Of a DNA stretch of 64,000 bases, positions 1 through 64,000 are shown piece after piece. The notes under the pieces are model-generated. The model worked only from the letters and a program-made list of their open reading frames with translations. It had not been told where the DNA came from and made no database searches. The DNA lies in the NCBI RefSeq assembly GCF_000620865.1, contig NZ_KK211190.1, positions 2,584,914 through 2,648,913 on the forward strand, in the 5' to 3' direction. Origin of the DNA: Exiguobacterium sibiricum 7-3. Its GTDB lineage: Bacteria > Bacillota > Bacilli > Exiguobacteriales > Exiguobacteriaceae. The number at the start of each line of letters is the position of its first letter. Position 1 is the stretch's first letter. A program made the translations under genes and the position numbers.

Positions 1-427
<427 letters not shown>

Positions 428-711
428 GTGTTTGACTTGCTCGTTTTTGTGACCGAAGTCACGTTGACGAAGCTTGCGCTTCATTCATTGTTTGTATCCG
501 AAGATACGTTTTTTGCCTCATCGTTCAGTTTTCAAAGTTCGTCATTTCTTTTGCGTCGTGTTAGCGACTTCAATAGATTAACAGGTTCTTTCGATTATGT
601 CAACCATGTTTTAGAAAAGATTTTTCAGCCCCAACAAACCGTTTATAAAAGGCGTCTCGCTGGAACATTTATTAATATACCAACAAAATTCGACAAACAC
701 AAGCATTATTT
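428..711 (-). promoter_or_regulatory. rrn leader with tandem promoters and boxA
   Basis: On the minus strand there is a strong sigma-A promoter, TTGACA at 598-603 and TAATCT at 575-580 with a 17-bp spacer, and a weaker upstream candidate, TTGTGT at 697-702 and TATATT at 674-679, also with 17 bp. Downstream, near 523-541, lies CTTTGAAAACTGAAC, the boxA-like antitermination sequence seen before Bacillus 16S genes. Tandem promoters are the normal layout of rrn operons. No protein gene is supported in this stretch. Confidence 0.7.
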
Positions 712-752
712 CAAAAAAACTTTACAAAGGATTTAAAAACCCTTTGTAAAGC
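711..752 (-). terminator. Rho-independent terminator of proline dehydrogenase
   Basis: Minus strand shows an 11-bp stem (CTTTACAAAGG pairing with CCTTTGTAAAG) followed by a run of seven T, directly after the proline dehydrogenase stop codon. It insulates the rrn promoters from readthrough. Confidence 0.85.
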
Positions 753-754
753 CT

Positions 755-1666
755 TTAGAGTCTTAACATACTGATTGCGGTAAAGACGATGTTTGCCGGC
801 CGTTCCGCCAAACGTTTCATCAAATACGTATACCAATCAACGCCATGCGGGACATAGATCACGACACGGTATCCCTCATCTACTAATTCCTTTTGCCGGT
901 TCGGCCGCATCCCTTGAAGCATCTGAAATTCAAATTGTTCGGGTCCGATTCCCTGTCGATGCACGAAACGGATGATTTCTTGAATCATGTCTTCGTCATG
1001 TGTCGCCACCTGCGTATAACACCCTTGCAACAGGTTTTGTTTGACCAGCTGTAAATATGTCATATCAACGGTTTCTTTTCGTTCAATATAAATATCTTTT
1101 GGACCGGTATACGCCCCCTTGACGACACGAACGGTGGATTGCAAGCGTTCGAGATCAAAACGCGTTCGGTATAAATTGGCTTGCAACGCGATTCCGACAT
1201 TTGAGAACCGCTGCCGCAACTGTTCAAAAACTTGGATGATCGTCTCACAAACGGCCTCTTCTTCCATATTAACCGTCACACGCATATCAAAACGTTCTGC
1301 CGTTTCTAAAATTCGGGTCATTTGTGTTACCGCGATTCGTGGATCGAGTCGTAAGCCGACTGATGTGAGTTTCAGTGAGACTTGAGCATTCAGTCCCTCC
1401 TCTGAAATCCGATGGATGACTTTAATGCATTCATTGGCGATTGCTGCCGCATCATGTTCCGATTCAATGAATTCACCTAGACAGTCAATTGTCACTGCCC
1501 GCCCGTCTCGATTTAATGTTTGAACGGTTTCAACTGTTTCGTCCAATGTCTGCCCGCCAACAAAAAATGTTCCACCTAAAGGCAAACCGACTTTTCGCGC
1601 CACCTGAATCAACCGTTTGTCTTCCGCCAAGTATTCAAAGACGGGACCTGTAATCTTTTCAATCAT
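755..1666 (-). CDS. Proline dehydrogenase (monofunctional, PutB/FadM type)
   Basis: FAD-dependent enzyme oxidising proline to 1-pyrroline-5-carboxylate at the membrane face, first step of proline catabolism. The 303-residue protein has the size of Bacillus PutB/FadM and ends in the family signature YVPHGVDWYTYLMKRLAERP, whose Tyr, Arg and Arg-Pro residues bind proline and FAD. The start at 1666 (MIEKITGP) is chosen because a perfect AGGAGGTG lies 6 bases upstream; the longer frame to 1831 would run back through the terminator of the preceding gene. It is a single-gene unit; no P5C dehydrogenase is adjacent. The proline dehydrogenase call is firm; which paralogue it matches is not. Confidence 0.92.
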   Translation of the reverse strand: MIEKITGPVFEYLAEDKRLIQVARKVGLPLGGTFFVGGQTLDETVETVQTLNRDGRAVTIDCLGEFIESEHDAAAIANECIKVIHRISEEGLNAQVSLKLTSVGLRLDPRIAVTQMTRILETAERFDMRVTVNMEEEAVCETIIQVFEQLRQRFSNVGIALQANLYRTRFDLERLQSTVRVVKGAYTGPKDIYIERKETVDMTYLQLVKQNLLQGCYTQVATHDEDMIQEIIRFVHRQGIGPEQFEFQMLQGMRPNRQKELVDEGYRVVIYVPHGVDWYTYLMKRLAERPANIVFTAISMLRL

Positions 1667-1702
1667 CGAAACACCTCCTCTTACTCCTCTTTCCCTCCCC
1701 CA

Positions 1703-1740
1703 CAAAAAAAACGCCTTTCTTCTATATAGAAGAAAGACGT
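1703..1740 (-). terminator. Rho-independent terminator of pbuG
   Basis: Minus strand: 13-bp stem formed by ACGTCTTTCTTCT and AGAAGAAAGGCGT with a 4-base loop, then eight T. It lies 18 bases after the pbuG stop. Confidence 0.88.
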
Positions 1741-1757
1741 CATTACAACACGAAAAC

Positions 1758-3110
1758 TTAGTGTAACCAGATGAAGTAAGCAAGGAATCCGAGTGACATC
1801 GCGTACATGATCGGATGGACTTCCTTCGCACGACCTTTTGCGATCATCGTGATTGGATAGAACAAGAATCCAAAGGCAATACCGGTTGCGATTGAGTACG
1901 TGAGCGGCATCATGATGACCGTCAAGAAGGCCGGAACCGCATATTCGAACTTCTTCCAATCAATCTGGAGAAGAGATGAAGCCATCAATACACCAACGAT
2001 GATTAATGCCGGTGCTGTTACCGGTGCTGTAATAATCGCGAGGAGTGGCGAGAAGAACAATGCAAGTCCGAAGAATAAACCGGTTACGATCGCCGTCATT
2101 CCTGAACGACCGCCTGCTGCGACACCCGCACTTGATTCAATGTAAGAGACCGTAGTCGACGTTCCGAGAATTGAACCGGCGACCGTTGCTGTTGAATCTG
2201 CAATCAAGGCGCGACCGGCACGCGGGACTTTATTTTCTTTAATCAATCCTGCCTGGTTTGCGACCGCAACAAGTGTTCCGGCTGTGTCGAAGAAATCAAC
2301 GAAGAAGAATGTCAGGATGACGACTGCCATCTGGACTGTGAAGATTTCATTAAAGTGTAAGAATGCTTGACCGAATGTCGGTGCGATGCTTGGTGGTGCT
2401 GAGACGATTTCACCGAGACTTGATGGGACCGGAATTAAACCAAAGATCATACCGGCAATGGCTGTGATAATCATTCCGAAGAAGATGGCCCCTTTAATTC
2501 CGCGTGTCATTAAGATGGCTGAGATGACTAAACCGAAGACAGCAAGTAATGTCGTTCCCTGCCCTAAGTTACCGAGCGACACGAGTGTTGCTTCGTTGGC
2601 GACAACGATACCGCCTGTTTTCAAACCGATGAAAGCAATGAATAAACCGATTCCGGCAGCTACTGCCATTTTAAGCGGTTCCGGAATCGCATTGATGATT
2701 GTTTCCCGAATACCAGACGCTGTTAACACCATGAAGACCAGACCGGATACTAAAACACCGGATAAAGCCGTTTGCCACGGGATACCCATTCCGATGACGA
2801 CGCTGTAAGCGAAGAACGCATTCAGTCCCATGCCGGGTGCCAAAGCGATTGGGTAATTGGCGAGTAATCCCATCGTGACCGAACCGATGATGGCAACGAG
2901 TGCCGTGGCACCGAAGACCGCTCCCGCATCCATTCCCGCTTCTGCGAGTGTGTTCGGATTGACGAACAAGATGTAGGCCATCGCGAAGAACGTCGTCATA
3001 CCGGCGATGAACTCTGTCCGCATATTCGTACCGAGTCCATTAAAATCGAAGTAACGCGCAATCGCATTCTCCTTTTGTTTCGATTGTTGCGGTTTCATCT
3101 GTGTGCTCAT
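1758..3110 (-). CDS. pbuG: Hypoxanthine/guanine permease (PbuG-like, AzgA family)
   Basis: Purine:cation symporter of the NCS2/AzgA family in the cytoplasmic membrane, 450 residues with about 12-14 hydrophobic segments. The N-terminal FIAGMTTFFAMAYILFVNP block, the ALAPGMGLNAFF segment and the later VDFFDTAGTLVAVANQAG block are hallmarks of the AzgA branch. It closely resembles B. subtilis PbuG, which lies next to guaA there; here the same two genes are separated by an acyltransferase and two AT-rich genes. Its leader carries a guanine-type riboswitch with a terminator, so uptake should be shut off when guanine or hypoxanthine is plentiful. Confidence 0.93.
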   Translation of the reverse strand: MSTQMKPQQSKQKENAIARYFDFNGLGTNMRTEFIAGMTTFFAMAYILFVNPNTLAEAGMDAGAVFGATALVAIIGSVTMGLLANYPIALAPGMGLNAFFAYSVVIGMGIPWQTALSGVLVSGLVFMVLTASGIRETIINAIPEPLKMAVAAGIGLFIAFIGLKTGGIVVANEATLVSLGNLGQGTTLLAVFGLVISAILMTRGIKGAIFFGMIITAIAGMIFGLIPVPSSLGEIVSAPPSIAPTFGQAFLHFNEIFTVQMAVVILTFFFVDFFDTAGTLVAVANQAGLIKENKVPRAGRALIADSTATVAGSILGTSTTVSYIESSAGVAAGGRSGMTAIVTGLFFGLALFFSPLLAIITAPVTAPALIIVGVLMASSLLQIDWKKFEYAVPAFLTVIMMPLTYSIATGIAFGFLFYPITMIAKGRAKEVHPIMYAMSLGFLAYFIWLH

Positions 3111-3147
3111 GATTGCCCTCTTTCCAAATAAGCCGTCTCAAGAAACG

Positions 3148-3187
3148 AAAAAAACGGCAGTTACCTAAGCGGTAAAAGCCGTTTCTT
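3148..3187 (-). terminator. Riboswitch-controlled terminator of pbuG
   Basis: Minus strand: AAACGGC pairs with GCCGTTT, with an inner ACCG/GGT extension, followed by TTTT. It sits between the purine aptamer and the pbuG start, as the expression platform of a transcriptional OFF switch. Confidence 0.82.
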
Positions 3188-3210
3188 TAAGCGCACACCA
3201 GAATCAGTGC

Positions 3211-3281
3211 ACGCCGTAGTAGGAACCTTTAAGGTGTTCCTGTAGAGACTTCCGGGCCATATCCCCAGAATTATACGGCAT
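3211..3281 (-). promoter_or_regulatory. Guanine-class purine riboswitch aptamer (pbuG)
   Basis: The minus strand reads as the three-way purine aptamer: P1 formed by GCCGTA and TACGGC, the conserved loop-2 side GATATGGC and the loop-3 side AAGTCTCTACAGG. The specificity position in junction J3/1 (CCTACTACGG) is C, as in guanine-sensing xpt, not U as in adenine riboswitches. It precedes a terminator and pbuG. Confidence 0.92.
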
Positions 3282-3325
3282 TATTTTTTGTTTTTTTAGT
3301 GGATGATTAAAATAAGAACAGACAC

Positions 3326-3354
3326 ATCGTAGCACGCTCTAAATCACCGGTCAA
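3326..3354 (-). promoter_or_regulatory. Sigma-A promoter of pbuG
   Basis: Minus strand: TTGACC at 3349-3354, 17-bp spacer, TACGAT at 3326-3331. Predicted transcription start near 3319 gives a leader of about 210 nt that contains the full riboswitch. Confidence 0.75.
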
Positions 3355-3386
3355 CCATAAAAGCGAAATTTAGTCGTTCAAATAAT

Positions 3387-3398
3387 CCGAACGTTCGG
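3387..3398. repeat. 12-bp perfect palindrome
   Basis: CCGAACGTTCGG lies 21 bases past the stop of the acyltransferase gene, upstream of the pbuG promoter. It may be part of a weak terminator (ATTATTT follows on the minus strand) or an operator; it does not match the GAAC-N4-GTTC LexA spacing. Confidence 0.4.
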
Positions 3399-3418
3399 TT
3401 TTGGAAGCGTTTTTTCGA

Positions 3419-4435
3419 TCAACTGACTTTCCCTAAGCTTTTCTGATTACGCTTATCGTTCTTTAAAATGAGCGGCGATAGCTGAAAGCGTACCGGTACT
3501 CTTCCTAAGACTATTACAAGAACTATCGCCAAAATCGGAAGGAGCAGTACTTTCCCTACGGTAAGCTCATTGAAATACGCAACGGCAACGAGTCCTTTGA
3601 CGATGAATCCGTGAAGAATATAGATGGTCAACGTCTTTGTTCCAAGATGAGAAAATAAGGACGGCTTTCGCGGCAATAGTGTAAAGAACGCTACAATCAT
3701 AACGCACTGTAACATATACAGAACAAGTCGTACGATTGGTCCTGTATCGGTTAATCCAATCTTGGAATACGAATTCGCTCCACTCAGCAAACCAAACTGA
3801 AAAAGGTTCGACCAAATCCACATCATCAGAGCAACGATCATCATGACACTTACAGCCACTTTACGATTCGGGAATGCTTGATAGATCGTCCAACTTTGAC
3901 TCTTGAAATAATAACCGAGCACAAAAAACGGAAAGAAGACCAAAATCCGTGACAAACTGAACATCCAGCCGATCTGTTCAACGTAACCGGCAATTAAAGC
4001 AATCAGAACACTGATGACCACGATGTGTCCAACCCCAAATTTAGTGAATCGCGCCAACTGAAGAACTGCCGGCAACATTAAACTCCAAGCGAACATCGCA
4101 AACAAATACCAATAAATATAAGCTGGTTGGAAGGTCAAAAATTGATATTGATCCATTCCGATTCCTTTCATGACTGCCACAAATACGAGTTGAATGAGTA
4201 CGAACAGCACGAGGTAATCCCCCAAAAGTTTTAGTCCGGTTCTGACAGTCAATTCCGCTTTTGAAAAATAACCGGAAATGAAGATGAAGGCCGGCATATG
4301 AAACAAGTAAATAAAATTAAAAACACCTTCTAGCATTCGGCTTTTCACAATAAAAGGTTCAATCAAGTGACCTAGAACCACCAAAAAAATTAATACTAAT
4401 TTGGCGTGATCATAAACCGGATTTCGTCCGTTCAT
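3419..4435 (-). CDS. Acyltransferase-3 family membrane protein
   Basis: 338 residues with about ten membrane segments. The N-terminus (DHAKLVLIFLVVLGHLIEPF, with the conserved His of the family near residue 23) and the later HMPAFIFISGYF segment identify the acyltransferase-3 superfamily, close to the fucose 4-O-acetylase group (COG3594). Members O-acetylate sugars or cell-envelope glycans using a cytoplasmic acyl donor. The substrate cannot be told from sequence. It is a single gene with a good Shine-Dalgarno (GAGGAGTTGG region) before 4435. It interrupts the usual guaA-pbuG neighbourhood. Confidence 0.85.
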   Translation of the reverse strand: MNGRNPVYDHAKLVLIFLVVLGHLIEPFIVKSRMLEGVFNFIYLFHMPAFIFISGYFSKAELTVRTGLKLLGDYLVLFVLIQLVFVAVMKGIGMDQYQFLTFQPAYIYWYLFAMFAWSLMLPAVLQLARFTKFGVGHIVVISVLIALIAGYVEQIGWMFSLSRILVFFPFFVLGYYFKSQSWTIYQAFPNRKVAVSVMMIVALMMWIWSNLFQFGLLSGANSYSKIGLTDTGPIVRLVLYMLQCVMIVAFFTLLPRKPSLFSHLGTKTLTIYILHGFIVKGLVAVAYFNELTVGKVLLLPILAIVLVIVLGRVPVRFQLSPLILKNDKRNQKSLGKVS

Positions 4436-4537
4436 CGTCCTCTTCCAACTCCTCTTCTCATCTGTCCGTCTTCGGATCCTTTTTTACGTTACTAAAGTTT
4501 CCATCTAAAAACACAGGTTTCGAAAAAAAGAAATAAG

Positions 4538-4573
4538 AACGTTATATACACATCAAAAACGTTATATACACAT
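4538..4573. repeat. Two 16-bp direct repeats
   Basis: AACGTTATATACACAT occurs at 4538-4553 and again at 4558-4573, exactly two helical turns apart (20 bp), in the AT-rich gap upstream of the acyltransferase gene. The spacing suits a dimeric DNA-binding protein on one face of the helix, but no regulator is identifiable. Confidence 0.6.
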
Positions 4574-4583
4574 TAAAGAAGAG

Positions 4584-4601
4584 AATAGCTGATCAGCTAT
4601 T
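4584..4601. repeat. 18-bp perfect palindrome AATAGCTGATCAGCTATT
   Basis: Lies 34 bases past the stop of the gene at 4636-5166 and just beside the direct repeats. It could be the stem of a terminator for that gene (few T follow) or an operator. Confidence 0.55.
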
Positions 4602-4635
4602 TAGTTCCATGTTTTGTTGAAAATTAACATGATCG

Positions 4636-5166
4636 TTAACCGAATACTTCTTTAAAATATTCCGATAACAGACCTTCGCCTTTAAATCGATCTTCTAAAA
4701 CAGGTTGTATCTGCTTTAATTCATCCTTAAGTGTTCCATAGGTATTCGAGAAAGATCCTAAGTAAGAATATTTATATACAGGTTCCTCAGGATACAATTC
4801 ATAAGCACGTTTTAACATAGAAATCCCCTTTTCTTCGCACTGTTCATAGTCTCCAAAGTAATACGGAAACATGGAAATCATATAACCAAAACACCAGAGA
4901 AAATCTTCCTCCGTCATAAAATGAGCCAAACCGAAAGTTGTCACTTCAGTCAACACAGACTCTAATTCATCCGTATCTATATCTGCATCTGTAATTCCCA
5001 GTGGCCCTTGTTCGACTACGACATACCAACAAAAAAAGCCAAGTCGTACAGTCTTTTTTAAGTCCATCGGATTTTGTTGCCATGCTTTTAAAAGATATTC
5101 TTTTGCTTCATTCCAATTCTCTTGATGCTCTAATCGATCAACTTCAGGCCATATCCAATCAATCAT
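4636..5166 (-). CDS. Unknown protein with TPR-like helical repeats
   Basis: 176 residues, no recognised family. The sequence is acidic and helical; the segments WNEAKEYLLKAWQQNP (near 17-32) and ISMLKRAYELYPEEPVYKYS (near 115-134) have the spacing of tetratricopeptide-like helical pairs. Such small TPR-like proteins are often encoded as orphan or immunity-like genes, but nothing here proves that. Start at 5166 (MIDWIWPEV) is chosen over 5193 because AGGTGG sits 9 bases upstream of it. Codon use is more AT-rich than the flanking guaA and pbuG, suggesting later acquisition. Confidence 0.6.
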   Translation of the reverse strand: MIDWIWPEVDRLEHQENWNEAKEYLLKAWQQNPMDLKKTVRLGFFCWYVVVEQGPLGITDADIDTDELESVLTEVTTFGLAHFMTEEDFLWCFGYMISMFPYYFGDYEQCEEKGISMLKRAYELYPEEPVYKYSYLGSFSNTYGTLKDELKQIQPVLEDRFKGEGLLSEYFKEVFG

Positions 5167-5306
5167 AGTGGTTCGCCACCTATTCCATTTCATTACTCAC
5201 TTCATATTATATCAAGTGTCCGACACACAGCTCGATGTGTCTTATTTTCCTTCTTAGAATTTGTTGATTCAGTTTAACGTCACTCAACAGTCCCATGATT
5301 TTGGTC

Positions 5307-5355
5307 ACGAAAAAAGCCCACCTTCATTCACAAATCATGCGAACAAAAGAGAGCT
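5307..5355 (-). terminator. Weak terminator after the small membrane protein gene
   Basis: Minus strand: an imperfect hairpin (GCTCTC... GGTGGGC) followed by TTTTTT, 23 bases past the stop at 5378. Confidence 0.4.
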
Positions 5356-5377
5356 TCATTTTGAAATAACCTAATTA

Positions 5378-5722
5378 TTACGTTCCCTCTACTATCAAAT
5401 CATTCGATTCCTCAGGTTCTTTGTCTATAGATTTTTCATTCCTAATGTTCATTTGAATAGCATTAAGTATAAATAGACAAATTGTTGAAAGTAACGAGAA
5501 ACCTGCTAATACAAAATAAGCTGTTGCTTGAGAAGCATTAATCATGTAATTGTAAGCATCGCCACCAACATATGCATTAACTGAGTCTTCTTCATCTGTA
5601 AATACGTATTCGTCATCCGAAGACGGATTTTCGTAAACAGTAAGTTTATGAAATCCAATTCCTAAAAAGATAATAAATGCTAATAAAAGCATAGAAATAG
5701 TAAAAACTAAATAATTTTTCAT
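5378..5722 (-). CDS. Unknown small membrane protein, two TM segments
   Basis: 114 residues, unrecognised. Residues ~5-25 form an N-terminal membrane anchor (or uncleaved signal), then an acidic extracytoplasmic stretch (~32-58, rich in Asp/Glu), a second membrane segment at ~66-90, and a charged tail. GGAGGT lies 5 bases before the ATG, so it is probably translated. The gene and its flanks are notably AT-rich compared with the neighbouring guaA. No homologue is known to me; a role cannot be assigned. Confidence 0.6.
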   Translation of the reverse strand: MKNYLVFTISMLLLAFIIFLGIGFHKLTVYENPSSDDEYVFTDEEDSVNAYVGGDAYNYMINASQATAYFVLAGFSLLSTICLFILNAIQMNIRNEKSIDKEPEESNDLIVEGT

Positions 5723-5819
5723 TTATACCTCCAAATATTTTTAAATTTAACTTATTATACTAAAATAAAAAATTAAATTCTACCACTTTCTGTTATTCAT
5801 ATCATTTTCTTTGACTAAA

Positions 5820-5873
5820 TAAAAATACTCCCTTTTATTTGCGAAATAACACAAATAAAAGAGAGTATTTTTA
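5820..5873. terminator. Strong hairpin terminator (guaA side)
   Basis: AAAAATACTC-CCTTTTATTT pairs with AAATAAAAG-AGAGTATTTTT around a 12-base loop. U-tracts exist on both strands; it lies about 100 bases beyond the guaA stop and so probably ends the guaA transcript leftward. The same hairpin would block readthrough towards the small membrane gene. Confidence 0.75.
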
Positions 5874-5975
5874 GAAGTCAATAGTCGTAGGTGATAAGAA
5901 GTAAAATCAGCTCACAGCATCTAAACCATTGGTATATAAGGGTCTATAGCTACTTCCTAATTTTAAATTCCAATT

Positions 5976-7520
5976 TCACTCCCACTCAATCGTTGACGGT
6001 GGTTTCGACGTCACATCGTACAGGACGCGGTTGACGTTCTGAACTTCGTTGACGATCCGGACCGAAATCTTCTCGAGCACGTCCCACGGGATGCGTGCCC
6101 AGTCCGATGTCATACCGTCAATCGACGTAACGGCACGAATTCCGACTGCATAGTCGTATGTCCGCTCGTCACCCATGACACCAACTGAACGAAGTGGCGG
6201 CAAGACCGTGAAGTACTGCCAAATCTCGCGTTCAAGACCGGCTTTTTTAATCTCATCGCGGAGGATGAAATCGGATTCGCGGACGATTTCGAGCTTCTCG
6301 TCTGTGATTTCACCAAGAACACGGATTCCGAGACCCGGTCCCGGGAAAGGTTGACGCCAAACGATTTCGTCAGACAAACCAAGTTCTTTTCCGAGTGCAC
6401 GGACTTCATCCTTGAACAACGTGTTGATTGGTTCAATCAACTTGAACTGCATGTCTTCCGGCAATCCACCGACATTGTGGTGTGATTTAATCGTTTGTGC
6501 TGTATCCGTTCCACTTTCGATGATATCCGTGTAGAGCGTTCCTTGCGCAAGGAAGTCCATATCCGTCAATTTCGACGCTTCTTCGTCGAAGACGTAAACG
6601 AATTCGTTTCCGATGATTTTACGTTTTTGCTCCGGATCCGAGATCCCTTTTAACTTGTTCAAGAAGCGGTCTTGCGCGTCAATCTTGATGACGTTCATGT
6701 GGAAGTGATCCGCAAATGTCTTCATGACACTTTCGGCTTCCCCTTTACGCAAGAGACCGTGGTCGACGAACATACATGTCAACTGGTCACCGATTGCCGC
6801 GTGAATGAGTGCTGCGACGACTGACGAGTCGACGCCTCCTGAAAGCGCACAAAGGACCTTTTTATCGCCGACTTCTTCTTTAATTTTTGCGATTTCGACT
6901 TCGATGAAGTTCCCCATCGACCAGTCGCCTGTACACTGACAGACTTCAAACAGGAAGTTCTTCAAGAGTTCTTTGCCGAACATCGTGTGGTTAACTTCCG
7001 GGTGATACTGGACGCCGTACATCTTCAGTTCTTCGTTTTTGATTGAAGCAATTGGGCACGAGACGTTTGTTCCATCGACGACGAAACCGTTTGGTACCGA
7101 TGTGACGAGGTCACTGTGGCTCATCCAAACCGTTTGTTCGAGTGGGAGGTTCGCATACATAGGTGATGGATCATTGAGTGTCAATGTCGCTTTTCCGTAC
7201 TCACGGTGTCCGGCACGTTCAACCGTTCCACCAAAGTGTTGCGACATCAATTGCATACCGTAACAAATTCCGAAAATCGGAATGCCGAGGTCAAAGATTT
7301 CCGGGTCACAGCGGTACGCGTCTTCTGCATAGACACTACGTGGTCCACCAGAGAAGATAATACCGGCTGGTGCGATGTCTTTTACTTCCGCTGCAGTGAT
7401 CTTATGCGAATGCAGTTCACTGTAAACTCCGAGATCACGAATACGGCGTGTGATCAATTGATTGTACTGACCTCCAAAGTCGAGGACGAGGATCATTTCT
7501 TGGTCCAAATGTGCTTCCAA
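5976..7520 (-). CDS. guaA: GMP synthase (glutamine-hydrolysing)
   Basis: Converts XMP, glutamine and ATP to GMP in the cytosol. 514 residues: an N-terminal class-I glutaminase with nucleophile Cys86 (FGICYG) and His173/Glu175 (YHPEV), then an ATP pyrophosphatase domain with SGGVDSS at about 227-233 and the C-terminal dimerisation domain ending [10 protein letters not shown]. The start is placed at a TTG codon (7518-7520) preceded by AAAGGCGGG; this gives an eight-residue extension before [10 protein letters not shown], matching the short extension of B. subtilis GuaA, while the ATG at 7496 has no good Shine-Dalgarno. Preceded by its own guanine riboswitch. Confidence 0.96.
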
Positions 7521-7559
7521 ATCTATTCCCGCCTTTCCAATTTCATGCGTAACCCGATG

Positions 7560-7605
7560 AAAAAAGCCCACTCTTCCCCCATAGATAAATGGAAAAAGAG
7601 CAGGC
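7560..7605 (-). terminator. Riboswitch-controlled terminator of guaA
   Basis: Minus strand: GCCTGCTCTT-TTTCCAT pairs with ATGGGGGAAGAG-TGGGC, then TTTTTT. Located between the purine aptamer and guaA. Confidence 0.82.
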
Positions 7606-7637
7606 CGCTTCACAAAAAAGTGTATACGAAGGGTCTG

Positions 7638-7712
7638 CTCCTTCATAGTCAGGTCGTTTAAGGTGACCCGGTAGAGACTCTCACGCCATATTCGCGAGTA
7701 TATACAAAGGAG
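7638..7712 (-). promoter_or_regulatory. Guanine-class purine riboswitch aptamer (guaA)
   Basis: P1 is CTCCTT/AAGGAG; the conserved GAATATGGC and GAGTCTCTACC loop-junction blocks are present, and junction J3/1 reads CCTGACTATG with C at the specificity position, so a guanine-type ligand is expected. With the downstream terminator this should turn guaA off when guanine is high. Confidence 0.93.
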
Positions 7713-7738
7713 ATGCATGTATGATTTACGTTGTTCCT

Positions 7739-7768
7739 ATTGTAACTGTATCAATTCGAAAATATCAA
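7739..7768 (-). promoter_or_regulatory. Sigma-A promoter of guaA
   Basis: Minus strand: TTGATA at 7763-7768, 18-bp spacer, TACAAT at 7739-7744. The -35 box overlaps the last codons of the upstream yebA gene. Confidence 0.7.
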
Positions 7769-9837
7769 CCCTCTATCCGTCGAATGATATTTTCGAAATA
7801 TTCACGTTTTTTATCAGCGGATAACGATTCGCCTCCGTAGACCATCCGTTCGTAGGCATCGGTCAACGGACGCATCGCATACGTTTCGTAATATCCGTCG
7901 ACCTCATGCGCAAGTTCCGTCAGTGTGCGGCCGTCCTTGTAGTGGAATCCTTGTTTATCAAGGCGGCGCAATAAGAAACGGTACATCCGCTTGAATCCTT
8001 CCGGACGATGAAGCTGGTTGCGGAAGAATAAAACCGCTGCCGTCCGGATCAATGGTTTCCGGAAGAGATAGAGGAACAGCACTCCAACAATCAGACCGAC
8101 AACCGGCCAAATCGGGAACGACTGTTGCTCGGTTTGCGCCGCTGTCGTCGTTTGTTCTTCATCGAGCAGATTTTCCTGCGGACGGTTCGGTGTTGCCGTT
8201 TCGGTATCCGTCTCCGTATCCCGCTGCGGATTGGCTTGTTCGGTTTCATTGTTCGTTTCCTGATCGATTGTATATTGCCCGGCTCCGTCAAAACTGACGG
8301 TCGGCTCAAGCGGTACCCAACCCGGTCCTTCGATATACACTTCGACCCACGAGTGAGCATTTTTATTGCGGACCGTATAACTCGTCACGGCTGCCCCGAT
8401 GACATCGGAGTCGCCGCCCGTAAATCCTTTTACCCAACGGGCCGGCAGACCGGCAGCACGTAACAACACGGTTGCGGATGTCGAGAAATTATCACAGTAA
8501 CCGAGTTTCGTCTCAAATAAAAATTGATCGACATAATCTTGATTTTCTTCCGGTACAGCGACTTCTTCCGTATTGTATTCAAAGTTTTCCTGTTCAAAAT
8601 AACTTTCGATTGCCTTCGCTTTATCCCACGGACTGTCTTCATCCGCGACAATCTCTTCCGCGAGATCACGGACACGGTTCGGTAACGTATCCGGTAACTG
8701 TAAATACCGGTCCTGCTCCATCTCGGACAATGTGATCGGCTCATCCGTCTGAAGCAATTCTTCCGTAAACAACGGATACGTATATTGAATCTGATAATTT
8801 TGCTGACGCTCCGCGTCATCCAGGTACGAGACCTTTTGATTTTCCGGATCAATCAACAGATTTTGCCGTTGCTTGTCTACACTCAAACGGACGTTGTCCC
8901 CGTTATACGGCACAAACGGCAGCTCCCGTGACAGTTCAAATGTCGCCCGTTCTTCCCGTGTCTTGACATCATCTCCGAAGTGCGAGAAAAATCCCCGCGA
9001 ATCGATTTCGGGTTCTGATTTCGACAGGACCCAGCCTTTGCCGGTATAGACGTCTTTTGTCTCGACACGCCAGTAACGGCTGCCTTCACTTTCGACCTGA
9101 AAGACTTCCCGATCGTCCATCTGGAACGGACCGCCCAACTGTTCGTCGTTGTTGCCGTAGCCGACTTTTTGAATCCGGCTCGACGATGTGCCCTCACTCT
9201 CGAAACCATCGGTCCAGTCATACCAGCTGTCCTGCCATGTCGCCGTGATGACCGGACTCTGAAATGCGGCAACCACTGTCGCTCCGATAATCAGCAACGC
9301 ACTGAGTGGACGGACATAGGATGCTGTCGGCCGTTCACTGACTTCTGTCGCATATAACAAAAACAGCGCCAGGACGATCGGATAGATGATGAACTGTTCC
9401 CCTGAGTAATCCGTCCACGTGTCGCAGTAGGCAATGAAGCCGATGACACCGAGGGCCAGACCGAAGACAAAGCCGCGGTTTGGAAACGTCCGCCGTGCCA
9501 AATAGCCGATCAAGAAACTGATCAGTCCAATCGAGAAGGCAAATGCCGGACGTCCCGGTAATTCCCCGTTGATGACACGGTTGATGTCGCCCGCGATTTC
9601 ACGGAACAGATTCCACGGTGCTTCTCCGGGAATCAAAATAAAGTAAAACGACACGAGCAGGGCGAGCAGGCTGCCGAGTAAAAACCAGCTGCGCCGCAGA
9701 TGCGACAGCAGTAATGGTGTCAACAGGAGCGGCAAAAACGGAATGACACTCTCAAACGTCGTCAGTTCGAGTAACGGCGGCATGAAGCTCGCAAACAGCA
9801 ATCCGGCGAGCAGATTCCAAATCAATCGTCGCATCAT
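7765..9837 (-). CDS. yebA: Transglutaminase-like membrane protein (YebA-like)
   Basis: 690-residue protein of the TgpA/YebA family. The N-terminal ~200 residues form about six membrane segments, followed by a large extracytoplasmic part, a transglutaminase core with catalytic Cys in KLGYCDNFSTS, then NAHSWVEVY (His) and the Asp-like third position near PLEPTVSFDG, a Thr/Glu/Gln-rich linker, one more membrane segment (PIWPVVGLIVGVLFLYLF) and a cytoplasmic DUF4129-like tail. Start at 9837 is set by the ATGA overlap with the DUF58 gene and GGAGG 8 bases upstream. It is the third gene of a MoxR-DUF58-transglutaminase operon, a module thought to act on envelope proteins; its substrate is unknown. 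Confidence 0.9.
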   Translation of the reverse strand: MMRRLIWNLLAGLLFASFMPPLLELTTFESVIPFLPLLLTPLLLSHLRRSWFLLGSLLALLVSFYFILIPGEAPWNLFREIAGDINRVINGELPGRPAFAFSIGLISFLIGYLARRTFPNRGFVFGLALGVIGFIAYCDTWTDYSGEQFIIYPIVLALFLLYATEVSERPTASYVRPLSALLIIGATVVAAFQSPVITATWQDSWYDWTDGFESEGTSSSRIQKVGYGNNDEQLGGPFQMDDREVFQVESEGSRYWRVETKDVYTGKGWVLSKSEPEIDSRGFFSHFGDDVKTREERATFELSRELPFVPYNGDNVRLSVDKQRQNLLIDPENQKVSYLDDAERQQNYQIQYTYPLFTEELLQTDEPITLSEMEQDRYLQLPDTLPNRVRDLAEEIVADEDSPWDKAKAIESYFEQENFEYNTEEVAVPEENQDYVDQFLFETKLGYCDNFSTSATVLLRAAGLPARWVKGFTGGDSDVIGAAVTSYTVRNKNAHSWVEVYIEGPGWVPLEPTVSFDGAGQYTIDQETNNETEQANPQRDTETDTETATPNRPQENLLDEEQTTTAAQTEQQSFPIWPVVGLIVGVLFLYLFRKPLIRTAAVLFFRNQLHRPEGFKRMYRFLLRRLDKQGFHYKDGRTLTELAHEVDGYYETYAMRPLTDAYERMVYGGESLSADKKREYFENIIRRIEG

Positions 9838-10916
9838 CCGGTCGTCCTCCTCTCTGGTGTATAGACATGAACGCTTGCTTCCTGCCGGACTTTCGAAATC
9901 CACATCTCATTGTTGGATTCGAGATCCGGTGTGATGAACAGGACGTTTCCGTTCAGCCGTAACGCTTTGGAAGAGTATTCCCACGATTCGATGAATGACC
10001 GGGTCCGGCTCGGTTGCGCCGTCATCAAGTAGTGGGTCAATTTTGCGCCTTCGAGCGGCAACGACAAGGACTGGACCCCGTGCCCGACAAGGTGAATCCG
10101 GTAGTTCAGATGGCGTTTATTCAGTTGATCCGTCGCGGCGGCCAGCATGGAAATACTTTTCTCGAAGTTCTCATCACTGACCGTTCCTTCGTCAAATACG
10201 ATCGTCGTCTCGCGCTCCTGTTCCCGTTCAAACGTTTTCGTCATCAATCCTTGCCGTTTCGCGGTCGCTTTCCAGTCGATCTGGTTCATCCGGTCCCCAC
10301 TGACGTATTCACGGACACCGACGACCGTAAAGGACGATTGCCGGAGATCAAGGGAGACGGGAGAAATCCCGCCGTCGCCACGGTCATCCTCGTGTGGCAG
10401 TTGAACCGCTAACCGGGCCGGTTCAACGGCGAGATATGTTTCGACCGGATAAAGTTTTTTCCGCATGAACAAGCCGAACGGATCGCGTATTTCCAGCACA
10501 CATCCGGGAATTTGATACAGTCCACGGCGGATCGAAGGAATCAAATAGTCGATGTGTTCGACTTTGCGGTAATGCGCCCGCAGCGGATGCCGGATGTTCA
10601 GCGGTTCTTCGCTAAGTGCTGCCGGAACGGCTTCCGTCACGTCAACGGCACCGACGAGGAACGGATATTTCCGTCGTACTTGAAGCGACACCGGAATGTC
10701 GGTTCCGGCAATCAGCATTTTATTGGAGACTTCCCGCGTCGCAATCGCTTGTGTGACAGGCCAGATCAAAAACAGTGTCCAGTACACGGTCAATCCTGCC
10801 ATGACATAAACCAGCAGCGATGCGACGTTCCCGCCGTCAATCCGGGCATATACCCATAAAGCTGTGAGTGTGATCAGCAAGACGGCGTAACGCCAACCGA
10901 TTTGCCATCTTGTCAT
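9834..10916 (-). CDS. yeaD: DUF58 protein (YeaD-like)
   Basis: 360 residues; two membrane segments at the N-terminus (~8-26 and ~30-50), a beta-rich region, and the DUF58 core around the signature YVSGDRMNQIDWKATAKRQG (near 203-222), followed by a von Willebrand A-like fold (TTIVFDEG). DUF58 proteins are partners of MoxR ATPases. It overlaps yeaC by 4 bases at the start and yebA by 4 bases at the end, indicating translational coupling. Confidence 0.92.
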   Translation of the reverse strand: MTRWQIGWRYAVLLITLTALWVYARIDGGNVASLLVYVMAGLTVYWTLFLIWPVTQAIATREVSNKMLIAGTDIPVSLQVRRKYPFLVGAVDVTEAVPAALSEEPLNIRHPLRAHYRKVEHIDYLIPSIRRGLYQIPGCVLEIRDPFGLFMRKKLYPVETYLAVEPARLAVQLPHEDDRGDGGISPVSLDLRQSSFTVVGVREYVSGDRMNQIDWKATAKRQGLMTKTFEREQERETTIVFDEGTVSDENFEKSISMLAAATDQLNKRHLNYRIHLVGHGVQSLSLPLEGAKLTHYLMTAQPSRTRSFIESWEYSSKALRLNGNVLFITPDLESNNEMWISKVRQEASVHVYTPERRTTG

Positions 10917-11869
10917 AAGGACTCCACGTCTTGCTGAATCGGTACGGCGACTTCTTTTTTCACTTGTTCGAGAACTCGTTCTGCCGTCTGTCCATGATAG
11001 CGCGCGTCCGCTGTTAAGATTAGCCGGTGCGAGAGCACGGGTGTCAACAGTTCTTTGACGTCATCCGGTAAGACGAATGACCGCCCTTCCATGTACGCCC
11101 AGGCTTGCGCCACTTTCATCAGGGCAATCGAAGACCGCGGACTGGCTCCGAGATAAAGTGATGCATGTGTCCGTGTCGCCTGGACCAGATGGACGATATA
11201 TTTTTTCACCGGTTGCGAGACATGAACGTCTTTCACCGCCTCTTTCATCCGTAACAATTCGTCACGTGTGATGACGGACTCGAGCGTCTCAATCGGTTCA
11301 TCCCGTTCGAACCGCGTCAATAGCTTCATTTCTTGTTGAAAGTCGGGATATCCCATCTTGACCTTAATCAAAAACCGGTCGAGTTGGGCTTCCGGAAGCG
11401 GATACGTTCCTTCGTGTTCAATCGGATTTTGAGTTGCCATGACAAAAAAGGGATTAGGAAGCGTGTGAATTTCTCCATCCACCGTTACATTCGCTTCCGC
11501 CATCCCTTCGAGTAATGCTGATTGTGTTTTCGGTGAGGTCCGGTTGATTTCATCTGCCAGGACGATGTTTCCCATCAAAGGACCCGGCCGGTATTCAAAC
11601 TGACCCGTCTTTTGGTTATACATCGAAACCCCCGTCAAATCGGACGGCAGCAGATCAGGTGTGAATTGTACACGTTTAAATGTCAAACCAATCGAACGGC
11701 TGAAAGCCCGAACGAGCATCGTCTTCCCGACACCCGGTACGTCTTCGAGTAACACGTGACCTCCGGCAAGTAATGCTGCTAAAGATTGTGTAATCACATT
11801 TTCTTTTCCGATGATTACTTTTTCTACGTTGTCGATGATCGCTTGAATCTCCTTCGTATATGTTCGCAT
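10913..11869 (-). CDS. yeaC: MoxR-family AAA+ ATPase (YeaC-like)
   Basis: 318 residues, cytosolic. Walker A DVPGVGKT at 43-50, Walker B LADEINR at 104-110, sensor-1 ATQNP near 145-149 and the MoxR-specific PLPEAQLDRF block. MoxR ATPases act as chaperone-like remodelers for the products of adjacent DUF58/transglutaminase genes; this is the first gene of that operon. Confidence 0.94.
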   Translation of the reverse strand: MRTYTKEIQAIIDNVEKVIIGKENVITQSLAALLAGGHVLLEDVPGVGKTMLVRAFSRSIGLTFKRVQFTPDLLPSDLTGVSMYNQKTGQFEYRPGPLMGNIVLADEINRTSPKTQSALLEGMAEANVTVDGEIHTLPNPFFVMATQNPIEHEGTYPLPEAQLDRFLIKVKMGYPDFQQEMKLLTRFERDEPIETLESVITRDELLRMKEAVKDVHVSQPVKKYIVHLVQATRTHASLYLGASPRSSIALMKVAQAWAYMEGRSFVLPDDVKELLTPVLSHRLILTADARYHGQTAERVLEQVKKEVAVPIQQDVESL

Positions 11870-11969
11870 CGTCTGGCCCCTTGCTGTTTAGTAGTTGAAT
11901 TTTCTGACTCTTTATATCTTCTCATATCTGTCGATGCTTTTAAAGGCATAGGGATAGTTGAATACGCAC

Positions 11970-12002
11970 AAAAGGGGGCGCCGCTGTTCGCGACTCCCCC
12001 TT
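11970..12002 (-). terminator. GC-rich terminator downstream of the MTR transporter operon
   Basis: Minus strand: AGGGGG-AGTCGC pairs with GCGGCG-CCCCCT, then TTTTG. It lies about 240 bases beyond the permease stop and just upstream of yeaC, closing any transcript covering the small ORF at 12103-12177. Confidence 0.75.
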
Positions 12003-12102
12003 CCTGCTTTCAGGAACGATCACATATCGTAAACCGTTCTTGAGCCGTGCAATCTGCACGTAAAACACGAATCACTTCGTGTCTATTGTCATGTTGCGTC
12101 CG

Positions 12103-12177
12103 TCAAGTCCGGTGATCCTCTTCTTCTCGAAGCGACATGCGATCGTTCCCTATACATTGATAATCATTCATGTGCAT
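12103..12177 (-). CDS. Candidate 24-residue small ORF
   Basis: In the 370-base gap between yeaC and the ABC permease, a short frame starts at ATG 12177 with AAAGGA 6 bases upstream and encodes MHMNDYQCIGNDRMSLREEE plus four more residues (DHRT). It is polar, with one Cys. A stable terminator follows at 11970-12002, so a transcript could contain it. It is too short to judge by composition and could be chance; it might equally be the tail of the transporter mRNA. No further gene is seen in this gap. Confidence 0.3.
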   Translation of the reverse strand: MHMNDYQCIGNDRMSLREEEDHRT

Positions 12178-12238
12178 CACCATCCTTTCATATACTGAAT
12201 ATTACCGATTCTATTCGAAGTTAAACCTCTTTTTTTAA

Positions 12239-13255
12239 TTATTTTTTGAAACGGTAATAGGTCGAAGCCAAGGCAAGCGCCAAAACGGCACCTTTGATGA
12301 TGTTCAGTGAATAATACGGTACCGATAACATGACGAGCCCGTTCTCAAGAATTCCGACGAGACAAGCACCAACCAGTGTCCCGAGCGCATTCGGCTTGCC
12401 TTGTCCGGCAAATGAAGAACCGATGAAGGCCGCTGCGACGGCCGGCATCAAATAACCGGATCCGGCATTGATTTGGGAGGAGCCGACTTGCGACGCCAGC
12501 AAGATTCCGCCGACAGCCGCCAGTAATCCGGCAATCAAATAAGCAACTGCCCGGTACCGGTTAACCCGAATCCCGGTCAGATGAGCCGCTTCCGGATTTC
12601 CGCCGATGATGTATAGAAAACGTCCATGCCGTGTGTGGTTCAAAAAGACATGCGTCACGGCGACGACGACGAGCATGATCAGAATAATCCACGGTGCTTG
12701 ACTGATGGTTAGAAACGATTCCGGAATCATGCCGACCGTCGGTGTACCGTCGAGACGGGGCATCCCGGCACTGATTGACCCGCCACCGGTATAGGTCATC
12801 GCGACGCCTTCAAAAATGAACATCGTCGCAAGTGTGGCGAACAGATCCGGAATCTTGAACTGGACGATCAACAAAATATTAACGAGTGCGACCGCCAAGG
12901 CAATCAAGAGGGCCAGACCAATCGAGACGCCAAGCGGCAGACTGTACCACACAAAAAAAGATACGACGAGTGAACTGGCGAAGGTCGCAGTCGAGCCGAC
13001 GGACAAGTCAAACCCGTTGACAGTCAACGAAACCGTTAACCCGATGGCGATGATCGTGACAATCGAGATACTTCGTAAAATGTTGACGAGGTTCGTCCCT
13101 TGTAAAAAATTCGGTGCCGTCATGGCAAAGAATAGAATAAGTGCGAGAATCGCGAGGACGATGCCCCAGTCATTCAAGAAACGCAACACCGGTTTTCCCG
13201 GTGCGGTTCGTGGTGTGTCCGGCTTTGCCGTCGGTTCGTGCAATACGTCATTCAT
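12239..13255 (-). CDS. Sugar-type ABC transporter permease (predicted methylthioribose uptake)
   Basis: 338-residue permease of the RbsC/MglC/LsrC class, about eight to ten membrane segments, with the family blocks TVNGFDLSVGSTATFAS (near 85-100), LATMFIFEGVA and IGGNPEAAHLTGIRV. Start at 13255 (MNDVLHEP) has AGGAGG upstream and an 8-base overlap with the ATPase gene; the longer frame to 13348 lies inside that gene. It is co-transcribed with mtnK and mtnA behind a SAM riboswitch, so the transported sugar is most likely 5-methylthioribose; that specificity is inference. Confidence 0.88.
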   Translation of the reverse strand: MNDVLHEPTAKPDTPRTAPGKPVLRFLNDWGIVLAILALILFFAMTAPNFLQGTNLVNILRSISIVTIIAIGLTVSLTVNGFDLSVGSTATFASSLVVSFFVWYSLPLGVSIGLALLIALAVALVNILLIVQFKIPDLFATLATMFIFEGVAMTYTGGGSISAGMPRLDGTPTVGMIPESFLTISQAPWIILIMLVVVAVTHVFLNHTRHGRFLYIIGGNPEAAHLTGIRVNRYRAVAYLIAGLLAAVGGILLASQVGSSQINAGSGYLMPAVAAAFIGSSFAGQGKPNALGTLVGACLVGILENGLVMLSVPYYSLNIIKGAVLALALASTYYRFKK

Positions 13256-14771
13256 TCTGTCGTCCTCCTGTTGCATACCACAATAATTGTTCTTCGGTCG
13301 TTTCCGCAGTGGTCGTCTCAAACACGATTTCCCCGTCATACATGACATAAATCCGGTCGGTTACAGCCAGCAGTTCATCCAGTTCACTCGACGCATAAAT
13401 GACGGCTTTTTGTTCTGCAGCCAACCGGTCAATCACTTGGAAGATTTCCGCTTTCGCTCCGACATCGACACCTTTTGTCGGTTCATCCAACACTAAAACG
13501 GACGCGTCTGCCAGCAACCATTTTCCGATGGCGACTTTTTGTTGGTTGCCGCCCGATAAGTCGGCGGCACGTTGCTCGGTACTGCTGACTTTAATCGACA
13601 GTTGCTGAACGATTTTTTTTGTTGCGGTCCGCTCTTTCGTCTTTTGTACGAACCCGAACCGGTTGACGAATTGTTTGAGACTGGCTGCCGTCATGTTCTG
13701 ATCAATCGGATCCGAAACTAAAATCCCTTCTTTCCGCCGTTCTTCCGGCACAAGTCCAATACCAAGCCGGACCGCATCATACGGCGAACGGACGCGGCGT
13801 GTTTCTCCGTGCAGACGAATCGATCCCGAAGTGACAGGAAGCGACCCGAAAATCGTTTTACACAATTCCGTCTTGCCAGCACCAACGAGTCCGGCAATGC
13901 CGATTACTTCTCCGGCACGGACCGTTAAGGAGACCTGGTTGAGGTGCCCGGTGACCGTGATCCGGTCGAGCTCAAGTGAGGCTACGCCTGCCGGACGCGT
14001 CTGTCGTTTCGATTGCCGCAGACGCCGGCCAAGCATCTGTTCGACGACGGTTTCTTTTGTTTGTCCGGCAAGAAGCTGCCGTGAGACCAGTTTCCCGTCA
14101 CGCATGACGGAAATGGATTCACAAATCTCAAATAGTTCCTGCAGGCGGTGGGAAATGAAGATGACGCCCAGTTGTTCCGTCTCTGCCAGCTCACGAATGA
14201 TGCGAAACAGTTGCTCCGTTTCCCGTCCGCTGAGCGGGGCAGTCGGCTCATCTAAAATCAGGAACCGACTCTCCTGCACCAGGGCGCGGGCAATCAAAAC
14301 CAGTTGTTTTTCGGCCAGTCGCAGCTCACTGACCCGCTGCCTGACATCGATCGACGCCTTCAATTTCCGTAAAGCACGCTCGGCTATTTCTTCGTATCGC
14401 TGCCGTCTGATGAACCCTTTCAGCTGTCCGCTCGTCAGAACATCGAGACAGATATTCTCGGCGACGGTCAAATAACCGACCAGTGCCGTATCGACTTCCT
14501 GATAGACGATTTCAATCCCGGCCCGTTTCGCGGCACCCGGTGAATCAATCGTCAGCGGCAGACCGTCAAACCAAATCGTTCCGTCATATGAATCGTACGC
14601 CCCGGCCAACACTTTCATCAGCGTGGATTTACCGGCTCCGTTCGCTCCGACAAGCGCATGGATTTCCCCGCGGCGCACGGAAAAATCAACATCATCCAGC
14701 GCCTTGACGCCGGGAAATTCGATTGAAATCCCCTGCATCTCCAGTCGTTGTTCATTCACCGGACGGGTCAT
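13248..14771 (-). CDS. Sugar-type ABC transporter ATPase, two fused ABC domains
   Basis: 507 residues with two nucleotide-binding domains as in RbsA/MglA. Domain 1 has Walker A GANGAGKST (near 42-50), an atypical signature region (VSELRLAEKQ) and Walker B LILDEPTAPL; domain 2 has Walker A-like GLVGAGKTE, signature LSGGNQQKV and Walker B LVLDEPTKGVD. It overlaps the binding-protein gene by 4 bases and the permease by 8. Couples ATP hydrolysis to sugar import, presumably methylthioribose given the mtn genes upstream. Confidence 0.92.
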   Translation of the reverse strand: MTRPVNEQRLEMQGISIEFPGVKALDDVDFSVRRGEIHALVGANGAGKSTLMKVLAGAYDSYDGTIWFDGLPLTIDSPGAAKRAGIEIVYQEVDTALVGYLTVAENICLDVLTSGQLKGFIRRQRYEEIAERALRKLKASIDVRQRVSELRLAEKQLVLIARALVQESRFLILDEPTAPLSGRETEQLFRIIRELAETEQLGVIFISHRLQELFEICESISVMRDGKLVSRQLLAGQTKETVVEQMLGRRLRQSKRQTRPAGVASLELDRITVTGHLNQVSLTVRAGEVIGIAGLVGAGKTELCKTIFGSLPVTSGSIRLHGETRRVRSPYDAVRLGIGLVPEERRKEGILVSDPIDQNMTAASLKQFVNRFGFVQKTKERTATKKIVQQLSIKVSSTEQRAADLSGGNQQKVAIGKWLLADASVLVLDEPTKGVDVGAKAEIFQVIDRLAAEQKAVIYASSELDELLAVTDRIYVMYDGEIVFETTTAETTEEQLLWYATGGRQNE

Positions 14772-15850
14772 TTCCCGTCATTCGCTTTCCGCAGTTTTTC
14801 CATCCACGGTTCGTTGAATTTTTCGGATGTACTCCAGCCTTTGATGATCGTATCGAGATTGTACATCGTCGTGTCGGCTTTCAACGCTTTTTGCTCGACC
14901 AGTTTGGCGTCCAGGTCAAAACTGTCCGGTGTTGTTTCGCCGGCGAGCTTTTTCGCAAGCAGACGCATGTCCGTCTGCCCGATCAAATGCGGATCGACGG
15001 CACTCGTCGACACCCAATTACTGCCCTTCTCACGCATCAGATTGATGTCCTGATTCGAGACATCGATTGAAATAAGCGGAATTTCCTGTCGTTTGTTGTC
15101 TTTTAAGGATTTATACGCCCCTTTGGCGACTTCATCCCAGGCACCCCAGACGGCATCAATGCTTCCTTTCGGATACTTGGCGAGAATTGCGTTCATCTTC
15201 GTCGCGATATCGCCTTGGACATCCTGGAAGTTCGTCGGTCCGACTGTCTCGAGCGTCTTGATTTTCCCATCTGCTTCATACGTCTTGTAGATTTCCTGAC
15301 GGCGGTCAAGCGGTGCAAAACCCGGACCGAACCACAGTTTGATGACTCGGACCGGCTTGTCGTCCTTCACTTTCGTCACTTCATCCAGCGAAAGCTGTGC
15401 CAGCTTGTGATCATCCTGGAATGTTTCCGTGATGCCTTTTAACGTCTGGTCTTTTTTCTTCGTCACCGTATCGAATGTGACGACCTTAATTCCTTTGTCA
15501 ATCGCCGGCTTGATCATGTCGTAGGCATAATCCTCTTTTCCGTGCGAGATGATCAATCCGTCATAATCCTGCTGAACGGCTTGCGCGACGAGTTCCTTGA
15601 ATTTAACGTCATTGCCTTCCGAAATGAACGTGTTGACCTGAAAACCAAGTGCTTCCCCTTCCGACCGGGCTCCGTCCAAAAACTGTTTCGTATGATCGTC
15701 GGATGCCAAATTGCGGATGACGGCAATCTTGACGTCACCCTGGACGCCTTCCGGTACACCACTGATTTTTTTCGCCGGTGTCGCTTCGCTATTGGCGCAA
15801 GCAGCCAGCAAGACCGCTGGTGCAAGTACCGCAAATGCTAATTTTTTCAT
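14768..15850 (-). CDS. Sugar-binding lipoprotein of the ABC transporter
   Basis: 360 residues. A lipoprotein signal peptide ends in LLAAC (Cys18), so the mature protein is anchored outside the membrane. The rest is a periplasmic-binding-protein type I fold of the ribose/galactose class (VKIAVIRNLASDDHTKQFLDG, the DYDGLIISHG block, and VWGAWDEVAKGAYKSL). It is the first of the three transporter genes after mtnA, 19 bases apart, in the S-box operon. Ligand is predicted to be 5-methylthioribose or a close relative. Confidence 0.9.
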   Translation of the reverse strand: MKKLAFAVLAPAVLLAACANSEATPAKKISGVPEGVQGDVKIAVIRNLASDDHTKQFLDGARSEGEALGFQVNTFISEGNDVKFKELVAQAVQQDYDGLIISHGKEDYAYDMIKPAIDKGIKVVTFDTVTKKKDQTLKGITETFQDDHKLAQLSLDEVTKVKDDKPVRVIKLWFGPGFAPLDRRQEIYKTYEADGKIKTLETVGPTNFQDVQGDIATKMNAILAKYPKGSIDAVWGAWDEVAKGAYKSLKDNKRQEIPLISIDVSNQDINLMREKGSNWVSTSAVDPHLIGQTDMRLLAKKLAGETTPDSFDLDAKLVEQKALKADTTMYNLDTIIKGWSTSEKFNEPWMEKLRKANDGK

Positions 15851-15869
15851 CTCGATCTCCCCTGTCTGT

Positions 15870-16916
15870 TTAACGTATCTGTTGTCCGATTGTCTGCTCG
15901 ATCGTCTCGACGGATGGATGTTCGATGACCCCGAGTTCCGTAATGATTGCCGTGATTAATTCGTGCGGTGTCACGTCAAACGCCGGATTAAAAACCGCTA
16001 CTCCGGCTGGCGCCGTCACTTTTCCGGCCAGTTGCGTCACTTCACGGGCATCGCGTTCTTCAATCTCAATTTCGTCTCCCGATAAGCTCGTAAAATCAAA
16101 GGTCGAAAGTGGTGCGGCGACATAAAACGGAATCCCGAAAGCACGGGCCAGTAACGCCAGTTGGAACGTGCCGATTTTGTTCGCCGTATCGCCGTTTCGG
16201 GTAATCCGATCAGCACCAACGATGATGGCAGTTATGTTCTTTTCCTTGATCGTATGCGCGACCATGTTGTCCGTAATCAACGTCACGTCAATTCCGGCCC
16301 GTTGCAGTTCCCATGTCGTCAAACGTGCTCCCTGAAGTAACGGACGGGTTTCCGATGCATAAACGGAGAGTGGAATTCCCTGTTCTTTCGCGAGATAAAA
16401 CGGAGCGAGTGCCGTCCCGTAAGCCGCTGTCGCAATCGATCCGGCATTACAAATCGTCAGAATCCGGTCACCGGACTGGAACAATTCCAGCGCATGAATA
16501 CCGATTTGCCGGGATGTCTTGGCATCCGCCTCATAAAGCGCCAGTGCTTTTTGTTCCAACCGTTTTGGCAACTCGGCAAGCGTCGTGCTCGAGACGATCA
16601 GCTGATTCAGCTCATCTAGCACATTCCGCAGATTGACGGCGGTCGGTCGGGTCGAGAGTAGTTGTGCCGATACCGTCAACAAGTCTTGTTTCGCTTCAGG
16701 AAGCGACCCTGTCGTCCGAAATGCTTCCTGTACAAGGATGAAGCCGCCGAACAGGCTGATCGCCGGTGCACCACGGACTCGCAATTGTTTGATTGCGTCA
16801 ATCGCTTGCGCTAAATCATGAATGATTTCATACCGTTCTTCTTCCGGGAGCCGGGTCTGATCCAAGATCGTCACCGTCCCATTTTCATAGATGATGCTTT
16901 GGACGAATTGGCTCAT
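15870..16916 (-). CDS. mtnA: S-methyl-5-thioribose-1-phosphate isomerase
   Basis: Converts MTR-1-phosphate to MTRu-1-phosphate in methionine salvage. 348 residues; RGAP at 48-51, catalytic Cys156 in ICNAGS and catalytic Asp236 in VGADRITRNGD, with DTANKIGTF following, all as in the eIF2B-related MtnA family. Its ATG overlaps the mtnK stop by 4 bases, so the two are translationally coupled; the ABC transporter genes follow in the same operon. Confidence 0.96.
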   Translation of the reverse strand: MSQFVQSIIYENGTVTILDQTRLPEEERYEIIHDLAQAIDAIKQLRVRGAPAISLFGGFILVQEAFRTTGSLPEAKQDLLTVSAQLLSTRPTAVNLRNVLDELNQLIVSSTTLAELPKRLEQKALALYEADAKTSRQIGIHALELFQSGDRILTICNAGSIATAAYGTALAPFYLAKEQGIPLSVYASETRPLLQGARLTTWELQRAGIDVTLITDNMVAHTIKEKNITAIIVGADRITRNGDTANKIGTFQLALLARAFGIPFYVAAPLSTFDFTSLSGDEIEIEERDAREVTQLAGKVTAPAGVAVFNPAFDVTPHELITAIITELGVIEHPSVETIEQTIGQQIR

Positions 16917-18082
16917 CGGCTGAGTTCCTCCGTCAAATCAAAGTTCCGTAAATCAGTGAACGTCTTGCATTCAGTCCGGCGTTTAATCAATGCCACTCCA
17001 AGACGTAACGCATGGCGTTTCCGCTCGAGTCGTTCCCCCGCGTCCGTGATGTTCTCAAGGTCGGCGACCGGTGCTAGTCCAATCGTCCGGCGGATCAATT
17101 CACATCCGGCAAAGCCAAGTGCGTCCTGCAAAATCGTGCTGAGGACATCGTCAACAAGCCCGTCCGCTGAACGGAACGGCTCCACCGCTTCCCGCTCCCA
17201 TAATGCTTTGAACGTAGACGCAAAGGTCAGCCAAAATGTATCGATGTCTTTCACCCGTCCATTCCGTAACTCGGCATAGTTCGGATACGCGGCAAAGCAG
17301 AGATGGGCGATGAATTGTCCGACATCAAAACCAAACGGTCCGTAAAAGGCAAACTCGGGATCGATGACTTTTGTTTCATCGGCTGAAGCAAAAATACTTC
17401 CAGTATGTAAGTCCCCGTGTAATAACGCGTCGCCCTTCGTGATGAACAGAGTTTCGAGTTTCGCGACTTCGCGTTTCAGCGCTGCATCCTGCCACAACTG
17501 AGCCACTTCCGATTCCAGCCCGGCTTCAACCGCATTCGTTTCCGCGTCATAAAACGGATCCGTAAAGATTAATTTTTCCGTGATATCACAGAGATCCGGA
17601 TTGTAGTAGTTCCGCGCCACTTGTTTTTTTGTGACCGGTCCAAGTGCAAAATCCGACGTGTAAAACAGTGTTCGCGCCAAGTAAGAACCGATATGTTCCG
17701 CAAGCAACGGATACTTCTCCCCTTCGAGCAAGCCGGTCCGGACAATCGTCAAGTGAGACAAATCCTCCATCACCGTAAATGCCTCTTCCTTACTTGCATG
17801 GTAGACGTGCGGGACGAACGGAACGGCGACTTTTGCAAATTCTTTTAAGGCGGACTGTTCAATCCAGGCCCGTTCAAGCGATAACGGCCAACTTTCGCCG
17901 ACGACTTTCGCATACGGTAAAGCCTGTTTTAAAATCAATCGCTGATTCCCCGATTGAATCCGAAAGACAAGGTTTAAGTTCCCGTCCCCGATTTCCTCTG
18001 CCGTCACCGGTCCTTTGCCGATCAATCCGAGTGTCTGGACCCGTTCAATCGCGTCCTGTACTGTAAATGCTTGGTATCCCAT
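16913..18082 (-). CDS. mtnK: 5-methylthioribose kinase
   Basis: Phosphorylates methylthioribose to MTR-1-phosphate. 389 residues with a protein-kinase-like fold: HGDLHTGS at about 222-229 is the catalytic loop and IDPEFAFYGP at about 240-249 carries the DxE metal site that replaces DFG in this family. The start at 18082 (MGYQAFTV) has AAGGAGG 8 bases upstream; the ATG at 18106 has no Shine-Dalgarno. First gene of the leftward S-box operon. Confidence 0.95.
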   Translation of the reverse strand: MGYQAFTVQDAIERVQTLGLIGKGPVTAEEIGDGNLNLVFRIQSGNQRLILKQALPYAKVVGESWPLSLERAWIEQSALKEFAKVAVPFVPHVYHASKEEAFTVMEDLSHLTIVRTGLLEGEKYPLLAEHIGSYLARTLFYTSDFALGPVTKKQVARNYYNPDLCDITEKLIFTDPFYDAETNAVEAGLESEVAQLWQDAALKREVAKLETLFITKGDALLHGDLHTGSIFASADETKVIDPEFAFYGPFGFDVGQFIAHLCFAAYPNYAELRNGRVKDIDTFWLTFASTFKALWEREAVEPFRSADGLVDDVLSTILQDALGFAGCELIRRTIGLAPVADLENITDAGERLERKRHALRLGVALIKRRTECKTFTDLRNFDLTEELSR

Positions 18083-18109
18083 TATGGTTTCCTCCTTGTT
18101 GATCACACG

Positions 18110-18145
18110 AAAAAACGCCTCTTTTCGTCAAAGAAAAGAGGCGCG
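18110..18145 (-). terminator. SAM-riboswitch terminator of mtnK operon
   Basis: Minus strand: CGCCTCTTTTC pairs with GAAAAGAGGCG, then TTTTTT. It is the expression platform between the S-box aptamer and mtnK. Confidence 0.9.
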
Positions 18146-18160
18146 GTAGAATACTCCGTC

Positions 18161-18263
18161 CTCTTATCTCTCAGACGAATGTCTGTTGGATGTAGCACCG
18201 TGCCGGATGGTCGGTTGCTGCGGCGTCTTCGGGCCAATTCCCTCTGCCAACTCACGATAAGAG
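18161..18263 (-). promoter_or_regulatory. SAM-I (S-box) riboswitch of mtnK-mtnA-ABC operon
   Basis: Closing stem P1 CTCTTATC/GATAAGAG, the GCAGAGGGAATTGGCCCGA block of P2, GCAGCAACC, CGGTGCTACATCC and the P4 CAGAC...GTCTGAGAGATAAG end match the S-box consensus. SAM binding should favour the terminator and shut the operon off. Confidence 0.95.
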
Positions 18264-18299
18264 TCATATGTAGTTGTCGTGTGGTTGATGTTGATTTGA

Positions 18300-18329
18300 A
18301 TACTACGTGCGCGGTTGGTCGTCTGTCAA
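18300..18329 (-). promoter_or_regulatory. Sigma-A promoter of mtnK operon
   Basis: Minus strand: TTGACA at 18324-18329, 18-bp spacer, TAGTAT at 18300-18305, about 30 bases before the aptamer. Confidence 0.75.
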
Positions 18330-18413
18330 TTCCAATTTTTAGTGAAACGGCTTAAAAAACGGAACCGTCTATAGAAGAAGTATTTTCAAAAAAATAAATT
18401 TTCAAAATATAGT

Positions 18414-18441
18414 TTGACAAGGGACCAATCTCGTGTAAAAA
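18414..18441 (+). promoter_or_regulatory. Sigma-A promoter of mtnW operon
   Basis: TTGACA at 18414-18419, 16-bp spacer, TAAAAA at 18436-18441, about 30 bases before the rightward S-box aptamer. Confidence 0.65.
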
Positions 18442-18471
18442 TTGCAATTAGATTTCACAATTTCATCCAAT

Positions 18472-18571
18472 TCTTATCAAGAGCAGACGGAGGGACGAGC
18501 CCTACGATGTCGCAGCAACCGACCACTTGGCACGGTGCTAATTCTTGCAGCTATTACGCTGACAGATAAGA
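18472..18571 (+). promoter_or_regulatory. SAM-I (S-box) riboswitch of mtnWXBD operon
   Basis: P1 TCTTATC/GATAAGA, AGAGCAGACGGAGGGACGAG, GCAGCAACCGACC, GGCACGGTGCTAATTC and the GACAGATAAGAG end match the S-box core. Divergent from the other S-box, leaving only about 80 bases for the two promoters. Confidence 0.95.
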
Positions 18572-18589
18572 GTCCACGCGCAATTTTTC

Positions 18590-18623
18590 ATGGTCTCTTG
18601 TCATTGACGAGGGACCATTTTTG
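18590..18623 (+). terminator. SAM-riboswitch terminator of mtnWXBD
   Basis: ATGGTC-CTTGTC pairs with GACGAG-GGACCAT, then TTTTTG; it sits between the aptamer and mtnW. Confidence 0.88.
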
Positions 18624-18652
18624 TATTTTTCAATAAGGGAGAGACGATTCAT

Positions 18653-19843
18653 ATGGCGTATATTACCGCAACGTACCAACTCGGGACGACCAATCAGTTG
18701 GCGAAACGAGCAGAACAAATCGCGCTCGGTCTGACGGTCGGTTCCTGGACCGATTTAAATCATTTGGAACAGCAGCAGCTGGAATCCTTCAAAGGACAGG
18801 TTGTTCATACCGAAGAACATGACGGCAAAGGTTACATCACGATCCGTTATCCGGAACACAACGTCTCACGCGACTTTTCCGCTATCTTAACGACGGTCTT
18901 CGGCAAACTGTCGCTCGACGGACAAATCAAGTTAACCGATCTACAGCTTCCCCCGTCGTTCACGAACGACTTCCCCGGTGCCAAATTCGGGATTGAAGGA
19001 ATCCGTCAGTTGATTCAAGTCCATGACCGTCCCCTGTTGATGAGCATCTTTAAAGGGGTCATCGGACGAGACCTCGTCTTTTTACGGGAACAACTCGAAG
19101 CCCAGCTCGCGGGCGGCATCGATCTCGTCAAAGATGATGAGATATTGTACGACAATCCGTTGACGCCGGCACTCGACCGGGCACGGATTGGCCGGGAAGT
19201 CCTCGATGCCCATTATGAACGGACCGGCAAACGGGCGCTTTACGCGATTACGTTAAGCGGTCCCGTCTTCGGCTTGAAGGATCAAGCGAAACGTTTGATT
19301 GAAGCCGGCGCGACCGCCTTCCTGCTCAATACGTTTACATACGGACTCGACGTCCTGCGCGAGTTAGCGGCTGACCCGGACATTTCCGTTCCAATCTTCA
19401 ATCATCCGGCCTTAAGCGGTGCCTTGATCGCAAGTCCCGAATACGGGATTGCGGCTCCTGTTCTGCTCGGAACGTTACCGCGACTGGCTGGTGCCGATTT
19501 GACGTTGTTCCCATCGCCGTACGGGAACGTGGCACTCGCCAAAGACTTGGCCCGCGGGATCGCCGTCGAAGCAACCCGGATCGGGGACACGAAGACAATT
19601 TTGCCGGTTCCCTCGGCCGGTATCCACCCCGGTCTCGTAGCCCAGCTCGTCCGTGATTTCGGTACCGACTCGGTCATCAATGCTGGAGGCGGCGTTCACG
19701 GTCATCCGCAAGGTGCCGCTGCCGGTGTCCTCGCATTCCGTCAGGCGCTCGACGCCGCACTGACCGGAGAATCGCTGACAAGTGCTGCGGTGCGGCAGGA
19801 AGAATTACGAATTGCCCTCGACGCTTGGGGGATCACGAAATGA
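18653..19843 (+). CDS. mtnW: 2,3-diketo-5-methylthiopentyl-1-phosphate enolase (RuBisCO-like)
   Basis: RuBisCO-like protein that enolises DK-MTP-1-P in methionine salvage. 396 residues, usual 400-415. GGIDLVKDDE at 154-163 holds the lysine (Lys160) carbamylated in RuBisCO and the metal-binding Asp/Glu; GGGVHGHPQGAAAG near the C-terminus is the phosphate loop. AGGGAG lies upstream of the ATG. First gene of the rightward S-box operon. Confidence 0.96.
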   Translation: MAYITATYQLGTTNQLAKRAEQIALGLTVGSWTDLNHLEQQQLESFKGQVVHTEEHDGKGYITIRYPEHNVSRDFSAILTTVFGKLSLDGQIKLTDLQLPPSFTNDFPGAKFGIEGIRQLIQVHDRPLLMSIFKGVIGRDLVFLREQLEAQLAGGIDLVKDDEILYDNPLTPALDRARIGREVLDAHYERTGKRALYAITLSGPVFGLKDQAKRLIEAGATAFLLNTFTYGLDVLRELAADPDISVPIFNHPALSGALIASPEYGIAAPVLLGTLPRLAGADLTLFPSPYGNVALAKDLARGIAVEATRIGDTKTILPVPSAGIHPGLVAQLVRDFGTDSVINAGGGVHGHPQGAAAGVLAFRQALDAALTGESLTSAAVRQEELRIALDAWGITK

Positions 19844-20499
19844 CAATCCGGATTTTATGTGACTTTGACGGGACCGTGACGGAACACGATAATATCATCG
19901 CCTTGATGAAGGAATTTGCCTCGCCGGCAGCGTTTGAACCGTTGAAAGAAGGTGTGCTCGACCGCTCGCTGTCGATTCAATCCGGGGTCGGACAGATGTT
20001 CCGGTTGCTCCCATCAGATCGAAAACAAGATTATGTTGATTTTTTGATTGATCGGGCTGTCATCCGTCCCGGCTTTGAGACCTTACTCGCTTTTGCTAAA
20101 TTGAACGGAATCGACTTTGCCATCGTCAGCGGCGGGATCGACTTTTTTGTCGAACCGATTCTTGCCGATTTACTGACAGATGAAGCGATTTACTGTAACG
20201 GCAGTGACTTCAGTGAGGAGATAGTGCAGATTGAATGGCCGCATGCCTGTGACGCGGCCTGTACGAATCAATGCGGCTGTTGTAAAACGTCAATCGCCCG
20301 GAAGCTGAAGCAGGACGGTGACACGATCATCGCGATTGGTGACTCCGTGACGGATTTTGAACTGGCGAAACAGGCTGATCATGTCTACGCCCGTGATTAT
20401 CTGATTACGCTATGCGAACAGCACGGTATTCCGTACACGCCGTTTGAAACGTTTTACGACATTGTGGATCATCTGCAGACAACGGGGGTGCATGCATGA
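19840..20499 (+). CDS. mtnX: 2-hydroxy-3-keto-5-methylthiopentenyl-1-phosphate phosphatase
   Basis: HAD-superfamily phosphatase, 219 residues, producing the acireductone precursor. Catalytic motif CDFDGTVTE with Asp8 and Asp10, motif II in VSGGIDFF, and [10 protein letters not shown] (motif IV) around 163-172. Cys-rich insert [13 protein letters not shown] is typical of MtnX. ATGA overlap with mtnW fixes the start at 19840. Confidence 0.95.
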
Positions 20500-21116
20500 C
20501 ATTTTTGAAACGATACGAAGAACTCCGAGCGATCAAGCAGGAGTTCGCTGCACGCGACTGGTTTCCCGGTACGAGCGGTAACCTCGCCATTCGGACGAAC
20601 AGCAGTCCGACAGAATTTCTTGTGACGGCAAGCGGCAAAGATAAACGCCAGGACACGCCGGACGATTTCGTCCATGTTGACGCGACCGGTCAATTGATCG
20701 GCGAACAAAACGGACGTCCGTCTGCTGAGACCTTACTTCATGTCGAAGTGTTTAACCGGACGTCGGCCGGCTGCTCGCTTCACGTCCATACGGTCGACAA
20801 CAATGTCATTTCGGAACTCTACGGAGACCTCGGGGAAATCCGATTTACCGGTCAGGAAATCATCAAGGCGCTTGGCCACTGGGAAGAAGATGCGGAAGTC
20901 GTCGTGCCGATTATCCCGAACCATGCGGATATCCCGACTCTTGCTGCAGTGTTTGCCAAGCATGTAAAAACGCAAAGCGGCGCCGTCCTGATTCGCAATC
21001 ACGGGATTACAGTCTGGGCACCGACTGCCTTTGAAGCGAAAAAACAGTTGGAAGCCTTTGAATTTTTGTTCAGCTACACGTTAAAACTACAAACGTGCCG
21101 ACAGGCGATTCATTAA
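20496..21116 (+). CDS. mtnB: Methylthioribulose-1-phosphate dehydratase
   Basis: Zinc-dependent class-II aldolase-fold enzyme, 206 residues. [10 protein letters not shown] near the N-terminus binds the phosphate, Glu78 in PSAET is the catalytic acid, His96 and His98 in LHVHTVD and a third His in [10 protein letters not shown] bind zinc. Start overlaps the mtnX stop by 4 bases. Acts before MtnW in the pathway. Confidence 0.95.
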
Positions 21117-21131
21117 AAGGAGGAATTTAAA

Positions 21132-21671
21132 ATGGCAACAGTACTTTTCCAAAAGACAAACGAACGGTATACGGATCAAAACGAGGTGTCTTCATTCCTT
21201 GCTTCACGCGGCGTGCTATATGAACAATGGGATGTGTCGAAGCTTCCCGCAGAACTGGTCGACACCTATACGTTGACGGATGCGGACAAACAAACGATTC
21301 TCGATACGTTCCAATCGGAAATCACCGATGTCTCGGAACGTCGCGGCTATCAAACGGCCGATATCATCTCACTGTCCGATGCAACACCGAACTTGGATGA
21401 ACTGCTCGTCAACTTCCAAAAGGAGCATCACCATACGGATGACGAAGTCCGGTTCATCGTCAGCGGTCACGGTGTGTTTGCGATCCAGGATGACGAAGTC
21501 GGCTATTACAACATCGAACTGAACCCCGGAGATTTGATTTCCGTTCCCGTCAATACACGTCATTACTTCACGCTCCAGGACGATCGCAAAGTCGTTGCCG
21601 TCCGGATTTTCGTGACGACGGATGGTTGGGTGCCGATTTATGAAAAAGATCCGATTGAAACAACGAACTGA
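21132..21671 (+). CDS. mtnD: Acireductone dioxygenase
   Basis: Cupin-fold metal enzyme, 179 residues, cleaving acireductone to the keto-acid precursor of methionine plus formate (Fe form). Metal ligands lie in EHHHTDDEVRF (His99, His101, Glu105) with the fourth His in NTRHYF near 140. AGGAGG before the ATG. Last gene of the operon; the transaminase (MtnE) of the pathway is not in the window. Confidence 0.95.
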   Translation: MATVLFQKTNERYTDQNEVSSFLASRGVLYEQWDVSKLPAELVDTYTLTDADKQTILDTFQSEITDVSERRGYQTADIISLSDATPNLDELLVNFQKEHHHTDDEVRFIVSGHGVFAIQDDEVGYYNIELNPGDLISVPVNTRHYFTLQDDRKVVAVRIFVTTDGWVPIYEKDPIETTN

Positions 21672-21682
21672 GGAACATCCTG

Positions 21683-21723
21683 AAGACAGACGGTCCGGAC
21701 CATCCGGCTGTCTGTTTTTTTCT
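21683..21723 (+). terminator. Terminator of mtnWXBD
   Basis: AGACAG-CGG-CCGG pairs with CCGG-CTGTCT around the loop, then seven T. Confidence 0.88.
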
Positions 21724-21771
21724 GCTCCATTCCTATCCTACAAACATACCGCTTGTTTTCGTTTCCTCCTA

Positions 21772-21777
21772 TATAAT
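21772..21777 (+). promoter_or_regulatory. Possible -10 box (TATAAT) of the GNAT gene
   Basis: A perfect TATAAT precedes the acetyltransferase start by 34 bases; no good -35 box is seen at 16-18 bp. Confidence 0.35.
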
Positions 21778-21811
21778 GAAGAAAAGACTCATTTGAATGG
21801 AGGTCACGTGT

Positions 21812-22321
21812 ATGATGATTCGTCCTGTCCAAGAAGCTGATTTACAAGACATCCTCGCCATCTATAACGAAGGCATCGAAGACCGGATCGCGACGCTTGA
21901 AACGGATACTAAGGAATTGTCCTTTATGGAGGATTGGTATCAGGAACGAACACCCCGCTATGCCGGGTTTGTGGCGTATGAAGGAACAACGATTCTTGGT
22001 TTCATCTCACTTGACCCCTACAACCCGCGCCCCGTCTATCAATCGGTCGGTGAATTATCGGTCTACATCACCCGGACCCACCGCGGACAAGGCATCGGTC
22101 GTCAGTTGTTACAGGTCATCGAAGAACACGCGATTACGCACGGATTCCATAAGTTAATCCTGTTTACGTTTCCGTTCAATAAGATCGGTCAAAAGCTCTA
22201 CATCCGGTCCGGTTTCCGGATTGTCGGAACATTTAAGGAACAGGGCATGCTCAACGGGTATTATGTCGATGTCCTGGCGATGGAAAAGTTGCTTCCGAAA
22301 ACGATAGACGATCAAATATGA
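21812..22321 (+). CDS. GNAT acetyltransferase (phosphinothricin N-acetyltransferase-like)
   Basis: 169 residues. MIRPVQEADLQDILAIYNEGI at the start, the acetyl-CoA loop RGQGIGRQLLQ and the IRSGFRIVGTFKEQGMLNGYYVDV tail are typical of the Pat/YwnH group, which N-acetylates amino acid analogues such as phosphinothricin or methionine derivatives. Start at 21812 has GGAGGT 8 bases upstream. Single gene just downstream of methionine salvage; a link with methionine sulfoximine-type substrates is possible but unproven. Confidence 0.85.
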   Translation: MMIRPVQEADLQDILAIYNEGIEDRIATLETDTKELSFMEDWYQERTPRYAGFVAYEGTTILGFISLDPYNPRPVYQSVGELSVYITRTHRGQGIGRQLLQVIEEHAITHGFHKLILFTFPFNKIGQKLYIRSGFRIVGTFKEQGMLNGYYVDVLAMEKLLPKTIDDQI

Positions 22322-22389
22322 TTAACACGGCGGCTGAATGGGAAATGAACGAACAGTGAAACATTCCCAACCCGAAAGGAAGACTGCCC

Positions 22390-23145
22390 GTGGATATTCA
22401 ACAGATTCGTAATGCAACACTCGTCGTCACTTATGCTAACCAAGTTTTTTTAATCGATCCGTTTCTCGGTGAAAAAGGAACTTTGCCGCCGTTTGGTCAA
22501 ACGCCAAACGCCGTCTCGAATCCGCTCGTCGACTTACCGGTCGATGTCTCGACATTACTTGATCCCGATGCAATTTTTGTTACCCACCTCCATGCCGATC
22601 ATTTTGACGAGACGGCAAAAAAAGTCTTACCGAAACAGATTCCTCTTTATGCTCAAAATGAGTCAGATGCGGCTACGATCCGCGAAGCCGGATTCACGAA
22701 CGTCTCATCGTTTGAGAACGGATTGTCACTCGGCGATATCCGCGTTTCTCATACATCGGGTCAACACGGTGTTGGCGAAATAGGCCAACGGATGGGCACC
22801 GTTTCCGGTATCGTCTTGACGCATCCCGACGAACCGACACTCTATATCACCGGTGATACGATTTGGTGTGATGATGTCGCAACTGCAATCGAGCAGCATG
22901 CACCCGACATCATCGTCGTCAACAGTGGTGCGGCACAATTCTTGACCGGAGAACCGATTACGATGTCCCAGCGCGATTTACTCGCCGTTCATCAAGCAGC
23001 TGCTGAGTCGACAATCATCGTCTCGCATCTCGAATCCGTCAATCATTGTCTTCTGCGCCGTGATATGATTGCTGATTTCTTGGCTGCCCATCATTTATCC
23101 GCTCATTTCCTCATTCCGGATGACGGCGAAACCATTTCCTTCTAA
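22390..23145 (+). CDS. Metallo-beta-lactamase fold hydrolase (UlaG/RomA-like)
   Basis: 251 residues starting at GTG with GGAAG upstream. HLHADH at 66-71 is the zinc-binding motif; further ligands are the Asp in YITGDTIW and His in SHLES. Lacks the long insertions of lactonases. Family members include L-ascorbate-6-phosphate lactonase UlaG and membrane phospholipase-D-like proteins; the substrate here is unknown. Monocistronic with its own terminator. Confidence 0.85.
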   Translation: MDIQQIRNATLVVTYANQVFLIDPFLGEKGTLPPFGQTPNAVSNPLVDLPVDVSTLLDPDAIFVTHLHADHFDETAKKVLPKQIPLYAQNESDAATIREAGFTNVSSFENGLSLGDIRVSHTSGQHGVGEIGQRMGTVSGIVLTHPDEPTLYITGDTIWCDDVATAIEQHAPDIIVVNSGAAQFLTGEPITMSQRDLLAVHQAAAESTIIVSHLESVNHCLLRRDMIADFLAAHHLSAHFLIPDDGETISF

Positions 23146-23149
23146 ACGA

Positions 23150-23197
23150 AACGAAGTCCACTGTCCCGGTAGTACTCGGGATAGTGGACTTCGTTTT
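23150..23197. terminator. Bidirectional terminator
   Basis: ACGAAGTCCACT-TCCCG pairs with CGGGA-AGTGGACTTCGT, T-run on the plus strand and A-run (T on minus) at the other side; it serves the converging MBL and pentapeptide-repeat genes. Confidence 0.9.
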
Positions 23198-23205
23198 GTT
23201 GATCG

Positions 23206-23853
23206 TTAATCGTGACTTGGAATGACGAGTCCGAGTAACCGGGCAAACGTGATGGCCTGGCTTTCCGTGACGATGGCACCTGGTAAGAAGCGCGGATCAA
23301 TCGTGATTCCGGATAAATCGGCTTGCCGCAGATCCAGTCCTTTTAATGCCGTCTCGACCCATTGACTTTCCGACAAATCGACTTCATGCAGCCGGAAATC
23401 GGTTGGCTTCATTTCAAAGAAATGACTTTCCCGCATCGTCGTCTGCTCCACTGCGACGTGACGTAACGCCGTCCGAATCAGTTGGGCATAATTGGCCTGA
23501 CAGTTTTTGATCGTTACATGATCAACCGTATTCGATTCAAAGTGAATTCCGGTCAGGCGACAATCCTCAAAGACGACCCGGTGAAAACGACTGTCCTGGA
23601 ACTGACAGCCCGTCAAGTCACATTGTTCAAACCGGACGTTCTCAAACGAGGCACGTTCAAAAACGAGACCAGCGAACGAGATGTTCCGAAAACAGACTTG
23701 ATTGACATCCAGCCGTTCTGTCAACTCGATTGGGAGTGTCTCTTTTTCGTAAAGTGTTTGATACAGATACGGGTCATCGATTTCGACATCCGCAAAGGTT
23801 TCCGGTGTCAATTGGTGCGGTAACTCGGGTAATTGAATGATTTGTTTTTTCAC
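23206..23853 (-). CDS. Pentapeptide-repeat protein
   Basis: 215 residues. Degenerate A(D/N)LXX-type five-residue repeats run from about residue 50 to 185 (for example NVRFEQCDLTGCQFQDSRFH and LKGLDLRQADLSG), which fold as a right-handed beta-helix. Some members protect gyrase (Qnr/MfpA), many have no known role; the repeat here is too degenerate to predict. Start is taken at GTG 23853 with AAGGGG upstream; the longer frame to 24000 would overlap the divergent LexA-controlled promoter. Confidence 0.8.
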   Translation of the reverse strand: MKKQIIQLPELPHQLTPETFADVEIDDPYLYQTLYEKETLPIELTERLDVNQVCFRNISFAGLVFERASFENVRFEQCDLTGCQFQDSRFHRVVFEDCRLTGIHFESNTVDHVTIKNCQANYAQLIRTALRHVAVEQTTMRESHFFEMKPTDFRLHEVDLSESQWVETALKGLDLRQADLSGITIDPRFLPGAIVTESQAITFARLLGLVIPSHD

Positions 23854-23933
23854 GTACTTCCCCTTCTTTCCTTCTACGTCACTTTTCTCTTTTTTAGTGT
23901 AGCAAAGATTGACTCTTTTTTTGGTTTTTTGAT

Positions 23934-23961
23934 TTGAGACCGACTGAGACCATGATATAGT
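23934..23961 (+). promoter_or_regulatory. Sigma-A promoter of the SOS polymerase operon
   Basis: TTGAGA at 23934-23939, 16-bp spacer, TATAGT at 23956-23961. The LexA box begins 13 bases downstream. Confidence 0.65.
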
Positions 23962-23973
23962 CAAATCAAAAAT

Positions 23974-23989
23974 AAGAACAAACGTTCTT
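23974..23989. promoter_or_regulatory. LexA (SOS) box
   Basis: AGAACAAACGTTCTT contains GAAC-AAAC-GTTC, which fits the Gram-positive LexA/DinR consensus CGAACRNRYGTTYC at all positions but the outermost bases. It covers the transcription start of the polymerase/YolD operon. Confidence 0.85.
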
Positions 23990-24012
23990 TTATGTATCAA
24001 GGAGTGTTTCCG

Positions 24013-25338
24013 ATGAACCCGACTATCTCTTTTCCCGATCGACGGATCTTTTGTGTCGACAGTGTTTCTTTTTATGCCAGTTGCGAATGTTGTTACCGAA
24101 ACCTTCCTCCTTTGACGACGAAACTTGCTGTCGTATCAGACCTTCATCGGTCCGGATCCGTTGTTCTTGCTGCCAGTCCCGCCTTAAAACAACTTGGTAT
24201 TAAGACAGCTAGTCGTCTTTATCAAATTGAACAGTTGCCTTATCGTGAACGGAAACAGATTGTGCTCGTCGAACCGCGGATGCTCGCATATATGAAAACA
24301 TCAATCGAAGTACTGGATGTCTTGCATCAGTTTGCACCTCCCGACGCGATCCGGATCTATTCGATTGACGAAAACTTTATCGATATGACCGGAACGGAAC
24401 GACTTTTCGGATCGGACACTGAAACGGCCCGGAAAATCCAGACGGCGATTTGGCATCAGACCGGCATTCCGGTCCGGATCGGGATTGGTCCGAACAATGT
24501 CATCGCAAAACTTGTCCTCGATTTACGGGGAAAACGCGAAGGCATTGCCCGATGCGGCTACGCCGATATTTCTCGGTTGCTGCACGATTTTCCGATTCGC
24601 AAAATGTGGGGCGTCGGACGGATGATGGAACAACACTTGTCAGTAATCGGCATCAACACCATTGGCGACCTTGCCGCAGCCCGGGTCGAAGATCTGCATG
24701 AACGGTTCGGAGTCCTTGGGGCAGAACTTTGGCACCATGCCTGGGGAATCGACAGTTCTCCGACCATCATCGATCCGATGACCTTATTTCAGACTGCACC
24801 GGATGCCAAAAGAACGATCGGACATGGCGTTACTTTAATGCGCGATTATTACCAGTACGAACAGATTCGTTTAGTTTTGGCCGAATTAGCAGGTGATGTC
24901 GCGGCACGAGTCCGGTTTTCTAATCAAGTCGGTTGGACGGTGCATCTCGGCGTTCGCTACTCCCGCCATGTCACCCGGGACGGCTTTTCGAAACAGCTCC
25001 GTCTGCCTTATCCGACAGCTGATGAACGGCTGTTGTTGCGTTACGTCCTGCAATTGTTCGAACCGAATTGGCTCGACGGTGAACCGGTCCGCTTTCTATC
25101 GGTCGCCCTCGGACAACTCACCCCGGATCAGGGAACACTTCAATTGTCCTTGTTTGAAGACAATACAAAGGTCTGGCGCAGAAAACGGTTATTAAAAGCC
25201 ATCGACCATGTCAATTTACGTTACGGAAAAGGAACAATCCGGCTCGCTGTTTCCTTCCTCGATACAAGTGTCGCCAAACGCCGGCTCCGGTTCGTCGGCG
25301 GCCATCCCGGAGGTGAGCAGCATGACACGTTATCGTGA
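24013..25338 (+). CDS. Y-family DNA polymerase (UvrX/YqjW type)
   Basis: Error-prone translesion polymerase of the UmuC-like Gram-positive group. 441 residues; first catalytic block IFCVDSVSFYASCE (Asp16), second SIDENFID (Asp119, Glu120), then thumb helix-hairpin-helix (MWGVGRMMEQHLSVIGINTI) and little-finger domain ending QLSLFED. QLSLF near 385 resembles a beta-clamp binding motif. Start at 24013 with AAGGAGTG upstream. It is preceded by a LexA box and overlaps a yolD-like gene, the arrangement of SOS-induced polymerases in Bacillus and its phages. Confidence 0.93.
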   Translation: MNPTISFPDRRIFCVDSVSFYASCECCYRNLPPLTTKLAVVSDLHRSGSVVLAASPALKQLGIKTASRLYQIEQLPYRERKQIVLVEPRMLAYMKTSIEVLDVLHQFAPPDAIRIYSIDENFIDMTGTERLFGSDTETARKIQTAIWHQTGIPVRIGIGPNNVIAKLVLDLRGKREGIARCGYADISRLLHDFPIRKMWGVGRMMEQHLSVIGINTIGDLAAARVEDLHERFGVLGAELWHHAWGIDSSPTIIDPMTLFQTAPDAKRTIGHGVTLMRDYYQYEQIRLVLAELAGDVAARVRFSNQVGWTVHLGVRYSRHVTRDGFSKQLRLPYPTADERLLLRYVLQLFEPNWLDGEPVRFLSVALGQLTPDQGTLQLSLFEDNTKVWRRKRLLKAIDHVNLRYGKGTIRLAVSFLDTSVAKRRLRFVGGHPGGEQHDTLS

Positions 25339-25651
25339 CCGTGGAAACCTCAAATGGCTTCCCTTTTTGATGCCGGAACACATTCAACTGCTCAAAGCCT
25401 ATTATCTCGAAAAACATCAAATCGACCTTCCTGCAATCGATGAACAATTGCAATATCCCTGGCAGTTCTTACTCGAACAAGCATTAATAGAAGGAACAGA
25501 GCTTGAAATCAAGTATTATAGTGAAAGAGGCTATGTCACGACATCCGGTTTCATCGAGCAGGTTCATCGTGAACGCGCCTATCTCGTGCTACGCGGATCA
25601 TCATTGATTGAAATTCCATTCGGGCGAATCATTCGGATTGAAAACGGGTAG
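25322..25651 (+). CDS. YolD-like protein
   Basis: 109 residues. The N-terminus MTRYRDRGNLKWLPFLMPEH is the YolD-family signature (RDRGxxKWxPAxxLPEH in relatives), and the C-terminal part ends in a small beta domain (FGRIIRIEN). YolD proteins are encoded beside UvrX/YqjW polymerases and are suspected cofactors replacing UmuD. The gene overlaps the polymerase by 17 bases, with GGAGGTGAG upstream, so is SOS-controlled with it. Confidence 0.88.
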   Translation: MTRYRDRGNLKWLPFLMPEHIQLLKAYYLEKHQIDLPAIDEQLQYPWQFLLEQALIEGTELEIKYYSERGYVTTSGFIEQVHRERAYLVLRGSSLIEIPFGRIIRIENG

Positions 25652-25720
25652 AAGAGACAGAAGCTGTTATGCCTCACGCACTTATCTTACGAATTGGGAT
25701 TGAAAGAAGGAATGATCTGT

Positions 25721-26533
25721 ATGATGGAATGGTTTACCGGACTTCCGGTCGTCGTGCAAGCGCTGCTTGCCGGCATGATGACTTGGGGATTAACGGCACT
25801 CGGAGCCGCACTTGTCTTCGTCTTTACAACGATTGAAAAACGGGTCATGAATATGATGCTCGGCTTTGCAGCCGGTGTTATGATTGCGGCTTCGTTTTGG
25901 TCATTGCTTGCTCCGGCAATTGAATTTACGGAAAAAGACGGCGGGATTGCCTGGTTGCCGGCCGCAATCGGCTTCCTGGCAGGCGGTTTCTTTGTCCGCC
26001 TTCTCGATTTTGTGACCCCTCACCTGCACTTATCCGCTCCACTCGAAACAGCCGAAGGTCCTTCGACCGGTCTGAAAAAGACGACATTGCTGTTTCTCGC
26101 GATTACGCTCCACAATATTCCGGAAGGACTCGCAATCGGGGTCGCTTTCGGTGCAGCCGCCTTGAACATGGACGGTGCGACCGTTGCCGGTGCCTTGACA
26201 CTCGCACTTGGGATCGGGATTCAAAACATGCCGGAAGGGGCTGCCTTGTCGATTCCGCTCCGTGGAGAAGGCATGTCACGCCGGCGTGCCTTTAACTACG
26301 GACAATTGTCTGCAATCGTTGAACCGATTGCTGCCATGGTCGGTGCTGCTGCCGTCTTCTTCATTCAGCCGCTCTTGCCGTATGCCTTGGCGTTTGCTGC
26401 CGGCGCGATGATTTTCGTCGTCGTCGAAGAATTGATTCCCGAATCGCAGGCTGAAAACGGCTCAGACTTGGCAACACTTGGTCTGATGGTCGGTTTCACG
26501 GTCATGATGATTCTCGATGTGGCACTCGGATAA
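25721..26533 (+). CDS. ZIP family divalent metal transporter
   Basis: 270 residues, eight membrane segments. HNIPEGLAIGVAFG at about 131-144 (TM4) and NMPEGAALSIPLRGEG (TM5) are the ZIP metal-binding segments, close to ZupT and gufA-type transporters that import Zn, Fe, Mn or Co. Loop between TM3 and TM4 has HLHLS. Start at 25721 uses AAGGA upstream; the earlier TTG at 25694 has none. No Zur or Fur box is obvious. Next to a CadA exporter of opposite direction, so this region may balance zinc. Confidence 0.88.
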   Translation: MMEWFTGLPVVVQALLAGMMTWGLTALGAALVFVFTTIEKRVMNMMLGFAAGVMIAASFWSLLAPAIEFTEKDGGIAWLPAAIGFLAGGFFVRLLDFVTPHLHLSAPLETAEGPSTGLKKTTLLFLAITLHNIPEGLAIGVAFGAAALNMDGATVAGALTLALGIGIQNMPEGAALSIPLRGEGMSRRRAFNYGQLSAIVEPIAAMVGAAAVFFIQPLLPYALAFAAGAMIFVVVEELIPESQAENGSDLATLGLMVGFTVMMILDVALG

Positions 26534-26547
26534 TCCAGTATAGAATG

Positions 26548-26616
26548 GGACGACTCTAAAGTCAGTCTCTACAAAGAAAAGGGTGACAGATTATAATTCT
26601 GCCATCCTTTTCTCGT
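26548..26616. repeat. Dispersed ~68-bp repeat, copy 1 (hairpin/terminator)
   Basis: Contains GACTCTAAAGTCAGTCTCT then ACAAAGAAAAGGGTG and a second hairpin AAAAGG-TG-CAG/CTG-CA-CCTTTT ending in TCTCGT. The same block with few differences occurs at 63288-63360. Here it follows the ZIP gene and may serve as its terminator. Confidence 0.75.
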
Positions 26617-26684
26617 TTGAATTTAAATAAAAATCACTCTCTTCATGCTACTCCTACAGGAAAAAGCGCATTTTTACGCTGTCA

Positions 26685-26742
26685 GAGACAAACAAAACCC
26701 GCTTTCCTGCCTGAATGAGGCGGGAAAACGGGTTTGTGTCTC
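26685..26742 (-). terminator. Large stem-loop terminator of cadA
   Basis: Minus strand: GAGACACAAACCCG-TTTCC-GCC pairs with GGC-GGAAA-CGGGTTTTGTTTGTCTC around CTCATTC; T-rich 3' side. Lies 60 bases past the cadA stop. Confidence 0.75.
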
Positions 26743-26801
26743 GCCTGAGGAACGGGCATGAAAAGATGAGTGACTCCTATCTGAGTCAGCCCCATCCATT
26801 C

Positions 26802-28925
26802 TTATTTCCGTAAAATCCGCATTGCATTTAAGACCGCGAGGACCGTCACACCGACATCGGCAAAAACGGCTTCCCACATCGTCGCAACACCAAAGGCACC
26901 AAGCAATAAGAAGATTCCTTTGACACCCAGTGCAAACGTGATGTTCTGATAGACGATCCGGCGTGTCGCCCGGGCAATCCGAATCGCTTCGACCAGTTGT
27001 TTCGGTTCATCCGTCATCAGGACGACATCCGCTGCTTCAATCGCGACATCACTTCCAAGTCCACCCATCGCAATCCCGACATCCGCCCGCGTCAATACCG
27101 GAGCGTCATTGATTCCGTCACCGACAAAAGCGACACGTCCTTTTGCTTGATCTAAGATCGCTTCGAGTTGTTCCACTTTTTGATCCGGCAACAGTTCTGC
27201 CTTTACTTGCGTTATCCCGATTTGCTGTCCGATCCGTTCCGCCGTTTCCCGACGGTCCCCGGTCAACATGATTGTTTGGCGAATCCCGAGTGTTTTTAGT
27301 TCGCGTAAGGCTTCTATCGTCGTATTTTTAATACGGTCGGCAATCCGGATATATCCAAGGTAGCTGTCGTTTCGGGCAACATGCACATAAGTCCCGTCTT
27401 CGGTCTGATCGAGTGGCGTCAAGCCGATTTCTTTGAACCACCGGGCATTTCCCGCCTGAATCTGATCCGTGCCGAACCGTCCGACGACGCCGGAACCGGC
27501 TACTTCCTGATAGTCTTGAACAGCGGTCGAAACAGAACCGCGCAGAGCGTACATCCGCTGAATCGATTTGGCAATCGGATGATTGGAATGTTGCTCAACG
27601 GTCGCTGCGACACGAAGCAATTCGTCTTCTGATCCATGCACGGCCTTCAGCTCGACGACTTCAAAAACACCTTCCGTCAATGTTCCCGTTTTATCGAAGA
27701 CGACCGTATCCAGTTGTTGTAACGCTTCGAGATGATTTCCGCCTTTGACAAGAATACCGCGTTTGGAAGCGGCACCGATCCCGCTAAAGAAGCCCAGCGG
27801 AATCGAAATGACGAGCGCACAGGGACAACTGATGACAAGAAATACCAGTGCCCGGTAAATCCAGTCGTTCCACGTTGCTCCGTTCATGACAAGCGGAGGA
27901 ACTATGGCAAGAAGTGTTGCAACCACGACGACAATCGGGGTGTAGACCCGTGCAAATCGTGTGATGAATTTTTCCGTCGGCGCTTTATGACGTGACGCAT
28001 TTTCGACTAAATCGAGAATTTTAGCGACGGTCGACTCACTGTACCGTCGATCGACCTGGATCAACAGATGACCATCCGTATTGATCGTCCCGGCTAAAAT
28101 CGGTTCGGTCGGACGGACACGCCGCGGGACTGATTCTCCGGTCAATGCAGTTGTATCGATGAATGCTTCTCCTTTCAGAACGGTTCCATCCAGTGGAACC
28201 TTCTCCCCTGCCCGGACAAGAATCCGTTGACCGATGTTCACCTGTTCCGGATTCACACGTCGTCCATCCTCAAGCGTCGCGACATCTGGCCGGATATCCA
28301 TCAACGCAGCAATCGATTTTCGGGATTGGTCGACGGCACGATGCTGGAAAAACTCTCCGACTTGATAAAACAACATCACGGCGACTGCTTCCGGATACTC
28401 TCCGATCAAAAAGGCACCGGCTGTCGCAATGACCATCAGGAAGTTTTCATCAAACACTTGTCCGTGCCGGATATTCCGGACGGCGGTTCGAAGAACATCC
28501 CAACCGATTAGAAAGTAGGCAATTGCGAAAAATAGAAGGTCAATTGATCCCGGAACGAAAAAAGCACTGATGAACGATATCATCCCGATACTGTACTGTA
28601 ATTTTTTCGTCCGGTTCAAAAATGGACCGTGGTCGTGCGAATGGCTGTGGTCATGGTCTTCCTGTTGATGCGGATCAACTGCTTCTGCGGATGCTGTCCG
28701 GACCAGACGGACATCCGGTTCAAGTTGCTGAATCCGTTCGACGACCGCTTGATACGTATCGTCGGATACAGCGTCCTTTTCATACGTCAGATAGAGTTTC
28801 TGACCGGCAAAATCCAAATCAGCCTGTTCGACGCCGGTTACGTTCGCGACACCCCGCTCTACCTTCGCCGCGCAGTTGGCACAATCAATTCCTGTAATTT
28901 GCAGACGTTCTGTTTTTGCTTCCAT
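26802..28925 (-). CDS. cadA: Heavy-metal P1B-type ATPase (Cd/Zn/Pb/Co exporter)
   Basis: 707 residues. N-terminal HMA domain with GIDCANC (Cys15, Cys18), a His/Asp-rich linker (85-99, alternating HDH-type residues), eight membrane segments, TGES at 262-265, the CPC metal-binding motif at 367-369 and the phosphorylation site DKTGT at 411-415, then GDGIND. CPC plus the His-rich loop fits CadA/ZosA-type zinc/cadmium export. Preceded by a TATAAT box and a 16-bp palindrome that may be an operator; no metalloregulator gene is adjacent. Confidence 0.93.
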   Translation of the reverse strand: MEAKTERLQITGIDCANCAAKVERGVANVTGVEQADLDFAGQKLYLTYEKDAVSDDTYQAVVERIQQLEPDVRLVRTASAEAVDPHQQEDHDHSHSHDHGPFLNRTKKLQYSIGMISFISAFFVPGSIDLLFFAIAYFLIGWDVLRTAVRNIRHGQVFDENFLMVIATAGAFLIGEYPEAVAVMLFYQVGEFFQHRAVDQSRKSIAALMDIRPDVATLEDGRRVNPEQVNIGQRILVRAGEKVPLDGTVLKGEAFIDTTALTGESVPRRVRPTEPILAGTINTDGHLLIQVDRRYSESTVAKILDLVENASRHKAPTEKFITRFARVYTPIVVVVATLLAIVPPLVMNGATWNDWIYRALVFLVISCPCALVISIPLGFFSGIGAASKRGILVKGGNHLEALQQLDTVVFDKTGTLTEGVFEVVELKAVHGSEDELLRVAATVEQHSNHPIAKSIQRMYALRGSVSTAVQDYQEVAGSGVVGRFGTDQIQAGNARWFKEIGLTPLDQTEDGTYVHVARNDSYLGYIRIADRIKNTTIEALRELKTLGIRQTIMLTGDRRETAERIGQQIGITQVKAELLPDQKVEQLEAILDQAKGRVAFVGDGINDAPVLTRADVGIAMGGLGSDVAIEAADVVLMTDEPKQLVEAIRIARATRRIVYQNITFALGVKGIFLLLGAFGVATMWEAVFADVGVTVLAVLNAMRILRK

Positions 28926-28938
28926 TCTCTCACCTCAT

Positions 28939-28959
28939 TCAAACGATAGTTTGATTATA
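28939..28959 (-). promoter_or_regulatory. cadA -10 box and palindromic operator candidate
   Basis: TCAAAC-GATA-GTTTGA at 28939-28954 is a perfect inverted repeat with a 4-base centre, abutting TATAAT (minus strand, 28954-28959). No matching -35 box is seen at normal spacing. The position between -10 and Shine-Dalgarno fits a repressor site. Confidence 0.55.
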
Positions 28960-29096
28960 AGGATAGTTTACGCTCTTTTTGATTTTTCAACAAGTCACTT
29001 TTGTCTCAGACTTGCGCCCGATATTTTGATTAGTTCTATCTCAGAAGAATAAAACATGATATGTTTTTAATTAGAAAAATATAGAAGGAGAATAAC

Positions 29097-29933
29097 ATGA
29101 CTATCATTGAATTACTTAAAGCACTTTTACTCGGTTTCGTCGAAGGCATGACGGAATTCGCTCCTGTATCTTCGACCGGACATATGATCATCGTCGATGA
29201 TATGTGGCTCCAAACGACAGATTTTTTAGGTAAGTATTCAGCCAATACCTTTAAAATCGTCATCCAGCTCGGTTCGATTTTAGCCGTCATCGTCGTCTTT
29301 TGGAAACGGCTGTTCAGCTTAATCGGTCTTTACAAAATTGAAGGCGAACACGATGCGTCGGGTACACACAAATTAAAGTTACGCCACGTCCTGATCGGTT
29401 TACTTCCGGCAGCCGTTCTCGGTCTGTTGTTCGAAGACTTCATCGATGAAAACCTCTTCTCGATCGATACCGTCATCATCGGTCTTGCAGCCGGCGCTAT
29501 CTTGATGATTGCGGCTGATAAATTAGGACCAAAAGAACCGAAAACAACGACGCTTGATCAAATTTCGTACCGCCAAGCAGCCCTTGTCGGTCTGTTCCAG
29601 TGCATCTCGCTTTGGCCGGGATTCTCACGGTCCGGTTCGACGATTTCCGGAGGGGTCTTCCTCGGGATGAATCACCGGACGGCAGCAGACTTTACGTTCA
29701 TCATGGCTGTTCCAATCATGTTTGGTGCAAGTGCACTGTCGCTCGTCAAGAACTGGGAGTATATCAATGTCGGAGACCTTGGTTTTTATGCAGTCGGCTT
29801 CATCGCTTCGTTCGGTTTTGCGCTACTGTCGATTCGTTTCTTCCTGAAACTGATCAACAAAATCAAACTCGTTCCGTTTGCAATTTACCGCCTTGTTTTA
29901 GCAGCCATTCTTGCAGTCGTCGTTTACATGTAA
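29097..29933 (+). CDS. uppP: Undecaprenyl-diphosphatase (bacitracin resistance)
   Basis: Membrane enzyme recycling undecaprenyl pyrophosphate to the lipid carrier of wall synthesis. 278 residues, about eight membrane segments; the catalytic block EGMTEFAPVSSTGH (16-29) and WPGFSRSGSTISGG (near 175-188) are intact. GAAGGAG upstream of ATG. Single gene with terminator. High uppP dose gives bacitracin resistance in relatives. Confidence 0.95.
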   Translation: MTIIELLKALLLGFVEGMTEFAPVSSTGHMIIVDDMWLQTTDFLGKYSANTFKIVIQLGSILAVIVVFWKRLFSLIGLYKIEGEHDASGTHKLKLRHVLIGLLPAAVLGLLFEDFIDENLFSIDTVIIGLAAGAILMIAADKLGPKEPKTTTLDQISYRQAALVGLFQCISLWPGFSRSGSTISGGVFLGMNHRTAADFTFIMAVPIMFGASALSLVKNWEYINVGDLGFYAVGFIASFGFALLSIRFFLKLINKIKLVPFAIYRLVLAAILAVVVYM

Positions 29934-29939
29934 CCTTAA

Positions 29940-29969
29940 AATCATCAGCCATTCGCTGATGGTTTTTTT
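29940..29969 (+). terminator. Terminator of uppP
   Basis: ATCATCAGC-CATT-CGCTGATGGT followed by seven T. Confidence 0.9.
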
Positions 29970-30041
29970 ATTTCTTGAAACTTATTGCGACAGATTAGGG
30001 TATAGATAGTTGAGATACAGAAAAAAGGAGTGGTCATCGGT

Positions 30042-30635
30042 ATGGCTCGTAGAAATCGTGGAGGTTCCAAGTTACCTCTCATCATCGGGATTGCAGTCGT
30101 CGTCCTGATTGCCTTTTTAGCAATCGGACAATACAACAGTCTCGTCAATGTGGAAGAAGATGTTTCAAATAAGTGGTCGCAAGTCGATAACCAAATCAAA
30201 CGCCGGGCGGATTTAATTCCGAATCTCGTCGAAACCGTCAAAGGTGTCGCCGGTCAGGAACAAAAAGTCTACGGTGATATCGCTGAGGCGCAAGCAGGTC
30301 TTGCCCGTGCCGCGTCAACCGAACAACGGATTGAAGCCGATCAACAGGTCACGTCTTCGCTTCGCGGATTGATTGCCTTGCAAACGACGTATCCGGAACT
30401 GAAATCAAGTGAACGCTTCCAATCGTTGATGGATACACTTGAAGGAACGGAAAATCGTCTCGGTATTGCCCGTAAAGATTATAACGATGCCGTGACAGTC
30501 TACAATAAAAAACGTCGCAGTTTCCCAACTTCGCTTTATGCTTCGGCGTTTGGTTTCGAGAAAAAACCATATTATGAAATCTCAGAAAGTGACCGTGAAA
30601 ATCCAACGGTCGACTTCAATAGTGACTCGAAATGA
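30042..30635 (+). CDS. LemA family membrane protein
   Basis: 197 residues: one N-terminal membrane helix (LPLIIGIAVVVLIAFLAIG), then a LemA helical bundle starting VNVEEDVSNKWSQVDNQIKRRADLIPNLVETVKG, with the family's YNxxVxxYNxxxxxFP segment as YNDAVTVYNKKRRSFPTSLY. Exact role unknown; LemA genes are commonly paired with TPM-domain genes as here. ATG at 30042 chosen over GTG 30030 because AAGGAG lies 10 bases ahead. Confidence 0.92.
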   Translation: MARRNRGGSKLPLIIGIAVVVLIAFLAIGQYNSLVNVEEDVSNKWSQVDNQIKRRADLIPNLVETVKGVAGQEQKVYGDIAEAQAGLARAASTEQRIEADQQVTSSLRGLIALQTTYPELKSSERFQSLMDTLEGTENRLGIARKDYNDAVTVYNKKRRSFPTSLYASAFGFEKKPYYEISESDRENPTVDFNSDSK

Positions 30636-31369
30636 TTTGGCGACGAACGCGCCTGCTTTTTACCGCGTTCCTCGTCTTCTTCCTTCTGACTCCGACTGCC
30701 GAAGCCGTGTCAGAACGCACGGGCGCAGCGTTCTTCATCCAAGATGATGCACAGCTGCTGACCGCGTCGGAAGAAGCGGAACTCGCTCGTCTCGGGCAAG
30801 AACTCGAACAATATACGACGGCACAGGTTGTGCTCAAGACTGTCCCTGATTTAAAAGGACAAGATTTAAGCACGTATGCCAATGAAACGTTCCGTGCTCA
30901 AGGTATCGGGCAGGCCGGAAAAGATAACGGAATTCTCGTCGTCGTAGCTCCAAACGAAAAAGACCGGAATTTCCGAATTGAAGTCGGCTATAAGCTCGAA
31001 GGCATTCTGACCGATATCACAGCCGGACGAATTCTCGACAAGTACGCTGTCCCCTACCGTGATCAAGGTGATTATGGGAAGGCAGCGTCAGAAACCTATA
31101 AAGCGGTCGTCAGTGTCGTTTCAAAAGAACAGTCGCTTGAATCGCAGGATCCGGTTAAGAAAAGTGCGGACGGCGGTTTGAGTACATGGGCAAAAGTCCT
31201 GATTGGTGCCGGTCTCGTTCTCTTATTATTCCTCGACATGAAGTTCACTGGCGGCATGTTCTTCTTTGCCATCATCAACATCTTTTCTGCCATCATGCGT
31301 GGTGGAGGCGGTGGCGGTGGGAGCCGGGGTGGCGGTGGAAGTTCCGGCGGCGGCGGCGCGGAAAGGTAA
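30632..31369 (+). CDS. TPM-domain membrane protein (YgcG-like)
   Basis: 245 residues: signal peptide to about residue 25 (LTPTAEA), TPM domain (FIQDDAQLLTASEEAELARL to ~170, including GKDNGILVVVAPNEKDRNFRIEVGYKLEG), two hydrophobic segments (~185-222), and a Gly/Ser-rich tail GGGGGGGSRGGGGSSGGGG typical of this family. Overlaps lemA by 4 bases. The lemA-TPM pair is widespread and envelope-linked; some TPM domains act in photosystem repair as phosphatases, function here unknown. Confidence 0.92.
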   Translation: MIWRRTRLLFTAFLVFFLLTPTAEAVSERTGAAFFIQDDAQLLTASEEAELARLGQELEQYTTAQVVLKTVPDLKGQDLSTYANETFRAQGIGQAGKDNGILVVVAPNEKDRNFRIEVGYKLEGILTDITAGRILDKYAVPYRDQGDYGKAASETYKAVVSVVSKEQSLESQDPVKKSADGGLSTWAKVLIGAGLVLLLFLDMKFTGGMFFFAIINIFSAIMRGGGGGGGSRGGGGSSGGGGAER

Positions 31370-31377
31370 GGACTGAC

Positions 31378-31650
31378 ATGACTATTTTTTCAACTATCGT
31401 CGTATTTTACGGCATCATGACCGTCATTGGATTTGTTTCGATGTGGCGGGATAAACGTCAGGCGAAACAACGGGCCTGGCGGACACCGGAAGCGACCTTA
31501 TTAACGATTGCTTTCCTTGGTGGGGCACTTGGTACACTGCTAGCGATGCAACTTGTCCGCCATAAAACCAGGACTGCTAAATTCCAACTTTTTGTCCCAC
31601 TCGCGATTTTACTCCATGCGACGATCTGGATAGTATCGCTACGGTCGTAA
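31378..31650 (+). CDS. DUF1294 small membrane protein
   Basis: 90 residues, two to three membrane segments with the family core RAWRTPEATLLTIAFLGGALG and the short HKTRTAKFQL motif. DUF1294 proteins have this size; some are fused to cold-shock domains elsewhere. Third gene of the lemA-TPM unit, 8 bases downstream. Confidence 0.88.
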   Translation: MTIFSTIVVFYGIMTVIGFVSMWRDKRQAKQRAWRTPEATLLTIAFLGGALGTLLAMQLVRHKTRTAKFQLFVPLAILLHATIWIVSLRS

Positions 31651-31682
31651 TGCTTTAGAATATGTAACAAACAGCCGATAAA

Positions 31683-31731
31683 AGAGACAGACTGATTCGT
31701 TATTAAACGAATTTGCCTGCCTCTTTTTTTA
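31683..31731 (+). terminator. Terminator of the lemA-TPM-DUF1294 unit
   Basis: AAAGAG-CAG-ATTCGTT pairs with AACGAAT-CTG-CTCTTT, then TTTTTT. Confidence 0.85.
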
Positions 31732-31764
31732 CTTTGGTCAATGGAGAGGTAAATGGTTGATATC

Positions 31765-31793
31765 AGGTTTATAGATAGATTATCTTTGGGTAA
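31765..31793 (+). promoter_or_regulatory. Sigma-B-like promoter candidate of the EAL gene
   Basis: AGGTTTAT at 31765-31772 and GGGTAA at 31788-31793 with 15 bases between resemble the general-stress sigma-B consensus (GTTTAA, 12-14 bp, GGGTAT). Spacing is one base long. Confidence 0.45.
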
Positions 31794-31863
31794 AGATTTT
31801 AACTAATTTAATAAATACATCTTTTTCCCGTGTATTTGAAATAAGAGAGGTGGACACCTATTC

Positions 31864-32826
31864 ATGTGGCATCCTTGCGCCGAATGTACAACAACAATCC
31901 GTTTTATCGAGACTGGTTCTCTACATATCCAGTCACCTGCATCCGAAGTGTTTTCCTACGCTTCTTTTGAAGAACTGGAACAATTACTGACAGCAACTTT
32001 ACGAATCGCTGACTTCCCGGTAACATGTCGGCCAGTTGGATCACGTCTTACCACACCGGTTCTCGCTGCTTCTGCTTTACTGGAACAGTTACAGAACCGG
32101 CAAACGATCGATTTCATTCAAAATGGAATCATGACGAGTCATCTGCAACCGATTTTTAACATTCAGGACAACACCCTGTTTGCCAACGAAGCTCTGCTTC
32201 GGGCGGCGGATGAAAATGTCTCGATGTCACCCGGTCTGCTTTTTTCGACCGCTTCGAAGATGGGACTTCACTCGAGACTCGATCAACGGGCGCGCGAGGA
32301 AGCCATCCGCGCTACTCATTTGGTCGGCGGAACGGAAAAGACATTTATTAATTTCCTCCCCTCAACGATCTACAATCCGGAATATTGTCTGCGCCATACG
32401 TTCGAAATCGTCGAACGATACAATGTCGACCCTAGCCGACTGGTGTTCGAAGTTGTTGAGACGGAAAAAATCGAAGACGTCAATCACTTGAAACACGTTT
32501 TCGAACAGTATAAAAAACAAGGTATTCAAGTTGCACTTGACGATGTCGGTGCCGGATTCTCGACGCTTGATATGTTATCGTTGCTTCAACCGGATTACAT
32601 TAAAATTGACCGTGCTTTCATCTCCCACTGTGATACGGTGGCGGAAAATGAAGCCTTCTTACGAAAAGCACGTCATCTGACAAAAGAGATGGGCATTCAA
32701 ATTCTTGCAGAAGGCATCGAGCGCCAGGAGGAACTGGATCTCTGCCGTGAACTTGGATTTGACTTAGGACAAGGTTATCTTCTTGGTCGCCCTGCCCCGT
32801 ATCAACAACTTGCTAAAGCACAATAA
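31864..32826 (+). CDS. EAL-domain c-di-GMP phosphodiesterase
   Basis: 320 residues. Residues 1-80 are a short N-terminal region with His3-Cys5-Cys8 (HPCAEC) and no known domain; 85-320 form the EAL domain. Metal and catalytic residues look complete: Glu109 in NEALLR (EAL motif), Asn163 in INF, Glu196, Asp226/Asp227 in LDDVGAG, Lys247 in IKID, Glu283 in LAEGIE, ending GYLLGRP. It should hydrolyse c-di-GMP; no GGDEF domain or membrane anchor, so it is cytosolic. The upstream element resembles a sigma-B promoter. Confidence 0.9.
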   Translation: MWHPCAECTTTIRFIETGSLHIQSPASEVFSYASFEELEQLLTATLRIADFPVTCRPVGSRLTTPVLAASALLEQLQNRQTIDFIQNGIMTSHLQPIFNIQDNTLFANEALLRAADENVSMSPGLLFSTASKMGLHSRLDQRAREEAIRATHLVGGTEKTFINFLPSTIYNPEYCLRHTFEIVERYNVDPSRLVFEVVETEKIEDVNHLKHVFEQYKKQGIQVALDDVGAGFSTLDMLSLLQPDYIKIDRAFISHCDTVAENEAFLRKARHLTKEMGIQILAEGIERQEELDLCRELGFDLGQGYLLGRPAPYQQLAKAQ

Positions 32827-32827
32827 C

Positions 32828-32863
32828 AAATCCTGCCCCGACAATCCGGGTGCAGGATTTTTT
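32828..32863 (+). terminator. Terminator of the EAL gene
   Basis: AATCCTGC-CCG pairs with CGG-GCAGGATT followed by TTTTT. Confidence 0.9.
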
Positions 32864-32873
32864 TAGCGTTTAC

Positions 32874-33899
32874 TCAACGCGAGCAGACAGCTTGTTGATC
32901 ATTTTTCATTAAAGTTTCCAAAATCGTACGGGGAGACAGGTCGGTCTCAATCAATTGACAGAGGGGTTCTTGACCAATTCGTTCCGCCAAGCTTTCTCGC
33001 TCCAACTCCGTCAAGCCGAGCTCTGTACTCGTCGTCGGTTGCTGATTGTCTCCTAAATATTGCTGTAACTCTTCGTAAGACTGCGTTTCACCAAGCAATA
33101 GTTCCTGTACCAGCAAGCCATATCCGACTTTGCTTCCATGCAGAATTGTTTTGGTTGAAGGAAACGGTGACAATGCGTTGTGGACACCATGCCCAATCGC
33201 TCCGCGTGTCGCTGCGTCACCGAATCCACCGACACTTCCGGCAAGGGGAATGACCGTCTCCACCAGATATTGAATCGATGACGGATAGTCCTTAAATTGT
33301 TCCGGACTGATCGGCGTCCGCAAAATCAGCTCTTTACAGTGTTCGGCCATCCGCAGTGCGGACTCGACAACCGGGTCATCTGCCGATGTGCCACTGAGAG
33401 CGCGTGCCTCATACCACTTGGCTAACGTATCAACGAGTCCGGCAACAAAATAATCATATGGACTGGCTGCTAAAATCCGGTGATCGAGCAATAATGCTTC
33501 GATGACGACAGGAATCGTATCGAAACGAAGATACTGCCCCCGTTCGTCGTACATGACACTAAGGGGTGTCCATGGGGCACAGTTCGAGACGATCGTCGGA
33601 ATGACAATCAACGGACAATTTCGTTTAACAGCAACTTGTTTTGCCGTATCAATGACGGAACCGCCACCGAGAGCAATGATGATTTCATATGCTGCACATC
33701 GTTCTGTCAGCTCTGCTACCTGCTGATCGGTACAGTGTCCCGAAAACAACAGCTTCGGCAGTTCCGGCAAATACTGTTCGGACGACTTTAATGCCTGTTC
33801 GCCGTGAATCAGCACAGCTTTTCTTCCCCGTAACAATTCCGAAAGTCGATCGACGGCTTGTTCTTCGTGTATGTATTGTAAAACGGCTTGACGAATCAT
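32874..33899 (-). CDS. Iron-containing alcohol dehydrogenase family (glycerol-dehydrogenase-like)
   Basis: 341 residues. GGGSVIDTAK at about 78-87 binds the NAD(P) phosphates; metal ligands appear in GLVDTLAKWYEA (Asp), GHGVHNAL (His) and ILHGSKVGYG (His). The overall pattern is nearest to GldA and YbdH/HcxA-type enzymes, which reduce 2-oxoacids or hydroxyketones; substrate unresolved. Start at 33899 has GGAGGG 8 bases upstream. Single leftward gene. Confidence 0.87.
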   Translation of the reverse strand: MIRQAVLQYIHEEQAVDRLSELLRGRKAVLIHGEQALKSSEQYLPELPKLLFSGHCTDQQVAELTERCAAYEIIIALGGGSVIDTAKQVAVKRNCPLIVIPTIVSNCAPWTPLSVMYDERGQYLRFDTIPVVIEALLLDHRILAASPYDYFVAGLVDTLAKWYEARALSGTSADDPVVESALRMAEHCKELILRTPISPEQFKDYPSSIQYLVETVIPLAGSVGGFGDAATRGAIGHGVHNALSPFPSTKTILHGSKVGYGLLVQELLLGETQSYEELQQYLGDNQQPTTSTELGLTELERESLAERIGQEPLCQLIETDLSPRTILETLMKNDQQAVCSR

Positions 33900-34037
33900 C
33901 CTGATCCCTCCCATTATTTGTTAACGCTCAGTATACGGATTTCCATGTACCAATTCAACCCCTCCTGTGATTCGATTTTCGAAAGGGAAAAGCGTAAACT
34001 GGGTAAGACAGGACTATCATTTTAAGGGGGAGTTCAA

Positions 34038-34862
34038 ATGGAGTTTGTTACATTGAACAACGGACTGGTCATGCCGCAACTCGGGTATGGTGTGTTTAAA
34101 GTCCCGGAACAGGAAGTGTATGAAGCAGTACGGGAGGCTTTACGGGTCGGCTACCGTTCCATTGATACGGCGATGATTTATGAAAACGAAGCCGGTGTCG
34201 GACGTGCCTTAAAAGATTCGGGGATTCCACGGGAAGACATCTTTTTGACGACGAAGGTCTGGAACAAGGATCAGGGCTACGACCAGACACTTGCCGCATT
34301 TGAAACCAGTCTCCAAAAGCTCGGTGTCGATTATGTCGATTTGTACTTGATTCATTGGCCGATGCCGGACGAGGATTTGTATATCGAGACGTGGCGTGCT
34401 TTAGAACAGCTGTATCGAGACGGCAAAACGAAAGCCATCGGTGTATCGAATTTCCACATTCCGCATTTACAACGAGTACTGGAAGAGGGAACAATTGTCC
34501 CTGCCGTCAATCAAATCGAGTTGCATCCGTTTTTGAGTCAGGAAGCCATCCGCGAATTTTGTCAAACGAACGGGATTGTCGTCGAAGCGTGGAGTCCGTT
34601 GATGAAGGGACGCGATGCCTTAACGGAACCGGTCATCACGGACATCGCAGCACATCACGGCAAGACGCCGGCTCAAGTCGTTCTCCGCTGGCATCTGCAG
34701 CATGACATCATTGCGATTCCAAAATCCGTCACACCAAACCGGATTCAGGAAAACTTGGACATCTTTGATTTTGCCTTATCATCGGATGAGATGCGACAAA
34801 TCGATCAGCTCAATCGGAATGAACGGACCGGATCGAATCCGGACGAAATGCATAAAAAATAA
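34038..34862 (+). CDS. Aldo/keto reductase (YvgN/YtbE type)
   Basis: 274-residue NADPH-dependent TIM-barrel reductase. Catalytic tetrad Asp43, Tyr48, Lys73, His106 (SIDTAMIYENE, TTKVWN, YLIHWP); cofactor loop IPKSVTPNRIQENLDIFDF. Closest to B. subtilis YvgN, a glyoxal/methylglyoxal reductase. GGGGG upstream of ATG. Confidence 0.92.
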   Translation: MEFVTLNNGLVMPQLGYGVFKVPEQEVYEAVREALRVGYRSIDTAMIYENEAGVGRALKDSGIPREDIFLTTKVWNKDQGYDQTLAAFETSLQKLGVDYVDLYLIHWPMPDEDLYIETWRALEQLYRDGKTKAIGVSNFHIPHLQRVLEEGTIVPAVNQIELHPFLSQEAIREFCQTNGIVVEAWSPLMKGRDALTEPVITDIAAHHGKTPAQVVLRWHLQHDIIAIPKSVTPNRIQENLDIFDFALSSDEMRQIDQLNRNERTGSNPDEMHKK

Positions 34863-34893
34863 GACGAGGCTCACGTCAACGTGAACATCGTCT
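34850..34893 (-). terminator. Terminator of the YflT-domain gene
   Basis: Minus strand: GACGAT-TTCACG pairs with CGTGA-TCGTC, then TTATTTTTT; overlaps the 3' end of the convergent aldo/keto reductase gene. Confidence 0.6.
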
Positions 34894-34898
34894 CATGT

Positions 34899-34930
34899 AA
34901 AGGGCTGACAATCATGTCAGCCTTTTTTTG
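34899..34930 (+). terminator. Terminator of the aldo/keto reductase gene
   Basis: GGCTGACA-ATCA-TGTCAGCC followed by seven T. Confidence 0.9.
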
Positions 34931-34934
34931 TTGA

Positions 34935-35690
34935 TTAACGATCCAAATCATTTCCATGATCTTGTTTCGCTAAATCATCGGAATAGTCCGCTGAACGGTT
35001 CGGACGGTGGATTTCGTCTTTTTTCTCGTTATTCTGTTCCTCGTGACGCGCCTTTTGTTCTTCCCACTCCGGACGTTTAAAATCATCATCCCGGCGCATC
35101 GCAATATCGGGTTCACGGTTACCGTCCAGTTTGGCGTGATTGATTGCTTTCTCGTCTTGCGGCATCTTGTCAGTGCCAGCACGGTGCAAATCAATCTCCG
35201 CGTGTTCTTCTTTAGAGTCTTTATCCACATCGAGCGGGTTGCCCGATCCAAGTTGCGCATTTGAATTGGCATCATCTGATGTATGCGTCTCTTCATAGCT
35301 GCCGTAACGTACTTTGACGTCCGGATGTGTATTGTCTGTATTTAGATGGGGATCAAACTGGATGTCCTGAACTTCCAGTAACAGAACGAATCTGCCGCCT
35401 TCCACTTCCGTTTTATGGACTTCGACTTGATCCGCTGGTAAATCGAGCGAACCAAACAAATCATTCACTTCTTGATCGCGTCCTTGATTCCCACGAATCC
35501 GGTCGATCCATGAAGGTTTTGTCGTCGCAATTTCCGCATCCATTTGACTGCGGACAAGTTGAAGGTTCGATTTCTCTTTAACGATGATATAAAAATCTTC
35601 TTCGCGATGACCTTGCTGATGCAACTCATCCATTTTCGAAATCAGCTCTTCTTCTTTATAAAACGTTCCGATATACTGTTTTGTCTTCAT
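34935..35690 (-). CDS. YflT-domain general stress protein (GSP17M-like)
   Basis: 251 residues. Residues 1-~112 match the YflT/general stress protein 17M domain (KTKQYIGTFYKEEELISKMD start, ILLEVQDI-like end). The rest is highly charged, low-complexity and probably disordered (RPEWEEQKARHEEQNNEKKD region, repeated Asp-Arg-Asn). Cytosolic; in Bacillus the family is sigma-B induced, function unknown. No clear sigma-B promoter is seen here. Confidence 0.8.
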   Translation of the reverse strand: MKTKQYIGTFYKEEELISKMDELHQQGHREEDFYIIVKEKSNLQLVRSQMDAEIATTKPSWIDRIRGNQGRDQEVNDLFGSLDLPADQVEVHKTEVEGGRFVLLLEVQDIQFDPHLNTDNTHPDVKVRYGSYEETHTSDDANSNAQLGSGNPLDVDKDSKEEHAEIDLHRAGTDKMPQDEKAINHAKLDGNREPDIAMRRDDDFKRPEWEEQKARHEEQNNEKKDEIHRPNRSADYSDDLAKQDHGNDLDR

Positions 35691-35813
35691 ACCGATCCAT
35701 CCCCTTATGCACGATTTTTATGACGTACTTGTCTTATAAGGAGTATTTCCTTTTTTCGGATAAAGTATGCCAACAAGTCGGCTCCGACAGGAAAAGTAAT
35801 CTAAATGATATGT

Positions 35814-36131
35814 TTATTCTCCCGTCAGCTTTAAACCGATCGTCGCACTGAGAATTAAACCAATACAGACAATCCGCTTCCAGTCCTTTGCCTCGTTGTA
35901 AAAAATCATGCTGAGAATCGTACCGCCGGCTGCTCCAATTCCTGTCCAAACCGCATAGGCTGTTCCCATCGGTAGCCCATTCATCGCCAAGGTCAGGAAT
36001 AAAAAACTGAGACCAAAACCGGCGAACATTAACAGCAGATTTTTAGCGTTTTTTTGCTGGTTAAACGTATTGATCAAGACGACACCCAGCATTTCAAACA
36101 GTCCTGCCAGAATTAAATACAACCAACTCAT
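35814..36131 (-). CDS. ykkD: Guanidinium exporter subunit, SMR family (YkkD/GdnD)
   Basis: 105 residues, four membrane helices, Glu13 in LAGLFEMLGV as the proton/substrate site, and the MGTAYAVWTGIGAAGG block. Very like B. subtilis YkkD. It overlaps ykkC by 4 bases; the two paired SMR proteins form a guanidinium/H+ antiporter, and a guanidine-I riboswitch controls both. Confidence 0.92.
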   Translation of the reverse strand: MSWLYLILAGLFEMLGVVLINTFNQQKNAKNLLLMFAGFGLSFLFLTLAMNGLPMGTAYAVWTGIGAAGGTILSMIFYNEAKDWKRIVCIGLILSATIGLKLTGE

Positions 36132-36457
36132 TGTTTTTCACCCTCCCCACTGACTAACTTCAGACCGATCACACCGATCAGCAGCACTGCAATCAACATC
36201 AACTTGATGATCGACGCGGATTGACCAAACAACAGGATGTCGGTCAACACCGTACCGGCTGTCCCCAGTCCGACGAAAACGGCATAGACGGTCCCAACCG
36301 GCAGATGATTACTGACCTTGATCAAAACAGTGAAACTGACGATGATGCTGATAATCGTCGCTCCCCACTCGAGTGGCGTCGCGGCATGTTTTAAACCGAT
36401 GACCCAACCGACCTCAAAAAATGATGCCAAGATGATACTTAACCAATATTTTGTCAT
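36128..36457 (-). CDS. ykkC: Guanidinium exporter subunit, SMR family (YkkC/GdnC)
   Basis: 109 residues, four membrane helices; Glu15 in ASFFEVGWVIGLKHA, the VGTVYAVFVGLGTAGTVLTD block and the IGLKLVSGE end match B. subtilis YkkC. First gene after the guanidine-I riboswitch. Confidence 0.93.
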   Translation of the reverse strand: MTKYWLSIILASFFEVGWVIGLKHAATPLEWGATIISIIVSFTVLIKVSNHLPVGTVYAVFVGLGTAGTVLTDILLFGQSASIIKLMLIAVLLIGVIGLKLVSGEGEKQ

Positions 36458-36488
36458 GTCACTTCCTCCTCACAGATGCTGGTTCAAA

Positions 36489-36537
36489 CAAAAAAGCCCG
36501 GGAGTAAGCGTTAAAAACGCTTTACTCCCGGGCTTTT
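36489..36537 (-). terminator. Guanidine-riboswitch terminator of ykkCD
   Basis: Minus strand: AAGCCCGGGAGTAAAGCG pairs with CGCTTACTCCCGGGCTT and is followed by TTTT. One of the strongest stems in the window. Confidence 0.93.
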
Positions 36538-36544
36538 ATCCCTC

Positions 36545-36622
36545 CGTTGCATGAGGTTCCCCTCATGTTCCTCCCTTGGTCCAGCCGAACGGAACCCTAG
36601 AGGATTACTCTTCTTTTCATTC
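36545..36622 (-). promoter_or_regulatory. Guanidine-I (ykkC) riboswitch
   Basis: Minus strand carries the class signature CTCTAGGGTTCCG and GGCTGGACCAAGGGAGG, followed by a hairpin ATGAGG-GGAA-CCTCAT and the terminator. Guanidinium should prevent termination and switch on the exporter pair. Confidence 0.93.
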
Positions 36623-36631
36623 GATACCCCG

Positions 36632-36660
36632 ACTTTAGCACGCTTGATTTTACCTGTCAA
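36632..36660 (-). promoter_or_regulatory. Sigma-A promoter of ykkCD
   Basis: Minus strand: TTGACA at 36655-36660, 17-bp spacer, TAAAGT at 36632-36637. Confidence 0.78.
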
Positions 36661-36723
36661 ACAGGAAAATCGCCAAAAGTAGCTAATAGGTATAGAGAGT
36701 CAACCATAGAGGAGGAGTCCATC

Positions 36724-37281
36724 ATGCGCTATAAAATCAATGAGCAACTACGGATCCGTCGTTTCACTCCAGAAGATTTAGAAGCTGTCCATGCCTATGC
36801 CTCAAAACCCATCGTCAGTCAGTATCAATCGTGGGGACCCAACTCCGAAAGTGACAGTAAACAATTTATTCATGATGCACTTGAAAGCGAACTTGAAAAT
36901 CCGCGCCGCCGGTATGTCTTCGCTGTCACCTTCCCAGATGATCGTGTCATCGGAGCCGGTGAACTGGTCATTACCGATACGGAACACAAAACGGCGGAGA
37001 TCGGCTATATCCTGTCGCCGGATGAATGGGGAAACGGTTATGCGACATCCGTTGCCGCGTTTTTACTTGAATTCGGATTCGAGAAACTGGAGTTACACCG
37101 GATTACAGCAACGTGTGATCCGCGAAACGTCGCTTCCGAACGTGTCCTGCAGAAAGTCGGAATGACAAAAGAAGGACAACTTCGGGAAACGGTGTATCTC
37201 GAAGATCATTGGCGTGATTCCCTCATTTACGGCATGCTCGATTGGGAATGGCAAGTTGACCATGAAGATAATCCAAATTGA
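36724..37281 (+). CDS. GNAT acetyltransferase (RimJ/RimL-like)
   Basis: 185 residues. LRIRRFTPEDLEAVHAYASK start, EIGYILSPDEWGNGYATSVAAFLLEFGF (acetyl-CoA loop) and NVASERVLQKVGMTKEGQLRE are typical of the RimL/YdaF subgroup that acetylates protein N-termini or small amines. AGGAGGAG upstream of ATG. Single gene. Confidence 0.88.
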   Translation: MRYKINEQLRIRRFTPEDLEAVHAYASKPIVSQYQSWGPNSESDSKQFIHDALESELENPRRRYVFAVTFPDDRVIGAGELVITDTEHKTAEIGYILSPDEWGNGYATSVAAFLLEFGFEKLELHRITATCDPRNVASERVLQKVGMTKEGQLRETVYLEDHWRDSLIYGMLDWEWQVDHEDNPN

Positions 37282-37506
37282 ACTACTTCCATCTACGTTT
37301 CGCTTAGAGATGGGAGTATTCAGATAAACCAGACCGGTGCCTCTCACAAAGGAGGGACCGGTTTTTGCGTTTCCACGCTTCTTGTATCATTTGGGTGATG
37401 ATTGACTTTTTTTGATATCTTTTTACACCATTAAAAATGAACATGGTAAACTTAGTTTTAATTGGATCAAAAATTAATTTTCTATAGAAATGGAGTTTTA
37501 TATACG

Positions 37507-40059
37507 ATGCCTCTTTCAAAAAAATGGTTCACGACACTTGCCGCTTCCGTCATGCTGTTCAGTTCTTTCCCGATCAATACGCTTGCAGAGGGTAATGTTT
37601 CGCAAACAGTCGCCGATGAGCAAACGGAAGTTGCGACCGGCAAACAGTTTACCCAAACCGATACTCCGGTCTTCGAAACGACTGAAAGTACAGAAGCGGT
37701 CGCTACCCTGCCCGCAGCAACTGAAGTCGAGACGTTTGGAGTCGAAGGTCTCTTCACGCGGATTTTGCTGGATGGAGTCTATCGCTTTGTGAAGACAGAC
37801 CAATTGGCGGATACCCCTACCTATCCGAAAATCGACAGTCAGTATACGAATAAGGTTACAGTCCTTTATTCAACGGCGGATTCATCAACAGCGACAGCTC
37901 AGACATTCGCTCAAAATAAAAAGATTGATACATATGGTCAGGTCGGGCTCTTCACCCGCATCAAACAGGATACCGGCTATCTGTTCATCCTGACGGCGGA
38001 TTTGAGTCCAACTCCTGTTTATTCGGCGACAGGAGAACGGTTCGTCCAACAAAAAACATCTGTTTATCCAACCGCTGATGCAATCGGAACACCGCTTACC
38101 ACGTTGAAACAAAATGATTCCATCAAGACGTTCGGGACGTCAGGTGACTTCACCCGGATCGAGTTGAACGGCTCATATGCTTTCGTCTTAACGGCTCACC
38201 TTGGAACGAAACCAGTCGTCGCGTATGCAGCAACCGGCAAAAAGTATATTCAACAGCTTGCGACTGTCTACCCAACCGCTGCGACGACCGGGAAACCGCT
38301 TGGAACATTGTCACAAAATCAATTAGTCGATATCTACGGCGTATCCGGTGCCTATACACGCGTCCGGTTAAATGACGTCTACGGATTCGTCTTGACAACC
38401 CAGTTAGGAGATGTGGAGTTTTTTGCGCAAACAGCCCGGCTGTATGTCCAGTCCCCTACTCCGATCCGCCAAGCGCCAAACATGTCCAGTCCCGTCTTAA
38501 AAGAGCACCAGACGAATACCTTACTGACCGTATACGGAACGAGCGGCGCGTACAGCCGGATTTTATTCCGTGGACAATACGCGTACGTCTTGACGAGTAC
38601 GCTCGCTCCTTTAAAGGTCTATCCACAGACGGCCCGTTTATATGTGCAGACACCGACGGCGATCCGTTCAGCACCTGACACTTCAAGCTCCGTCTTAACA
38701 CAGCACCAGACGAACACCCTGCTGACGGTCTATGGAACGAGCGGTGCGTACAGCCGGATTTTGTTCCGCGGACAATATGCGTACGTCTTAACGAATACGC
38801 TCGCCACAACAAAAGTTTATGCAAAGACAGGCCTCCGGTATGCGAGTAAACCGACATCGATTTTTAAAGACACGACGGCAAAAACGATTGTCCGCACTAT
38901 GAAACGAGCAGAACAGATTGACATCTATGGAACAAGCGGCTCGTACACACGGGTCAAAACCGGATCGGTATATGGCTACGTCAAGACAACGGATCTCGTG
39001 ACGAAAAAGCCGGATTTGTATGATATCACCGGAATCCGTTATGTGCTCGATGATAAAGTGGTCGTTCATCCAAAGGCCAGTCTGACGGGAAAAATCGGTA
39101 CACTCAAAAAGAATACCCAGCTGTCGGTTTACGGCAAAAGCGGCTACTACACCCGGGTCAAGATCGGGACGACGTTTGGCTTTGTCGACTCGAGCAGACT
39201 CGGCTTAAACAAACCGGTCGCACCGTCTAAAGTCGGAACGGTCTTTTATGTTCATTTTGATCAGACCCCGCTGTTTTCAGCTGATGTCGCGTACAGCCGT
39301 CCTGCCGGCTACTTAAGCAAAGGAACAAAGTTGATTGGTCTGAAGGCGATTGACGATGATTTCTGGCACGTCCGCCTGCCGAACGGGACGACAGGTTATG
39401 TCATCAATCCCTACATCGGAACGACAAAACCGGATATGCGCTACACCCAACAAACAATTAACCGTCAAAAAATCTACACAGTCAAAACAACGACGTCTTA
39501 TTTTGCGACACCGGTCAGTCCGAAAAGTTCCGGGTTGATCGAGCAGGGAAAACGGGTCTATCCCCGGTACCGGGTCGGCAATTTTTATGTCATTCAGTCC
39601 GGCTGGTCCCCTGTCTATCTGCCGGTCAGTGCCGTCACCGTAAAAACGGATACACGGATTGCACAGAAAAACACATCGCGCGGTGAAAAGTTGATTCAAG
39701 CAGCGGCCAAACACTTAGGAACACCGTATACATGGGGTTCGCAAACAGCAGCCAACGGCGGGTTTGATTGTTCCGGACTGATTCATTACGCTACGAATGA
39801 AGCCGGGAAATACGGCGGGCGGACGAATGTCAGCGGCTACTGGTACGGTGCATTCTTTACGAATCGCCGGACGACGATCAGCAGTGGGAAACGGTCGGAT
39901 ATCGTCTTCTTCGAAAATACGTACACAGATGGACCATCACATATCGGTATCATGCTCGACAATGAATATTTCATTCATGCCGGCGGCTCACAGCTGCAAA
40001 TCAACTCGATTTATGAACCACGCTGGCGGGAACACTTCCTCGGCTTTAAATCGATGTAA
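37507..40059 (+). CDS. Secreted SH3-repeat NlpC/P60 endopeptidase
   Basis: 850 residues. Signal peptide 1-~28 (cleavage near NTLAEG). Eight SH3b-like repeats of about 60-65 residues span ~45-565, two more degenerate units follow to ~710, then an NlpC/P60 domain ~725-850. Catalytic Cys755 (GGFDCSGL), His812 (PSHIGIML) and His824 (FIHAGG) are present, so it should cleave peptidoglycan stem peptides (D-Glu/diamino-acid bond) while the repeats hold the wall. Repeats at ~307-370 and ~374-435 share long identical runs (HQTNTLLTVYGTSGAYSRIL). Start at 37507 gives the signal peptide; TTG 37462 would extend it by 15 residues. Confidence 0.9.
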   Translation: MPLSKKWFTTLAASVMLFSSFPINTLAEGNVSQTVADEQTEVATGKQFTQTDTPVFETTESTEAVATLPAATEVETFGVEGLFTRILLDGVYRFVKTDQLADTPTYPKIDSQYTNKVTVLYSTADSSTATAQTFAQNKKIDTYGQVGLFTRIKQDTGYLFILTADLSPTPVYSATGERFVQQKTSVYPTADAIGTPLTTLKQNDSIKTFGTSGDFTRIELNGSYAFVLTAHLGTKPVVAYAATGKKYIQQLATVYPTAATTGKPLGTLSQNQLVDIYGVSGAYTRVRLNDVYGFVLTTQLGDVEFFAQTARLYVQSPTPIRQAPNMSSPVLKEHQTNTLLTVYGTSGAYSRILFRGQYAYVLTSTLAPLKVYPQTARLYVQTPTAIRSAPDTSSSVLTQHQTNTLLTVYGTSGAYSRILFRGQYAYVLTNTLATTKVYAKTGLRYASKPTSIFKDTTAKTIVRTMKRAEQIDIYGTSGSYTRVKTGSVYGYVKTTDLVTKKPDLYDITGIRYVLDDKVVVHPKASLTGKIGTLKKNTQLSVYGKSGYYTRVKIGTTFGFVDSSRLGLNKPVAPSKVGTVFYVHFDQTPLFSADVAYSRPAGYLSKGTKLIGLKAIDDDFWHVRLPNGTTGYVINPYIGTTKPDMRYTQQTINRQKIYTVKTTTSYFATPVSPKSSGLIEQGKRVYPRYRVGNFYVIQSGWSPVYLPVSAVTVKTDTRIAQKNTSRGEKLIQAAAKHLGTPYTWGSQTAANGGFDCSGLIHYATNEAGKYGGRTNVSGYWYGAFFTNRRTTISSGKRSDIVFFENTYTDGPSHIGIMLDNEYFIHAGGSQLQINSIYEPRWREHFLGFKSM

Positions 40060-40065
40060 AAACGA

Positions 40066-40112
40066 AAAGAGGCGTATGGAATCCGAGAGGATCCCATACG
40101 CCCTTCTTTCCT
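40066..40112. terminator. Bidirectional terminator
   Basis: GAGGCGTATGG-ATCC pairs with GGAT-CCCATACGCC-TTC between converging genes; T-rich on plus and A-rich (T on minus) at the other side. Confidence 0.75.
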
Positions 40113-40116
40113 TGTT

Positions 40117-40410
40117 TCAGAATGTCATCTCGACGTATTTCGTCACTTGACGGTCCTCAAGGTATAATTCGATTTGTTCGCGATAGGCTTTATAGTGGTC
40201 CGATGCAATGTGGGCCTCAAGTGCTGCCTCATCTTGGTAGACTTCATAGAGCATGAACTGATGTTCATTTTCAATTGATTGATGTAATGTATAACGCAAG
40301 CAACCCGGCTCGTTTTGCGCTGCTTTGTAGACCGTACTTAGAATCGGAAAGACTTGATCTGCTAACCCTGCTTTGACTGTAAGAACGGCATTGACGATGA
40401 TTTCACCCAT
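40117..40410 (-). CDS. ABM-domain protein (YgiN-like quinol monooxygenase family)
   Basis: 97 residues, a dimeric ferredoxin-like fold: VLTVKAGLADQVFPILSTVYKAAQNEPGCLRYTLHQS and FMLYEVYQDEAALEAHIASDHYK are the ABM signature. Family includes YgiN and heme/antibiotic monooxygenases; no cofactor residues identify a substrate. GGAGG upstream. Single gene. Confidence 0.88.
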   Translation of the reverse strand: MGEIIVNAVLTVKAGLADQVFPILSTVYKAAQNEPGCLRYTLHQSIENEHQFMLYEVYQDEAALEAHIASDHYKAYREQIELYLEDRQVTKYVEMTF

Positions 40411-40487
40411 ATGTTGATTCCTCCTCTAATTGATTACCTCTATCTGTACCCGTTTTTACTCAAGACATACCGAAAAGGATGATTTCG

Positions 40488-41660
40488 ATGCAAGAAAATT
40501 TATTTACTGCTCTTGATCACTACGAATCCGAGATGATTCGTTTACGCCGTGACTTTCACCGCCATCCGGAACTATCGTTTCAAGAAGTCCGGACGCCTGC
40601 TAAAATCGCTGCTTTTTACGATGGACTCGGTATTCCTTACCGTACAAACGTCGGTGGCAACGGCATCGTCGCCACGCTGACCGGCACTCGTCCCGGAAAA
40701 ACAATCGCCGTTCGGGCCGATTTTGACGCGTTGCCGTTACAGGAAGAAACAGAATTGTCGTTTCGTTCAATCCATCCCGGTGTCATGCATGCTTGCGGAC
40801 ACGACGGGCATACCGCCATCGTTCTTGGACTCGCCGCTGCTTTTCAGGGCATTCAAGATGAATTAACAGGAACTGTCGTCTTTATCCATCAACACGGCGA
40901 AGAAGTCTTTCCAGGTGGTGCCATTCAAATGATCGAGGACGGCTGTCTCGACGGCGTTGATGCGATTTTCGGTACTCACCTCGAAAACGAGCTGCCAGTC
41001 GGCTCAATCGGTTATCACAGCGGTCATACGTTATGTGCCATCGATGAATTTGAAATCGTCGTTCATGGTCAAGGCGGTCATGCCCAAGCCCCGCACCGGA
41101 CGCAGGACGCGCTCGTCGCCGGTGCACAGCTTGTCTGTAATCTTCAGCACCTCGTCAGCCGACGTGTTGACCCGTTCGAACCGGCAATCGTTGCGATCGG
41201 TTCTTTCCATGCCGGAACAGCACCAAACATCGTGACCGGTGAAGCCCGGATTGTCGGAGAGATCCGGACGTTCAACGAACAACTCCGTCATCAGTTGCGT
41301 CAACAGGTGGATCTCGTCGCCCGGACGACCTGCGCCGGCATCGGCGCTGATTATTCGATTGATTTCACGACCGGTTATCCGTCGCTTTGGAATCATCCGG
41401 ATGAAACACAGCTCGTCCGGGAAGCGGCCAGCTTTTTACCCGAAGCACAGGTTCGTGAGATGAAACCGATGATGGCAGCGGATGATTTTGCCTATTACCT
41501 CGAGCAGATCCCGGGCAGTTACTTCTTCACCGGATCTGCGAAAACAGATGGCCGAACAATCTACCCACAACACCATCCGAAGTACGAAATCGATGAGCGG
41601 GCCTTACTGATTGGGGCGAAAACATTAGGAGCCACGGTTCTTCGCGCTCTACAAACATAA
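40488..41660 (+). CDS. M20D amidohydrolase (N-acyl-amino acid hydrolase)
   Basis: 390 residues. RRDFHRHPELSFQE start, metal ligands in HACGHDGHT, HQHGEE and GTHLEN, and a lid/dimerisation domain (IVVHGQGGHAQAPHR). Same family as hippurate/IAA-amino-acid hydrolases and B. subtilis YhaA/AmhX. Releases an acyl group from an N-acyl amino acid or dipeptide analog; exact substrate unknown. Ends only 4 bases before the S-box promoter of msrA. Confidence 0.9.
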   Translation: MQENLFTALDHYESEMIRLRRDFHRHPELSFQEVRTPAKIAAFYDGLGIPYRTNVGGNGIVATLTGTRPGKTIAVRADFDALPLQEETELSFRSIHPGVMHACGHDGHTAIVLGLAAAFQGIQDELTGTVVFIHQHGEEVFPGGAIQMIEDGCLDGVDAIFGTHLENELPVGSIGYHSGHTLCAIDEFEIVVHGQGGHAQAPHRTQDALVAGAQLVCNLQHLVSRRVDPFEPAIVAIGSFHAGTAPNIVTGEARIVGEIRTFNEQLRHQLRQQVDLVARTTCAGIGADYSIDFTTGYPSLWNHPDETQLVREAASFLPEAQVREMKPMMAADDFAYYLEQIPGSYFFTGSAKTDGRTIYPQHHPKYEIDERALLIGAKTLGATVLRALQT

Positions 41661-41663
41661 GGA

Positions 41664-41693
41664 TTGACTTTCCACTTTTATGAATGGTATTAT
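41664..41693 (+). promoter_or_regulatory. Sigma-A promoter of msrA leader
   Basis: TTGACT at 41664-41669, 18-bp spacer, TATTAT at 41688-41693; begins 4 bases after the amidohydrolase stop. Confidence 0.7.
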
Positions 41694-41732
41694 CATCCCA
41701 ATGATAACGAACTTACATCAACTTCATATAAC

Positions 41733-41832
41733 ACTTATCAAGAGTGGACCGAGAGATCTGGATCGATGACGTCCCAGCAACCTGCGCACAGCAAGGTGCT
41801 ACGACCAGCAAAGCGAAAGCTTTGGTTGATAA
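41733..41832 (+). promoter_or_regulatory. SAM-I (S-box) riboswitch of msrA
   Basis: P1 TTATCAA/TTGATAA, AGAGTGGACCGAGAGAT, CCCAGCAACC, AAGGTGCTACGACCAGC and a GAAA-capped P4 (AAAGC/GCTTT) match the S-box core. The P2 region departs from the usual GAGGGA...GGCCC form, so this is a divergent copy. Confidence 0.82.
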
Positions 41833-41839
41833 AAAGCGG

Positions 41840-41880
41840 CGACTCCTTTTGCAACCAAGCAAAGGAGTCGTTTTCGTTTT
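41840..41880 (+). terminator. SAM-riboswitch terminator of msrA
   Basis: CGACTCCTTT pairs with AAAGGAGTCG over a 12-base loop, then TTTTCGTTTT; lies between the aptamer and msrA. Confidence 0.88.
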
Positions 41881-41939
41881 CTCGCTGTCAGAAATGAGAG
41901 CACTACGGTTCAAGGAACCAAGGGAAAGGGAGAGATGAC

Positions 41940-42470
41940 ATGGAAAAAGCAACATTTGCAGGAGGATGTTTCTGGTGCATGGTGACACCATTTGAGGAAT
42001 TACCGGGGATTCACAGTATCGTATCCGGTTATACAGGAGGACACGTCGACAACCCGACATATGAGCAGGTCAAAACAGGAACGACCGGACATTCCGAAGT
42101 CGTCGAGATTACATTTGATCCGGCACTGTTTTCGTACGAACGGTTACTCGAACTGTACTGGCCGCAGACGGATCCGACCGATGCCGGCGGACAATTCCAG
42201 GACCGCGGTACACAGTATGCACCGGCGATTTTTTATCATACGGAAGAACAGCGACTTGCAGCGATTGCATCACGTGATGCATTAGCCGCGACAAACCGTT
42301 TCAAACAACCAATCGTCACACGGATCGAACCGGCACATGCCTTCTATCCGGCGGAAGAGTACCATCAAAACTTCCACAAAAAAAATCCGGCGCACTACAA
42401 AAAAGACCGGAAAGCTTCCGGTCGCGACGCCTTTATTGATGTCGCCTGGAAAGAAGAAGTATCCGTCTGA
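41940..42470 (+). CDS. msrA: Peptide-methionine (S)-S-oxide reductase
   Basis: 176 residues, MsrA-type. Catalytic Cys10 in GCFWC (resolving Cys13), [27 protein letters not shown] and [11 protein letters not shown] are the substrate-binding signature. Reduces Met-S-sulfoxide in proteins and free. Unlike most msrA genes it lies behind an S-box riboswitch and terminator, tying it to the SAM pool. No msrB fusion. Confidence 0.94.
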
Positions 42471-42480
42471 TTCAGCTTCA

Positions 42481-42547
42481 AAAAGAGGTCACCCTTTCAC
42501 GCACTTTACTAGTAGAAGTGGCGTGAAAGAAATGATCTCTTTTTTTA
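42481..42547 (+). terminator. Long hairpin terminator of msrA
   Basis: AAAGAG-TCA-TTTCACGC-ACTT pairs with AAGT-GCGTGAAA-TGA-CTCTTT, ending in TTTTTTT. Confidence 0.85.
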
Positions 42548-42561
42548 ATACCTTTTTTTCT

Positions 42562-43041
42562 TCAGGAAATGGCTTTAATGTCTTTCTCTTCCTCCACATC
42601 CTCCACGACTTGATACCGTTTCAAGACAAAAATGCCACTCAGCATGACGACCAGGCCGATGATCTGACCGAACGACAAATCGACTTTCGGTAAACCGAAC
42701 CAGCCAAAGACGTCGACACAGAGCGCAAAACTGAGTTGCGAAATCAAGACGACGGAAATCGCAATTGACGGCCCCAGCAGTTGAATGCCGCGCATGACAC
42801 AAAACACGACGCCGACGCCGACGAACCCGCCAAACAAATAAAGCGGTTTGACCTCGGTAAGTGCCGAGATCTCCCCGCCCCGAAAGAAGACCAGTGCAAG
42901 CAACGAACCGAGCAATCCTACCAAAAAGACTAACGTCGTCGTCGCCCAGGCACCAAACGCATGACTCATCCGTGCATTCAAAACCGTTTGCAAACTGATC
43001 ATCATCCCTGCGACGATAGCACAAAACATACCTAATCCCAT
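42562..43041 (-). CDS. YdcZ family (DUF606) membrane protein, copy A
   Basis: 159 residues, five membrane segments of the small DMT-superfamily YdcZ type: GMMISLQTVLNARMSHAFGAWATTTLVFLVGLLGSL and VDVFGWFGLPK are shared signature segments. Function of the family is unproven (putative inner-membrane exporters). Forms a tandem pair with the related gene 26 bases upstream, suggesting a heterodimer as in SMR pairs. Confidence 0.85.
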   Translation of the reverse strand: MGLGMFCAIVAGMMISLQTVLNARMSHAFGAWATTTLVFLVGLLGSLLALVFFRGGEISALTEVKPLYLFGGFVGVGVVFCVMRGIQLLGPSIAISVVLISQLSFALCVDVFGWFGLPKVDLSFGQIIGLVVMLSGIFVLKRYQVVEDVEEEKDIKAIS

Positions 43042-43066
43042 TCTATTTCCTCCTCACAAGTTCGAC

Positions 43067-43495
43067 TCAGGCAAACGAAAAGATCAAGACGCCCGTCAAC
43101 ATCAAACCGATACCGATCCACTGTCCTTTATTACTGCTCTTTTTAATGACTCCAAACCAGCCGTTCAAATCAATCACAAAAGCGCACAAAATCTGTGCGA
43201 CGAGCAACAGCGACATCGCCCATGTCATCCCGAGCAATTGAATCGACGTCAGTTCCGTGACGACGACTAAGACGCCGAGTAATCCGCCGCTTGCATACAC
43301 AAGTGGCAACGTGCGAAACCCGCCGATTTTCCGGTCCCGAACAAATCCGTAGATCAACAAACAGCCGATTAAACCGACGAAATGGACAATGGTCACGGAT
43401 AACCACGGACCTACCGCGTCACCGAGACGGGCATTAAAGATGCCTTGCAGCGCGATGAACAGTCCGCTAAATAAAGCAAAAATGATTCCTTGCAT
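43067..43495 (-). CDS. YdcZ family (DUF606) membrane protein, copy B
   Basis: 142 residues, same fold and segment order as copy A (LFSGLFIALQGIFNARLGDAVGPWLSVTIVHFVGLIG, IDLNGWFGV). Start at 43495 (MQGIIFAL) with AAAGGAGG 7 bases upstream; the ATG at 43501 would leave the Shine-Dalgarno touching the start codon. First gene of the pair. Confidence 0.85.
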   Translation of the reverse strand: MQGIIFALFSGLFIALQGIFNARLGDAVGPWLSVTIVHFVGLIGCLLIYGFVRDRKIGGFRTLPLVYASGGLLGVLVVVTELTSIQLLGMTWAMSLLLVAQILCAFVIDLNGWFGVIKKSSNKGQWIGIGLMLTGVLIFSFA

Positions 43496-43567
43496 CTTCA
43501 TCCTCCTTTTTCTCTAGTTATGAGTAGACCCTATTCTGCCATCTTTTTAAAGGACAAATGTCCTGAA

Positions 43568-43594
43568 ATCAAAAAAAGCCGACCTCATCGGTCA
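43568..43594 (-). terminator. Terminator of the NPD-family gene
   Basis: Minus strand: AGC-GACC pairs with GGTC-GCT, then TTTTTTT, 20 bases past the stop at 43613. Confidence 0.8.
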
Positions 43595-43612
43595 GCTACG
43601 CTTGCATTCAAG

Positions 43613-44548
43613 CTACTGAAGTGCCCGGTACGTCCGTTCGATCCGTCCAAAGGCATCGTCCATCATCCGGTTAAACAGTTCCGCAACGGTCGGAACATCA
43701 TCAATCAAACCGGAAATGAGACCGGCATTGACATATCCTGCTGTTTCGTCGCCTTCGAGTGCCCCTTTGATATGAAACGATTCGTTCGTCTGTTCCTGAA
43801 AGGCAACGAGTGATGTCGGCTGCAGCGCAGCGACATACGGCCCGTTCAACACCCGCCGGACTTGTCCGATTTCTCGGCCAATGATTCGTGTCTCGAGGTC
43901 ATCTGCCTGCACAAGATGTCTTTTATAGTGCTCATGTACACGAGATTCTTGTGTCGCAATCAACCGGGTTCCGAGTTGCACCCCTTCTGCTCCGAGCATC
44001 CAGGCAGCCGCAAGACCACGCCCGTCGCCGATACCACCGGCGGCAAGGACGGGGATCGTGACATGATCCGTGATTTGCGGAATCAAGGTCATCGTCGTCA
44101 ACTCAAGTGGTGAATTGATACCTGCGGCTTCGACTCCTTCCGCTACCAGCACATCCACTCCGGCCTGCTCGGCTTTAATCGCTTGTTTAACGGACGCGAC
44201 GACACCAATCGTCTGGATTTCCGCCTCCCGTAACTTCGATAAAAAAGGAGCCGGATTACCGGCTGACAAGGACACGACCGGAATGCGTTCCTCAATTGCT
44301 AACTCAATCAACTGTTCGGTATGAGGTGAGACCCGGATGGCGATATTCAAAGCAAAAGGACGCGACGTCAACCGGCGTGTCGCTTCAATCAATCGTTTGA
44401 CTTCAGCAGGCGTCATCGTCCCGCATCCAATCGTTCCGAGTCCCCCGGCATTCGAGACCGCTGCCGTCAGTTCGGCATGGCTGATGTTTCCCATACCACC
44501 CTGAATGATCGGCACATCGATCTGTAATTTGGTACATAGACGAGACAT
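43613..44548 (-). CDS. NPD-family FMN enzyme (nitronate monooxygenase/FabK-like)
   Basis: 311 residues, TIM barrel. PIIQGGMGNISHAELTAAVSNAGGLGTIG start, GGHEAGGH-type block replaced by VAEGVEAAGIN, then PVLAAGGIGDGRGLAAAWMLGAEGVQLGTRL (phosphate of FMN). Fits nitronate monooxygenase or enoyl-ACP reductase II; the missing GGH histidine argues for neither classic activity. Sits beside the paa genes but in its own unit. Confidence 0.82.
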   Translation of the reverse strand: MSRLCTKLQIDVPIIQGGMGNISHAELTAAVSNAGGLGTIGCGTMTPAEVKRLIEATRRLTSRPFALNIAIRVSPHTEQLIELAIEERIPVVSLSAGNPAPFLSKLREAEIQTIGVVASVKQAIKAEQAGVDVLVAEGVEAAGINSPLELTTMTLIPQITDHVTIPVLAAGGIGDGRGLAAAWMLGAEGVQLGTRLIATQESRVHEHYKRHLVQADDLETRIIGREIGQVRRVLNGPYVAALQPTSLVAFQEQTNESFHIKGALEGDETAGYVNAGLISGLIDDVPTVAELFNRMMDDAFGRIERTYRALQ

Positions 44549-44630
44549 GGTCTCCCTCCGTTTCCGTTGTTAAGAATGGTATACTAAGTAAGACTGAATT
44601 TTAATTCATTTCCAGAAAAGAGGCGTTTTC

Positions 44631-45149
44631 ATGAATATCCCGTACCGCGATATCTCCCCAAGCTTAGCAGCACATGTTTTTGTCGCCCCCGGTGCTTTTT
44701 TGATCGGTGACGTGACAGTCGGCGAAGAATCGACGATTTGGTTCAATGCCGTCCTGCGTGGTGATGAAGGTCCGATTACAATCGGCAAACGTTGCAGTAT
44801 CCAGGATAATGCGACCATCCATCTCTACGAAGGTGCACCGGTCATTGTCGAAGATGAAGTGACGGTTGGTCACAATGCCATCTTGCACGGTTGTAAAATC
44901 GGTCGTCGCTCGATTGTCGGTATGGGGGCCACTGTTCTCGATCATGCTGAAATCGGGGAAGAATGTATCATCGGTGCCAACACATTAATCCCGTCCGGCA
45001 AAAAATTCCCGCCTCGTTCGCTCATCATCGGATCACCGGGCAAGGTCGTGCGTGAACTCACGGCAGCGGACCTCGAGATGATTCAAGAATCCATCGATTC
45101 ATATGTCGATAAAGGATACGCTTTCCGGAAACAACTTGCCGAGAATTGA
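44631..45149 (+). CDS. Gamma-carbonic-anhydrase fold protein (PaaY/YtoA-like)
   Basis: 172 residues of left-handed beta-helix hexapeptide repeats with RGDEGPITIG, His in IHLYEG and the VGHNAILHGCKIG zinc block, plus a C-terminal helix. Resembles YrdA/YtoA and PaaY; PaaY is a thioesterase/carnitine-like hydrolase acting on dead-end ring-hydroxylated CoA esters in phenylacetate catabolism. Its position beside paaX, convergent with it, makes a PaaY role plausible, but the family is also found outside paa clusters. Confidence 0.83.
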   Translation: MNIPYRDISPSLAAHVFVAPGAFLIGDVTVGEESTIWFNAVLRGDEGPITIGKRCSIQDNATIHLYEGAPVIVEDEVTVGHNAILHGCKIGRRSIVGMGATVLDHAEIGEECIIGANTLIPSGKKFPPRSLIIGSPGKVVRELTAADLEMIQESIDSYVDKGYAFRKQLAEN

Positions 45150-45159
45150 TTCCCGGCAT

Positions 45160-45198
45160 AAAAACGCTCATCTCGCTTCTTCGGGATGAGCGTTTTTG
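45160..45198. terminator. Bidirectional terminator
   Basis: AAAAACGCTCATC pairs with GATGAGCGTTTTT, between converging PaaY-like and paaX genes. Confidence 0.92.
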
Positions 45199-45199
45199 T

Positions 45200-46084
45200 T
45201 TATCGTTCTGCGAATAACGGATGTTCCGATGCATCATAATCAGCACTTTTTTGGGTCACATCATGTGTTTCACGGAAGATGGATTCAAAAAACCGACTCG
45301 CCGGTTCTGCGAGCAAGCGGTAGTATTGTTCAAACAATAAGGCCGCATGATGACCGCTCCACTCATCCGGTAACAACTCTTGCGGCAGACCGGGATCGGT
45401 GAATAAAAATTTCCGGTATTCATGGACAAGGGTCGTCCGTTCGACAAAACACTGCTCCTCGTCCATCTCGCCAAGCTGAATCCGGCTTTGATGGACGATA
45501 TAACGCCGGCTGTATTCGGCGATGAACCGTTCATACCGTTCTTGCAGTTCGTCCAGGGGAAAAGCGCGTTCGACCAGCGATTGATCCGGTTGCGGTCCAT
45601 GGTATTCGCCGACGAAAAAATCGACATACTCGGTGATACCGTAGGCGTCAATCAACCGTTCCGCTTCTTTTTCAAGAGGGTTCGGTGAAATCCAGACGCC
45701 GTTCGATAAATTACCGAAACCACTCCACGACAACTCTTTCCGTAATTCATCGCGGATTTGCCGTTTGTCTTCCGGAATTGTATACATCAAGGTCCGCCAT
45801 TTTCCGTCCCAGACATGAGGCGTCGACTTGTAGATTCGTCGAGCGGCTTCTTCCATCCGCTCGACACCACGCGGGGTCAACGAATAAAAACTTTTCGTCC
45901 CTTGTTTTTGTGACGTCAACCAACCTTGTTTGACCATCCGGGAAACGGCAACCCGGACAGCCTGTTCATTATGGCCGAATTCTTTGAGCAGACGAATCAG
46001 ACTGCCGACCCAGATTTGATTGCCGTAATGACGGATGTAATCTCCGTATACTGTAAAAATCATCGATTGTGTATTCGCACTCAT
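45200..46084 (-). CDS. paaX: PaaX family transcriptional repressor
   Basis: 294 residues. N-terminal winged helix starting SMIFTVYGDYIRHYG with the DNA-binding stretch NEQAVRVAVSRMVKQGWL, central PaaX domain (KRQIRDELRKELSWSGFGNLSNGVWISP) and C-terminal ferredoxin-like part ending FESIFRE. PaaX represses paa genes until phenylacetyl-CoA binds. ATG at 46084 chosen; a GTG at 46093 is an alternative. Downstream of paaF after a 76-base gap, possibly with its own promoter. Confidence 0.93.
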   Translation of the reverse strand: MSANTQSMIFTVYGDYIRHYGNQIWVGSLIRLLKEFGHNEQAVRVAVSRMVKQGWLTSQKQGTKSFYSLTPRGVERMEEAARRIYKSTPHVWDGKWRTLMYTIPEDKRQIRDELRKELSWSGFGNLSNGVWISPNPLEKEAERLIDAYGITEYVDFFVGEYHGPQPDQSLVERAFPLDELQERYERFIAEYSRRYIVHQSRIQLGEMDEEQCFVERTTLVHEYRKFLFTDPGLPQELLPDEWSGHHAALLFEQYYRLLAEPASRFFESIFRETHDVTQKSADYDASEHPLFAER

Positions 46085-46160
46085 GTCATTCACTCTCTCT
46101 TTAATATAACGTTTTTTTGTGTACCGTTAGTATACGTGTTATTTCAGAAGACGACCATCC

Positions 46161-46931
46161 TCATTTCCCTTGAAACTGCGGTGTCCGTTTTTCAGCGAAG
46201 GCACGTAACGCCTCCAACCGGTCTTCTGTCGGGATGACCACTTCGTAAGCCGTCGTCTCAATTTCCAATCCTTCCGCGAGCGTATGATCCAGTCCTTGAT
46301 CAATCGCCATTTTCGCCTGCCGGATCGCGACCGGTCCGTTTTGTAGCATCTCGTCAGCGAAAGCCAGACAGACTTCCATCAATTCTTCCCCCGTCGAGAC
46401 GACACGCGAGACGATTCCATACTGTTCAGCGGTCTCCGCATCAATTTTCTTAGCGGTGAAAATCAATTCCTTCGCCCGGGTCTCTCCAATCAACCGCGGC
46501 AACCGTTGCGTCCCGCCGGCACCGGGAATGATGCCGAAGCTCGTTTCTGTCAATCCGACCAGTGCGCCTTTGACGATCACCCGGAAATCACAGGCGAGCA
46601 TCCATTCGAAGCCGCCACCGAGCGCATGACCATTGACCGCAGCAATCGTCGGTTGCGGAAGACGCGCGATATCGGTGAAGACGTCACGAATCGCTTCAAC
46701 GTTTCGTCGTACTTCCGTTTCGTTTAACGTCATCCGTTCCTTCAAGTCAGCACCGGCGCTGAACGCCTTACCTGTTCCGGTAAAGACGGCAACCCGGATA
46801 GTCGGATCGTGACGGACAGTCGTGACCAGCTGTTGCAGCTCGACCAGCGTCGGATAATCAAAACAATTCATCCGTTCCGGCCGGTCAATCCGAATGATGG
46901 CGACATAGCCCACTCGTTCCAAATGAATCAT
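46161..46931 (-). CDS. paaF: 2,3-dehydroadipyl-CoA hydratase (enoyl-CoA hydratase)
   Basis: 256 residues, crotonase fold. Oxyanion-hole loops AFSAGADLKER and ALGGGFEWMLACDF, catalytic Glu in TETSFGIIPGAGGTQRL (both Glu positions of the hydratase loop present). As the last enzyme gene of the paa operon it should hydrate 2,3-dehydroadipyl-CoA. ATGA overlap with paaJ sets the start at 46931, GGGAGGG upstream. Confidence 0.88.
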   Translation of the reverse strand: MIHLERVGYVAIIRIDRPERMNCFDYPTLVELQQLVTTVRHDPTIRVAVFTGTGKAFSAGADLKERMTLNETEVRRNVEAIRDVFTDIARLPQPTIAAVNGHALGGGFEWMLACDFRVIVKGALVGLTETSFGIIPGAGGTQRLPRLIGETRAKELIFTAKKIDAETAEQYGIVSRVVSTGEELMEVCLAFADEMLQNGPVAIRQAKMAIDQGLDHTLAEGLEIETTAYEVVIPTEDRLEALRAFAEKRTPQFQGK

Positions 46932-48136
46932 GCGAGTCCCTCCCGTTCGACCACGAGAGCAATGCCTTGTCCGACCCCGACACACATCGTCGCGAGACCA
47001 TATGTCTGATTCGTACGGCACATCTCGTGGATTAATGTCGTTAAAATCCGTGCCCCGCTTGCGCCCAGTGGATGACCAAACGCGATGGCTCCTCCGTTGA
47101 CGTTGACTTTTTCCGGCGGTAATCCGAGTTCTTTCATACAGGCGACACTTTGTGCTGCAAAGGCTTCGTTGAGTTCAATCAAATCCAGTTGCTCCATCGT
47201 CAATTTTGCTCGTTCCAGCGCTTTCCGCGTCGCATCGACTGGTCCGATTCCCATGACAGCGGGTTCGACGCCGGCAACGGCACTGGCCCGATAATAGGCA
47301 AGCGGCGTCAATCCGAGACGTTCCGCCGTTTCTTCACTCATCAATAACAAGGCGGCTGCCCCATCGTTGACACCGGAAGCATTTCCTGCCGTGACGGTGC
47401 CATTCGGAAACAGGCTTTTGAGCGTTCCGAGTTTTTCCCGGCTGGTGTCGGGACGCGGGTGCTCATCCGTATTAACTTCGACGATTTGCCCTTTTCGTGT
47501 CGTATACTGCACCGGAATAAGTTCGGTTTGAAAACGATGTGTCTCCATCGCCTGTTTGGCCCGTTGCTGACTCAAATAGGCAAAATCATCCTGTGCTTCC
47601 CGAGAAATCCCGTAACGGACGGCGACATGTTCCGCCGTCTCCGGCATCGAGTCCGTTCCGTATTTGGCATTTAGTTTTTCATTGACGAATCGCCAGCCAA
47701 TCGTTGTGTCATAGATCGTCGTGTTCCCGCGGGCGAAACCCGTTTCCGTTTTTCCCATGACGAGCGGTGCCCGGGTCATGCTTTCCGTTCCGCCGGCAAT
47801 ATAGATGTCCCCTTCGTTCATCGCGATTGCCCGGGCCGCCGCAATGACGGCATCAAGTCCGGAACCGCACAGCCGGTTGACCGTTGTTCCGGCGACTTCG
47901 ACCGGTAGACCGGCAAGCAAGCCGGACATCCGGGCGACATTCCGGTTGTCTTCCCCTGCTTGATTGGCATTTCCAAAAATCACTTCTTCGATTTGCTTCG
48001 GATCGACATCCGGATTCCGGTCAATGAGCGCTTGAATGACACATGCCCCTAAATCATCCGGACGGACATCTTTCAAGGCTCCGTTATACCGGCCAATCGG
48101 TGTACGGACGGCATCAATGATCGCCACACGTCTCAT
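46928..48136 (-). CDS. paaJ: 3-oxoadipyl-CoA/3-oxo-5,6-dehydrosuberyl-CoA thiolase
   Basis: 402 residues, thiolase family. Nucleophile Cys90 in NRLCGSGL, His in GHPLGASGARI near 358 and second Cys in CVGVGQG near 388. The length (about 400) and SLFPNGTVTAGNASGVNDGAAA region fit PaaJ/PcaF. Produces acetyl-CoA and succinyl-CoA at the end of the pathway. Overlaps paaH and paaF by 4 bases each. Confidence 0.9.
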   Translation of the reverse strand: MRRVAIIDAVRTPIGRYNGALKDVRPDDLGACVIQALIDRNPDVDPKQIEEVIFGNANQAGEDNRNVARMSGLLAGLPVEVAGTTVNRLCGSGLDAVIAAARAIAMNEGDIYIAGGTESMTRAPLVMGKTETGFARGNTTIYDTTIGWRFVNEKLNAKYGTDSMPETAEHVAVRYGISREAQDDFAYLSQQRAKQAMETHRFQTELIPVQYTTRKGQIVEVNTDEHPRPDTSREKLGTLKSLFPNGTVTAGNASGVNDGAAALLLMSEETAERLGLTPLAYYRASAVAGVEPAVMGIGPVDATRKALERAKLTMEQLDLIELNEAFAAQSVACMKELGLPPEKVNVNGGAIAFGHPLGASGARILTTLIHEMCRTNQTYGLATMCVGVGQGIALVVEREGLA

Positions 48137-49005
48137 CGTGTCTTCACCCCGCTGTCGGAATACTCATAGACACCGCGCCCAGTTTTCCGTCCGAGACGTC
48201 CTGCTTTGACATACTGTTCAAGCAGTGGTGCCGGACGATATTTTTCACCCAGTTTTTCATGAAGATAACGCAAATTGTTGAGACGGGTATCGAGCCCGAC
48301 AAGATCGCCAAGTTCAAACGGTCCCATCGGATAGTTCAGTCCGAGCTTGATCGCTTTATCGATTTCTTCCGGTGTTCCGAGTCCTTCCTGTAACATATAA
48401 AAAGCCTCGTTTCCGACGAGTGCACTGATTCGTGACGTGACGAACCCGGGAAACTCCTTGATGACGACCGTCTCTTTCCCCATTTGTTGCGCAACGGTTT
48501 CGCATATCATTACCGTTTCGTCAGATGTTTCAAGACCCCGTACCAGTTCGACGAGTGGCATCCGATGCACCGGATTAAAGAAGTGCATCGCCATGACCCG
48601 TTCCGGACGCTTCGTAAAGGATGCAATCTCGGTCGGACTCATCGTCGACGTATTGGTCGCAAAAACACAATCGGCCGGCGCAGAGCGGTCCAGTGTCTCA
48701 AACACTGTCCGTTTGATCTCGAGCCGTTCCGGAACGGCCTCAATCACAAGATCCGCTCCTTTGGCAGCTTCCCCTAAATCCGTTGCATAACGTAAACGCC
48801 CGAACAGTTGCTCGACTTCTTCCGTCGTCATTTTCCCGCGGATGATGGCTTTATCGGCAATTCTTTCTAATTCCTGTTGCGCGGACGTCAGCAACTGTTG
48901 CTCGACGTCCACCAATGTCACGTCAAATCCGCTCGCCGCTGCCACGTAAGCAATTCCTCTTCCCATGACCCCCGACCCTACGACAACCATCTGTTGAACC
49001 ATCAT
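48133..49005 (-). CDS. paaH: 3-hydroxyadipyl-CoA dehydrogenase
   Basis: 290 residues, HBD-type. Rossmann GSGVMGRG (10-17), catalytic His in MHFFNPVHRMPLVE and the C-terminal domain with PMGPFELGDLVGLDTRLNNL. NAD-dependent oxidation of 3-hydroxyadipyl-CoA. GGGGG precedes the ATG and lies immediately after the terminator hairpin of the upstream gene. Confidence 0.9.
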   Translation of the reverse strand: MMVQQMVVVGSGVMGRGIAYVAAASGFDVTLVDVEQQLLTSAQQELERIADKAIIRGKMTTEEVEQLFGRLRYATDLGEAAKGADLVIEAVPERLEIKRTVFETLDRSAPADCVFATNTSTMSPTEIASFTKRPERVMAMHFFNPVHRMPLVELVRGLETSDETVMICETVAQQMGKETVVIKEFPGFVTSRISALVGNEAFYMLQEGLGTPEEIDKAIKLGLNYPMGPFELGDLVGLDTRLNNLRYLHEKLGEKYRPAPLLEQYVKAGRLGRKTGRGVYEYSDSGVKTR

Positions 49006-49021
49006 CTGATTTTCCCCCTTT

Positions 49022-49056
49022 AAAAAAGCGTGCGGACGAACGTCCGCACGCTTGGT
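49022..49056 (-). terminator. Internal terminator between aldehyde dehydrogenase and paaH
   Basis: Minus strand: AAGCGTGCGGAC-GTTC-GTCCGCACGCTT then TTTT, directly before the paaH Shine-Dalgarno. A perfect GC-rich stem in mid-operon. Confidence 0.85.
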
Positions 49057-49058
49057 TT

Positions 49059-50567
49059 TTACAGTCCGAACGGATTAAGTGGACGACTGCCGTAATACGA
49101 CAGGATACTTTTCGTTTCCGTATATAAATCAAGTGTTTCGATACACAGTTCACGACCGAAACCAGATTGTTTGTATCCGCCAAACGGTGTTCCCGGGAAG
49201 GCCGAAAATGGACAGTTGATCATGACGATACCGGCTTTGATTTGATTGGCAATCCGTGTCGCGCGTGCCCCGTCTTTTGTCCAAATCGCTGACCCGAGCC
49301 CGAATTCCGTATCGTTCGCAAGACGGACAGCTTCTTTTTCATCCTTGAACTTCATCACGACGACGACCGGTCCGAAGATTTCTTCCTGGACAACTTTCAT
49401 CTCGTGTGTGACATCGGCAATGATGGTTGGTGCATACCAGAAACCTTCTTCAAAACCGGCTACTTTCTCGACTTGACCCCCAGTCAAAATCGTTGCCCCG
49501 TCCGCTTTCGCCGACTGGACATAGCCGTCGATGACATCGAGCTGTTGTTGATCGATGATTGCCCCGACGTGTGTGCCCTTGTCAAATGGATTCCCGAGCA
49601 CCAGTTGTTTCGTTTTTGCGACGAATTGTTCCATGAACGTTTCGTAAATATCTTCATGGACGTACAGGCGCGACCGCGCTTCACACGACTGACCACTGTT
49701 GTAAAAGATGCCGAACAGCGAACCGTCGACAGCTGCCGTGATATCGGCATCCTCAAACACGAGGTTCGGTGATTTGCCGCCGAGTTCCAATGTGACGCGT
49801 TTTAAGCTTTCCGATGCCCGCCCCATGATGTCTTTTCCGACTGGTGTCGAACCGGTAAAGGCGACTTTATCGACATTCGGGTGTTCCACCAAGTGGTTGC
49901 CGATTTCGCGGCCCGATCCCGGAATGACGTTGACGACACCCGCCGGTACACCGGCTTCCAGACAAATCTCGCCAAGGATAATGGCTGTCAAAGGTGTCAG
50001 GGTCGCCGGTTTAACGACGACCGAACAACCGACCGCAATCGCTGGTGCGACTTTCCAAGCCGCCATCATCAACGGATAGTTCCACGGAATGATTTGGGCG
50101 CAGACGCCGACCGGTTCTTTTTCTGTGTAGTTATGGAACTGCCCCGGCACATTATTGACGGTACCACGGTGACCGACGATCGCACCGGCATAAAATTCAA
50201 AGTCTTCAATTGCTTGCGTGATTTGCCCTTGTGCTGCGGCAAGTGATTTTCCCGTATCGAGAATCTCGAGTTCCACGAGTTCATTGAATCGTGAACGCAT
50301 GATGCCGGCGATTTTGTTCAAAACTTGCGCCCGGCGACCGACCGGCCACATTTTCCATTTCCCGTGATCAAACGCTTCTCGTGCCGCCTGTACCGCACGA
50401 TCGGCATCGGCTTTTGAAGCTTTCGCGACTTCCGCAATGACTTCGCCCGTTGCCGGATTATAGGTCTTGAATGTCTCCCCTGATGCCCCTTCGACTTGCT
50501 CGCCGTTGATGACCAGATGATAAACGGAACGTTTCATCTCGATTGTTTTTTCATGTACCGTTGACAT
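49059..50567 (-). CDS. NAD-dependent aldehyde dehydrogenase (paa cluster)
   Basis: 502 residues, ALDH superfamily. Glu262 (TLELGGKSP) and catalytic Cys295 (NSGQSCEA) are present. No hydratase domain is attached, unlike PaaZ. Candidate roles: 3-oxo-5,6-dehydrosuberyl-CoA semialdehyde dehydrogenase (the PaaZ oxidation half, as PacL-type proteins) or phenylacetaldehyde dehydrogenase. The position inside the paa operon favours the first. Start at 50567 with AAGGAG upstream. Confidence 0.85.
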   Translation of the reverse strand: MSTVHEKTIEMKRSVYHLVINGEQVEGASGETFKTYNPATGEVIAEVAKASKADADRAVQAAREAFDHGKWKMWPVGRRAQVLNKIAGIMRSRFNELVELEILDTGKSLAAAQGQITQAIEDFEFYAGAIVGHRGTVNNVPGQFHNYTEKEPVGVCAQIIPWNYPLMMAAWKVAPAIAVGCSVVVKPATLTPLTAIILGEICLEAGVPAGVVNVIPGSGREIGNHLVEHPNVDKVAFTGSTPVGKDIMGRASESLKRVTLELGGKSPNLVFEDADITAAVDGSLFGIFYNSGQSCEARSRLYVHEDIYETFMEQFVAKTKQLVLGNPFDKGTHVGAIIDQQQLDVIDGYVQSAKADGATILTGGQVEKVAGFEEGFWYAPTIIADVTHEMKVVQEEIFGPVVVVMKFKDEKEAVRLANDTEFGLGSAIWTKDGARATRIANQIKAGIVMINCPFSAFPGTPFGGYKQSGFGRELCIETLDLYTETKSILSYYGSRPLNPFGL

Positions 50568-50581
50568 AGCTCCCACTCCTT

Positions 50582-51358
50582 TTAGTTTCCTTTGAATGTC
50601 GGTTGACGTTTGTCTAGAAAGGCTTGCATACCTTCCGTCTGATCACTCGTGCCGAATAGTAAGTAGAAATTTCTTCGTTCATGGTCCATGCCGTCTTGCA
50701 GTGACAGATCGCCTGCCTTATCGACGGCATCTTTGATCAGTCGCACGGACATCACGGGTTGTGCCGCAATCCGTCCGGCAACCGCCAAAACGTCTGCTTC
50801 GAGTTGGTCCGCTTCCACGATCCGGTTGATGATTCCGAGATGGTGTGCTTCCGACGCCGGCATCCGGTCCCCCGTCCACAACCACTCGAGTGCCCGGGTC
50901 CGCCCGATCCGTTTCGTCAATCGTTGGGTCCCGCCAGCTCCCGGCATGACACCGAGTCCAACCTCCGGAAACGCGAACTGGGTCTCGGGTGTCGCATAGA
51001 TCAAGTCGCAGGCCAGGGCCAGTTCAAATCCGCCGCCGAGTACAAATCCGTGGACAGCTGCAATCAGCGGTTTATGCAGCCGGCTGATCCGGTCCCAATC
51101 AGCAAACGGATCAAGAAGTTCCATCGAAATCGGTGTCGCGTCGACCATCTCATCGATGTCTGCTCCGGCTGAAAAGGACTTTCCTTCACCGTTCAGGACG
51201 ATGACTGCGACCGCCTCATCCTGATCGAATCGTTCCATCGCTTCGACGATTTCCCGAATCATCGTCCGGTTCAGGGCATTGTAACGTTCCGGCCGATTCA
51301 GTCGAATCCGGCCGATTCGCCCCTCGATACTTGTCTTAACGTACTGTGGCGTCGGCAT
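50582..51358 (-). CDS. paaG: Enoyl-CoA hydratase/isomerase (PaaG-like)
   Basis: 258 residues, crotonase fold with SFSAGADIDEM and VLGGGFELALACDL oxyanion loops and PEVGLGVMPGAGGTQRL. In PaaG this fold isomerises ring-1,2-epoxyphenylacetyl-CoA to oxepin-CoA. This protein keeps the Glu-like PEVG loop of hydratases, so hydratase activity is possible too. Start at 51358; overlaps the EthD gene by 23 bases. Confidence 0.85.
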   Translation of the reverse strand: MPTPQYVKTSIEGRIGRIRLNRPERYNALNRTMIREIVEAMERFDQDEAVAVIVLNGEGKSFSAGADIDEMVDATPISMELLDPFADWDRISRLHKPLIAAVHGFVLGGGFELALACDLIYATPETQFAFPEVGLGVMPGAGGTQRLTKRIGRTRALEWLWTGDRMPASEAHHLGIINRIVEADQLEADVLAVAGRIAAQPVMSVRLIKDAVDKAGDLSLQDGMDHERRNFYLLFGTSDQTEGMQAFLDKRQPTFKGN

Positions 51359-51659
51359 GGACTTCCTCACCAATCATTAACGTCACGAGATCTCCTGCAA
51401 AGCCCATCAAATCTTTACCGGATGCCTTTCCTTCAAGCGAACGCATGCCGGCTTTCATCGTTTCATGGCTTTCGTAGACCATTTCGCACATCAGATAATA
51501 TTTACCGTCTCCGCCCATTGGTGAACCGACGATCTTCGTGACCGTCATCTGTTGCAGACCGGGAATCTTTGCCGTCAGTGGACCGTGGACGTTGAAGTAA
51601 TGCTCGTCAAACTGTTCCTTGTTCTCCGGATGTGTATAAAGCGCGATTAGTTTTACCAT
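51336..51659 (-). CDS. EthD-family small protein in the paa operon
   Basis: 107 residues, ferredoxin-like alpha/beta fold: FDEHYFNVHGPLTAKIPGLQQMTVTKI is the EthD signature (His-rich entry, PG). Not part of the E. coli paa set. Conserved context suggests an accessory role in ring epoxidation or an unstable intermediate, but function is unknown. Overlaps paaG by 23 bases. Confidence 0.83.
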   Translation of the reverse strand: MVKLIALYTHPENKEQFDEHYFNVHGPLTAKIPGLQQMTVTKIVGSPMGGDGKYYLMCEMVYESHETMKAGMRSLEGKASGKDLMGFAGDLVTLMIGEEVHADATVR

Positions 51660-51674
51660 GATGATTACCTTCCT

Positions 51675-52169
51675 TCACATGAGAGTAGAGACGGGTTTCA
51701 TCGCCTCGAATGGATTTTTGCATGATTTACAATATAAAATGCTGCGACAAGCCGTCGGACCAAACAGATTTTCAATCGAGACGAACGTCGATCCACAGTA
51801 CGGGCAGTCGATTTCCCAACGACCGTCGACGACTCGTGGCGGAGCGATTCCAAAGGACTTCAGACCGGCAATCCCTTGTTCCGTGATCCGGTCCGATGTC
51901 CAAGGCGGATCAAACAGGAAGACGACGTCGACCGTATTGACCCGAGGTACTTGTAACAATGCGGATTCGGTGTTTTTTTGGATGATATCAAGCGCCGGAC
52001 ATCCTAAAAATGTCGGGAGTAATGTAACCCGGACATCATATCCGAACGGTGTCTCTGTCCAGTCCGTCGCTTCGACCATCCCGAGATCGAGAATACTGAC
52101 CGCATCGATTTCCGGATCCTTGACCGTATCAAGTGCCTGCCGAATCTCCTGTTCTAAACTTGTCGTCAT
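51675..52169 (-). CDS. paaD: 1,2-phenylacetyl-CoA epoxidase subunit PaaD
   Basis: 164 residues. N-terminal MIP18/DUF59 domain (DTVKDPEIDAVSILDLGMV, LPTFLGCPALD) and a C-terminal zinc-ribbon-like region with Cys122, Cys125, Cys141, Cys147 and Cys150 (CPYC...CKSC). PaaD helps Fe-S/metal maturation of the epoxidase. AAGGGGG before ATG 52169. Confidence 0.92.
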   Translation of the reverse strand: MTTSLEQEIRQALDTVKDPEIDAVSILDLGMVEATDWTETPFGYDVRVTLLPTFLGCPALDIIQKNTESALLQVPRVNTVDVVFLFDPPWTSDRITEQGIAGLKSFGIAPPRVVDGRWEIDCPYCGSTFVSIENLFGPTACRSILYCKSCKNPFEAMKPVSTLM

Positions 52170-52183
52170 CTGCCGTTCCCCCT

Positions 52184-52969
52184 TCACCATACCGCTGACT
52201 GATCGAGTAGATACACTTCCCCGAGAGTCGATAAGGCATCGTTCAAATCAGAAGAATGTTCTCCGTTTCGTCCGTTATATGCCATTTTCATTTCCGGCAG
52301 CGTGACGTTCAGATCGACGAGGACCGGCGTCAGCGCCTGATACCAGCGATCCAGTAAAATCCCCTGTCCTTCAATCAAGCGCATCTCATCAATCGTTTCT
52401 GACGCTTCCCCGTAATCAAACAGATCACCGAAGTCAGCCAGCACCCGTTCAAGAGCCGCATCCATTTTCTGACGGGCTGTTTCTGTCGATTGATACAACT
52501 GGGTGAACCACGTCTGCCAGTGCAACAGATGGTAATACAACTCCATGTTGACCTTGACGGCGAGTGCTGCGAGTGGCGTATAACTGCTTTTTTTCAACGA
52601 ATCGACCCGTACCTTTTTCGCGAGTGTATAACAATAATTGCGCACGACGGCATACGCCCAGTCATATTCGGGATTCTCCATATAGTATCCCGGTCCGTTG
52701 ACCCGTTCGACGAGGACGGAGTTTTTTCGTTCATGGGCGAGTCGTACGTGAGCCAGAGCATCGGCCTTTCCTTCACCGATTTCTTCGAGCAGCTGATAGT
52801 ACATCGCTGCATGTCCCATCGAATCCTGAGCAATCGAGGACGATGCGACATCTTCTTCGATATGCGGGGCGAGTCCGAGCCACTCCGATCCCCGGTACGC
52901 GTATAAAAAGTCGTCATCCGCCAGTTGATAGAGCAGTGAGGCCAAAGCCAACCGTTCTGTTTCCGTCAT
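52184..52969 (-). CDS. paaC: 1,2-phenylacetyl-CoA epoxidase structural subunit PaaC
   Basis: 261 residues, ferritin-like fold without the complete diiron site, the non-catalytic partner of PaaA. ASLLYQLADDDFLYAYRGSEWLGLAPHIEEDVASSSIAQDSMGHA is the family block. Overlaps paaB by 4 bases. Confidence 0.93.
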   Translation of the reverse strand: MTETERLALASLLYQLADDDFLYAYRGSEWLGLAPHIEEDVASSSIAQDSMGHAAMYYQLLEEIGEGKADALAHVRLAHERKNSVLVERVNGPGYYMENPEYDWAYAVVRNYCYTLAKKVRVDSLKKSSYTPLAALAVKVNMELYYHLLHWQTWFTQLYQSTETARQKMDAALERVLADFGDLFDYGEASETIDEMRLIEGQGILLDRWYQALTPVLVDLNVTLPEMKMAYNGRNGEHSSDLNDALSTLGEVYLLDQSAVW

Positions 52970-53310
52970 TTGGAATCGCCTCCTTGCCAGGACATGATTT
53001 CTTTTTCGTCGAGCATTTGTTGCTCATAATGACGCCATTTTTTCTTCAGGTAGCCGTACCCTTTCGTCGTTCGGTAATCTTTGTTGTCGAGCCGTTGCAA
53101 CATCTGCTTTTCATCGGGTGTCATCCCCCGGATATCTTCCCGCTTGACGACCCAGATGTCGACGACCGGCTCGCGGCGCATGAAGTTTTCCTGCGCCATC
53201 ATTAAGGCCATCTCTTTATTCGGTGCCAGTAGACTGAACTGATGTGTAAAGGCAGCATTCGGCGTCCGTTTACTGAACACCTCGAACTCTTGATAAAACG
53301 TTTCCGTCAT
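52966..53310 (-). CDS. paaB: 1,2-phenylacetyl-CoA epoxidase subunit PaaB
   Basis: 114 residues. EFEVFSKRTPNAAFTHQFSLLAPNKEMALMMAQENFMRREP is the PaaB signature, followed by VDIWVVKREDI and a basic C-terminal end. Start at 53310 set by AAGGAGG; the frame extends upstream to 53523 inside paaA only as overlap. PaaB bridges PaaAC and is needed for activity. Confidence 0.93.
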   Translation of the reverse strand: MTETFYQEFEVFSKRTPNAAFTHQFSLLAPNKEMALMMAQENFMRREPVVDIWVVKREDIRGMTPDEKQMLQRLDNKDYRTTKGYGYLKKKWRHYEQQMLDEKEIMSWQGGDSK

Positions 53311-53323
53311 GGTGGTTCCTCCT

Positions 53324-54295
53324 TCAGCCGATCGTCTCAGCAAGTGCCTCGCGCACCCACGCATTGTTTTGATACGAAGTTTGACGTAAGGCGAGTCGTT
53401 CCTTCGAACGGGGACCGCCGCCTTGAATGATTTTCTTGAATTCCGTCCAGTCCGGCTGGGCGTAAATCCATTGTGCTGTTTCCTCATCAAACCGTAATGT
53501 CGGATCCGGAATGACGAGACCAAGCGAGCGGATCCGGGGCACGTATTTCGTAAAGAAGTTTTGACGCAGTTCTTCGTTCGTCTTCGTCCGGATTTTATAA
53601 GCGATTGTCACGTCTTGTTTGGACGTCCCTGTCGTCTCTTTTGACGCCGGTCCGAAGAACATCAACAGAGATTCCCACCACTCGTCAAGTGATTCCTGAA
53701 TCATCGCTTTTTGTTCCGGTGTCCCTTCGGCTAGTGCCATGATGATGGATTCACCGTGCTGGGCATGAAACACTTCTTCCGCACAAATCCGTTGCAACGC
53801 CCGTGCATATGGTCCGTAGGAAGCCCCGAGCATGTTCGTCTGGGTAATGATTGCTGCTCCATCGACGAGCCAGCCGATCGTCCCGGCATCTGCCCAGGAA
53901 CGGGTCGGCATGTGGAAGACGTTATGGAATTTGAGACGTCCCGTAAACAAGTCGTCCATTAAGTCTGCCCGCGTTTTTCCGTACGGTTTCATCAAGTCCT
54001 CGACGACCCGCAGCAGGAGTTGGCCGTGCCCCATCTCATCCTGGACTTTTGCCATGATGCCGAGCTTCCGGCGTAACGACGGTGCTTTTGGTACCCATTC
54101 TTTTTCTGGTAAAGCGCCCATGATTTCACTGATCCCGTGCATCGAAATCAACTTGATCAGCGTGTCGCGATAAAAATCAGGCATCCAGTCGTCAGCTTCG
54201 ATTTTTTCCCCGTTTTCGATTCGTTCTTTAAATCGTTCCAATTTTTCTTCTTCGGTCATAACCGGTGGTTCAAAAAGATGCGTTGCATCGTACAT
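53324..54295 (-). CDS. paaA: 1,2-phenylacetyl-CoA epoxidase catalytic subunit PaaA
   Basis: 323 residues, diiron ferritin-like. Iron ligands: Glu57-type EIM, QDEMGHGQ (Glu87, His90) and CAEEVFHAQH (Glu173/Glu174, His177). Converts phenylacetyl-CoA to the 1,2-epoxide using O2. Order paaK-A-B-C-D matches classical clusters, but paaE is missing. Confidence 0.95.
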   Translation of the reverse strand: MYDATHLFEPPVMTEEEKLERFKERIENGEKIEADDWMPDFYRDTLIKLISMHGISEIMGALPEKEWVPKAPSLRRKLGIMAKVQDEMGHGQLLLRVVEDLMKPYGKTRADLMDDLFTGRLKFHNVFHMPTRSWADAGTIGWLVDGAAIITQTNMLGASYGPYARALQRICAEEVFHAQHGESIIMALAEGTPEQKAMIQESLDEWWESLLMFFGPASKETTGTSKQDVTIAYKIRTKTNEELRQNFFTKYVPRIRSLGLVIPDPTLRFDEETAQWIYAQPDWTEFKKIIQGGGPRSKERLALRQTSYQNNAWVREALAETIG

Positions 54296-54312
54296 GTCAG
54301 TTCCTCCTCTGC

Positions 54313-55608
54313 TTAAACAAACTTCTTCTCAGACTCTGTGCGACGGTCAATGATCCGGACGGCCTTGCCTTCAGACCGCGGAAGTCCATATGGCGGGTGA
54401 CAAATCAGATCCACTGATATCAGACATTCTGTTTTCATGGCATGGCAGATGACCCGCTTAATATCTTCAGCAACTGTCCCCACTTCGAGCTCGATGTGCA
54501 ATTCCAGTGCTTCAAGCCCGGCCCGTTGAATCCGGTGAATTTGATAGTGCGGTGTGACACCCGGTTGTTGCAGCAACACCCGTTCAATCTCGGACGGGAA
54601 GACATTGACGCCACGGATGATCATCATGTCATCCGTCCGCCCTTTGACCCGCGACATCCGGGTCGTCGTCCGGCCGCAGCCACATACTTTTGTTGTGACG
54701 GATGCCAAGTCTCCGGTACGATACCGAATTATTGGAAGCGCTTTCTTTTTTAAACTTGTAAAAACGAGTTCCCCGACCATTCCTTCTGGTAGCGGTTCCC
54801 CCGTTACGGGATCAATGACTTCTGTGATGAACAAATCATCCATCAGATGCAATCCGTCCTGTTCCTGACACTCCATCGCGACACCGGGCCCCATGATTTC
54901 GCTAAGACCGTAGATGTCAAACGCCCGGATCCCCCACTTGTCTTCGAGGGTTTGCCGTAATTCTTCCGACCACGGCTCGGCTCCGAAAATCCCGTACTGC
55001 AGGCTGCTCGTCTTCGGATTTAGACCCTTTTCTTCCATCCGTTCCGCGAGATGCAACATATAAGAAGGTGTTCCGCAAATTCCACGCGGCTGAAAATCTT
55101 CGATCAATGTGATCTGTCGGTCCGTATTGCCGCCGGACACGGGGACAATCGTCATGCCGAGTTGTTCGGCTCCGCTGTGCAGACCCAGTCCGCCGGTGAA
55201 TAATCCGTAACCGTAAGCATTGTGCAACAAGTCGGTTTTTTGCGCGCCGATGGCGACCAGACCACGTGCGACAGCTTTCGACCAATCATCCAGATCGCTT
55301 TGTGTATAACCGACGACGGTTGGCTTTCCGCTTGTTCCGGAGGAAGCATGGATCCGGACCGCTTCCTGTGGCGGAACCGCAAACAAGCCAAATGGATACT
55401 GTTCCCGCAAATCACTTTTGTATGTGAACGGTAACTTTTGAATATCCGCCATCGTTTGTAATGCATCCGGATCGAGCCCCCGTTCCATGAAGCGGGTCTG
55501 ATAAAACGGAACATGTTCCATCACATGACGAACGGTCTCACGTAAACTTGCAAGCTGTAAGCGGGATCGTTCTTCCGCTTCCATCGTTTCCAGGATTTCG
55601 TTATACAA
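54313..55608 (-). CDS. paaK: Phenylacetate-CoA ligase
   Basis: 431 residues, AMP-forming adenylating family. Phosphate loop ASSGTSGKPT (about 88-97), YGLSEIMGPG, YRTGDL and RVKGRTDDMMIIRGVNVFP. Activates phenylacetate with ATP and CoA. Start is TTG at 55606-55608, with AAGGGG 5 bases upstream; no ATG in the right place. First gene of the leftward paa operon. Confidence 0.95.
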   Translation of the reverse strand: MYNEILETMEAEERSRLQLASLRETVRHVMEHVPFYQTRFMERGLDPDALQTMADIQKLPFTYKSDLREQYPFGLFAVPPQEAVRIHASSGTSGKPTVVGYTQSDLDDWSKAVARGLVAIGAQKTDLLHNAYGYGLFTGGLGLHSGAEQLGMTIVPVSGGNTDRQITLIEDFQPRGICGTPSYMLHLAERMEEKGLNPKTSSLQYGIFGAEPWSEELRQTLEDKWGIRAFDIYGLSEIMGPGVAMECQEQDGLHLMDDLFITEVIDPVTGEPLPEGMVGELVFTSLKKKALPIIRYRTGDLASVTTKVCGCGRTTTRMSRVKGRTDDMMIIRGVNVFPSEIERVLLQQPGVTPHYQIHRIQRAGLEALELHIELEVGTVAEDIKRVICHAMKTECLISVDLICHPPYGLPRSEGKAVRIIDRRTESEKKFV

Positions 55609-55645
55609 GTGGCACCCCTTCCCGCGTCTATATAACACAATAAAT

Positions 55646-55657
55646 AAACGTTCGTTT
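55646..55657. promoter_or_regulatory. Operator candidate AAACG-TT-CGTTT in paaK leader
   Basis: Perfect inverted half-sites AAACG/CGTTT, between the paaK promoter and start. The core AACG-N2-CGTT equals the centre of the CNAACGNNCGTTNG site recalled for the TetR-type repressor PaaR of Thermus thermophilus; the outer C and G are not matched. Confidence 0.5.
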
Positions 55658-55664
55658 TAAAATG

Positions 55665-55704
55665 GTTATATCATTAAACTACGATACGTTCACAATGTTG
55701 TCAA
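55665..55704 (-). promoter_or_regulatory. Promoter region of paaK operon
   Basis: Minus strand: TTGACA at 55699-55704, 17-bp spacer, TAGTTT at 55676-55681. A second -10-like TATAAC lies at 55665-55670 without a good -35. Confidence 0.45.
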
Positions 55705-55856
55705 TCCTTCATTTTGTTAAAAGCTCCCAACTTTCTTGATACTGGTCCTTATTTCTATCAAAAGTCTGAATAAAGACCCTTCCTATAGAGAAAGTCAGAA
55801 AACGATATTTCTTTTTGGAAAATATTCCTGAAAATGTTTGCTCATTTTGTAACTGA

Positions 55857-55885
55857 TTGATAAAATATCGTGTGACAAGTGTTAT
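55857..55885 (+). promoter_or_regulatory. Promoter candidate of the phenylalanine dehydrogenase operon
   Basis: TTGATA at 55857-55862, 17-bp spacer, TGTTAT at 55880-55885; TATACT nearby (55884-55889) has a 21-bp spacer. GACCA-GCTG-TGGTC (55900-55913), just downstream, is an inverted repeat that may be an operator. Confidence 0.4.
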
Positions 55886-55933
55886 ACTATTTTTGGTAAG
55901 ACCAGCTGTGGTCACAGGCAAGGGGGAATTGGT

Positions 55934-56329
55934 GTGAAAAACGGTTTATCGCTCGGAGATTCTGCTGTCATCGAAGCGATCGTAACAGAAGAAATGTTCG
56001 CTCAGTTTGAAGGTGTGGTTGTCCATCCGGCCTATTCAACCGTATCGATGGTCTATCATATGGAATGGGCCGCTCGAAAACTCATCCTCCCCTACCTGGA
56101 AGAAGAGGAAGAAGGAGTCGGTGGTGCAGTTTCCTTGAAACATTTAGGAATGGCAACACTTGGATCAAACATCCGGATCGAAGCCACCGTCATCGAACTC
56201 ACACCTGACCGCGTATTGGCAAAAGTAGAAGTCAGACACGGCGACCGTGTCATCGGTCTCGGGGAAGTCAAACAAATCATCTTAACTAAGCAGCTGATTC
56301 AGGACAAGTTAATGCCGCGTGTTTTCTAA
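55934..56329 (+). CDS. Hotdog-fold thioesterase (FlK-like)
   Basis: 131 residues, GTG start with AAGGGGG. The fold matches fluoroacetyl-CoA-type hotdog thioesterases (VVHPAYSTVSMVYHMEWAARKLILPYLEEEEEG; catalytic Thr/His region; GLGEVKQIILTK end). As first gene of the Phe operon it could release CoA from stalled aromatic acyl-CoA, as PaaI does in other clusters, though the sequence is a different subfamily. Confidence 0.82.
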   Translation: MKNGLSLGDSAVIEAIVTEEMFAQFEGVVVHPAYSTVSMVYHMEWAARKLILPYLEEEEEGVGGAVSLKHLGMATLGSNIRIEATVIELTPDRVLAKVEVRHGDRVIGLGEVKQIILTKQLIQDKLMPRVF

Positions 56330-56374
56330 AGATTAAAATGAAAGCGCTTACTATACGTCAGGAGGATGTTTACT

Positions 56375-57517
56375 ATGAATATGTTGAACCCATCCACGGA
56401 TCCATCACCATCAATCATGGAGAAAATTTCCGGTCACGAACAAGTCGTTTTTTGTAACGATCCGGTGTCCGGTTTGCAGGCGATCATCGCCATTCACGAT
56501 ACGACACTCGGACCCGCCCTAGGTGGTTGCCGAATGGCACCGTATTCGACTGTCGACGAAGCACTCGATGATGTCTTGCGGCTGTCACGTGGCATGACGT
56601 ATAAATGTGCAGCAGCTGACGTCGATTTCGGCGGCGGGAAAGCCGTCATCATCGGTAATCCGGCGACGGATAAAACACCCGAATTGTTCCGGGCCTTCGG
56701 ACGCTTCGTCGACTCACTCGGCGGACGTTTCTATACCGGGACGGACATGGGCACGACGATGGACGATTTCGTCCATGCCAGCCGGGAAACGTCACGGATC
56801 GTCGGAATTCCGGAAGCCTTCGGCGGTAGTGGGGATTCATCAATTCCTACGGCGGAAGGCGTCATTTACGGATTACGGGCAACGGTCGAAACGTTATACG
56901 GATCGGATGATTTAAGCCGGGCCAGTTACGCTGTCCAAGGACTGGGAAAGGTCGGCTATAAAGTCGCAGAACAGTTATTGTCTGCCGGTGCCAACCTGTA
57001 CGTGTCCGATTTGAGCGAATCCGTTCTCGCTTCTCTCGTCGAGCAAGCGGAAAAAACACCTGGAACGGTTCGTGTCATTTCCGCTCATGAAATTCATCTG
57101 ACGGATGCCGACATCTTTGTCCCTTGTGCCTATGGTGGTGTCATCCAATCGACGAACATCGGACAGCTCCAGTGTAAGGCAATCTGTGGATCGGCCAACA
57201 ATCAACTCGCCGACGATGCACTTGCGCTCGAATTAAAGCAACGCGGCATTTTATATGCGCCCGATTATATCGTCAACGGTGGCGGTCTGATTCAAGTTGC
57301 CGACGAATTATACGGTGCGAATCATGAACGTGTCTTATTAAAAACAAAACATATCTATGATGCGGTCCTCGAAGTATTCCACGAGTCTCATGCGGAATCG
57401 ATCACGACACTCGAAGCAGCCAATCGGATGTGTAACAAACGGATTCAAATCCGCTCTCGTCATAACAACATCTTTACGAATACAATCAAACCGAAATGGA
57501 ACATCCGTAACGACTAA
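56375..57517 (+). CDS. pdh: Phenylalanine dehydrogenase
   Basis: 380 residues, Glu/Leu/Phe/Val dehydrogenase family. [54 protein letters not shown] (Lys77, Lys89), [18 protein letters not shown] (Asp124), [18 protein letters not shown] and a C-terminal RPKWNI-like end (KPKWNI) match phenylalanine dehydrogenases far better than leucine dehydrogenases. NAD-dependent deamination of phenylalanine to phenylpyruvate. Cys in GGCRM replaces the usual Thr. Start at 56375 uses AGGAGG 9 bases upstream. Confidence 0.88.
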
Positions 57518-57531
57518 TGGAGGTGACACTG

Positions 57532-58584
57532 ATGGAAACTGAATTTCCGATTTACCGGATCCTTGATGATGCGGGACACGTGATCGATACATCTAAAACC
57601 GACTCGCTGACAAAAGACTTGAGCCTCGCGCTATTCACACATATGAACCGGATCCGGACGTTTGACCGGAAGGCGATCAATCTGCAACGTCAAGGACGGC
57701 TCGGTACCTATGCTCCGTTCGAAGGACAGGAAGCGGCACAGGTCGGCAGTGCGTATGCGCTGCAGGACAAAGACTGGGTCTTCCCGACCTACCGGGATCA
57801 CGGGGCGACGCTGACGTTTGGCGCCGATATGGTCCGGACGTTTTTGTATTGGAATGGCCGCGTCGAAGGCTGTGTCCCGACCGATGAGCTGCATATCTTC
57901 CCACCCGCTGTTCCGATTGCCACACAAATCCCGCATGCCGTTGGTGCGGCCTGGGCGGAAAAACGAAAAGGATCGACCCAAGTCGCTGTCGCTTACTTCG
58001 GCGATGGGGCAACATCGGAAGGTGATTTCCACGAAGGCATGAACTTTGCCAGCGTCTTCCAGGCTCCGGTCATCTTGTTTAATCAAAACAACGGGTATGC
58101 GATTTCCGTCCCGATTCAAAAACAGATGCATTCGGAAACGATTGCTCAAAAAGCATTAGCTTATGGTATGCCGAGCGTCCGGATTGACGGGAATGACGTT
58201 TTCGCCGTCTACTTAACGATGCAAAAGGCACTTGAAAGAGCCCGCTCCGGCGGCGGTCCGACCTTAATCGAAGCGGTCACATGGCGATTCGGTGCCCACA
58301 CGACAGCGGATGATCCATCGAAATACCGGGATCAGGAACGCTCCCGGGACCGGATTGATCCCCTCACCCGCCTGGAAGATTTCATGAAAGAACAGGGATT
58401 CTATGACGAGCAGGAAATCGAAGCAATCCGGACCCGTCATCAAGAAGAGGTCGAAGCCGCCGTCAAAACAATGGAAGCCTTCCCGCCTCCTGACGTCAAT
58501 GATTTATTCGACCATACGTACGCAACATTACCGGACGATTTAGTCCGTCAAAAAACGGACTATCTGACCGCAAGGGGGAATTGA
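57532..58584 (+). CDS. 2-oxoacid dehydrogenase E1 alpha subunit (phenylpyruvate-type, inferred)
   Basis: 350 residues. FEGQEAAQVGSAYAL, the ThDP motif GDGATSEGDFHEGMNFASVFQAPVILFNQNN (GDG 157-159, NN 186-187) and the phosphorylation-loop-like RFGAHTTADDPSKYR. Similar to branched-chain BkdAA and PdhA. Placed between phenylalanine dehydrogenase and E1 beta, so phenylpyruvate is the likely substrate. GGAGGTGA upstream. Confidence 0.88.
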   Translation: METEFPIYRILDDAGHVIDTSKTDSLTKDLSLALFTHMNRIRTFDRKAINLQRQGRLGTYAPFEGQEAAQVGSAYALQDKDWVFPTYRDHGATLTFGADMVRTFLYWNGRVEGCVPTDELHIFPPAVPIATQIPHAVGAAWAEKRKGSTQVAVAYFGDGATSEGDFHEGMNFASVFQAPVILFNQNNGYAISVPIQKQMHSETIAQKALAYGMPSVRIDGNDVFAVYLTMQKALERARSGGGPTLIEAVTWRFGAHTTADDPSKYRDQERSRDRIDPLTRLEDFMKEQGFYDEQEIEAIRTRHQEEVEAAVKTMEAFPPPDVNDLFDHTYATLPDDLVRQKTDYLTARGN

Positions 58585-58585
58585 C

Positions 58586-59584
58586 ATGGCGACACCTATC
58601 AATCGACAAACGGAGATGACGCTCGTCCAGGCTGTCACCGATGCCTTACGGACAAAACTGACGGACGATGAGACGACGCTTGTACTAGGCGAGGATGTCG
58701 GAAAAAACGGTGGTGTCTTTCGGGCAACGGACGGTCTACAGGAAGAGTTCGGTGAGGACCGGATCATTGATACGCCGCTGAGCGAAGCGGGAATCGTCGG
58801 AACGTCGATCGGTCTCGCGGTCAACGGGTTTAAGCCGATCGTCGAAATCCAATTTCTCGGTTTCATCTACCCTGCTTACGAACAAATCATGACCCACGTC
58901 TCCCGCATCCGGATGCGGACGATGGGGCGTTACGGCGTGCCGATGGTCATTCGGGCGCCTTATGGGGCCGGCATTCGGGCGCCGGAAATTCACTCGGACA
59001 GTACGGAAGCCCTCTTCACCTCGATGCCCGGCTTAAAGGTCGTCTGTCCGGCAACGCCTTACGACGCCAAAGGCTTATTGATTGCAGCGATTGAAGATCC
59101 GGACCCGGTCTTATTCCTCGAATCGATGCGCAGTTACCGCGCCTTTAAGGAACCGGTTCCGAGTGAGGCGTACACGGTTGAAATCGGCAAAGCCAAATGC
59201 GTCACGGAAGGTCACGACGTGACACTCATCGCCTGGGGGGCGATGGTGCAGGTTGCCCAAAAAGCAGCGACCGAAGCAACGACACGCGGTATCTCCTGTG
59301 AAGTGATTGATTTACGGACACTTTATCCGCTTGACCGGACGACGATTGCCGCCTCCATCCAAAAAACAGGTCGGGCTGTCATCGTTCATGAAGCACAGGC
59401 AACGGGTGGACTCGGGAATGATTTGATTGCTTTAATCAATGATACTTCGTTCTTGTATTTACGGGCACCGATTGCTCGGGTCACCGGATTCGATGTGCCG
59501 GTTCCATTATTCGCGCTCGAAGACCATTACATCCCGACGCCGACTCGTGTGCTTGAAGCGATCCAGCGTACGATCGATTTTTAA
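58586..59584 (+). CDS. 2-oxoacid dehydrogenase E1 beta subunit
   Basis: 332 residues. GEDVGKNGGVFRATDGLQEEFGEDRIIDTPLSEAGIVG is the E1 beta signature, with HSDSTEALFTSMPGLKVVCPATPYDAKGLL and HEAQATGGLGNDL further on. Separated from E1 alpha by one base after the stop, AAGGGGG upstream. Forms the alpha2beta2 decarboxylase with E1 alpha. Confidence 0.92.
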   Translation: MATPINRQTEMTLVQAVTDALRTKLTDDETTLVLGEDVGKNGGVFRATDGLQEEFGEDRIIDTPLSEAGIVGTSIGLAVNGFKPIVEIQFLGFIYPAYEQIMTHVSRIRMRTMGRYGVPMVIRAPYGAGIRAPEIHSDSTEALFTSMPGLKVVCPATPYDAKGLLIAAIEDPDPVLFLESMRSYRAFKEPVPSEAYTVEIGKAKCVTEGHDVTLIAWGAMVQVAQKAATEATTRGISCEVIDLRTLYPLDRTTIAASIQKTGRAVIVHEAQATGGLGNDLIALINDTSFLYLRAPIARVTGFDVPVPLFALEDHYIPTPTRVLEAIQRTIDF

Positions 59585-59596
59585 GGAGTGAGCAGG

Positions 59597-60802
59597 ATGA
59601 TTGAAGTGAAATTGCATGATGTGGGGGAAGGCATGACGGAAGGTGAAATCGCAAACTATCTGGTCCAAGTCGGCGATCGGGTCACAATTGACCAACCGGT
59701 CGTCGAAGTCTCGACTGACAAGATGGTCGCCGAATTGCCGGCTCCGGTGTCCGGGGTCGTCACGGATCTGTTAATTCCTGTCGGACAAACGGTTGGCGTC
59801 GGGACAGTCTTGTTATTGATCGAGGCAACGGAAGCACAACCGGCAGTCACCGTTGAACGAACGGTTGAACGGTCCGAGCAATCGCAACAACAACCAACCA
59901 TGACCACTCTCCTGACGGAACGTCCAAAACGTGTGTTGGCGACACCTTACACCCGGAAAATTGCCCGCGATCTTGGCATCGATCTGGAACTAGTTCCGGC
60001 TGTCGATCCGTCCGGTCGCGTCACGGAAGAAGATGTACGTCGTTTCGTTGAAAGCGGAACGACTCCTGAGCCCGATCAGCGTCCAGTCGCGGTCGAGGCA
60101 CCACCTGCGCCGGTCGATACGATTCCGTTCCGGGGCATTCGTAAACAGATCGCCAAAAAGATGACCCAGTCACTCTTTACGATTCCGCATGTCACCCACT
60201 TTGAAGAAGTTGACATGACCCGTTTGCTGGCATTGCGCGAAGAATTGAAAGCTGCCGGGAAACCGATCAGCGTCAACGCTTTTTTCATCAAAGCCTTGAT
60301 CGTCGCCTTACAAGACTTCCCGGTCTTCAACGCCAAGCTCGATGAAGCAAACGAACAGATTATTTTGGAGCGGCAGTACCATATCGGTGTCGCGACTGAA
60401 ACGACCGACGGATTGATCGTGCCGGTTGTCCGGGACGCCGACCAACTGACGATGCAACAGTTGCATACGCGTGTCGCGGAACTGTCTTCCCGCGCTAAGA
60501 CGGGAGACTTGCGCGCTGCGGATCTGAAACCAAGCACCTTTACGATGAGTAATGTCGGACCACTCGGCAGTACAGGCGCAACGCCGATCATCAATTATCC
60601 GGAAACGGCGCTGATCGCCTTCCACAAAACGAAAAAACGGGTCTGTGTCGACGACCAGGATCAAATTGTCATCCGCTCGATGATGAATCTGTCGATGTCC
60701 TTTGATCATCGTGTGGCGGACGGCGCGACCGCCGTCGCCTTTACGAACCGGTTTGCCGGACTGATCGAACACCCCACTACTTTATTGATGGAGTTGATCT
60801 AA
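59597..60802 (+). CDS. 2-oxoacid dehydrogenase E2 acyltransferase
   Basis: 401 residues. One lipoyl domain with Lys42 in STDKMVAE, a flexible Gln/Pro-rich linker, a peripheral subunit-binding domain (TPYTRKIARDLGIDLELVPAVDPSGRVTEEDV, about 112-150) and a catalytic core with His371/Asp375 in FDHRVADGA. Transfers the acyl group to CoA; here expected to make phenylacetyl-CoA. Start at 59597 with AAGGAG upstream. Confidence 0.93.
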   Translation: MIEVKLHDVGEGMTEGEIANYLVQVGDRVTIDQPVVEVSTDKMVAELPAPVSGVVTDLLIPVGQTVGVGTVLLLIEATEAQPAVTVERTVERSEQSQQQPTMTTLLTERPKRVLATPYTRKIARDLGIDLELVPAVDPSGRVTEEDVRRFVESGTTPEPDQRPVAVEAPPAPVDTIPFRGIRKQIAKKMTQSLFTIPHVTHFEEVDMTRLLALREELKAAGKPISVNAFFIKALIVALQDFPVFNAKLDEANEQIILERQYHIGVATETTDGLIVPVVRDADQLTMQQLHTRVAELSSRAKTGDLRAADLKPSTFTMSNVGPLGSTGATPIINYPETALIAFHKTKKRVCVDDQDQIVIRSMMNLSMSFDHRVADGATAVAFTNRFAGLIEHPTTLLMELI

Positions 60803-62203
60803 ATGGTTGTTGGTGAACTGACCCAAGAACGTGATCTGTTGATTCTCGGCGGCGGTCCGGCCGGCTATACAGCTGCGATTCGCGCCAGTCAATTGGGACG
60901 AAAAGTGACCTTAATTGAACAAGCACAGCTCGGAGGGCTTTGTCTGAACAAAGGCTGTATCCCGTCCAAAGTTGTCGCGCATGCGGCGGAAGTGAAACAA
61001 CAAATGAACCATTTGACTGCACTCGGTTTTTCGATCGAACCGACGCATGACTTCAACCAATTGGTAAAGTACCGGGACGGGATCGTCCATCAGTTACGCG
61101 CCGGCGTCGAAGCTTTATGCCAGGCAAACGCCATCGAATACATCCAAGGGACCGCCTCGTTCTTGGCGGACGACCGGATCGGTGTCGAACAGGGACATCA
61201 GTTCGACACGTACCGGTTCAATGATGTCGTGATCGCAACTGGAAGCCATAGTCTTCAGCAGACGTCCCCTCTCATCTTAAATGCAGAACAACTCTACCAG
61301 CTGACCGACTTGCCGGACCGGCTCGTCATCATCGGTCAGGACTATATCACGATTGAAGCAGCAATGAGTTTTCAGGCACTCGGCACACAAGTCACATTGA
61401 TCGCCGACGCGTTTCAGCTCGATCCGAGCCTCGACAAAGAACTGCGGCGGCTCTTTAAAAAACAAAAAATCCGACTCGTAACGGGCATCGTGACCGCCAT
61501 CGAGACAACGGATGAAGTGACGGTCACCGTCGTCAAAGAAGGACAGGAAACGACCTGGACCGCTCCATTTTTATTCCACTCGTTACCACGGATTCCAAAC
61601 ACACTGGAGTTGGGTCTCGAACGCATCGGTGTGACGATGGCAGAAGACGGCACGATTCCTGTCGATCCGTTCGGGCAAACGAGCCGGCCCCATATTTATG
61701 CGCTTGGTGACGTTACACCCGGTCCGCCACTGGCAATCCGGGCCATTCATGAAGCCAAACGAACCGCCGAACAGTTGGCAGGACAATCCCCTGATCCGAC
61801 GATGCCCTATTATCCAACGGTCATCCGCTCCCTTCCACCGATCGTCTCGATCGGATTGACGGAGCAAGCGGCGACGGATGCCGGTTATGCCGTCCGGGTT
61901 GGTCAATTCGCCTTAAACGCCAATGGTGCAACGACGATTGAAGCCGGCAGTGGATTTGTCAAAGTCGTCACGGATGCCACGACGAGTCTGTTATTAGGTG
62001 TTCATATGATTGGCGAAGGATCGATTGAACTCGCCGGCACCTTTGCCCAAGCGCTTGAAATGGCGGCCAAGGAAGAAGATATCCGTTTCCCGGTCATGCC
62101 GCATCCGAGCCGGAATGAAGCCTGGACGGAAGCCATCGAATCTTTGGTTGGACAAGCTATCCACTTATCCCCCCGGCAACAAGCTATCTTGACGAAGTCG
62201 TAA
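60803..62203 (+). CDS. Dihydrolipoamide dehydrogenase E3 with altered NAD motif
   Basis: 466 residues. FAD motif GGGPAGYTAA (16-25), redox disulfide Cys47/Cys52 in CLNKGCIPSK, ALGDV FAD motif, and C-terminal His434/Glu439 (HPSRNEAW). The NAD-binding Rossmann loop is GQDYIT (178-183) instead of the usual GGGYIG, losing two glycines. Starts right after the E2 stop. It may still work, use another cofactor or be non-catalytic; a second E3 elsewhere in the genome is expected. Confidence 0.9.
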   Translation: MVVGELTQERDLLILGGGPAGYTAAIRASQLGRKVTLIEQAQLGGLCLNKGCIPSKVVAHAAEVKQQMNHLTALGFSIEPTHDFNQLVKYRDGIVHQLRAGVEALCQANAIEYIQGTASFLADDRIGVEQGHQFDTYRFNDVVIATGSHSLQQTSPLILNAEQLYQLTDLPDRLVIIGQDYITIEAAMSFQALGTQVTLIADAFQLDPSLDKELRRLFKKQKIRLVTGIVTAIETTDEVTVTVVKEGQETTWTAPFLFHSLPRIPNTLELGLERIGVTMAEDGTIPVDPFGQTSRPHIYALGDVTPGPPLAIRAIHEAKRTAEQLAGQSPDPTMPYYPTVIRSLPPIVSIGLTEQAATDAGYAVRVGQFALNANGATTIEAGSGFVKVVTDATTSLLLGVHMIGEGSIELAGTFAQALEMAAKEEDIRFPVMPHPSRNEAWTEAIESLVGQAIHLSPRQQAILTKS

Positions 62204-62206
62204 TCC

Positions 62207-62242
62207 AAAAACCGGTCAACTGAACAGTGACCGGTTTGTTGT
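62207..62242 (+). terminator. Terminator of the Phe/2-oxoacid dehydrogenase operon
   Basis: AACCGGTCA pairs with TGACCGGTT, T-rich after; 4 bases past the E3 stop. Confidence 0.75.
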
Positions 62243-62273
62243 ATGAATTTTTTTAGTTGAAGGAGGGACAACG

Positions 62274-62777
62274 ATGGACTTGTACTTTACGATGCTGAAC
62301 TGGAACGGTACATCATTCCCGATTGCTGCGACGACGGATGGACTGTGTTACGTCGGCGCCTTAAACGAACCGGCTGACCTGTTTCCCGACTGGGCTCGGA
62401 AACAGTTGCCGCGTGCGGATCTCATCGAAGACACCCGGATGATGCAACCGTATCAGGAACAGTTGATGGAATACTTAAACGGCACACGGACCCATTTTTC
62501 GTTTCCGCTGCACTTGATCGGAACCCCTTTTCAACTGGAGGTCTGGAACGCCTTACGTCACGTGCCATATGGCGTGACGGCGACCTATTCGGATATCGCG
62601 GAACGGATTTACCGACCGAATGCGACACGCGCCGTCGGTACGGCAATCGGCAAGAATCGTGTCTTGATCGTCGTCCCCTGTCATCGAATCATCGGCAAAA
62701 AAGGTGGTTTGACCGGCTACTGGGGTGGATTGAATATGAAGCGGCAACTATTAGCATTGGAACAGTTAACCGGCTGA
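62274..62777 (+). CDS. ogt: Methylated-DNA--protein-cysteine methyltransferase
   Basis: 167 residues. Active site Cys136 in IVVPCHRII, helix-turn-helix block TPFQLEVWNALRHVPYG and RAVGTAIGKN. Repairs O6-methylguanine. GGAGGG upstream. Overlaps the convergent VOC gene by 12 bases. Located downstream of the operon terminator, so a separate unit. Confidence 0.94.
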   Translation: MDLYFTMLNWNGTSFPIAATTDGLCYVGALNEPADLFPDWARKQLPRADLIEDTRMMQPYQEQLMEYLNGTRTHFSFPLHLIGTPFQLEVWNALRHVPYGVTATYSDIAERIYRPNATRAVGTAIGKNRVLIVVPCHRIIGKKGGLTGYWGGLNMKRQLLALEQLTG

Positions 62778-63170
62778 TTCGCGTCCGTTTTCGGAGTACT
62801 CCAAAACGAAAGTGACCCCAAAAGGATCCGTCACTTGAGCATATAACCCACCGAAACTCGGCACGCCCAACGCTTCCATGATCTGACCGTCTTCTGCCAG
62901 TGCCGCGTAGGCGGCTGAAATTTCTTCGGTCGTCTCAAATGACAGCAGCAGCAGGATGTGCGAAGCCGCCGGAAGCGCTGACGAGACGTCCCACAGCATC
63001 AATTCAAAAGCATCATTCGCCAAATGGGCATGAAAGATTTCCTGTTGACCTAGCGCATTTGTTTCCGATAAGATGCGGCGTGGTTTTAACCCCAATGTCC
63101 GGTCATAATACGCAATGGCCTCTGCCGCTGTGCCATTCAAGGTAATGCAAGGTGTCGCTGGGTAACGCAT
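62766..63170 (-). CDS. VOC/glyoxalase family protein (PhnB-like)
   Basis: 134 residues, two beta-alpha-beta-beta-beta modules of the YjdN/PhnB-like type: ATPCITLNGTAAEAIAYYDRTLGLKPRRI start and GGLYAQVTDPFGVTFVLEY end. Function unknown; family has no fixed metal site. Overlaps ogt end. Confidence 0.87.
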   Translation of the reverse strand: MRYPATPCITLNGTAAEAIAYYDRTLGLKPRRILSETNALGQQEIFHAHLANDAFELMLWDVSSALPAASHILLLLSFETTEEISAAYAALAEDGQIMEALGVPSFGGLYAQVTDPFGVTFVLEYSENGRESAG

Positions 63171-63287
63171 ATTCTCTCCTCCTCTTCGTGTCCCATCCCT
63201 TTCTCTAATCCGACGGTCGTTCCCTGCTTGATGCTCCGGAATAATTAGTTCTGATAAGCGGGTTCAAAAATCGCTGATAAACAAACA

Positions 63288-63360
63288 AGAGGCTGACTCA
63301 AAAGTCAGTCTCTACAAAGATAAGGGTGGCAGAATGATAATCTGCCACCCTTATCTCGTA
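63288..63360. repeat. Dispersed ~68-bp repeat, copy 2 (terminator of galM on minus strand)
   Basis: GAGGCTGACTCAAAAGTCAG then TCTCTACAAAGATAAGGGTGGCAG...CTGCCACCCTTATCTCGT; matches copy 1 at 26548-26616. On the minus strand it is the only terminator candidate downstream of galM. The rest of 63171-63435 holds no gene that I can support. Confidence 0.8.
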
Positions 63361-63435
63361 AAAAAAGAATTACTCGCTACACACGGTTCTTGTTTGACTG
63401 GTCCCCATGTTGCCTGAAATCCATCTGTCCGTCCT

Positions 63436-64000
63436 TTACGAACCATCTGTCCCGAAGCGATATGTCGTTTCCCAGCGGTATGTCTCGCCCGGTCGTACTA
63501 ACACGTCCGGGAAAGATGCCTCTTTGACGGCATTCGGATGGACCTGTGTCTCAAGACACAGACCGAGTGACGGACGTGAAGCGACACCGCGAATCGTATA
63601 GTTTGTTTCGAGTTGTGTACCGGTGTAGAGGACAACGACCGGCTGATCGGTCGTCACTTCCAGAAAACGGCCGCTTTCCCGGTCTTCCAGTCGAATCGCT
63701 TGTCCCGACAAGACGAACGGATGGTCATACCCGTTGCCGGCTGCCGTTGTTTCCGGATGCCCGGACTCCGCACCACTGCGGATCGAACGTCCGGTACGAA
63801 AATCAAGGGGTGTTCCGGTCACGTCACGAACCTCTCCGATCGGCAACAGATCCTCTCCGACGGGCAGGTACGTGTCACTCGGTACTTGCAAACGATGATC
63901 CAGAATATCCCGACGTAAGTTCCCCGACAGGTTCCAGTACGTATGGTTCGTCAAGTTCAACGGTGTTGTTTGGTCCGTCGTCGCTTCCATCGTCAACGTC
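63436..64000 (-). CDS. galM: Aldose 1-epimerase, C-terminal part (runs off the right edge)
   Basis: About 188 residues to the window end, no stop upstream, so the start lies further right. NLTNHTYWNLSG carries the catalytic His and LETQVHPNA the catalytic Glu near the C-terminus; GNGYDHPFV holds a substrate-binding Asp. Interconverts alpha/beta aldoses. Ends with a standard stop at 63436. Confidence 0.9.
   Translation of the reverse strand, partial: TLTMEATTDQTTPLNLTNHTYWNLSGNLRRDILDHRLQVPSDTYLPVGEDLLPIGEVRDVTGTPLDFRTGRSIRSGAESGHPETTAAGNGYDHPFVLSGQAIRLEDRESGRFLEVTTDQPVVVLYTGTQLETNYTIRGVASRPSLGLCLETQVHPNAVKEASFPDVLVRPGETYRWETTYRFGTDGS

Follow-up and report, generated by a model that had tools for sequence, protein, structure and literature searches.

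Ferredoxin-dependent aryl pyruvate oxidoreductases convert 2-oxoacids directly into acyl-CoA without the formation of a free acid, and are ferredoxin-linked iron-sulfur enzymes, unlike the complexes that work with lipoyl groups and NAD. For PglB/PglC of Streptomyces pristinaespiralis, a pyruvate dehydrogenase (PDH)-like E1, the available parts of two publications propose the conversion of phenylpyruvate into phenylacetyl-CoA (PMC7089894, PMC10685826). This system resembles the complex described here in its PDH-like E1 and in its proposed reaction, but it is biosynthetic, directed to phenylglycine for pristinamycin, and the paa pathway of S. pristinaespiralis competes for its product; moreover, the gene table available for it holds only E1 alpha and beta, whereas E2 and E3 are also encoded here. 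A paa cluster with the same gene order as ours, EthD included and with a thioesterase gene nearby, is found in the available text on Exiguobacterium sp. RIT 594, a study of polystyrene and styrene in whose main text "phenylpyruvate" does not occur and "phenylalanine" occurs once, in the reference list (PMC9416434).

The window (the whole stretch of 64,000 nucleotides analysed, from Exiguobacterium sibiricum 7-3) had been described in a first-pass annotation as carrying, at 44631-62203, a divergent locus of phenylalanine dehydrogenase (PheDH), 2-oxoacid dehydrogenase and paa genes. Open reading frames and family matches agree with that description (Table 1). All the genes named there are present; the FlK gene, the EthD gene and the fact that PF00171 is the sole domain of the 505-aa aldehyde dehydrogenase (ALDH) had been overlooked. 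The plus-strand set (55934-62203), divergent from the paa operon, comprises the genes of an FlK-type thioesterase, PheDH and, encoded together, all four parts of a 2-oxoacid dehydrogenase complex (E1alpha, E1beta, lipoyl E2 and FAD/NAD E3), with intergenic gaps of at most 36 bases, so that a single operon is likely. On the minus strand, the paaABCD epoxidase genes together with paaX identify a paa pathway. The ALDH, having only PF00171, lacks the hydratase domain of the two-domain PaaZ (hydratase plus aldehyde dehydrogenase), and a PaaE reductase was not found among the locus genes scanned by family search.

Table 1. Features of the divergent PheDH/2-oxoacid dehydrogenase/paa locus (positions in the window)
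Feature	Position	Strand	Evidence
PaaY/gamma-carbonic-anhydrase-like hexapeptide protein	44631..45149	+	NF050158 201.4 of 250 bits, TIGR02287 137.8 of 319.6 bits, both under cut-off
paaX repressor	45200..46093	-	TIGR02277 320.1 vs 264.55 bits
Lower paa: ECH (PaaG-like), ALDH, 3-hydroxyacyl-CoA dehydrogenase, thiolase, ECH (PaaF-like)	46161..51373	-	Family matches
EthD-family protein	51336..51659	-	TIGR02118 108.8 vs 30.5 bits
paaA-B-C-D, phenylacetyl-CoA epoxidase subunits	51675..54295	-	TIGR02156, 02157, 02158, 02159 above curated cut-offs
paaK, phenylacetate-CoA ligase	54313..55638	-	AMP-binding domains; TIGR02155 564.2 bits, under cut-off 646.3
Divergent promoter region, conserved blocks	55639..55933	.	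Comparison of 19 congeners
Acyl-CoA thioesterase of FlK (hotdog) type, heading the operon	55934..56329	+	PF22636 109 bits
Phenylalanine dehydrogenase (Glu/Leu/Phe/Val dehydrogenase)	56366..57517	+	ELFV domains above cut-off (PF02812 98.4 bits, PF00208 69.9 bits); Gly125 and Leu308
E1alpha of proposed phenylpyruvate dehydrogenase	57517..58584	+	PF00676; TIGR03181 above cut-off
E1beta	58586..59584	+	PF02779, PF02780
E2 acyltransferase: one lipoyl, one E3-binding, one catalytic domain	59588..60802	+	PF00364, PF02817, PF00198
E3 dihydrolipoyl dehydrogenase	60803..62203	+	PF07992, PF02852; TIGR01350 368.2 bits, under cut-off 408.8

Judging from the sequence, it is highly probable that the plus-strand operon encodes a catabolic phenylpyruvate dehydrogenase route leading from phenylalanine to phenylacetyl-CoA without PaaK. 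PheDH would convert phenylalanine into phenylpyruvate with formation of NADH. Using CoA and NAD+, the E1alpha-E1beta-E2-E3 complex would decarboxylate phenylpyruvate oxidatively, releasing CO2 and forming phenylacetyl-CoA and a second NADH. Ring opening of phenylacetyl-CoA by PaaABCD and the lower paa enzymes would then yield TCA intermediates. Phenylacetaldehyde, free phenylacetate and the ATP cost of PaaK would thus be avoided, and PaaK would be left with free phenylacetate only. What the sequences show directly is which genes are present, their order and conservation, the PheDH-type letters of the pocket, and the loss of paaK in strains that retain the complex; we infer phenylpyruvate as the substrate of E1, and likewise the coupling to paa and a co-regulation by PaaX or phenylacetyl-CoA. 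In favour of the route we count the presence of a third complex in the genome, the matched PheDH pockets, the co-occurrence and linkage with paa, the loss of paaK in some strains and the precedent of PglB/PglC. The direct step to phenylacetyl-CoA advanced in the first-pass annotation is supported by these observations as regards pocket, third complex, paa pairing and paaK loss, and it is in the substrate that it is still conjectural.

The Ala and Val of leucine dehydrogenases are replaced by Gly125 and Leu308 in the amino acid dehydrogenase of the window. In the part of PMC8543943 available, the pocket of Bacillus badius PheDH is given as L50, G51, G52, M75, F86, G123, V144, L306, V309 and L313, with K78, K90, D125 and N276 as catalytic residues. 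The window protein has the same letters at 14 of these 14 positions with a constant offset of +2, itself inferred from the listed residues; at the offset positions the pocket string reads LGGMKFKGDVNLVL in the window and LGGMKLKADTNVVL in the leucine dehydrogenase of the same genome. The enzyme is accordingly predicted from its pocket to be of the PheDH type (EC 1.4.1.20), forming phenylpyruvate, NADH and NH3 from L-Phe, which bears out the identity previously given to it. A survey of 80 named records, corresponding to 82 dehydrogenase genes (35 of them without a qualifying E1 in view), rendered Gly125 in all 34 dehydrogenases located beside an E1 of this type and Ala in all 13 beside a BCKDH-type E1.

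The E1alpha gene lies 2.1-4.4 kb from paaA in all 19 Exiguobacterium genomes, and neither paaA nor a third E1alpha was found in any of 19 genomes of the sister genus, an association that exceeds chance. The layout, for which the first-pass annotation knew of no described counterpart in Exiguobacterium, is not peculiar to this genus. The synteny comparison proposed there as a check shows that the E1alpha/PheDH/paa pairing recurs across Bacilli: a PheDH-type gene is located within 5 kb of E1alpha in 61 of the 66 genomes outside the genus that have one (17 families). In a set of 398 Bacilli genomes, 125 of the 144 with paaA and 12 of the other 254 have a close E1alpha (E<=1e-105), the threshold having been picked once the scores were known and genomes of the same family not being independent. 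Outside the genus, E1 and paa are no more than 35 kb from each other in 34 of 106 pairs, where a rough estimate for a random position gives about 2, and E1 is within 6 kb of PaaK in 6 of the 12 genomes in which the position of PaaK was compared.

Some observations count against the proposed route: 72 of those 106 pairs are unlinked within 35 kb, a close E1 is present in six genomes lacking paa, and three genomes with paaA and PheDH-type genes (G049, G194 and G204) have no E1 at E<=1e-84. A ferredoxin oxidoreductase that might substitute for E1 in G049 and G204 was not found among ten proteins of the stretches available (L063, L046), which stop short of the PheDH genes. Stop marks in E1alpha of four genomes of family f3 were not taken as decay; in the one that is readable (L130; also L157) the mark is at residue 5, before the likely start.

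In three of the 19 congeners paaK is not intact: E. flavidum has none, in G004 the gene is split by that of an IS30-family transposase, and in G012 it has an internal deletion. The genes for FlK, PheDH and E1-E3 are complete in all 19, these three included. On the other hand, PaaK is complete in 16 of the 19, which also counts against the route; the bypass of PaaK that had been suggested would therefore apply to phenylalanine, and PaaK can still take free phenylacetate. No match to PaaK at E<=0.001 was found in G388, a one-contig genome with E1 at 4 kb from paaA; PaaK is, however, also missing from genomes in which E1 is unlinked or absent, so that its absence is a weak mark of E1 linkage. G003 and eight sister strains show apparent stops in PaaK. 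These do not indicate decay, since on the window protein they are at residues 5 and 6, ahead of the HMM match, and none lies inside it; a later start probably accounts for them.

It seems likely that most paa-bearing Bacilli have a dedicated and widely misnamed catabolic phenylpyruvate dehydrogenase that joins phenylalanine directly to the opening of the ring, in many cases together with a matched PheDH; in species lacking paaK it would be the sole entry into paa. If so, Bacilli commonly degrade phenylalanine by a route that is hidden under the label "pyruvate dehydrogenase", the feeding of paa in species without PaaK is explained, ATP is saved and two NADH are gained up to phenylacetyl-CoA, the antibiotic-linked PglB/PglC step has a catabolic counterpart, and an enzyme becomes available for phenylacetyl-CoA production from phenylalanine.

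The complex is additional to the PDH and BCKDH of the genome, its E1alpha being 38-41% identical to theirs. The canonical leucine dehydrogenase-bkd operon (L011), on the same contig at ca. 0.55 Mb from paa, likewise joins an amino acid dehydrogenase to E1alpha, E1beta, E2 and E3, but has a leucine-type pocket (Ala/Val) and an E1alpha of another clade. In a midpoint-rooted FastTree, E1alpha proteins of the window type (n=81) and of the bkd type (n=14) occupy separate branches (node support 0.726), so that the window E1alpha is outside the group of bkd-linked proteins. That the operon happens to carry, alongside paa, another 2-oxoacid dehydrogenase of branched-chain or broad range, with phenylpyruvate processed via phenylacetaldehyde and PaaK, is thus unlikely: a BCKDH operon already exists, the partner dehydrogenase has a PheDH pocket, and some genomes keep paa and the complex without paaK. 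Such a role would be consistent with the close relationship of PheDH and leucine dehydrogenase in sequence comparisons, with the retention of PaaK in most congeners, and with a TPP-family protein of 553 aa in Exiguobacterium that could be a 2-oxoacid decarboxylase. The latter, as well as a phenylalanine-hydroxylase homologue present in Exiguobacterium, we count against the phenylpyruvate dehydrogenase route.

Residue 64 of E1alpha is Thr in 81 of 81 window-type and Phe in 14 of 14 BCKDH-type proteins, and aligns with Thermus Phe66, which we take to have a role in the pocket. As a mark of specificity for phenylpyruvate it was dropped, since Thr64 is shared by three relatives, haloarchaeal or from Paraburkholderia, around which no paa genes are annotated over 10-14 kb.

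An extra PDH induced during aromatic catabolism is a very improbable identity for the complex, in spite of the match of E1alpha to the PDH model TIGR03181 (468.9 bits against a cut-off of 411.35), which we count against a phenylpyruvate substrate and on which the canonical PDH E1alpha of the genome scores no higher (455.7 bits), and of its closest solved relatives being Bacillus-type PDH. E1beta and E2 are under the cut-offs of their models. A separate E1alpha-E1beta-E2-E3 operon (L012) with an E1alpha above the PDH cut-off encodes PDH, so that the window complex is not the cell's sole or principal PDH, and the pairing with a PheDH-type enzyme extends over many families. Other aromatic 2-oxoacids, for instance indolepyruvate or 4-hydroxyphenylpyruvate, are hardly credible as the true substrate: tryptophan dehydrogenase ScyB is the top NCBIfam match of the dehydrogenase, but its 350.9 bits fall short of the cut-off of 600, the pocket has the letters given for PheDH, and the adjoining pathway degrades phenylacetyl-CoA.

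In the divergent promoter region, TGGTAAGACCA (55894-55904) is identical in all 19 congeners, and the block at 55686-55704, though similar, varies. An operator common to Bacilli was discarded, T[GT]GTNNNAC[CA]A being found upstream of 20 of 73 loci, every one from Exiguobacterium; TGGTNNNACCA has 2 matches in the window, no more than chance. The paa neighbourhoods of 100 of the 125 paaA-bearing genomes outside the genus were covered. FlK occurs without an E1alpha match in 42 of these 100 stretches and is therefore not specific to the PheDH-E1 module; it is probably a CoA-releasing guard. EthD, with a match in 68 of the 100, is frequent in paa loci of Bacilli.

The divergent locus of an amino acid dehydrogenase, four subunits of a proposed phenylpyruvate dehydrogenase complex (E1alpha, E1beta, E2 and E3) and phenylacetate degradation (paa) genes described in the first-pass annotation was recovered in the 3.08-Mb genome by ORF calls and family matches. 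The inventory stood as described, except that the FlK hotdog thioesterase and the EthD-family protein had been overlooked, and that it had gone unremarked that the aldehyde dehydrogenase has no hydratase domain, as seen in a domain scan. No PaaE reductase was found among the scanned locus genes. The six plus-strand genes from FlK to E3 are separated by gaps of at most 36 bases, which suggests that they form one transcript. Since the hydratase domain of PaaZ is missing in the window, EthD may take over the opening or isomerisation of oxepin-CoA; EthD-family proteins are frequent in paa loci of Bacilli (68 of 100 class paaA stretches). A FabK/nitronate monooxygenase (NMO)-like protein is encoded at 43613-44548, with similar ones in L131, L135, L137, L151-L154 and other fetched loci, and in many paa loci this gene sits between paaX/paaY and FlK.

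Genes of the divergent locus, with positions in the window
Feature	Position	Strand	Basis
Minus-strand paa operon	from 55638 to 45200	-	ORF calls and family profile matches; gene order as in the following minus-strand rows
paaK, paaA, paaB, paaC, paaD	in order from 55638	-	family matches
EthD-family protein	51336-51659, after paaD	-	family match
Enoyl-CoA hydratase, then aldehyde dehydrogenase (505 aa)	after EthD	-	family matches
3-Hydroxyacyl-CoA dehydrogenase, thiolase, second enoyl-CoA hydratase	after aldehyde dehydrogenase	-	family matches
paaX	last of series, to 45200	-	family match
FlK-type thioesterase	from 55934, plus-strand operon	+	family match
ELFV amino acid dehydrogenase	after FlK	+	family match
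E1alpha, E1beta, E2, E3	in order, ending 62203	+	family matches
ogt	after E3, plus-strand series	+	gene call

Among solved relatives of the window dehydrogenase, mostly leucine dehydrogenases come first and phenylalanine dehydrogenases (PheDH) score lower, so that overall similarity is undecisive for the substrate class. Judged by its pocket, the enzyme is of the Phe type, in agreement with its original assignment. Alignments place Gly125 and Leu308 at sites where leucine dehydrogenases, including that of the bkd locus L011 of the same genome, have Ala and Val. All 14 residues in the pocket list for B. badius PheDH, as given in an excerpt of PMC8543943, agree with a constant offset of two, the comparison covering the listed positions and not the full sequence; among them are Phe88 and Val146, which are replaced by Leu and Thr in the leucine dehydrogenase of the same genome. 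The 42 PheDH-like sequences aligned from the window, the genus and the class loci, four of them second copies from the same genomes, all have Gly and Leu at the two sites. G322, G290 and one MAG each have two PheDH-type genes a short distance apart (L130, 5170-6306 and 6873-8018; L155); in G322 and the MAG the pair flanks FlK, and in the two double loci that were read one copy has Asn instead of Val146.

Three E1alpha genes, each some 346-363 codons long, are present in the window's genome. One, in L012, has its own E1beta, E2 and E3 and passes the pyruvate dehydrogenase (PDH) model; another, in L011, belongs to an operon ordered leucine-dehydrogenase-like gene, E3, E1alpha, E1beta, E2, which by its layout is of the branched-chain (bkd) type. 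The window E1alpha shares no more than 38-41% identity with these two, and exceeds the cut-off of the PDH E1alpha model about as clearly as the canonical PDH does. It is present in all 19 Exiguobacterium genomes, 2.1-4.4 kb from paaA; in the sister genus neither paaA nor this third E1alpha was found in any of 19 genomes. In the E1alpha tree 81 window-type sequences branch apart from 14 of bkd type (midpoint root, support 0.726), and the one PDH sequence included falls next to the window-type branch. The position corresponding to Phe66 of Thermus E1alpha, a residue lining the substrate pocket, holds Thr in 81/81 window-type sequences and Phe in 14/14 of bkd type and in the genome's PDH. Thr at this position is shared by two haloarchaeal relatives and one from Paraburkholderia, around which the annotation, itself incomplete, shows no paa genes within 10-14 kb; it thus marks a wider group and was rejected as a mark of phenylpyruvate use. 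On a Haloferax larsenii plasmid (L236, 12420-16923) genes for an aminotransferase, E1alpha, E1beta and EthD follow one another; this may be an archaeal variant of the arrangement in which a transaminase stands in for PheDH.

A class-wide search of 398 Bacilli genomes rendered 144 with PaaA over the cut-off and 9 more below it. The window E1alpha, searched in the same genomes, matched at E<=1e-105 in 125/144 paaA-positive genomes versus 12/254 others (6/245 if the weak PaaA matches are counted as positive), at 1e-84 in 131/144 versus 31/254, and at 1e-110 in 113/144 versus 7/254, the thresholds having been picked after the scores were seen and genomes within one family not being independent. 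Close E1alpha matches also occur in six paa-negative genomes, one of them 86% complete. Among the 106 non-genus paaA-positive genomes with an E1alpha position among the matches listed, the two genes lie within 35 kb on one contig in 34, farther apart on one contig in 22 and on different contigs in 50; by a rough estimate, random placement in a 4-Mb genome would give about 2 linked pairs. E1alpha lies within 6 kb of paaK in 6 of the 12 genomes compared for PaaK position, and inside 10 of 100 paaA neighbourhoods (up to 20 kb each; 125 possible). A PheDH-type gene was present in 16 of 20 E1alpha neighbourhoods, mostly chosen outside those paaA stretches, and in the other four there was none.

The synteny search suggested with the original proposal found the pair across Bacilli. 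PheDH was detected at E<=1e-110 in 85/398 genomes; of 66 outside the genus (59 paaA-positive over the cut-off, 4 weak, 3 negative), 61, from 17 families, have it within 5 kb of a listed E1alpha, with starts 1.0-1.2 kb apart in 56. Among the remaining five, G049, G194, G204 and G067 have no E1alpha at 1e-84, and G288 has one at 1.8e-99 that is not among the matches listed. In 80 named records, MAGs included, the order paaX-(paaY)-FabK/NMO-FlK-PheDH-E1alpha-E1beta-E2-E3 recurs, with single genes absent in some, in Fictibacillus, Sporosarcina, Rossellomorea, Priestia koreensis, Mesobacillus, Metabacillus, Heyndrickxia and others. Of their 82 dehydrogenases, all 34 whose neighbouring E1alpha shares 50% identity or more with that of the window carry Gly125, and all 13 that neighbour a BCKDH-type E1alpha (identity below 45%) carry Ala; 15 of the other 35, which have no qualifying E1 in view, also carry Gly125, so that the PheDH-type pocket occurs without a window-type E1 as well. 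Dehydrogenases from window-type E1 loci fall into a single clade with support 0.985, made up of 70 such tips and 6 others.

Every gene from FlK to E3 is complete in the window and also in each of the 18 other genomes of the genus, a complete gene being one matched over at least 90% of its length by a single stretch free of stops. For four pairs dN/dS was computed, and all values lie well below 1. The ATP-dependent ligase PaaK is complete in 16/19: it is absent from E. flavidum, short by about 65 residues in G012, and split in G004 by inserted DNA that encodes an IS30-family transposase (NF033563, 289 vs 80 bits). In a selected set of 58 genomes (the 19 of the genus, 10 with E1 in the paaA stretch, and 29 of 33 others without PaaK in that stretch), 16 had no PaaK match above 100 bits. 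Fourteen of these have E1alpha (E<=1e-98), in 10 cases no farther than 20 kb from paaA, which is no enrichment because 87% of paaA-positive genomes have E1 anyway; their weight lies in the persistence of paa with E1 and without PaaK. In the single-contig G388, E1 and paaA are 4 kb apart, and a PaaK search at E<=0.001 found nothing. That PaaK is expendable while the complex is kept is support, not proof, since another CoA ligase could replace PaaK. The other two of the 16, G049 and G204, have no close E1alpha match either. G049 is positive for paa and PheDH and has a lipoate-protein ligase gene directly upstream of paaA (L063, 10750-11739), hinting at a diverged lipoyl complex.

Phenylalanine would thus be converted to phenylpyruvate by PheDH, as its pocket supports, and phenylpyruvate to phenylacetyl-CoA by E1-E2-E3, as the pairing, the extra copy and the loss of paaK suggest; ring opening would follow by the known paa pathway, whose genes are present. 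FlK probably frees CoA from surplus or dead-end thioesters, and is not specific to the module, since FlK was matched without E1alpha in 42 of the 100 paaA stretches of the class. Against the phenylpyruvate reading count the complete PaaK in 16/19 congeners, the PDH model passed by E1alpha, the close E1alpha in six paa-negative genomes, and a phenylalanine-hydroxylase homologue (4/4 Exiguobacterium genomes tested, 0/3 other Bacilli). So does one of the TPP_enzyme_N proteins of Exiguobacterium genomes: one in the window's genome is acetolactate synthase, and another, of 553 aa, could be a 2-oxoacid decarboxylase. Excerpts of PMC7089894 and PMC10685826 describe PglB/PglC of the pristinamycin cluster as a PDH-like complex converting phenylpyruvate to phenylacetyl-CoA, and a paa cluster of Exiguobacterium sp. 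RIT 594 has already been published (excerpt of PMC9416434). A search of open-access full texts, subscription journals being mostly outside its scope, brought up no paper that links phenylalanine dehydrogenase with both a lipoyl 2-oxoacid dehydrogenase and paa.

Blocks of the divergent promoter region are conserved within the genus. No operator common to other genera was found in upstream regions of Bacilli loci, so that control of the locus by PaaX is plausible and unproven. Upstream of FlK, TGGTAAGACCA at 55894-55904 is present in 19/19 congeners, and has the FadR-like TGGTNNNACCA form.
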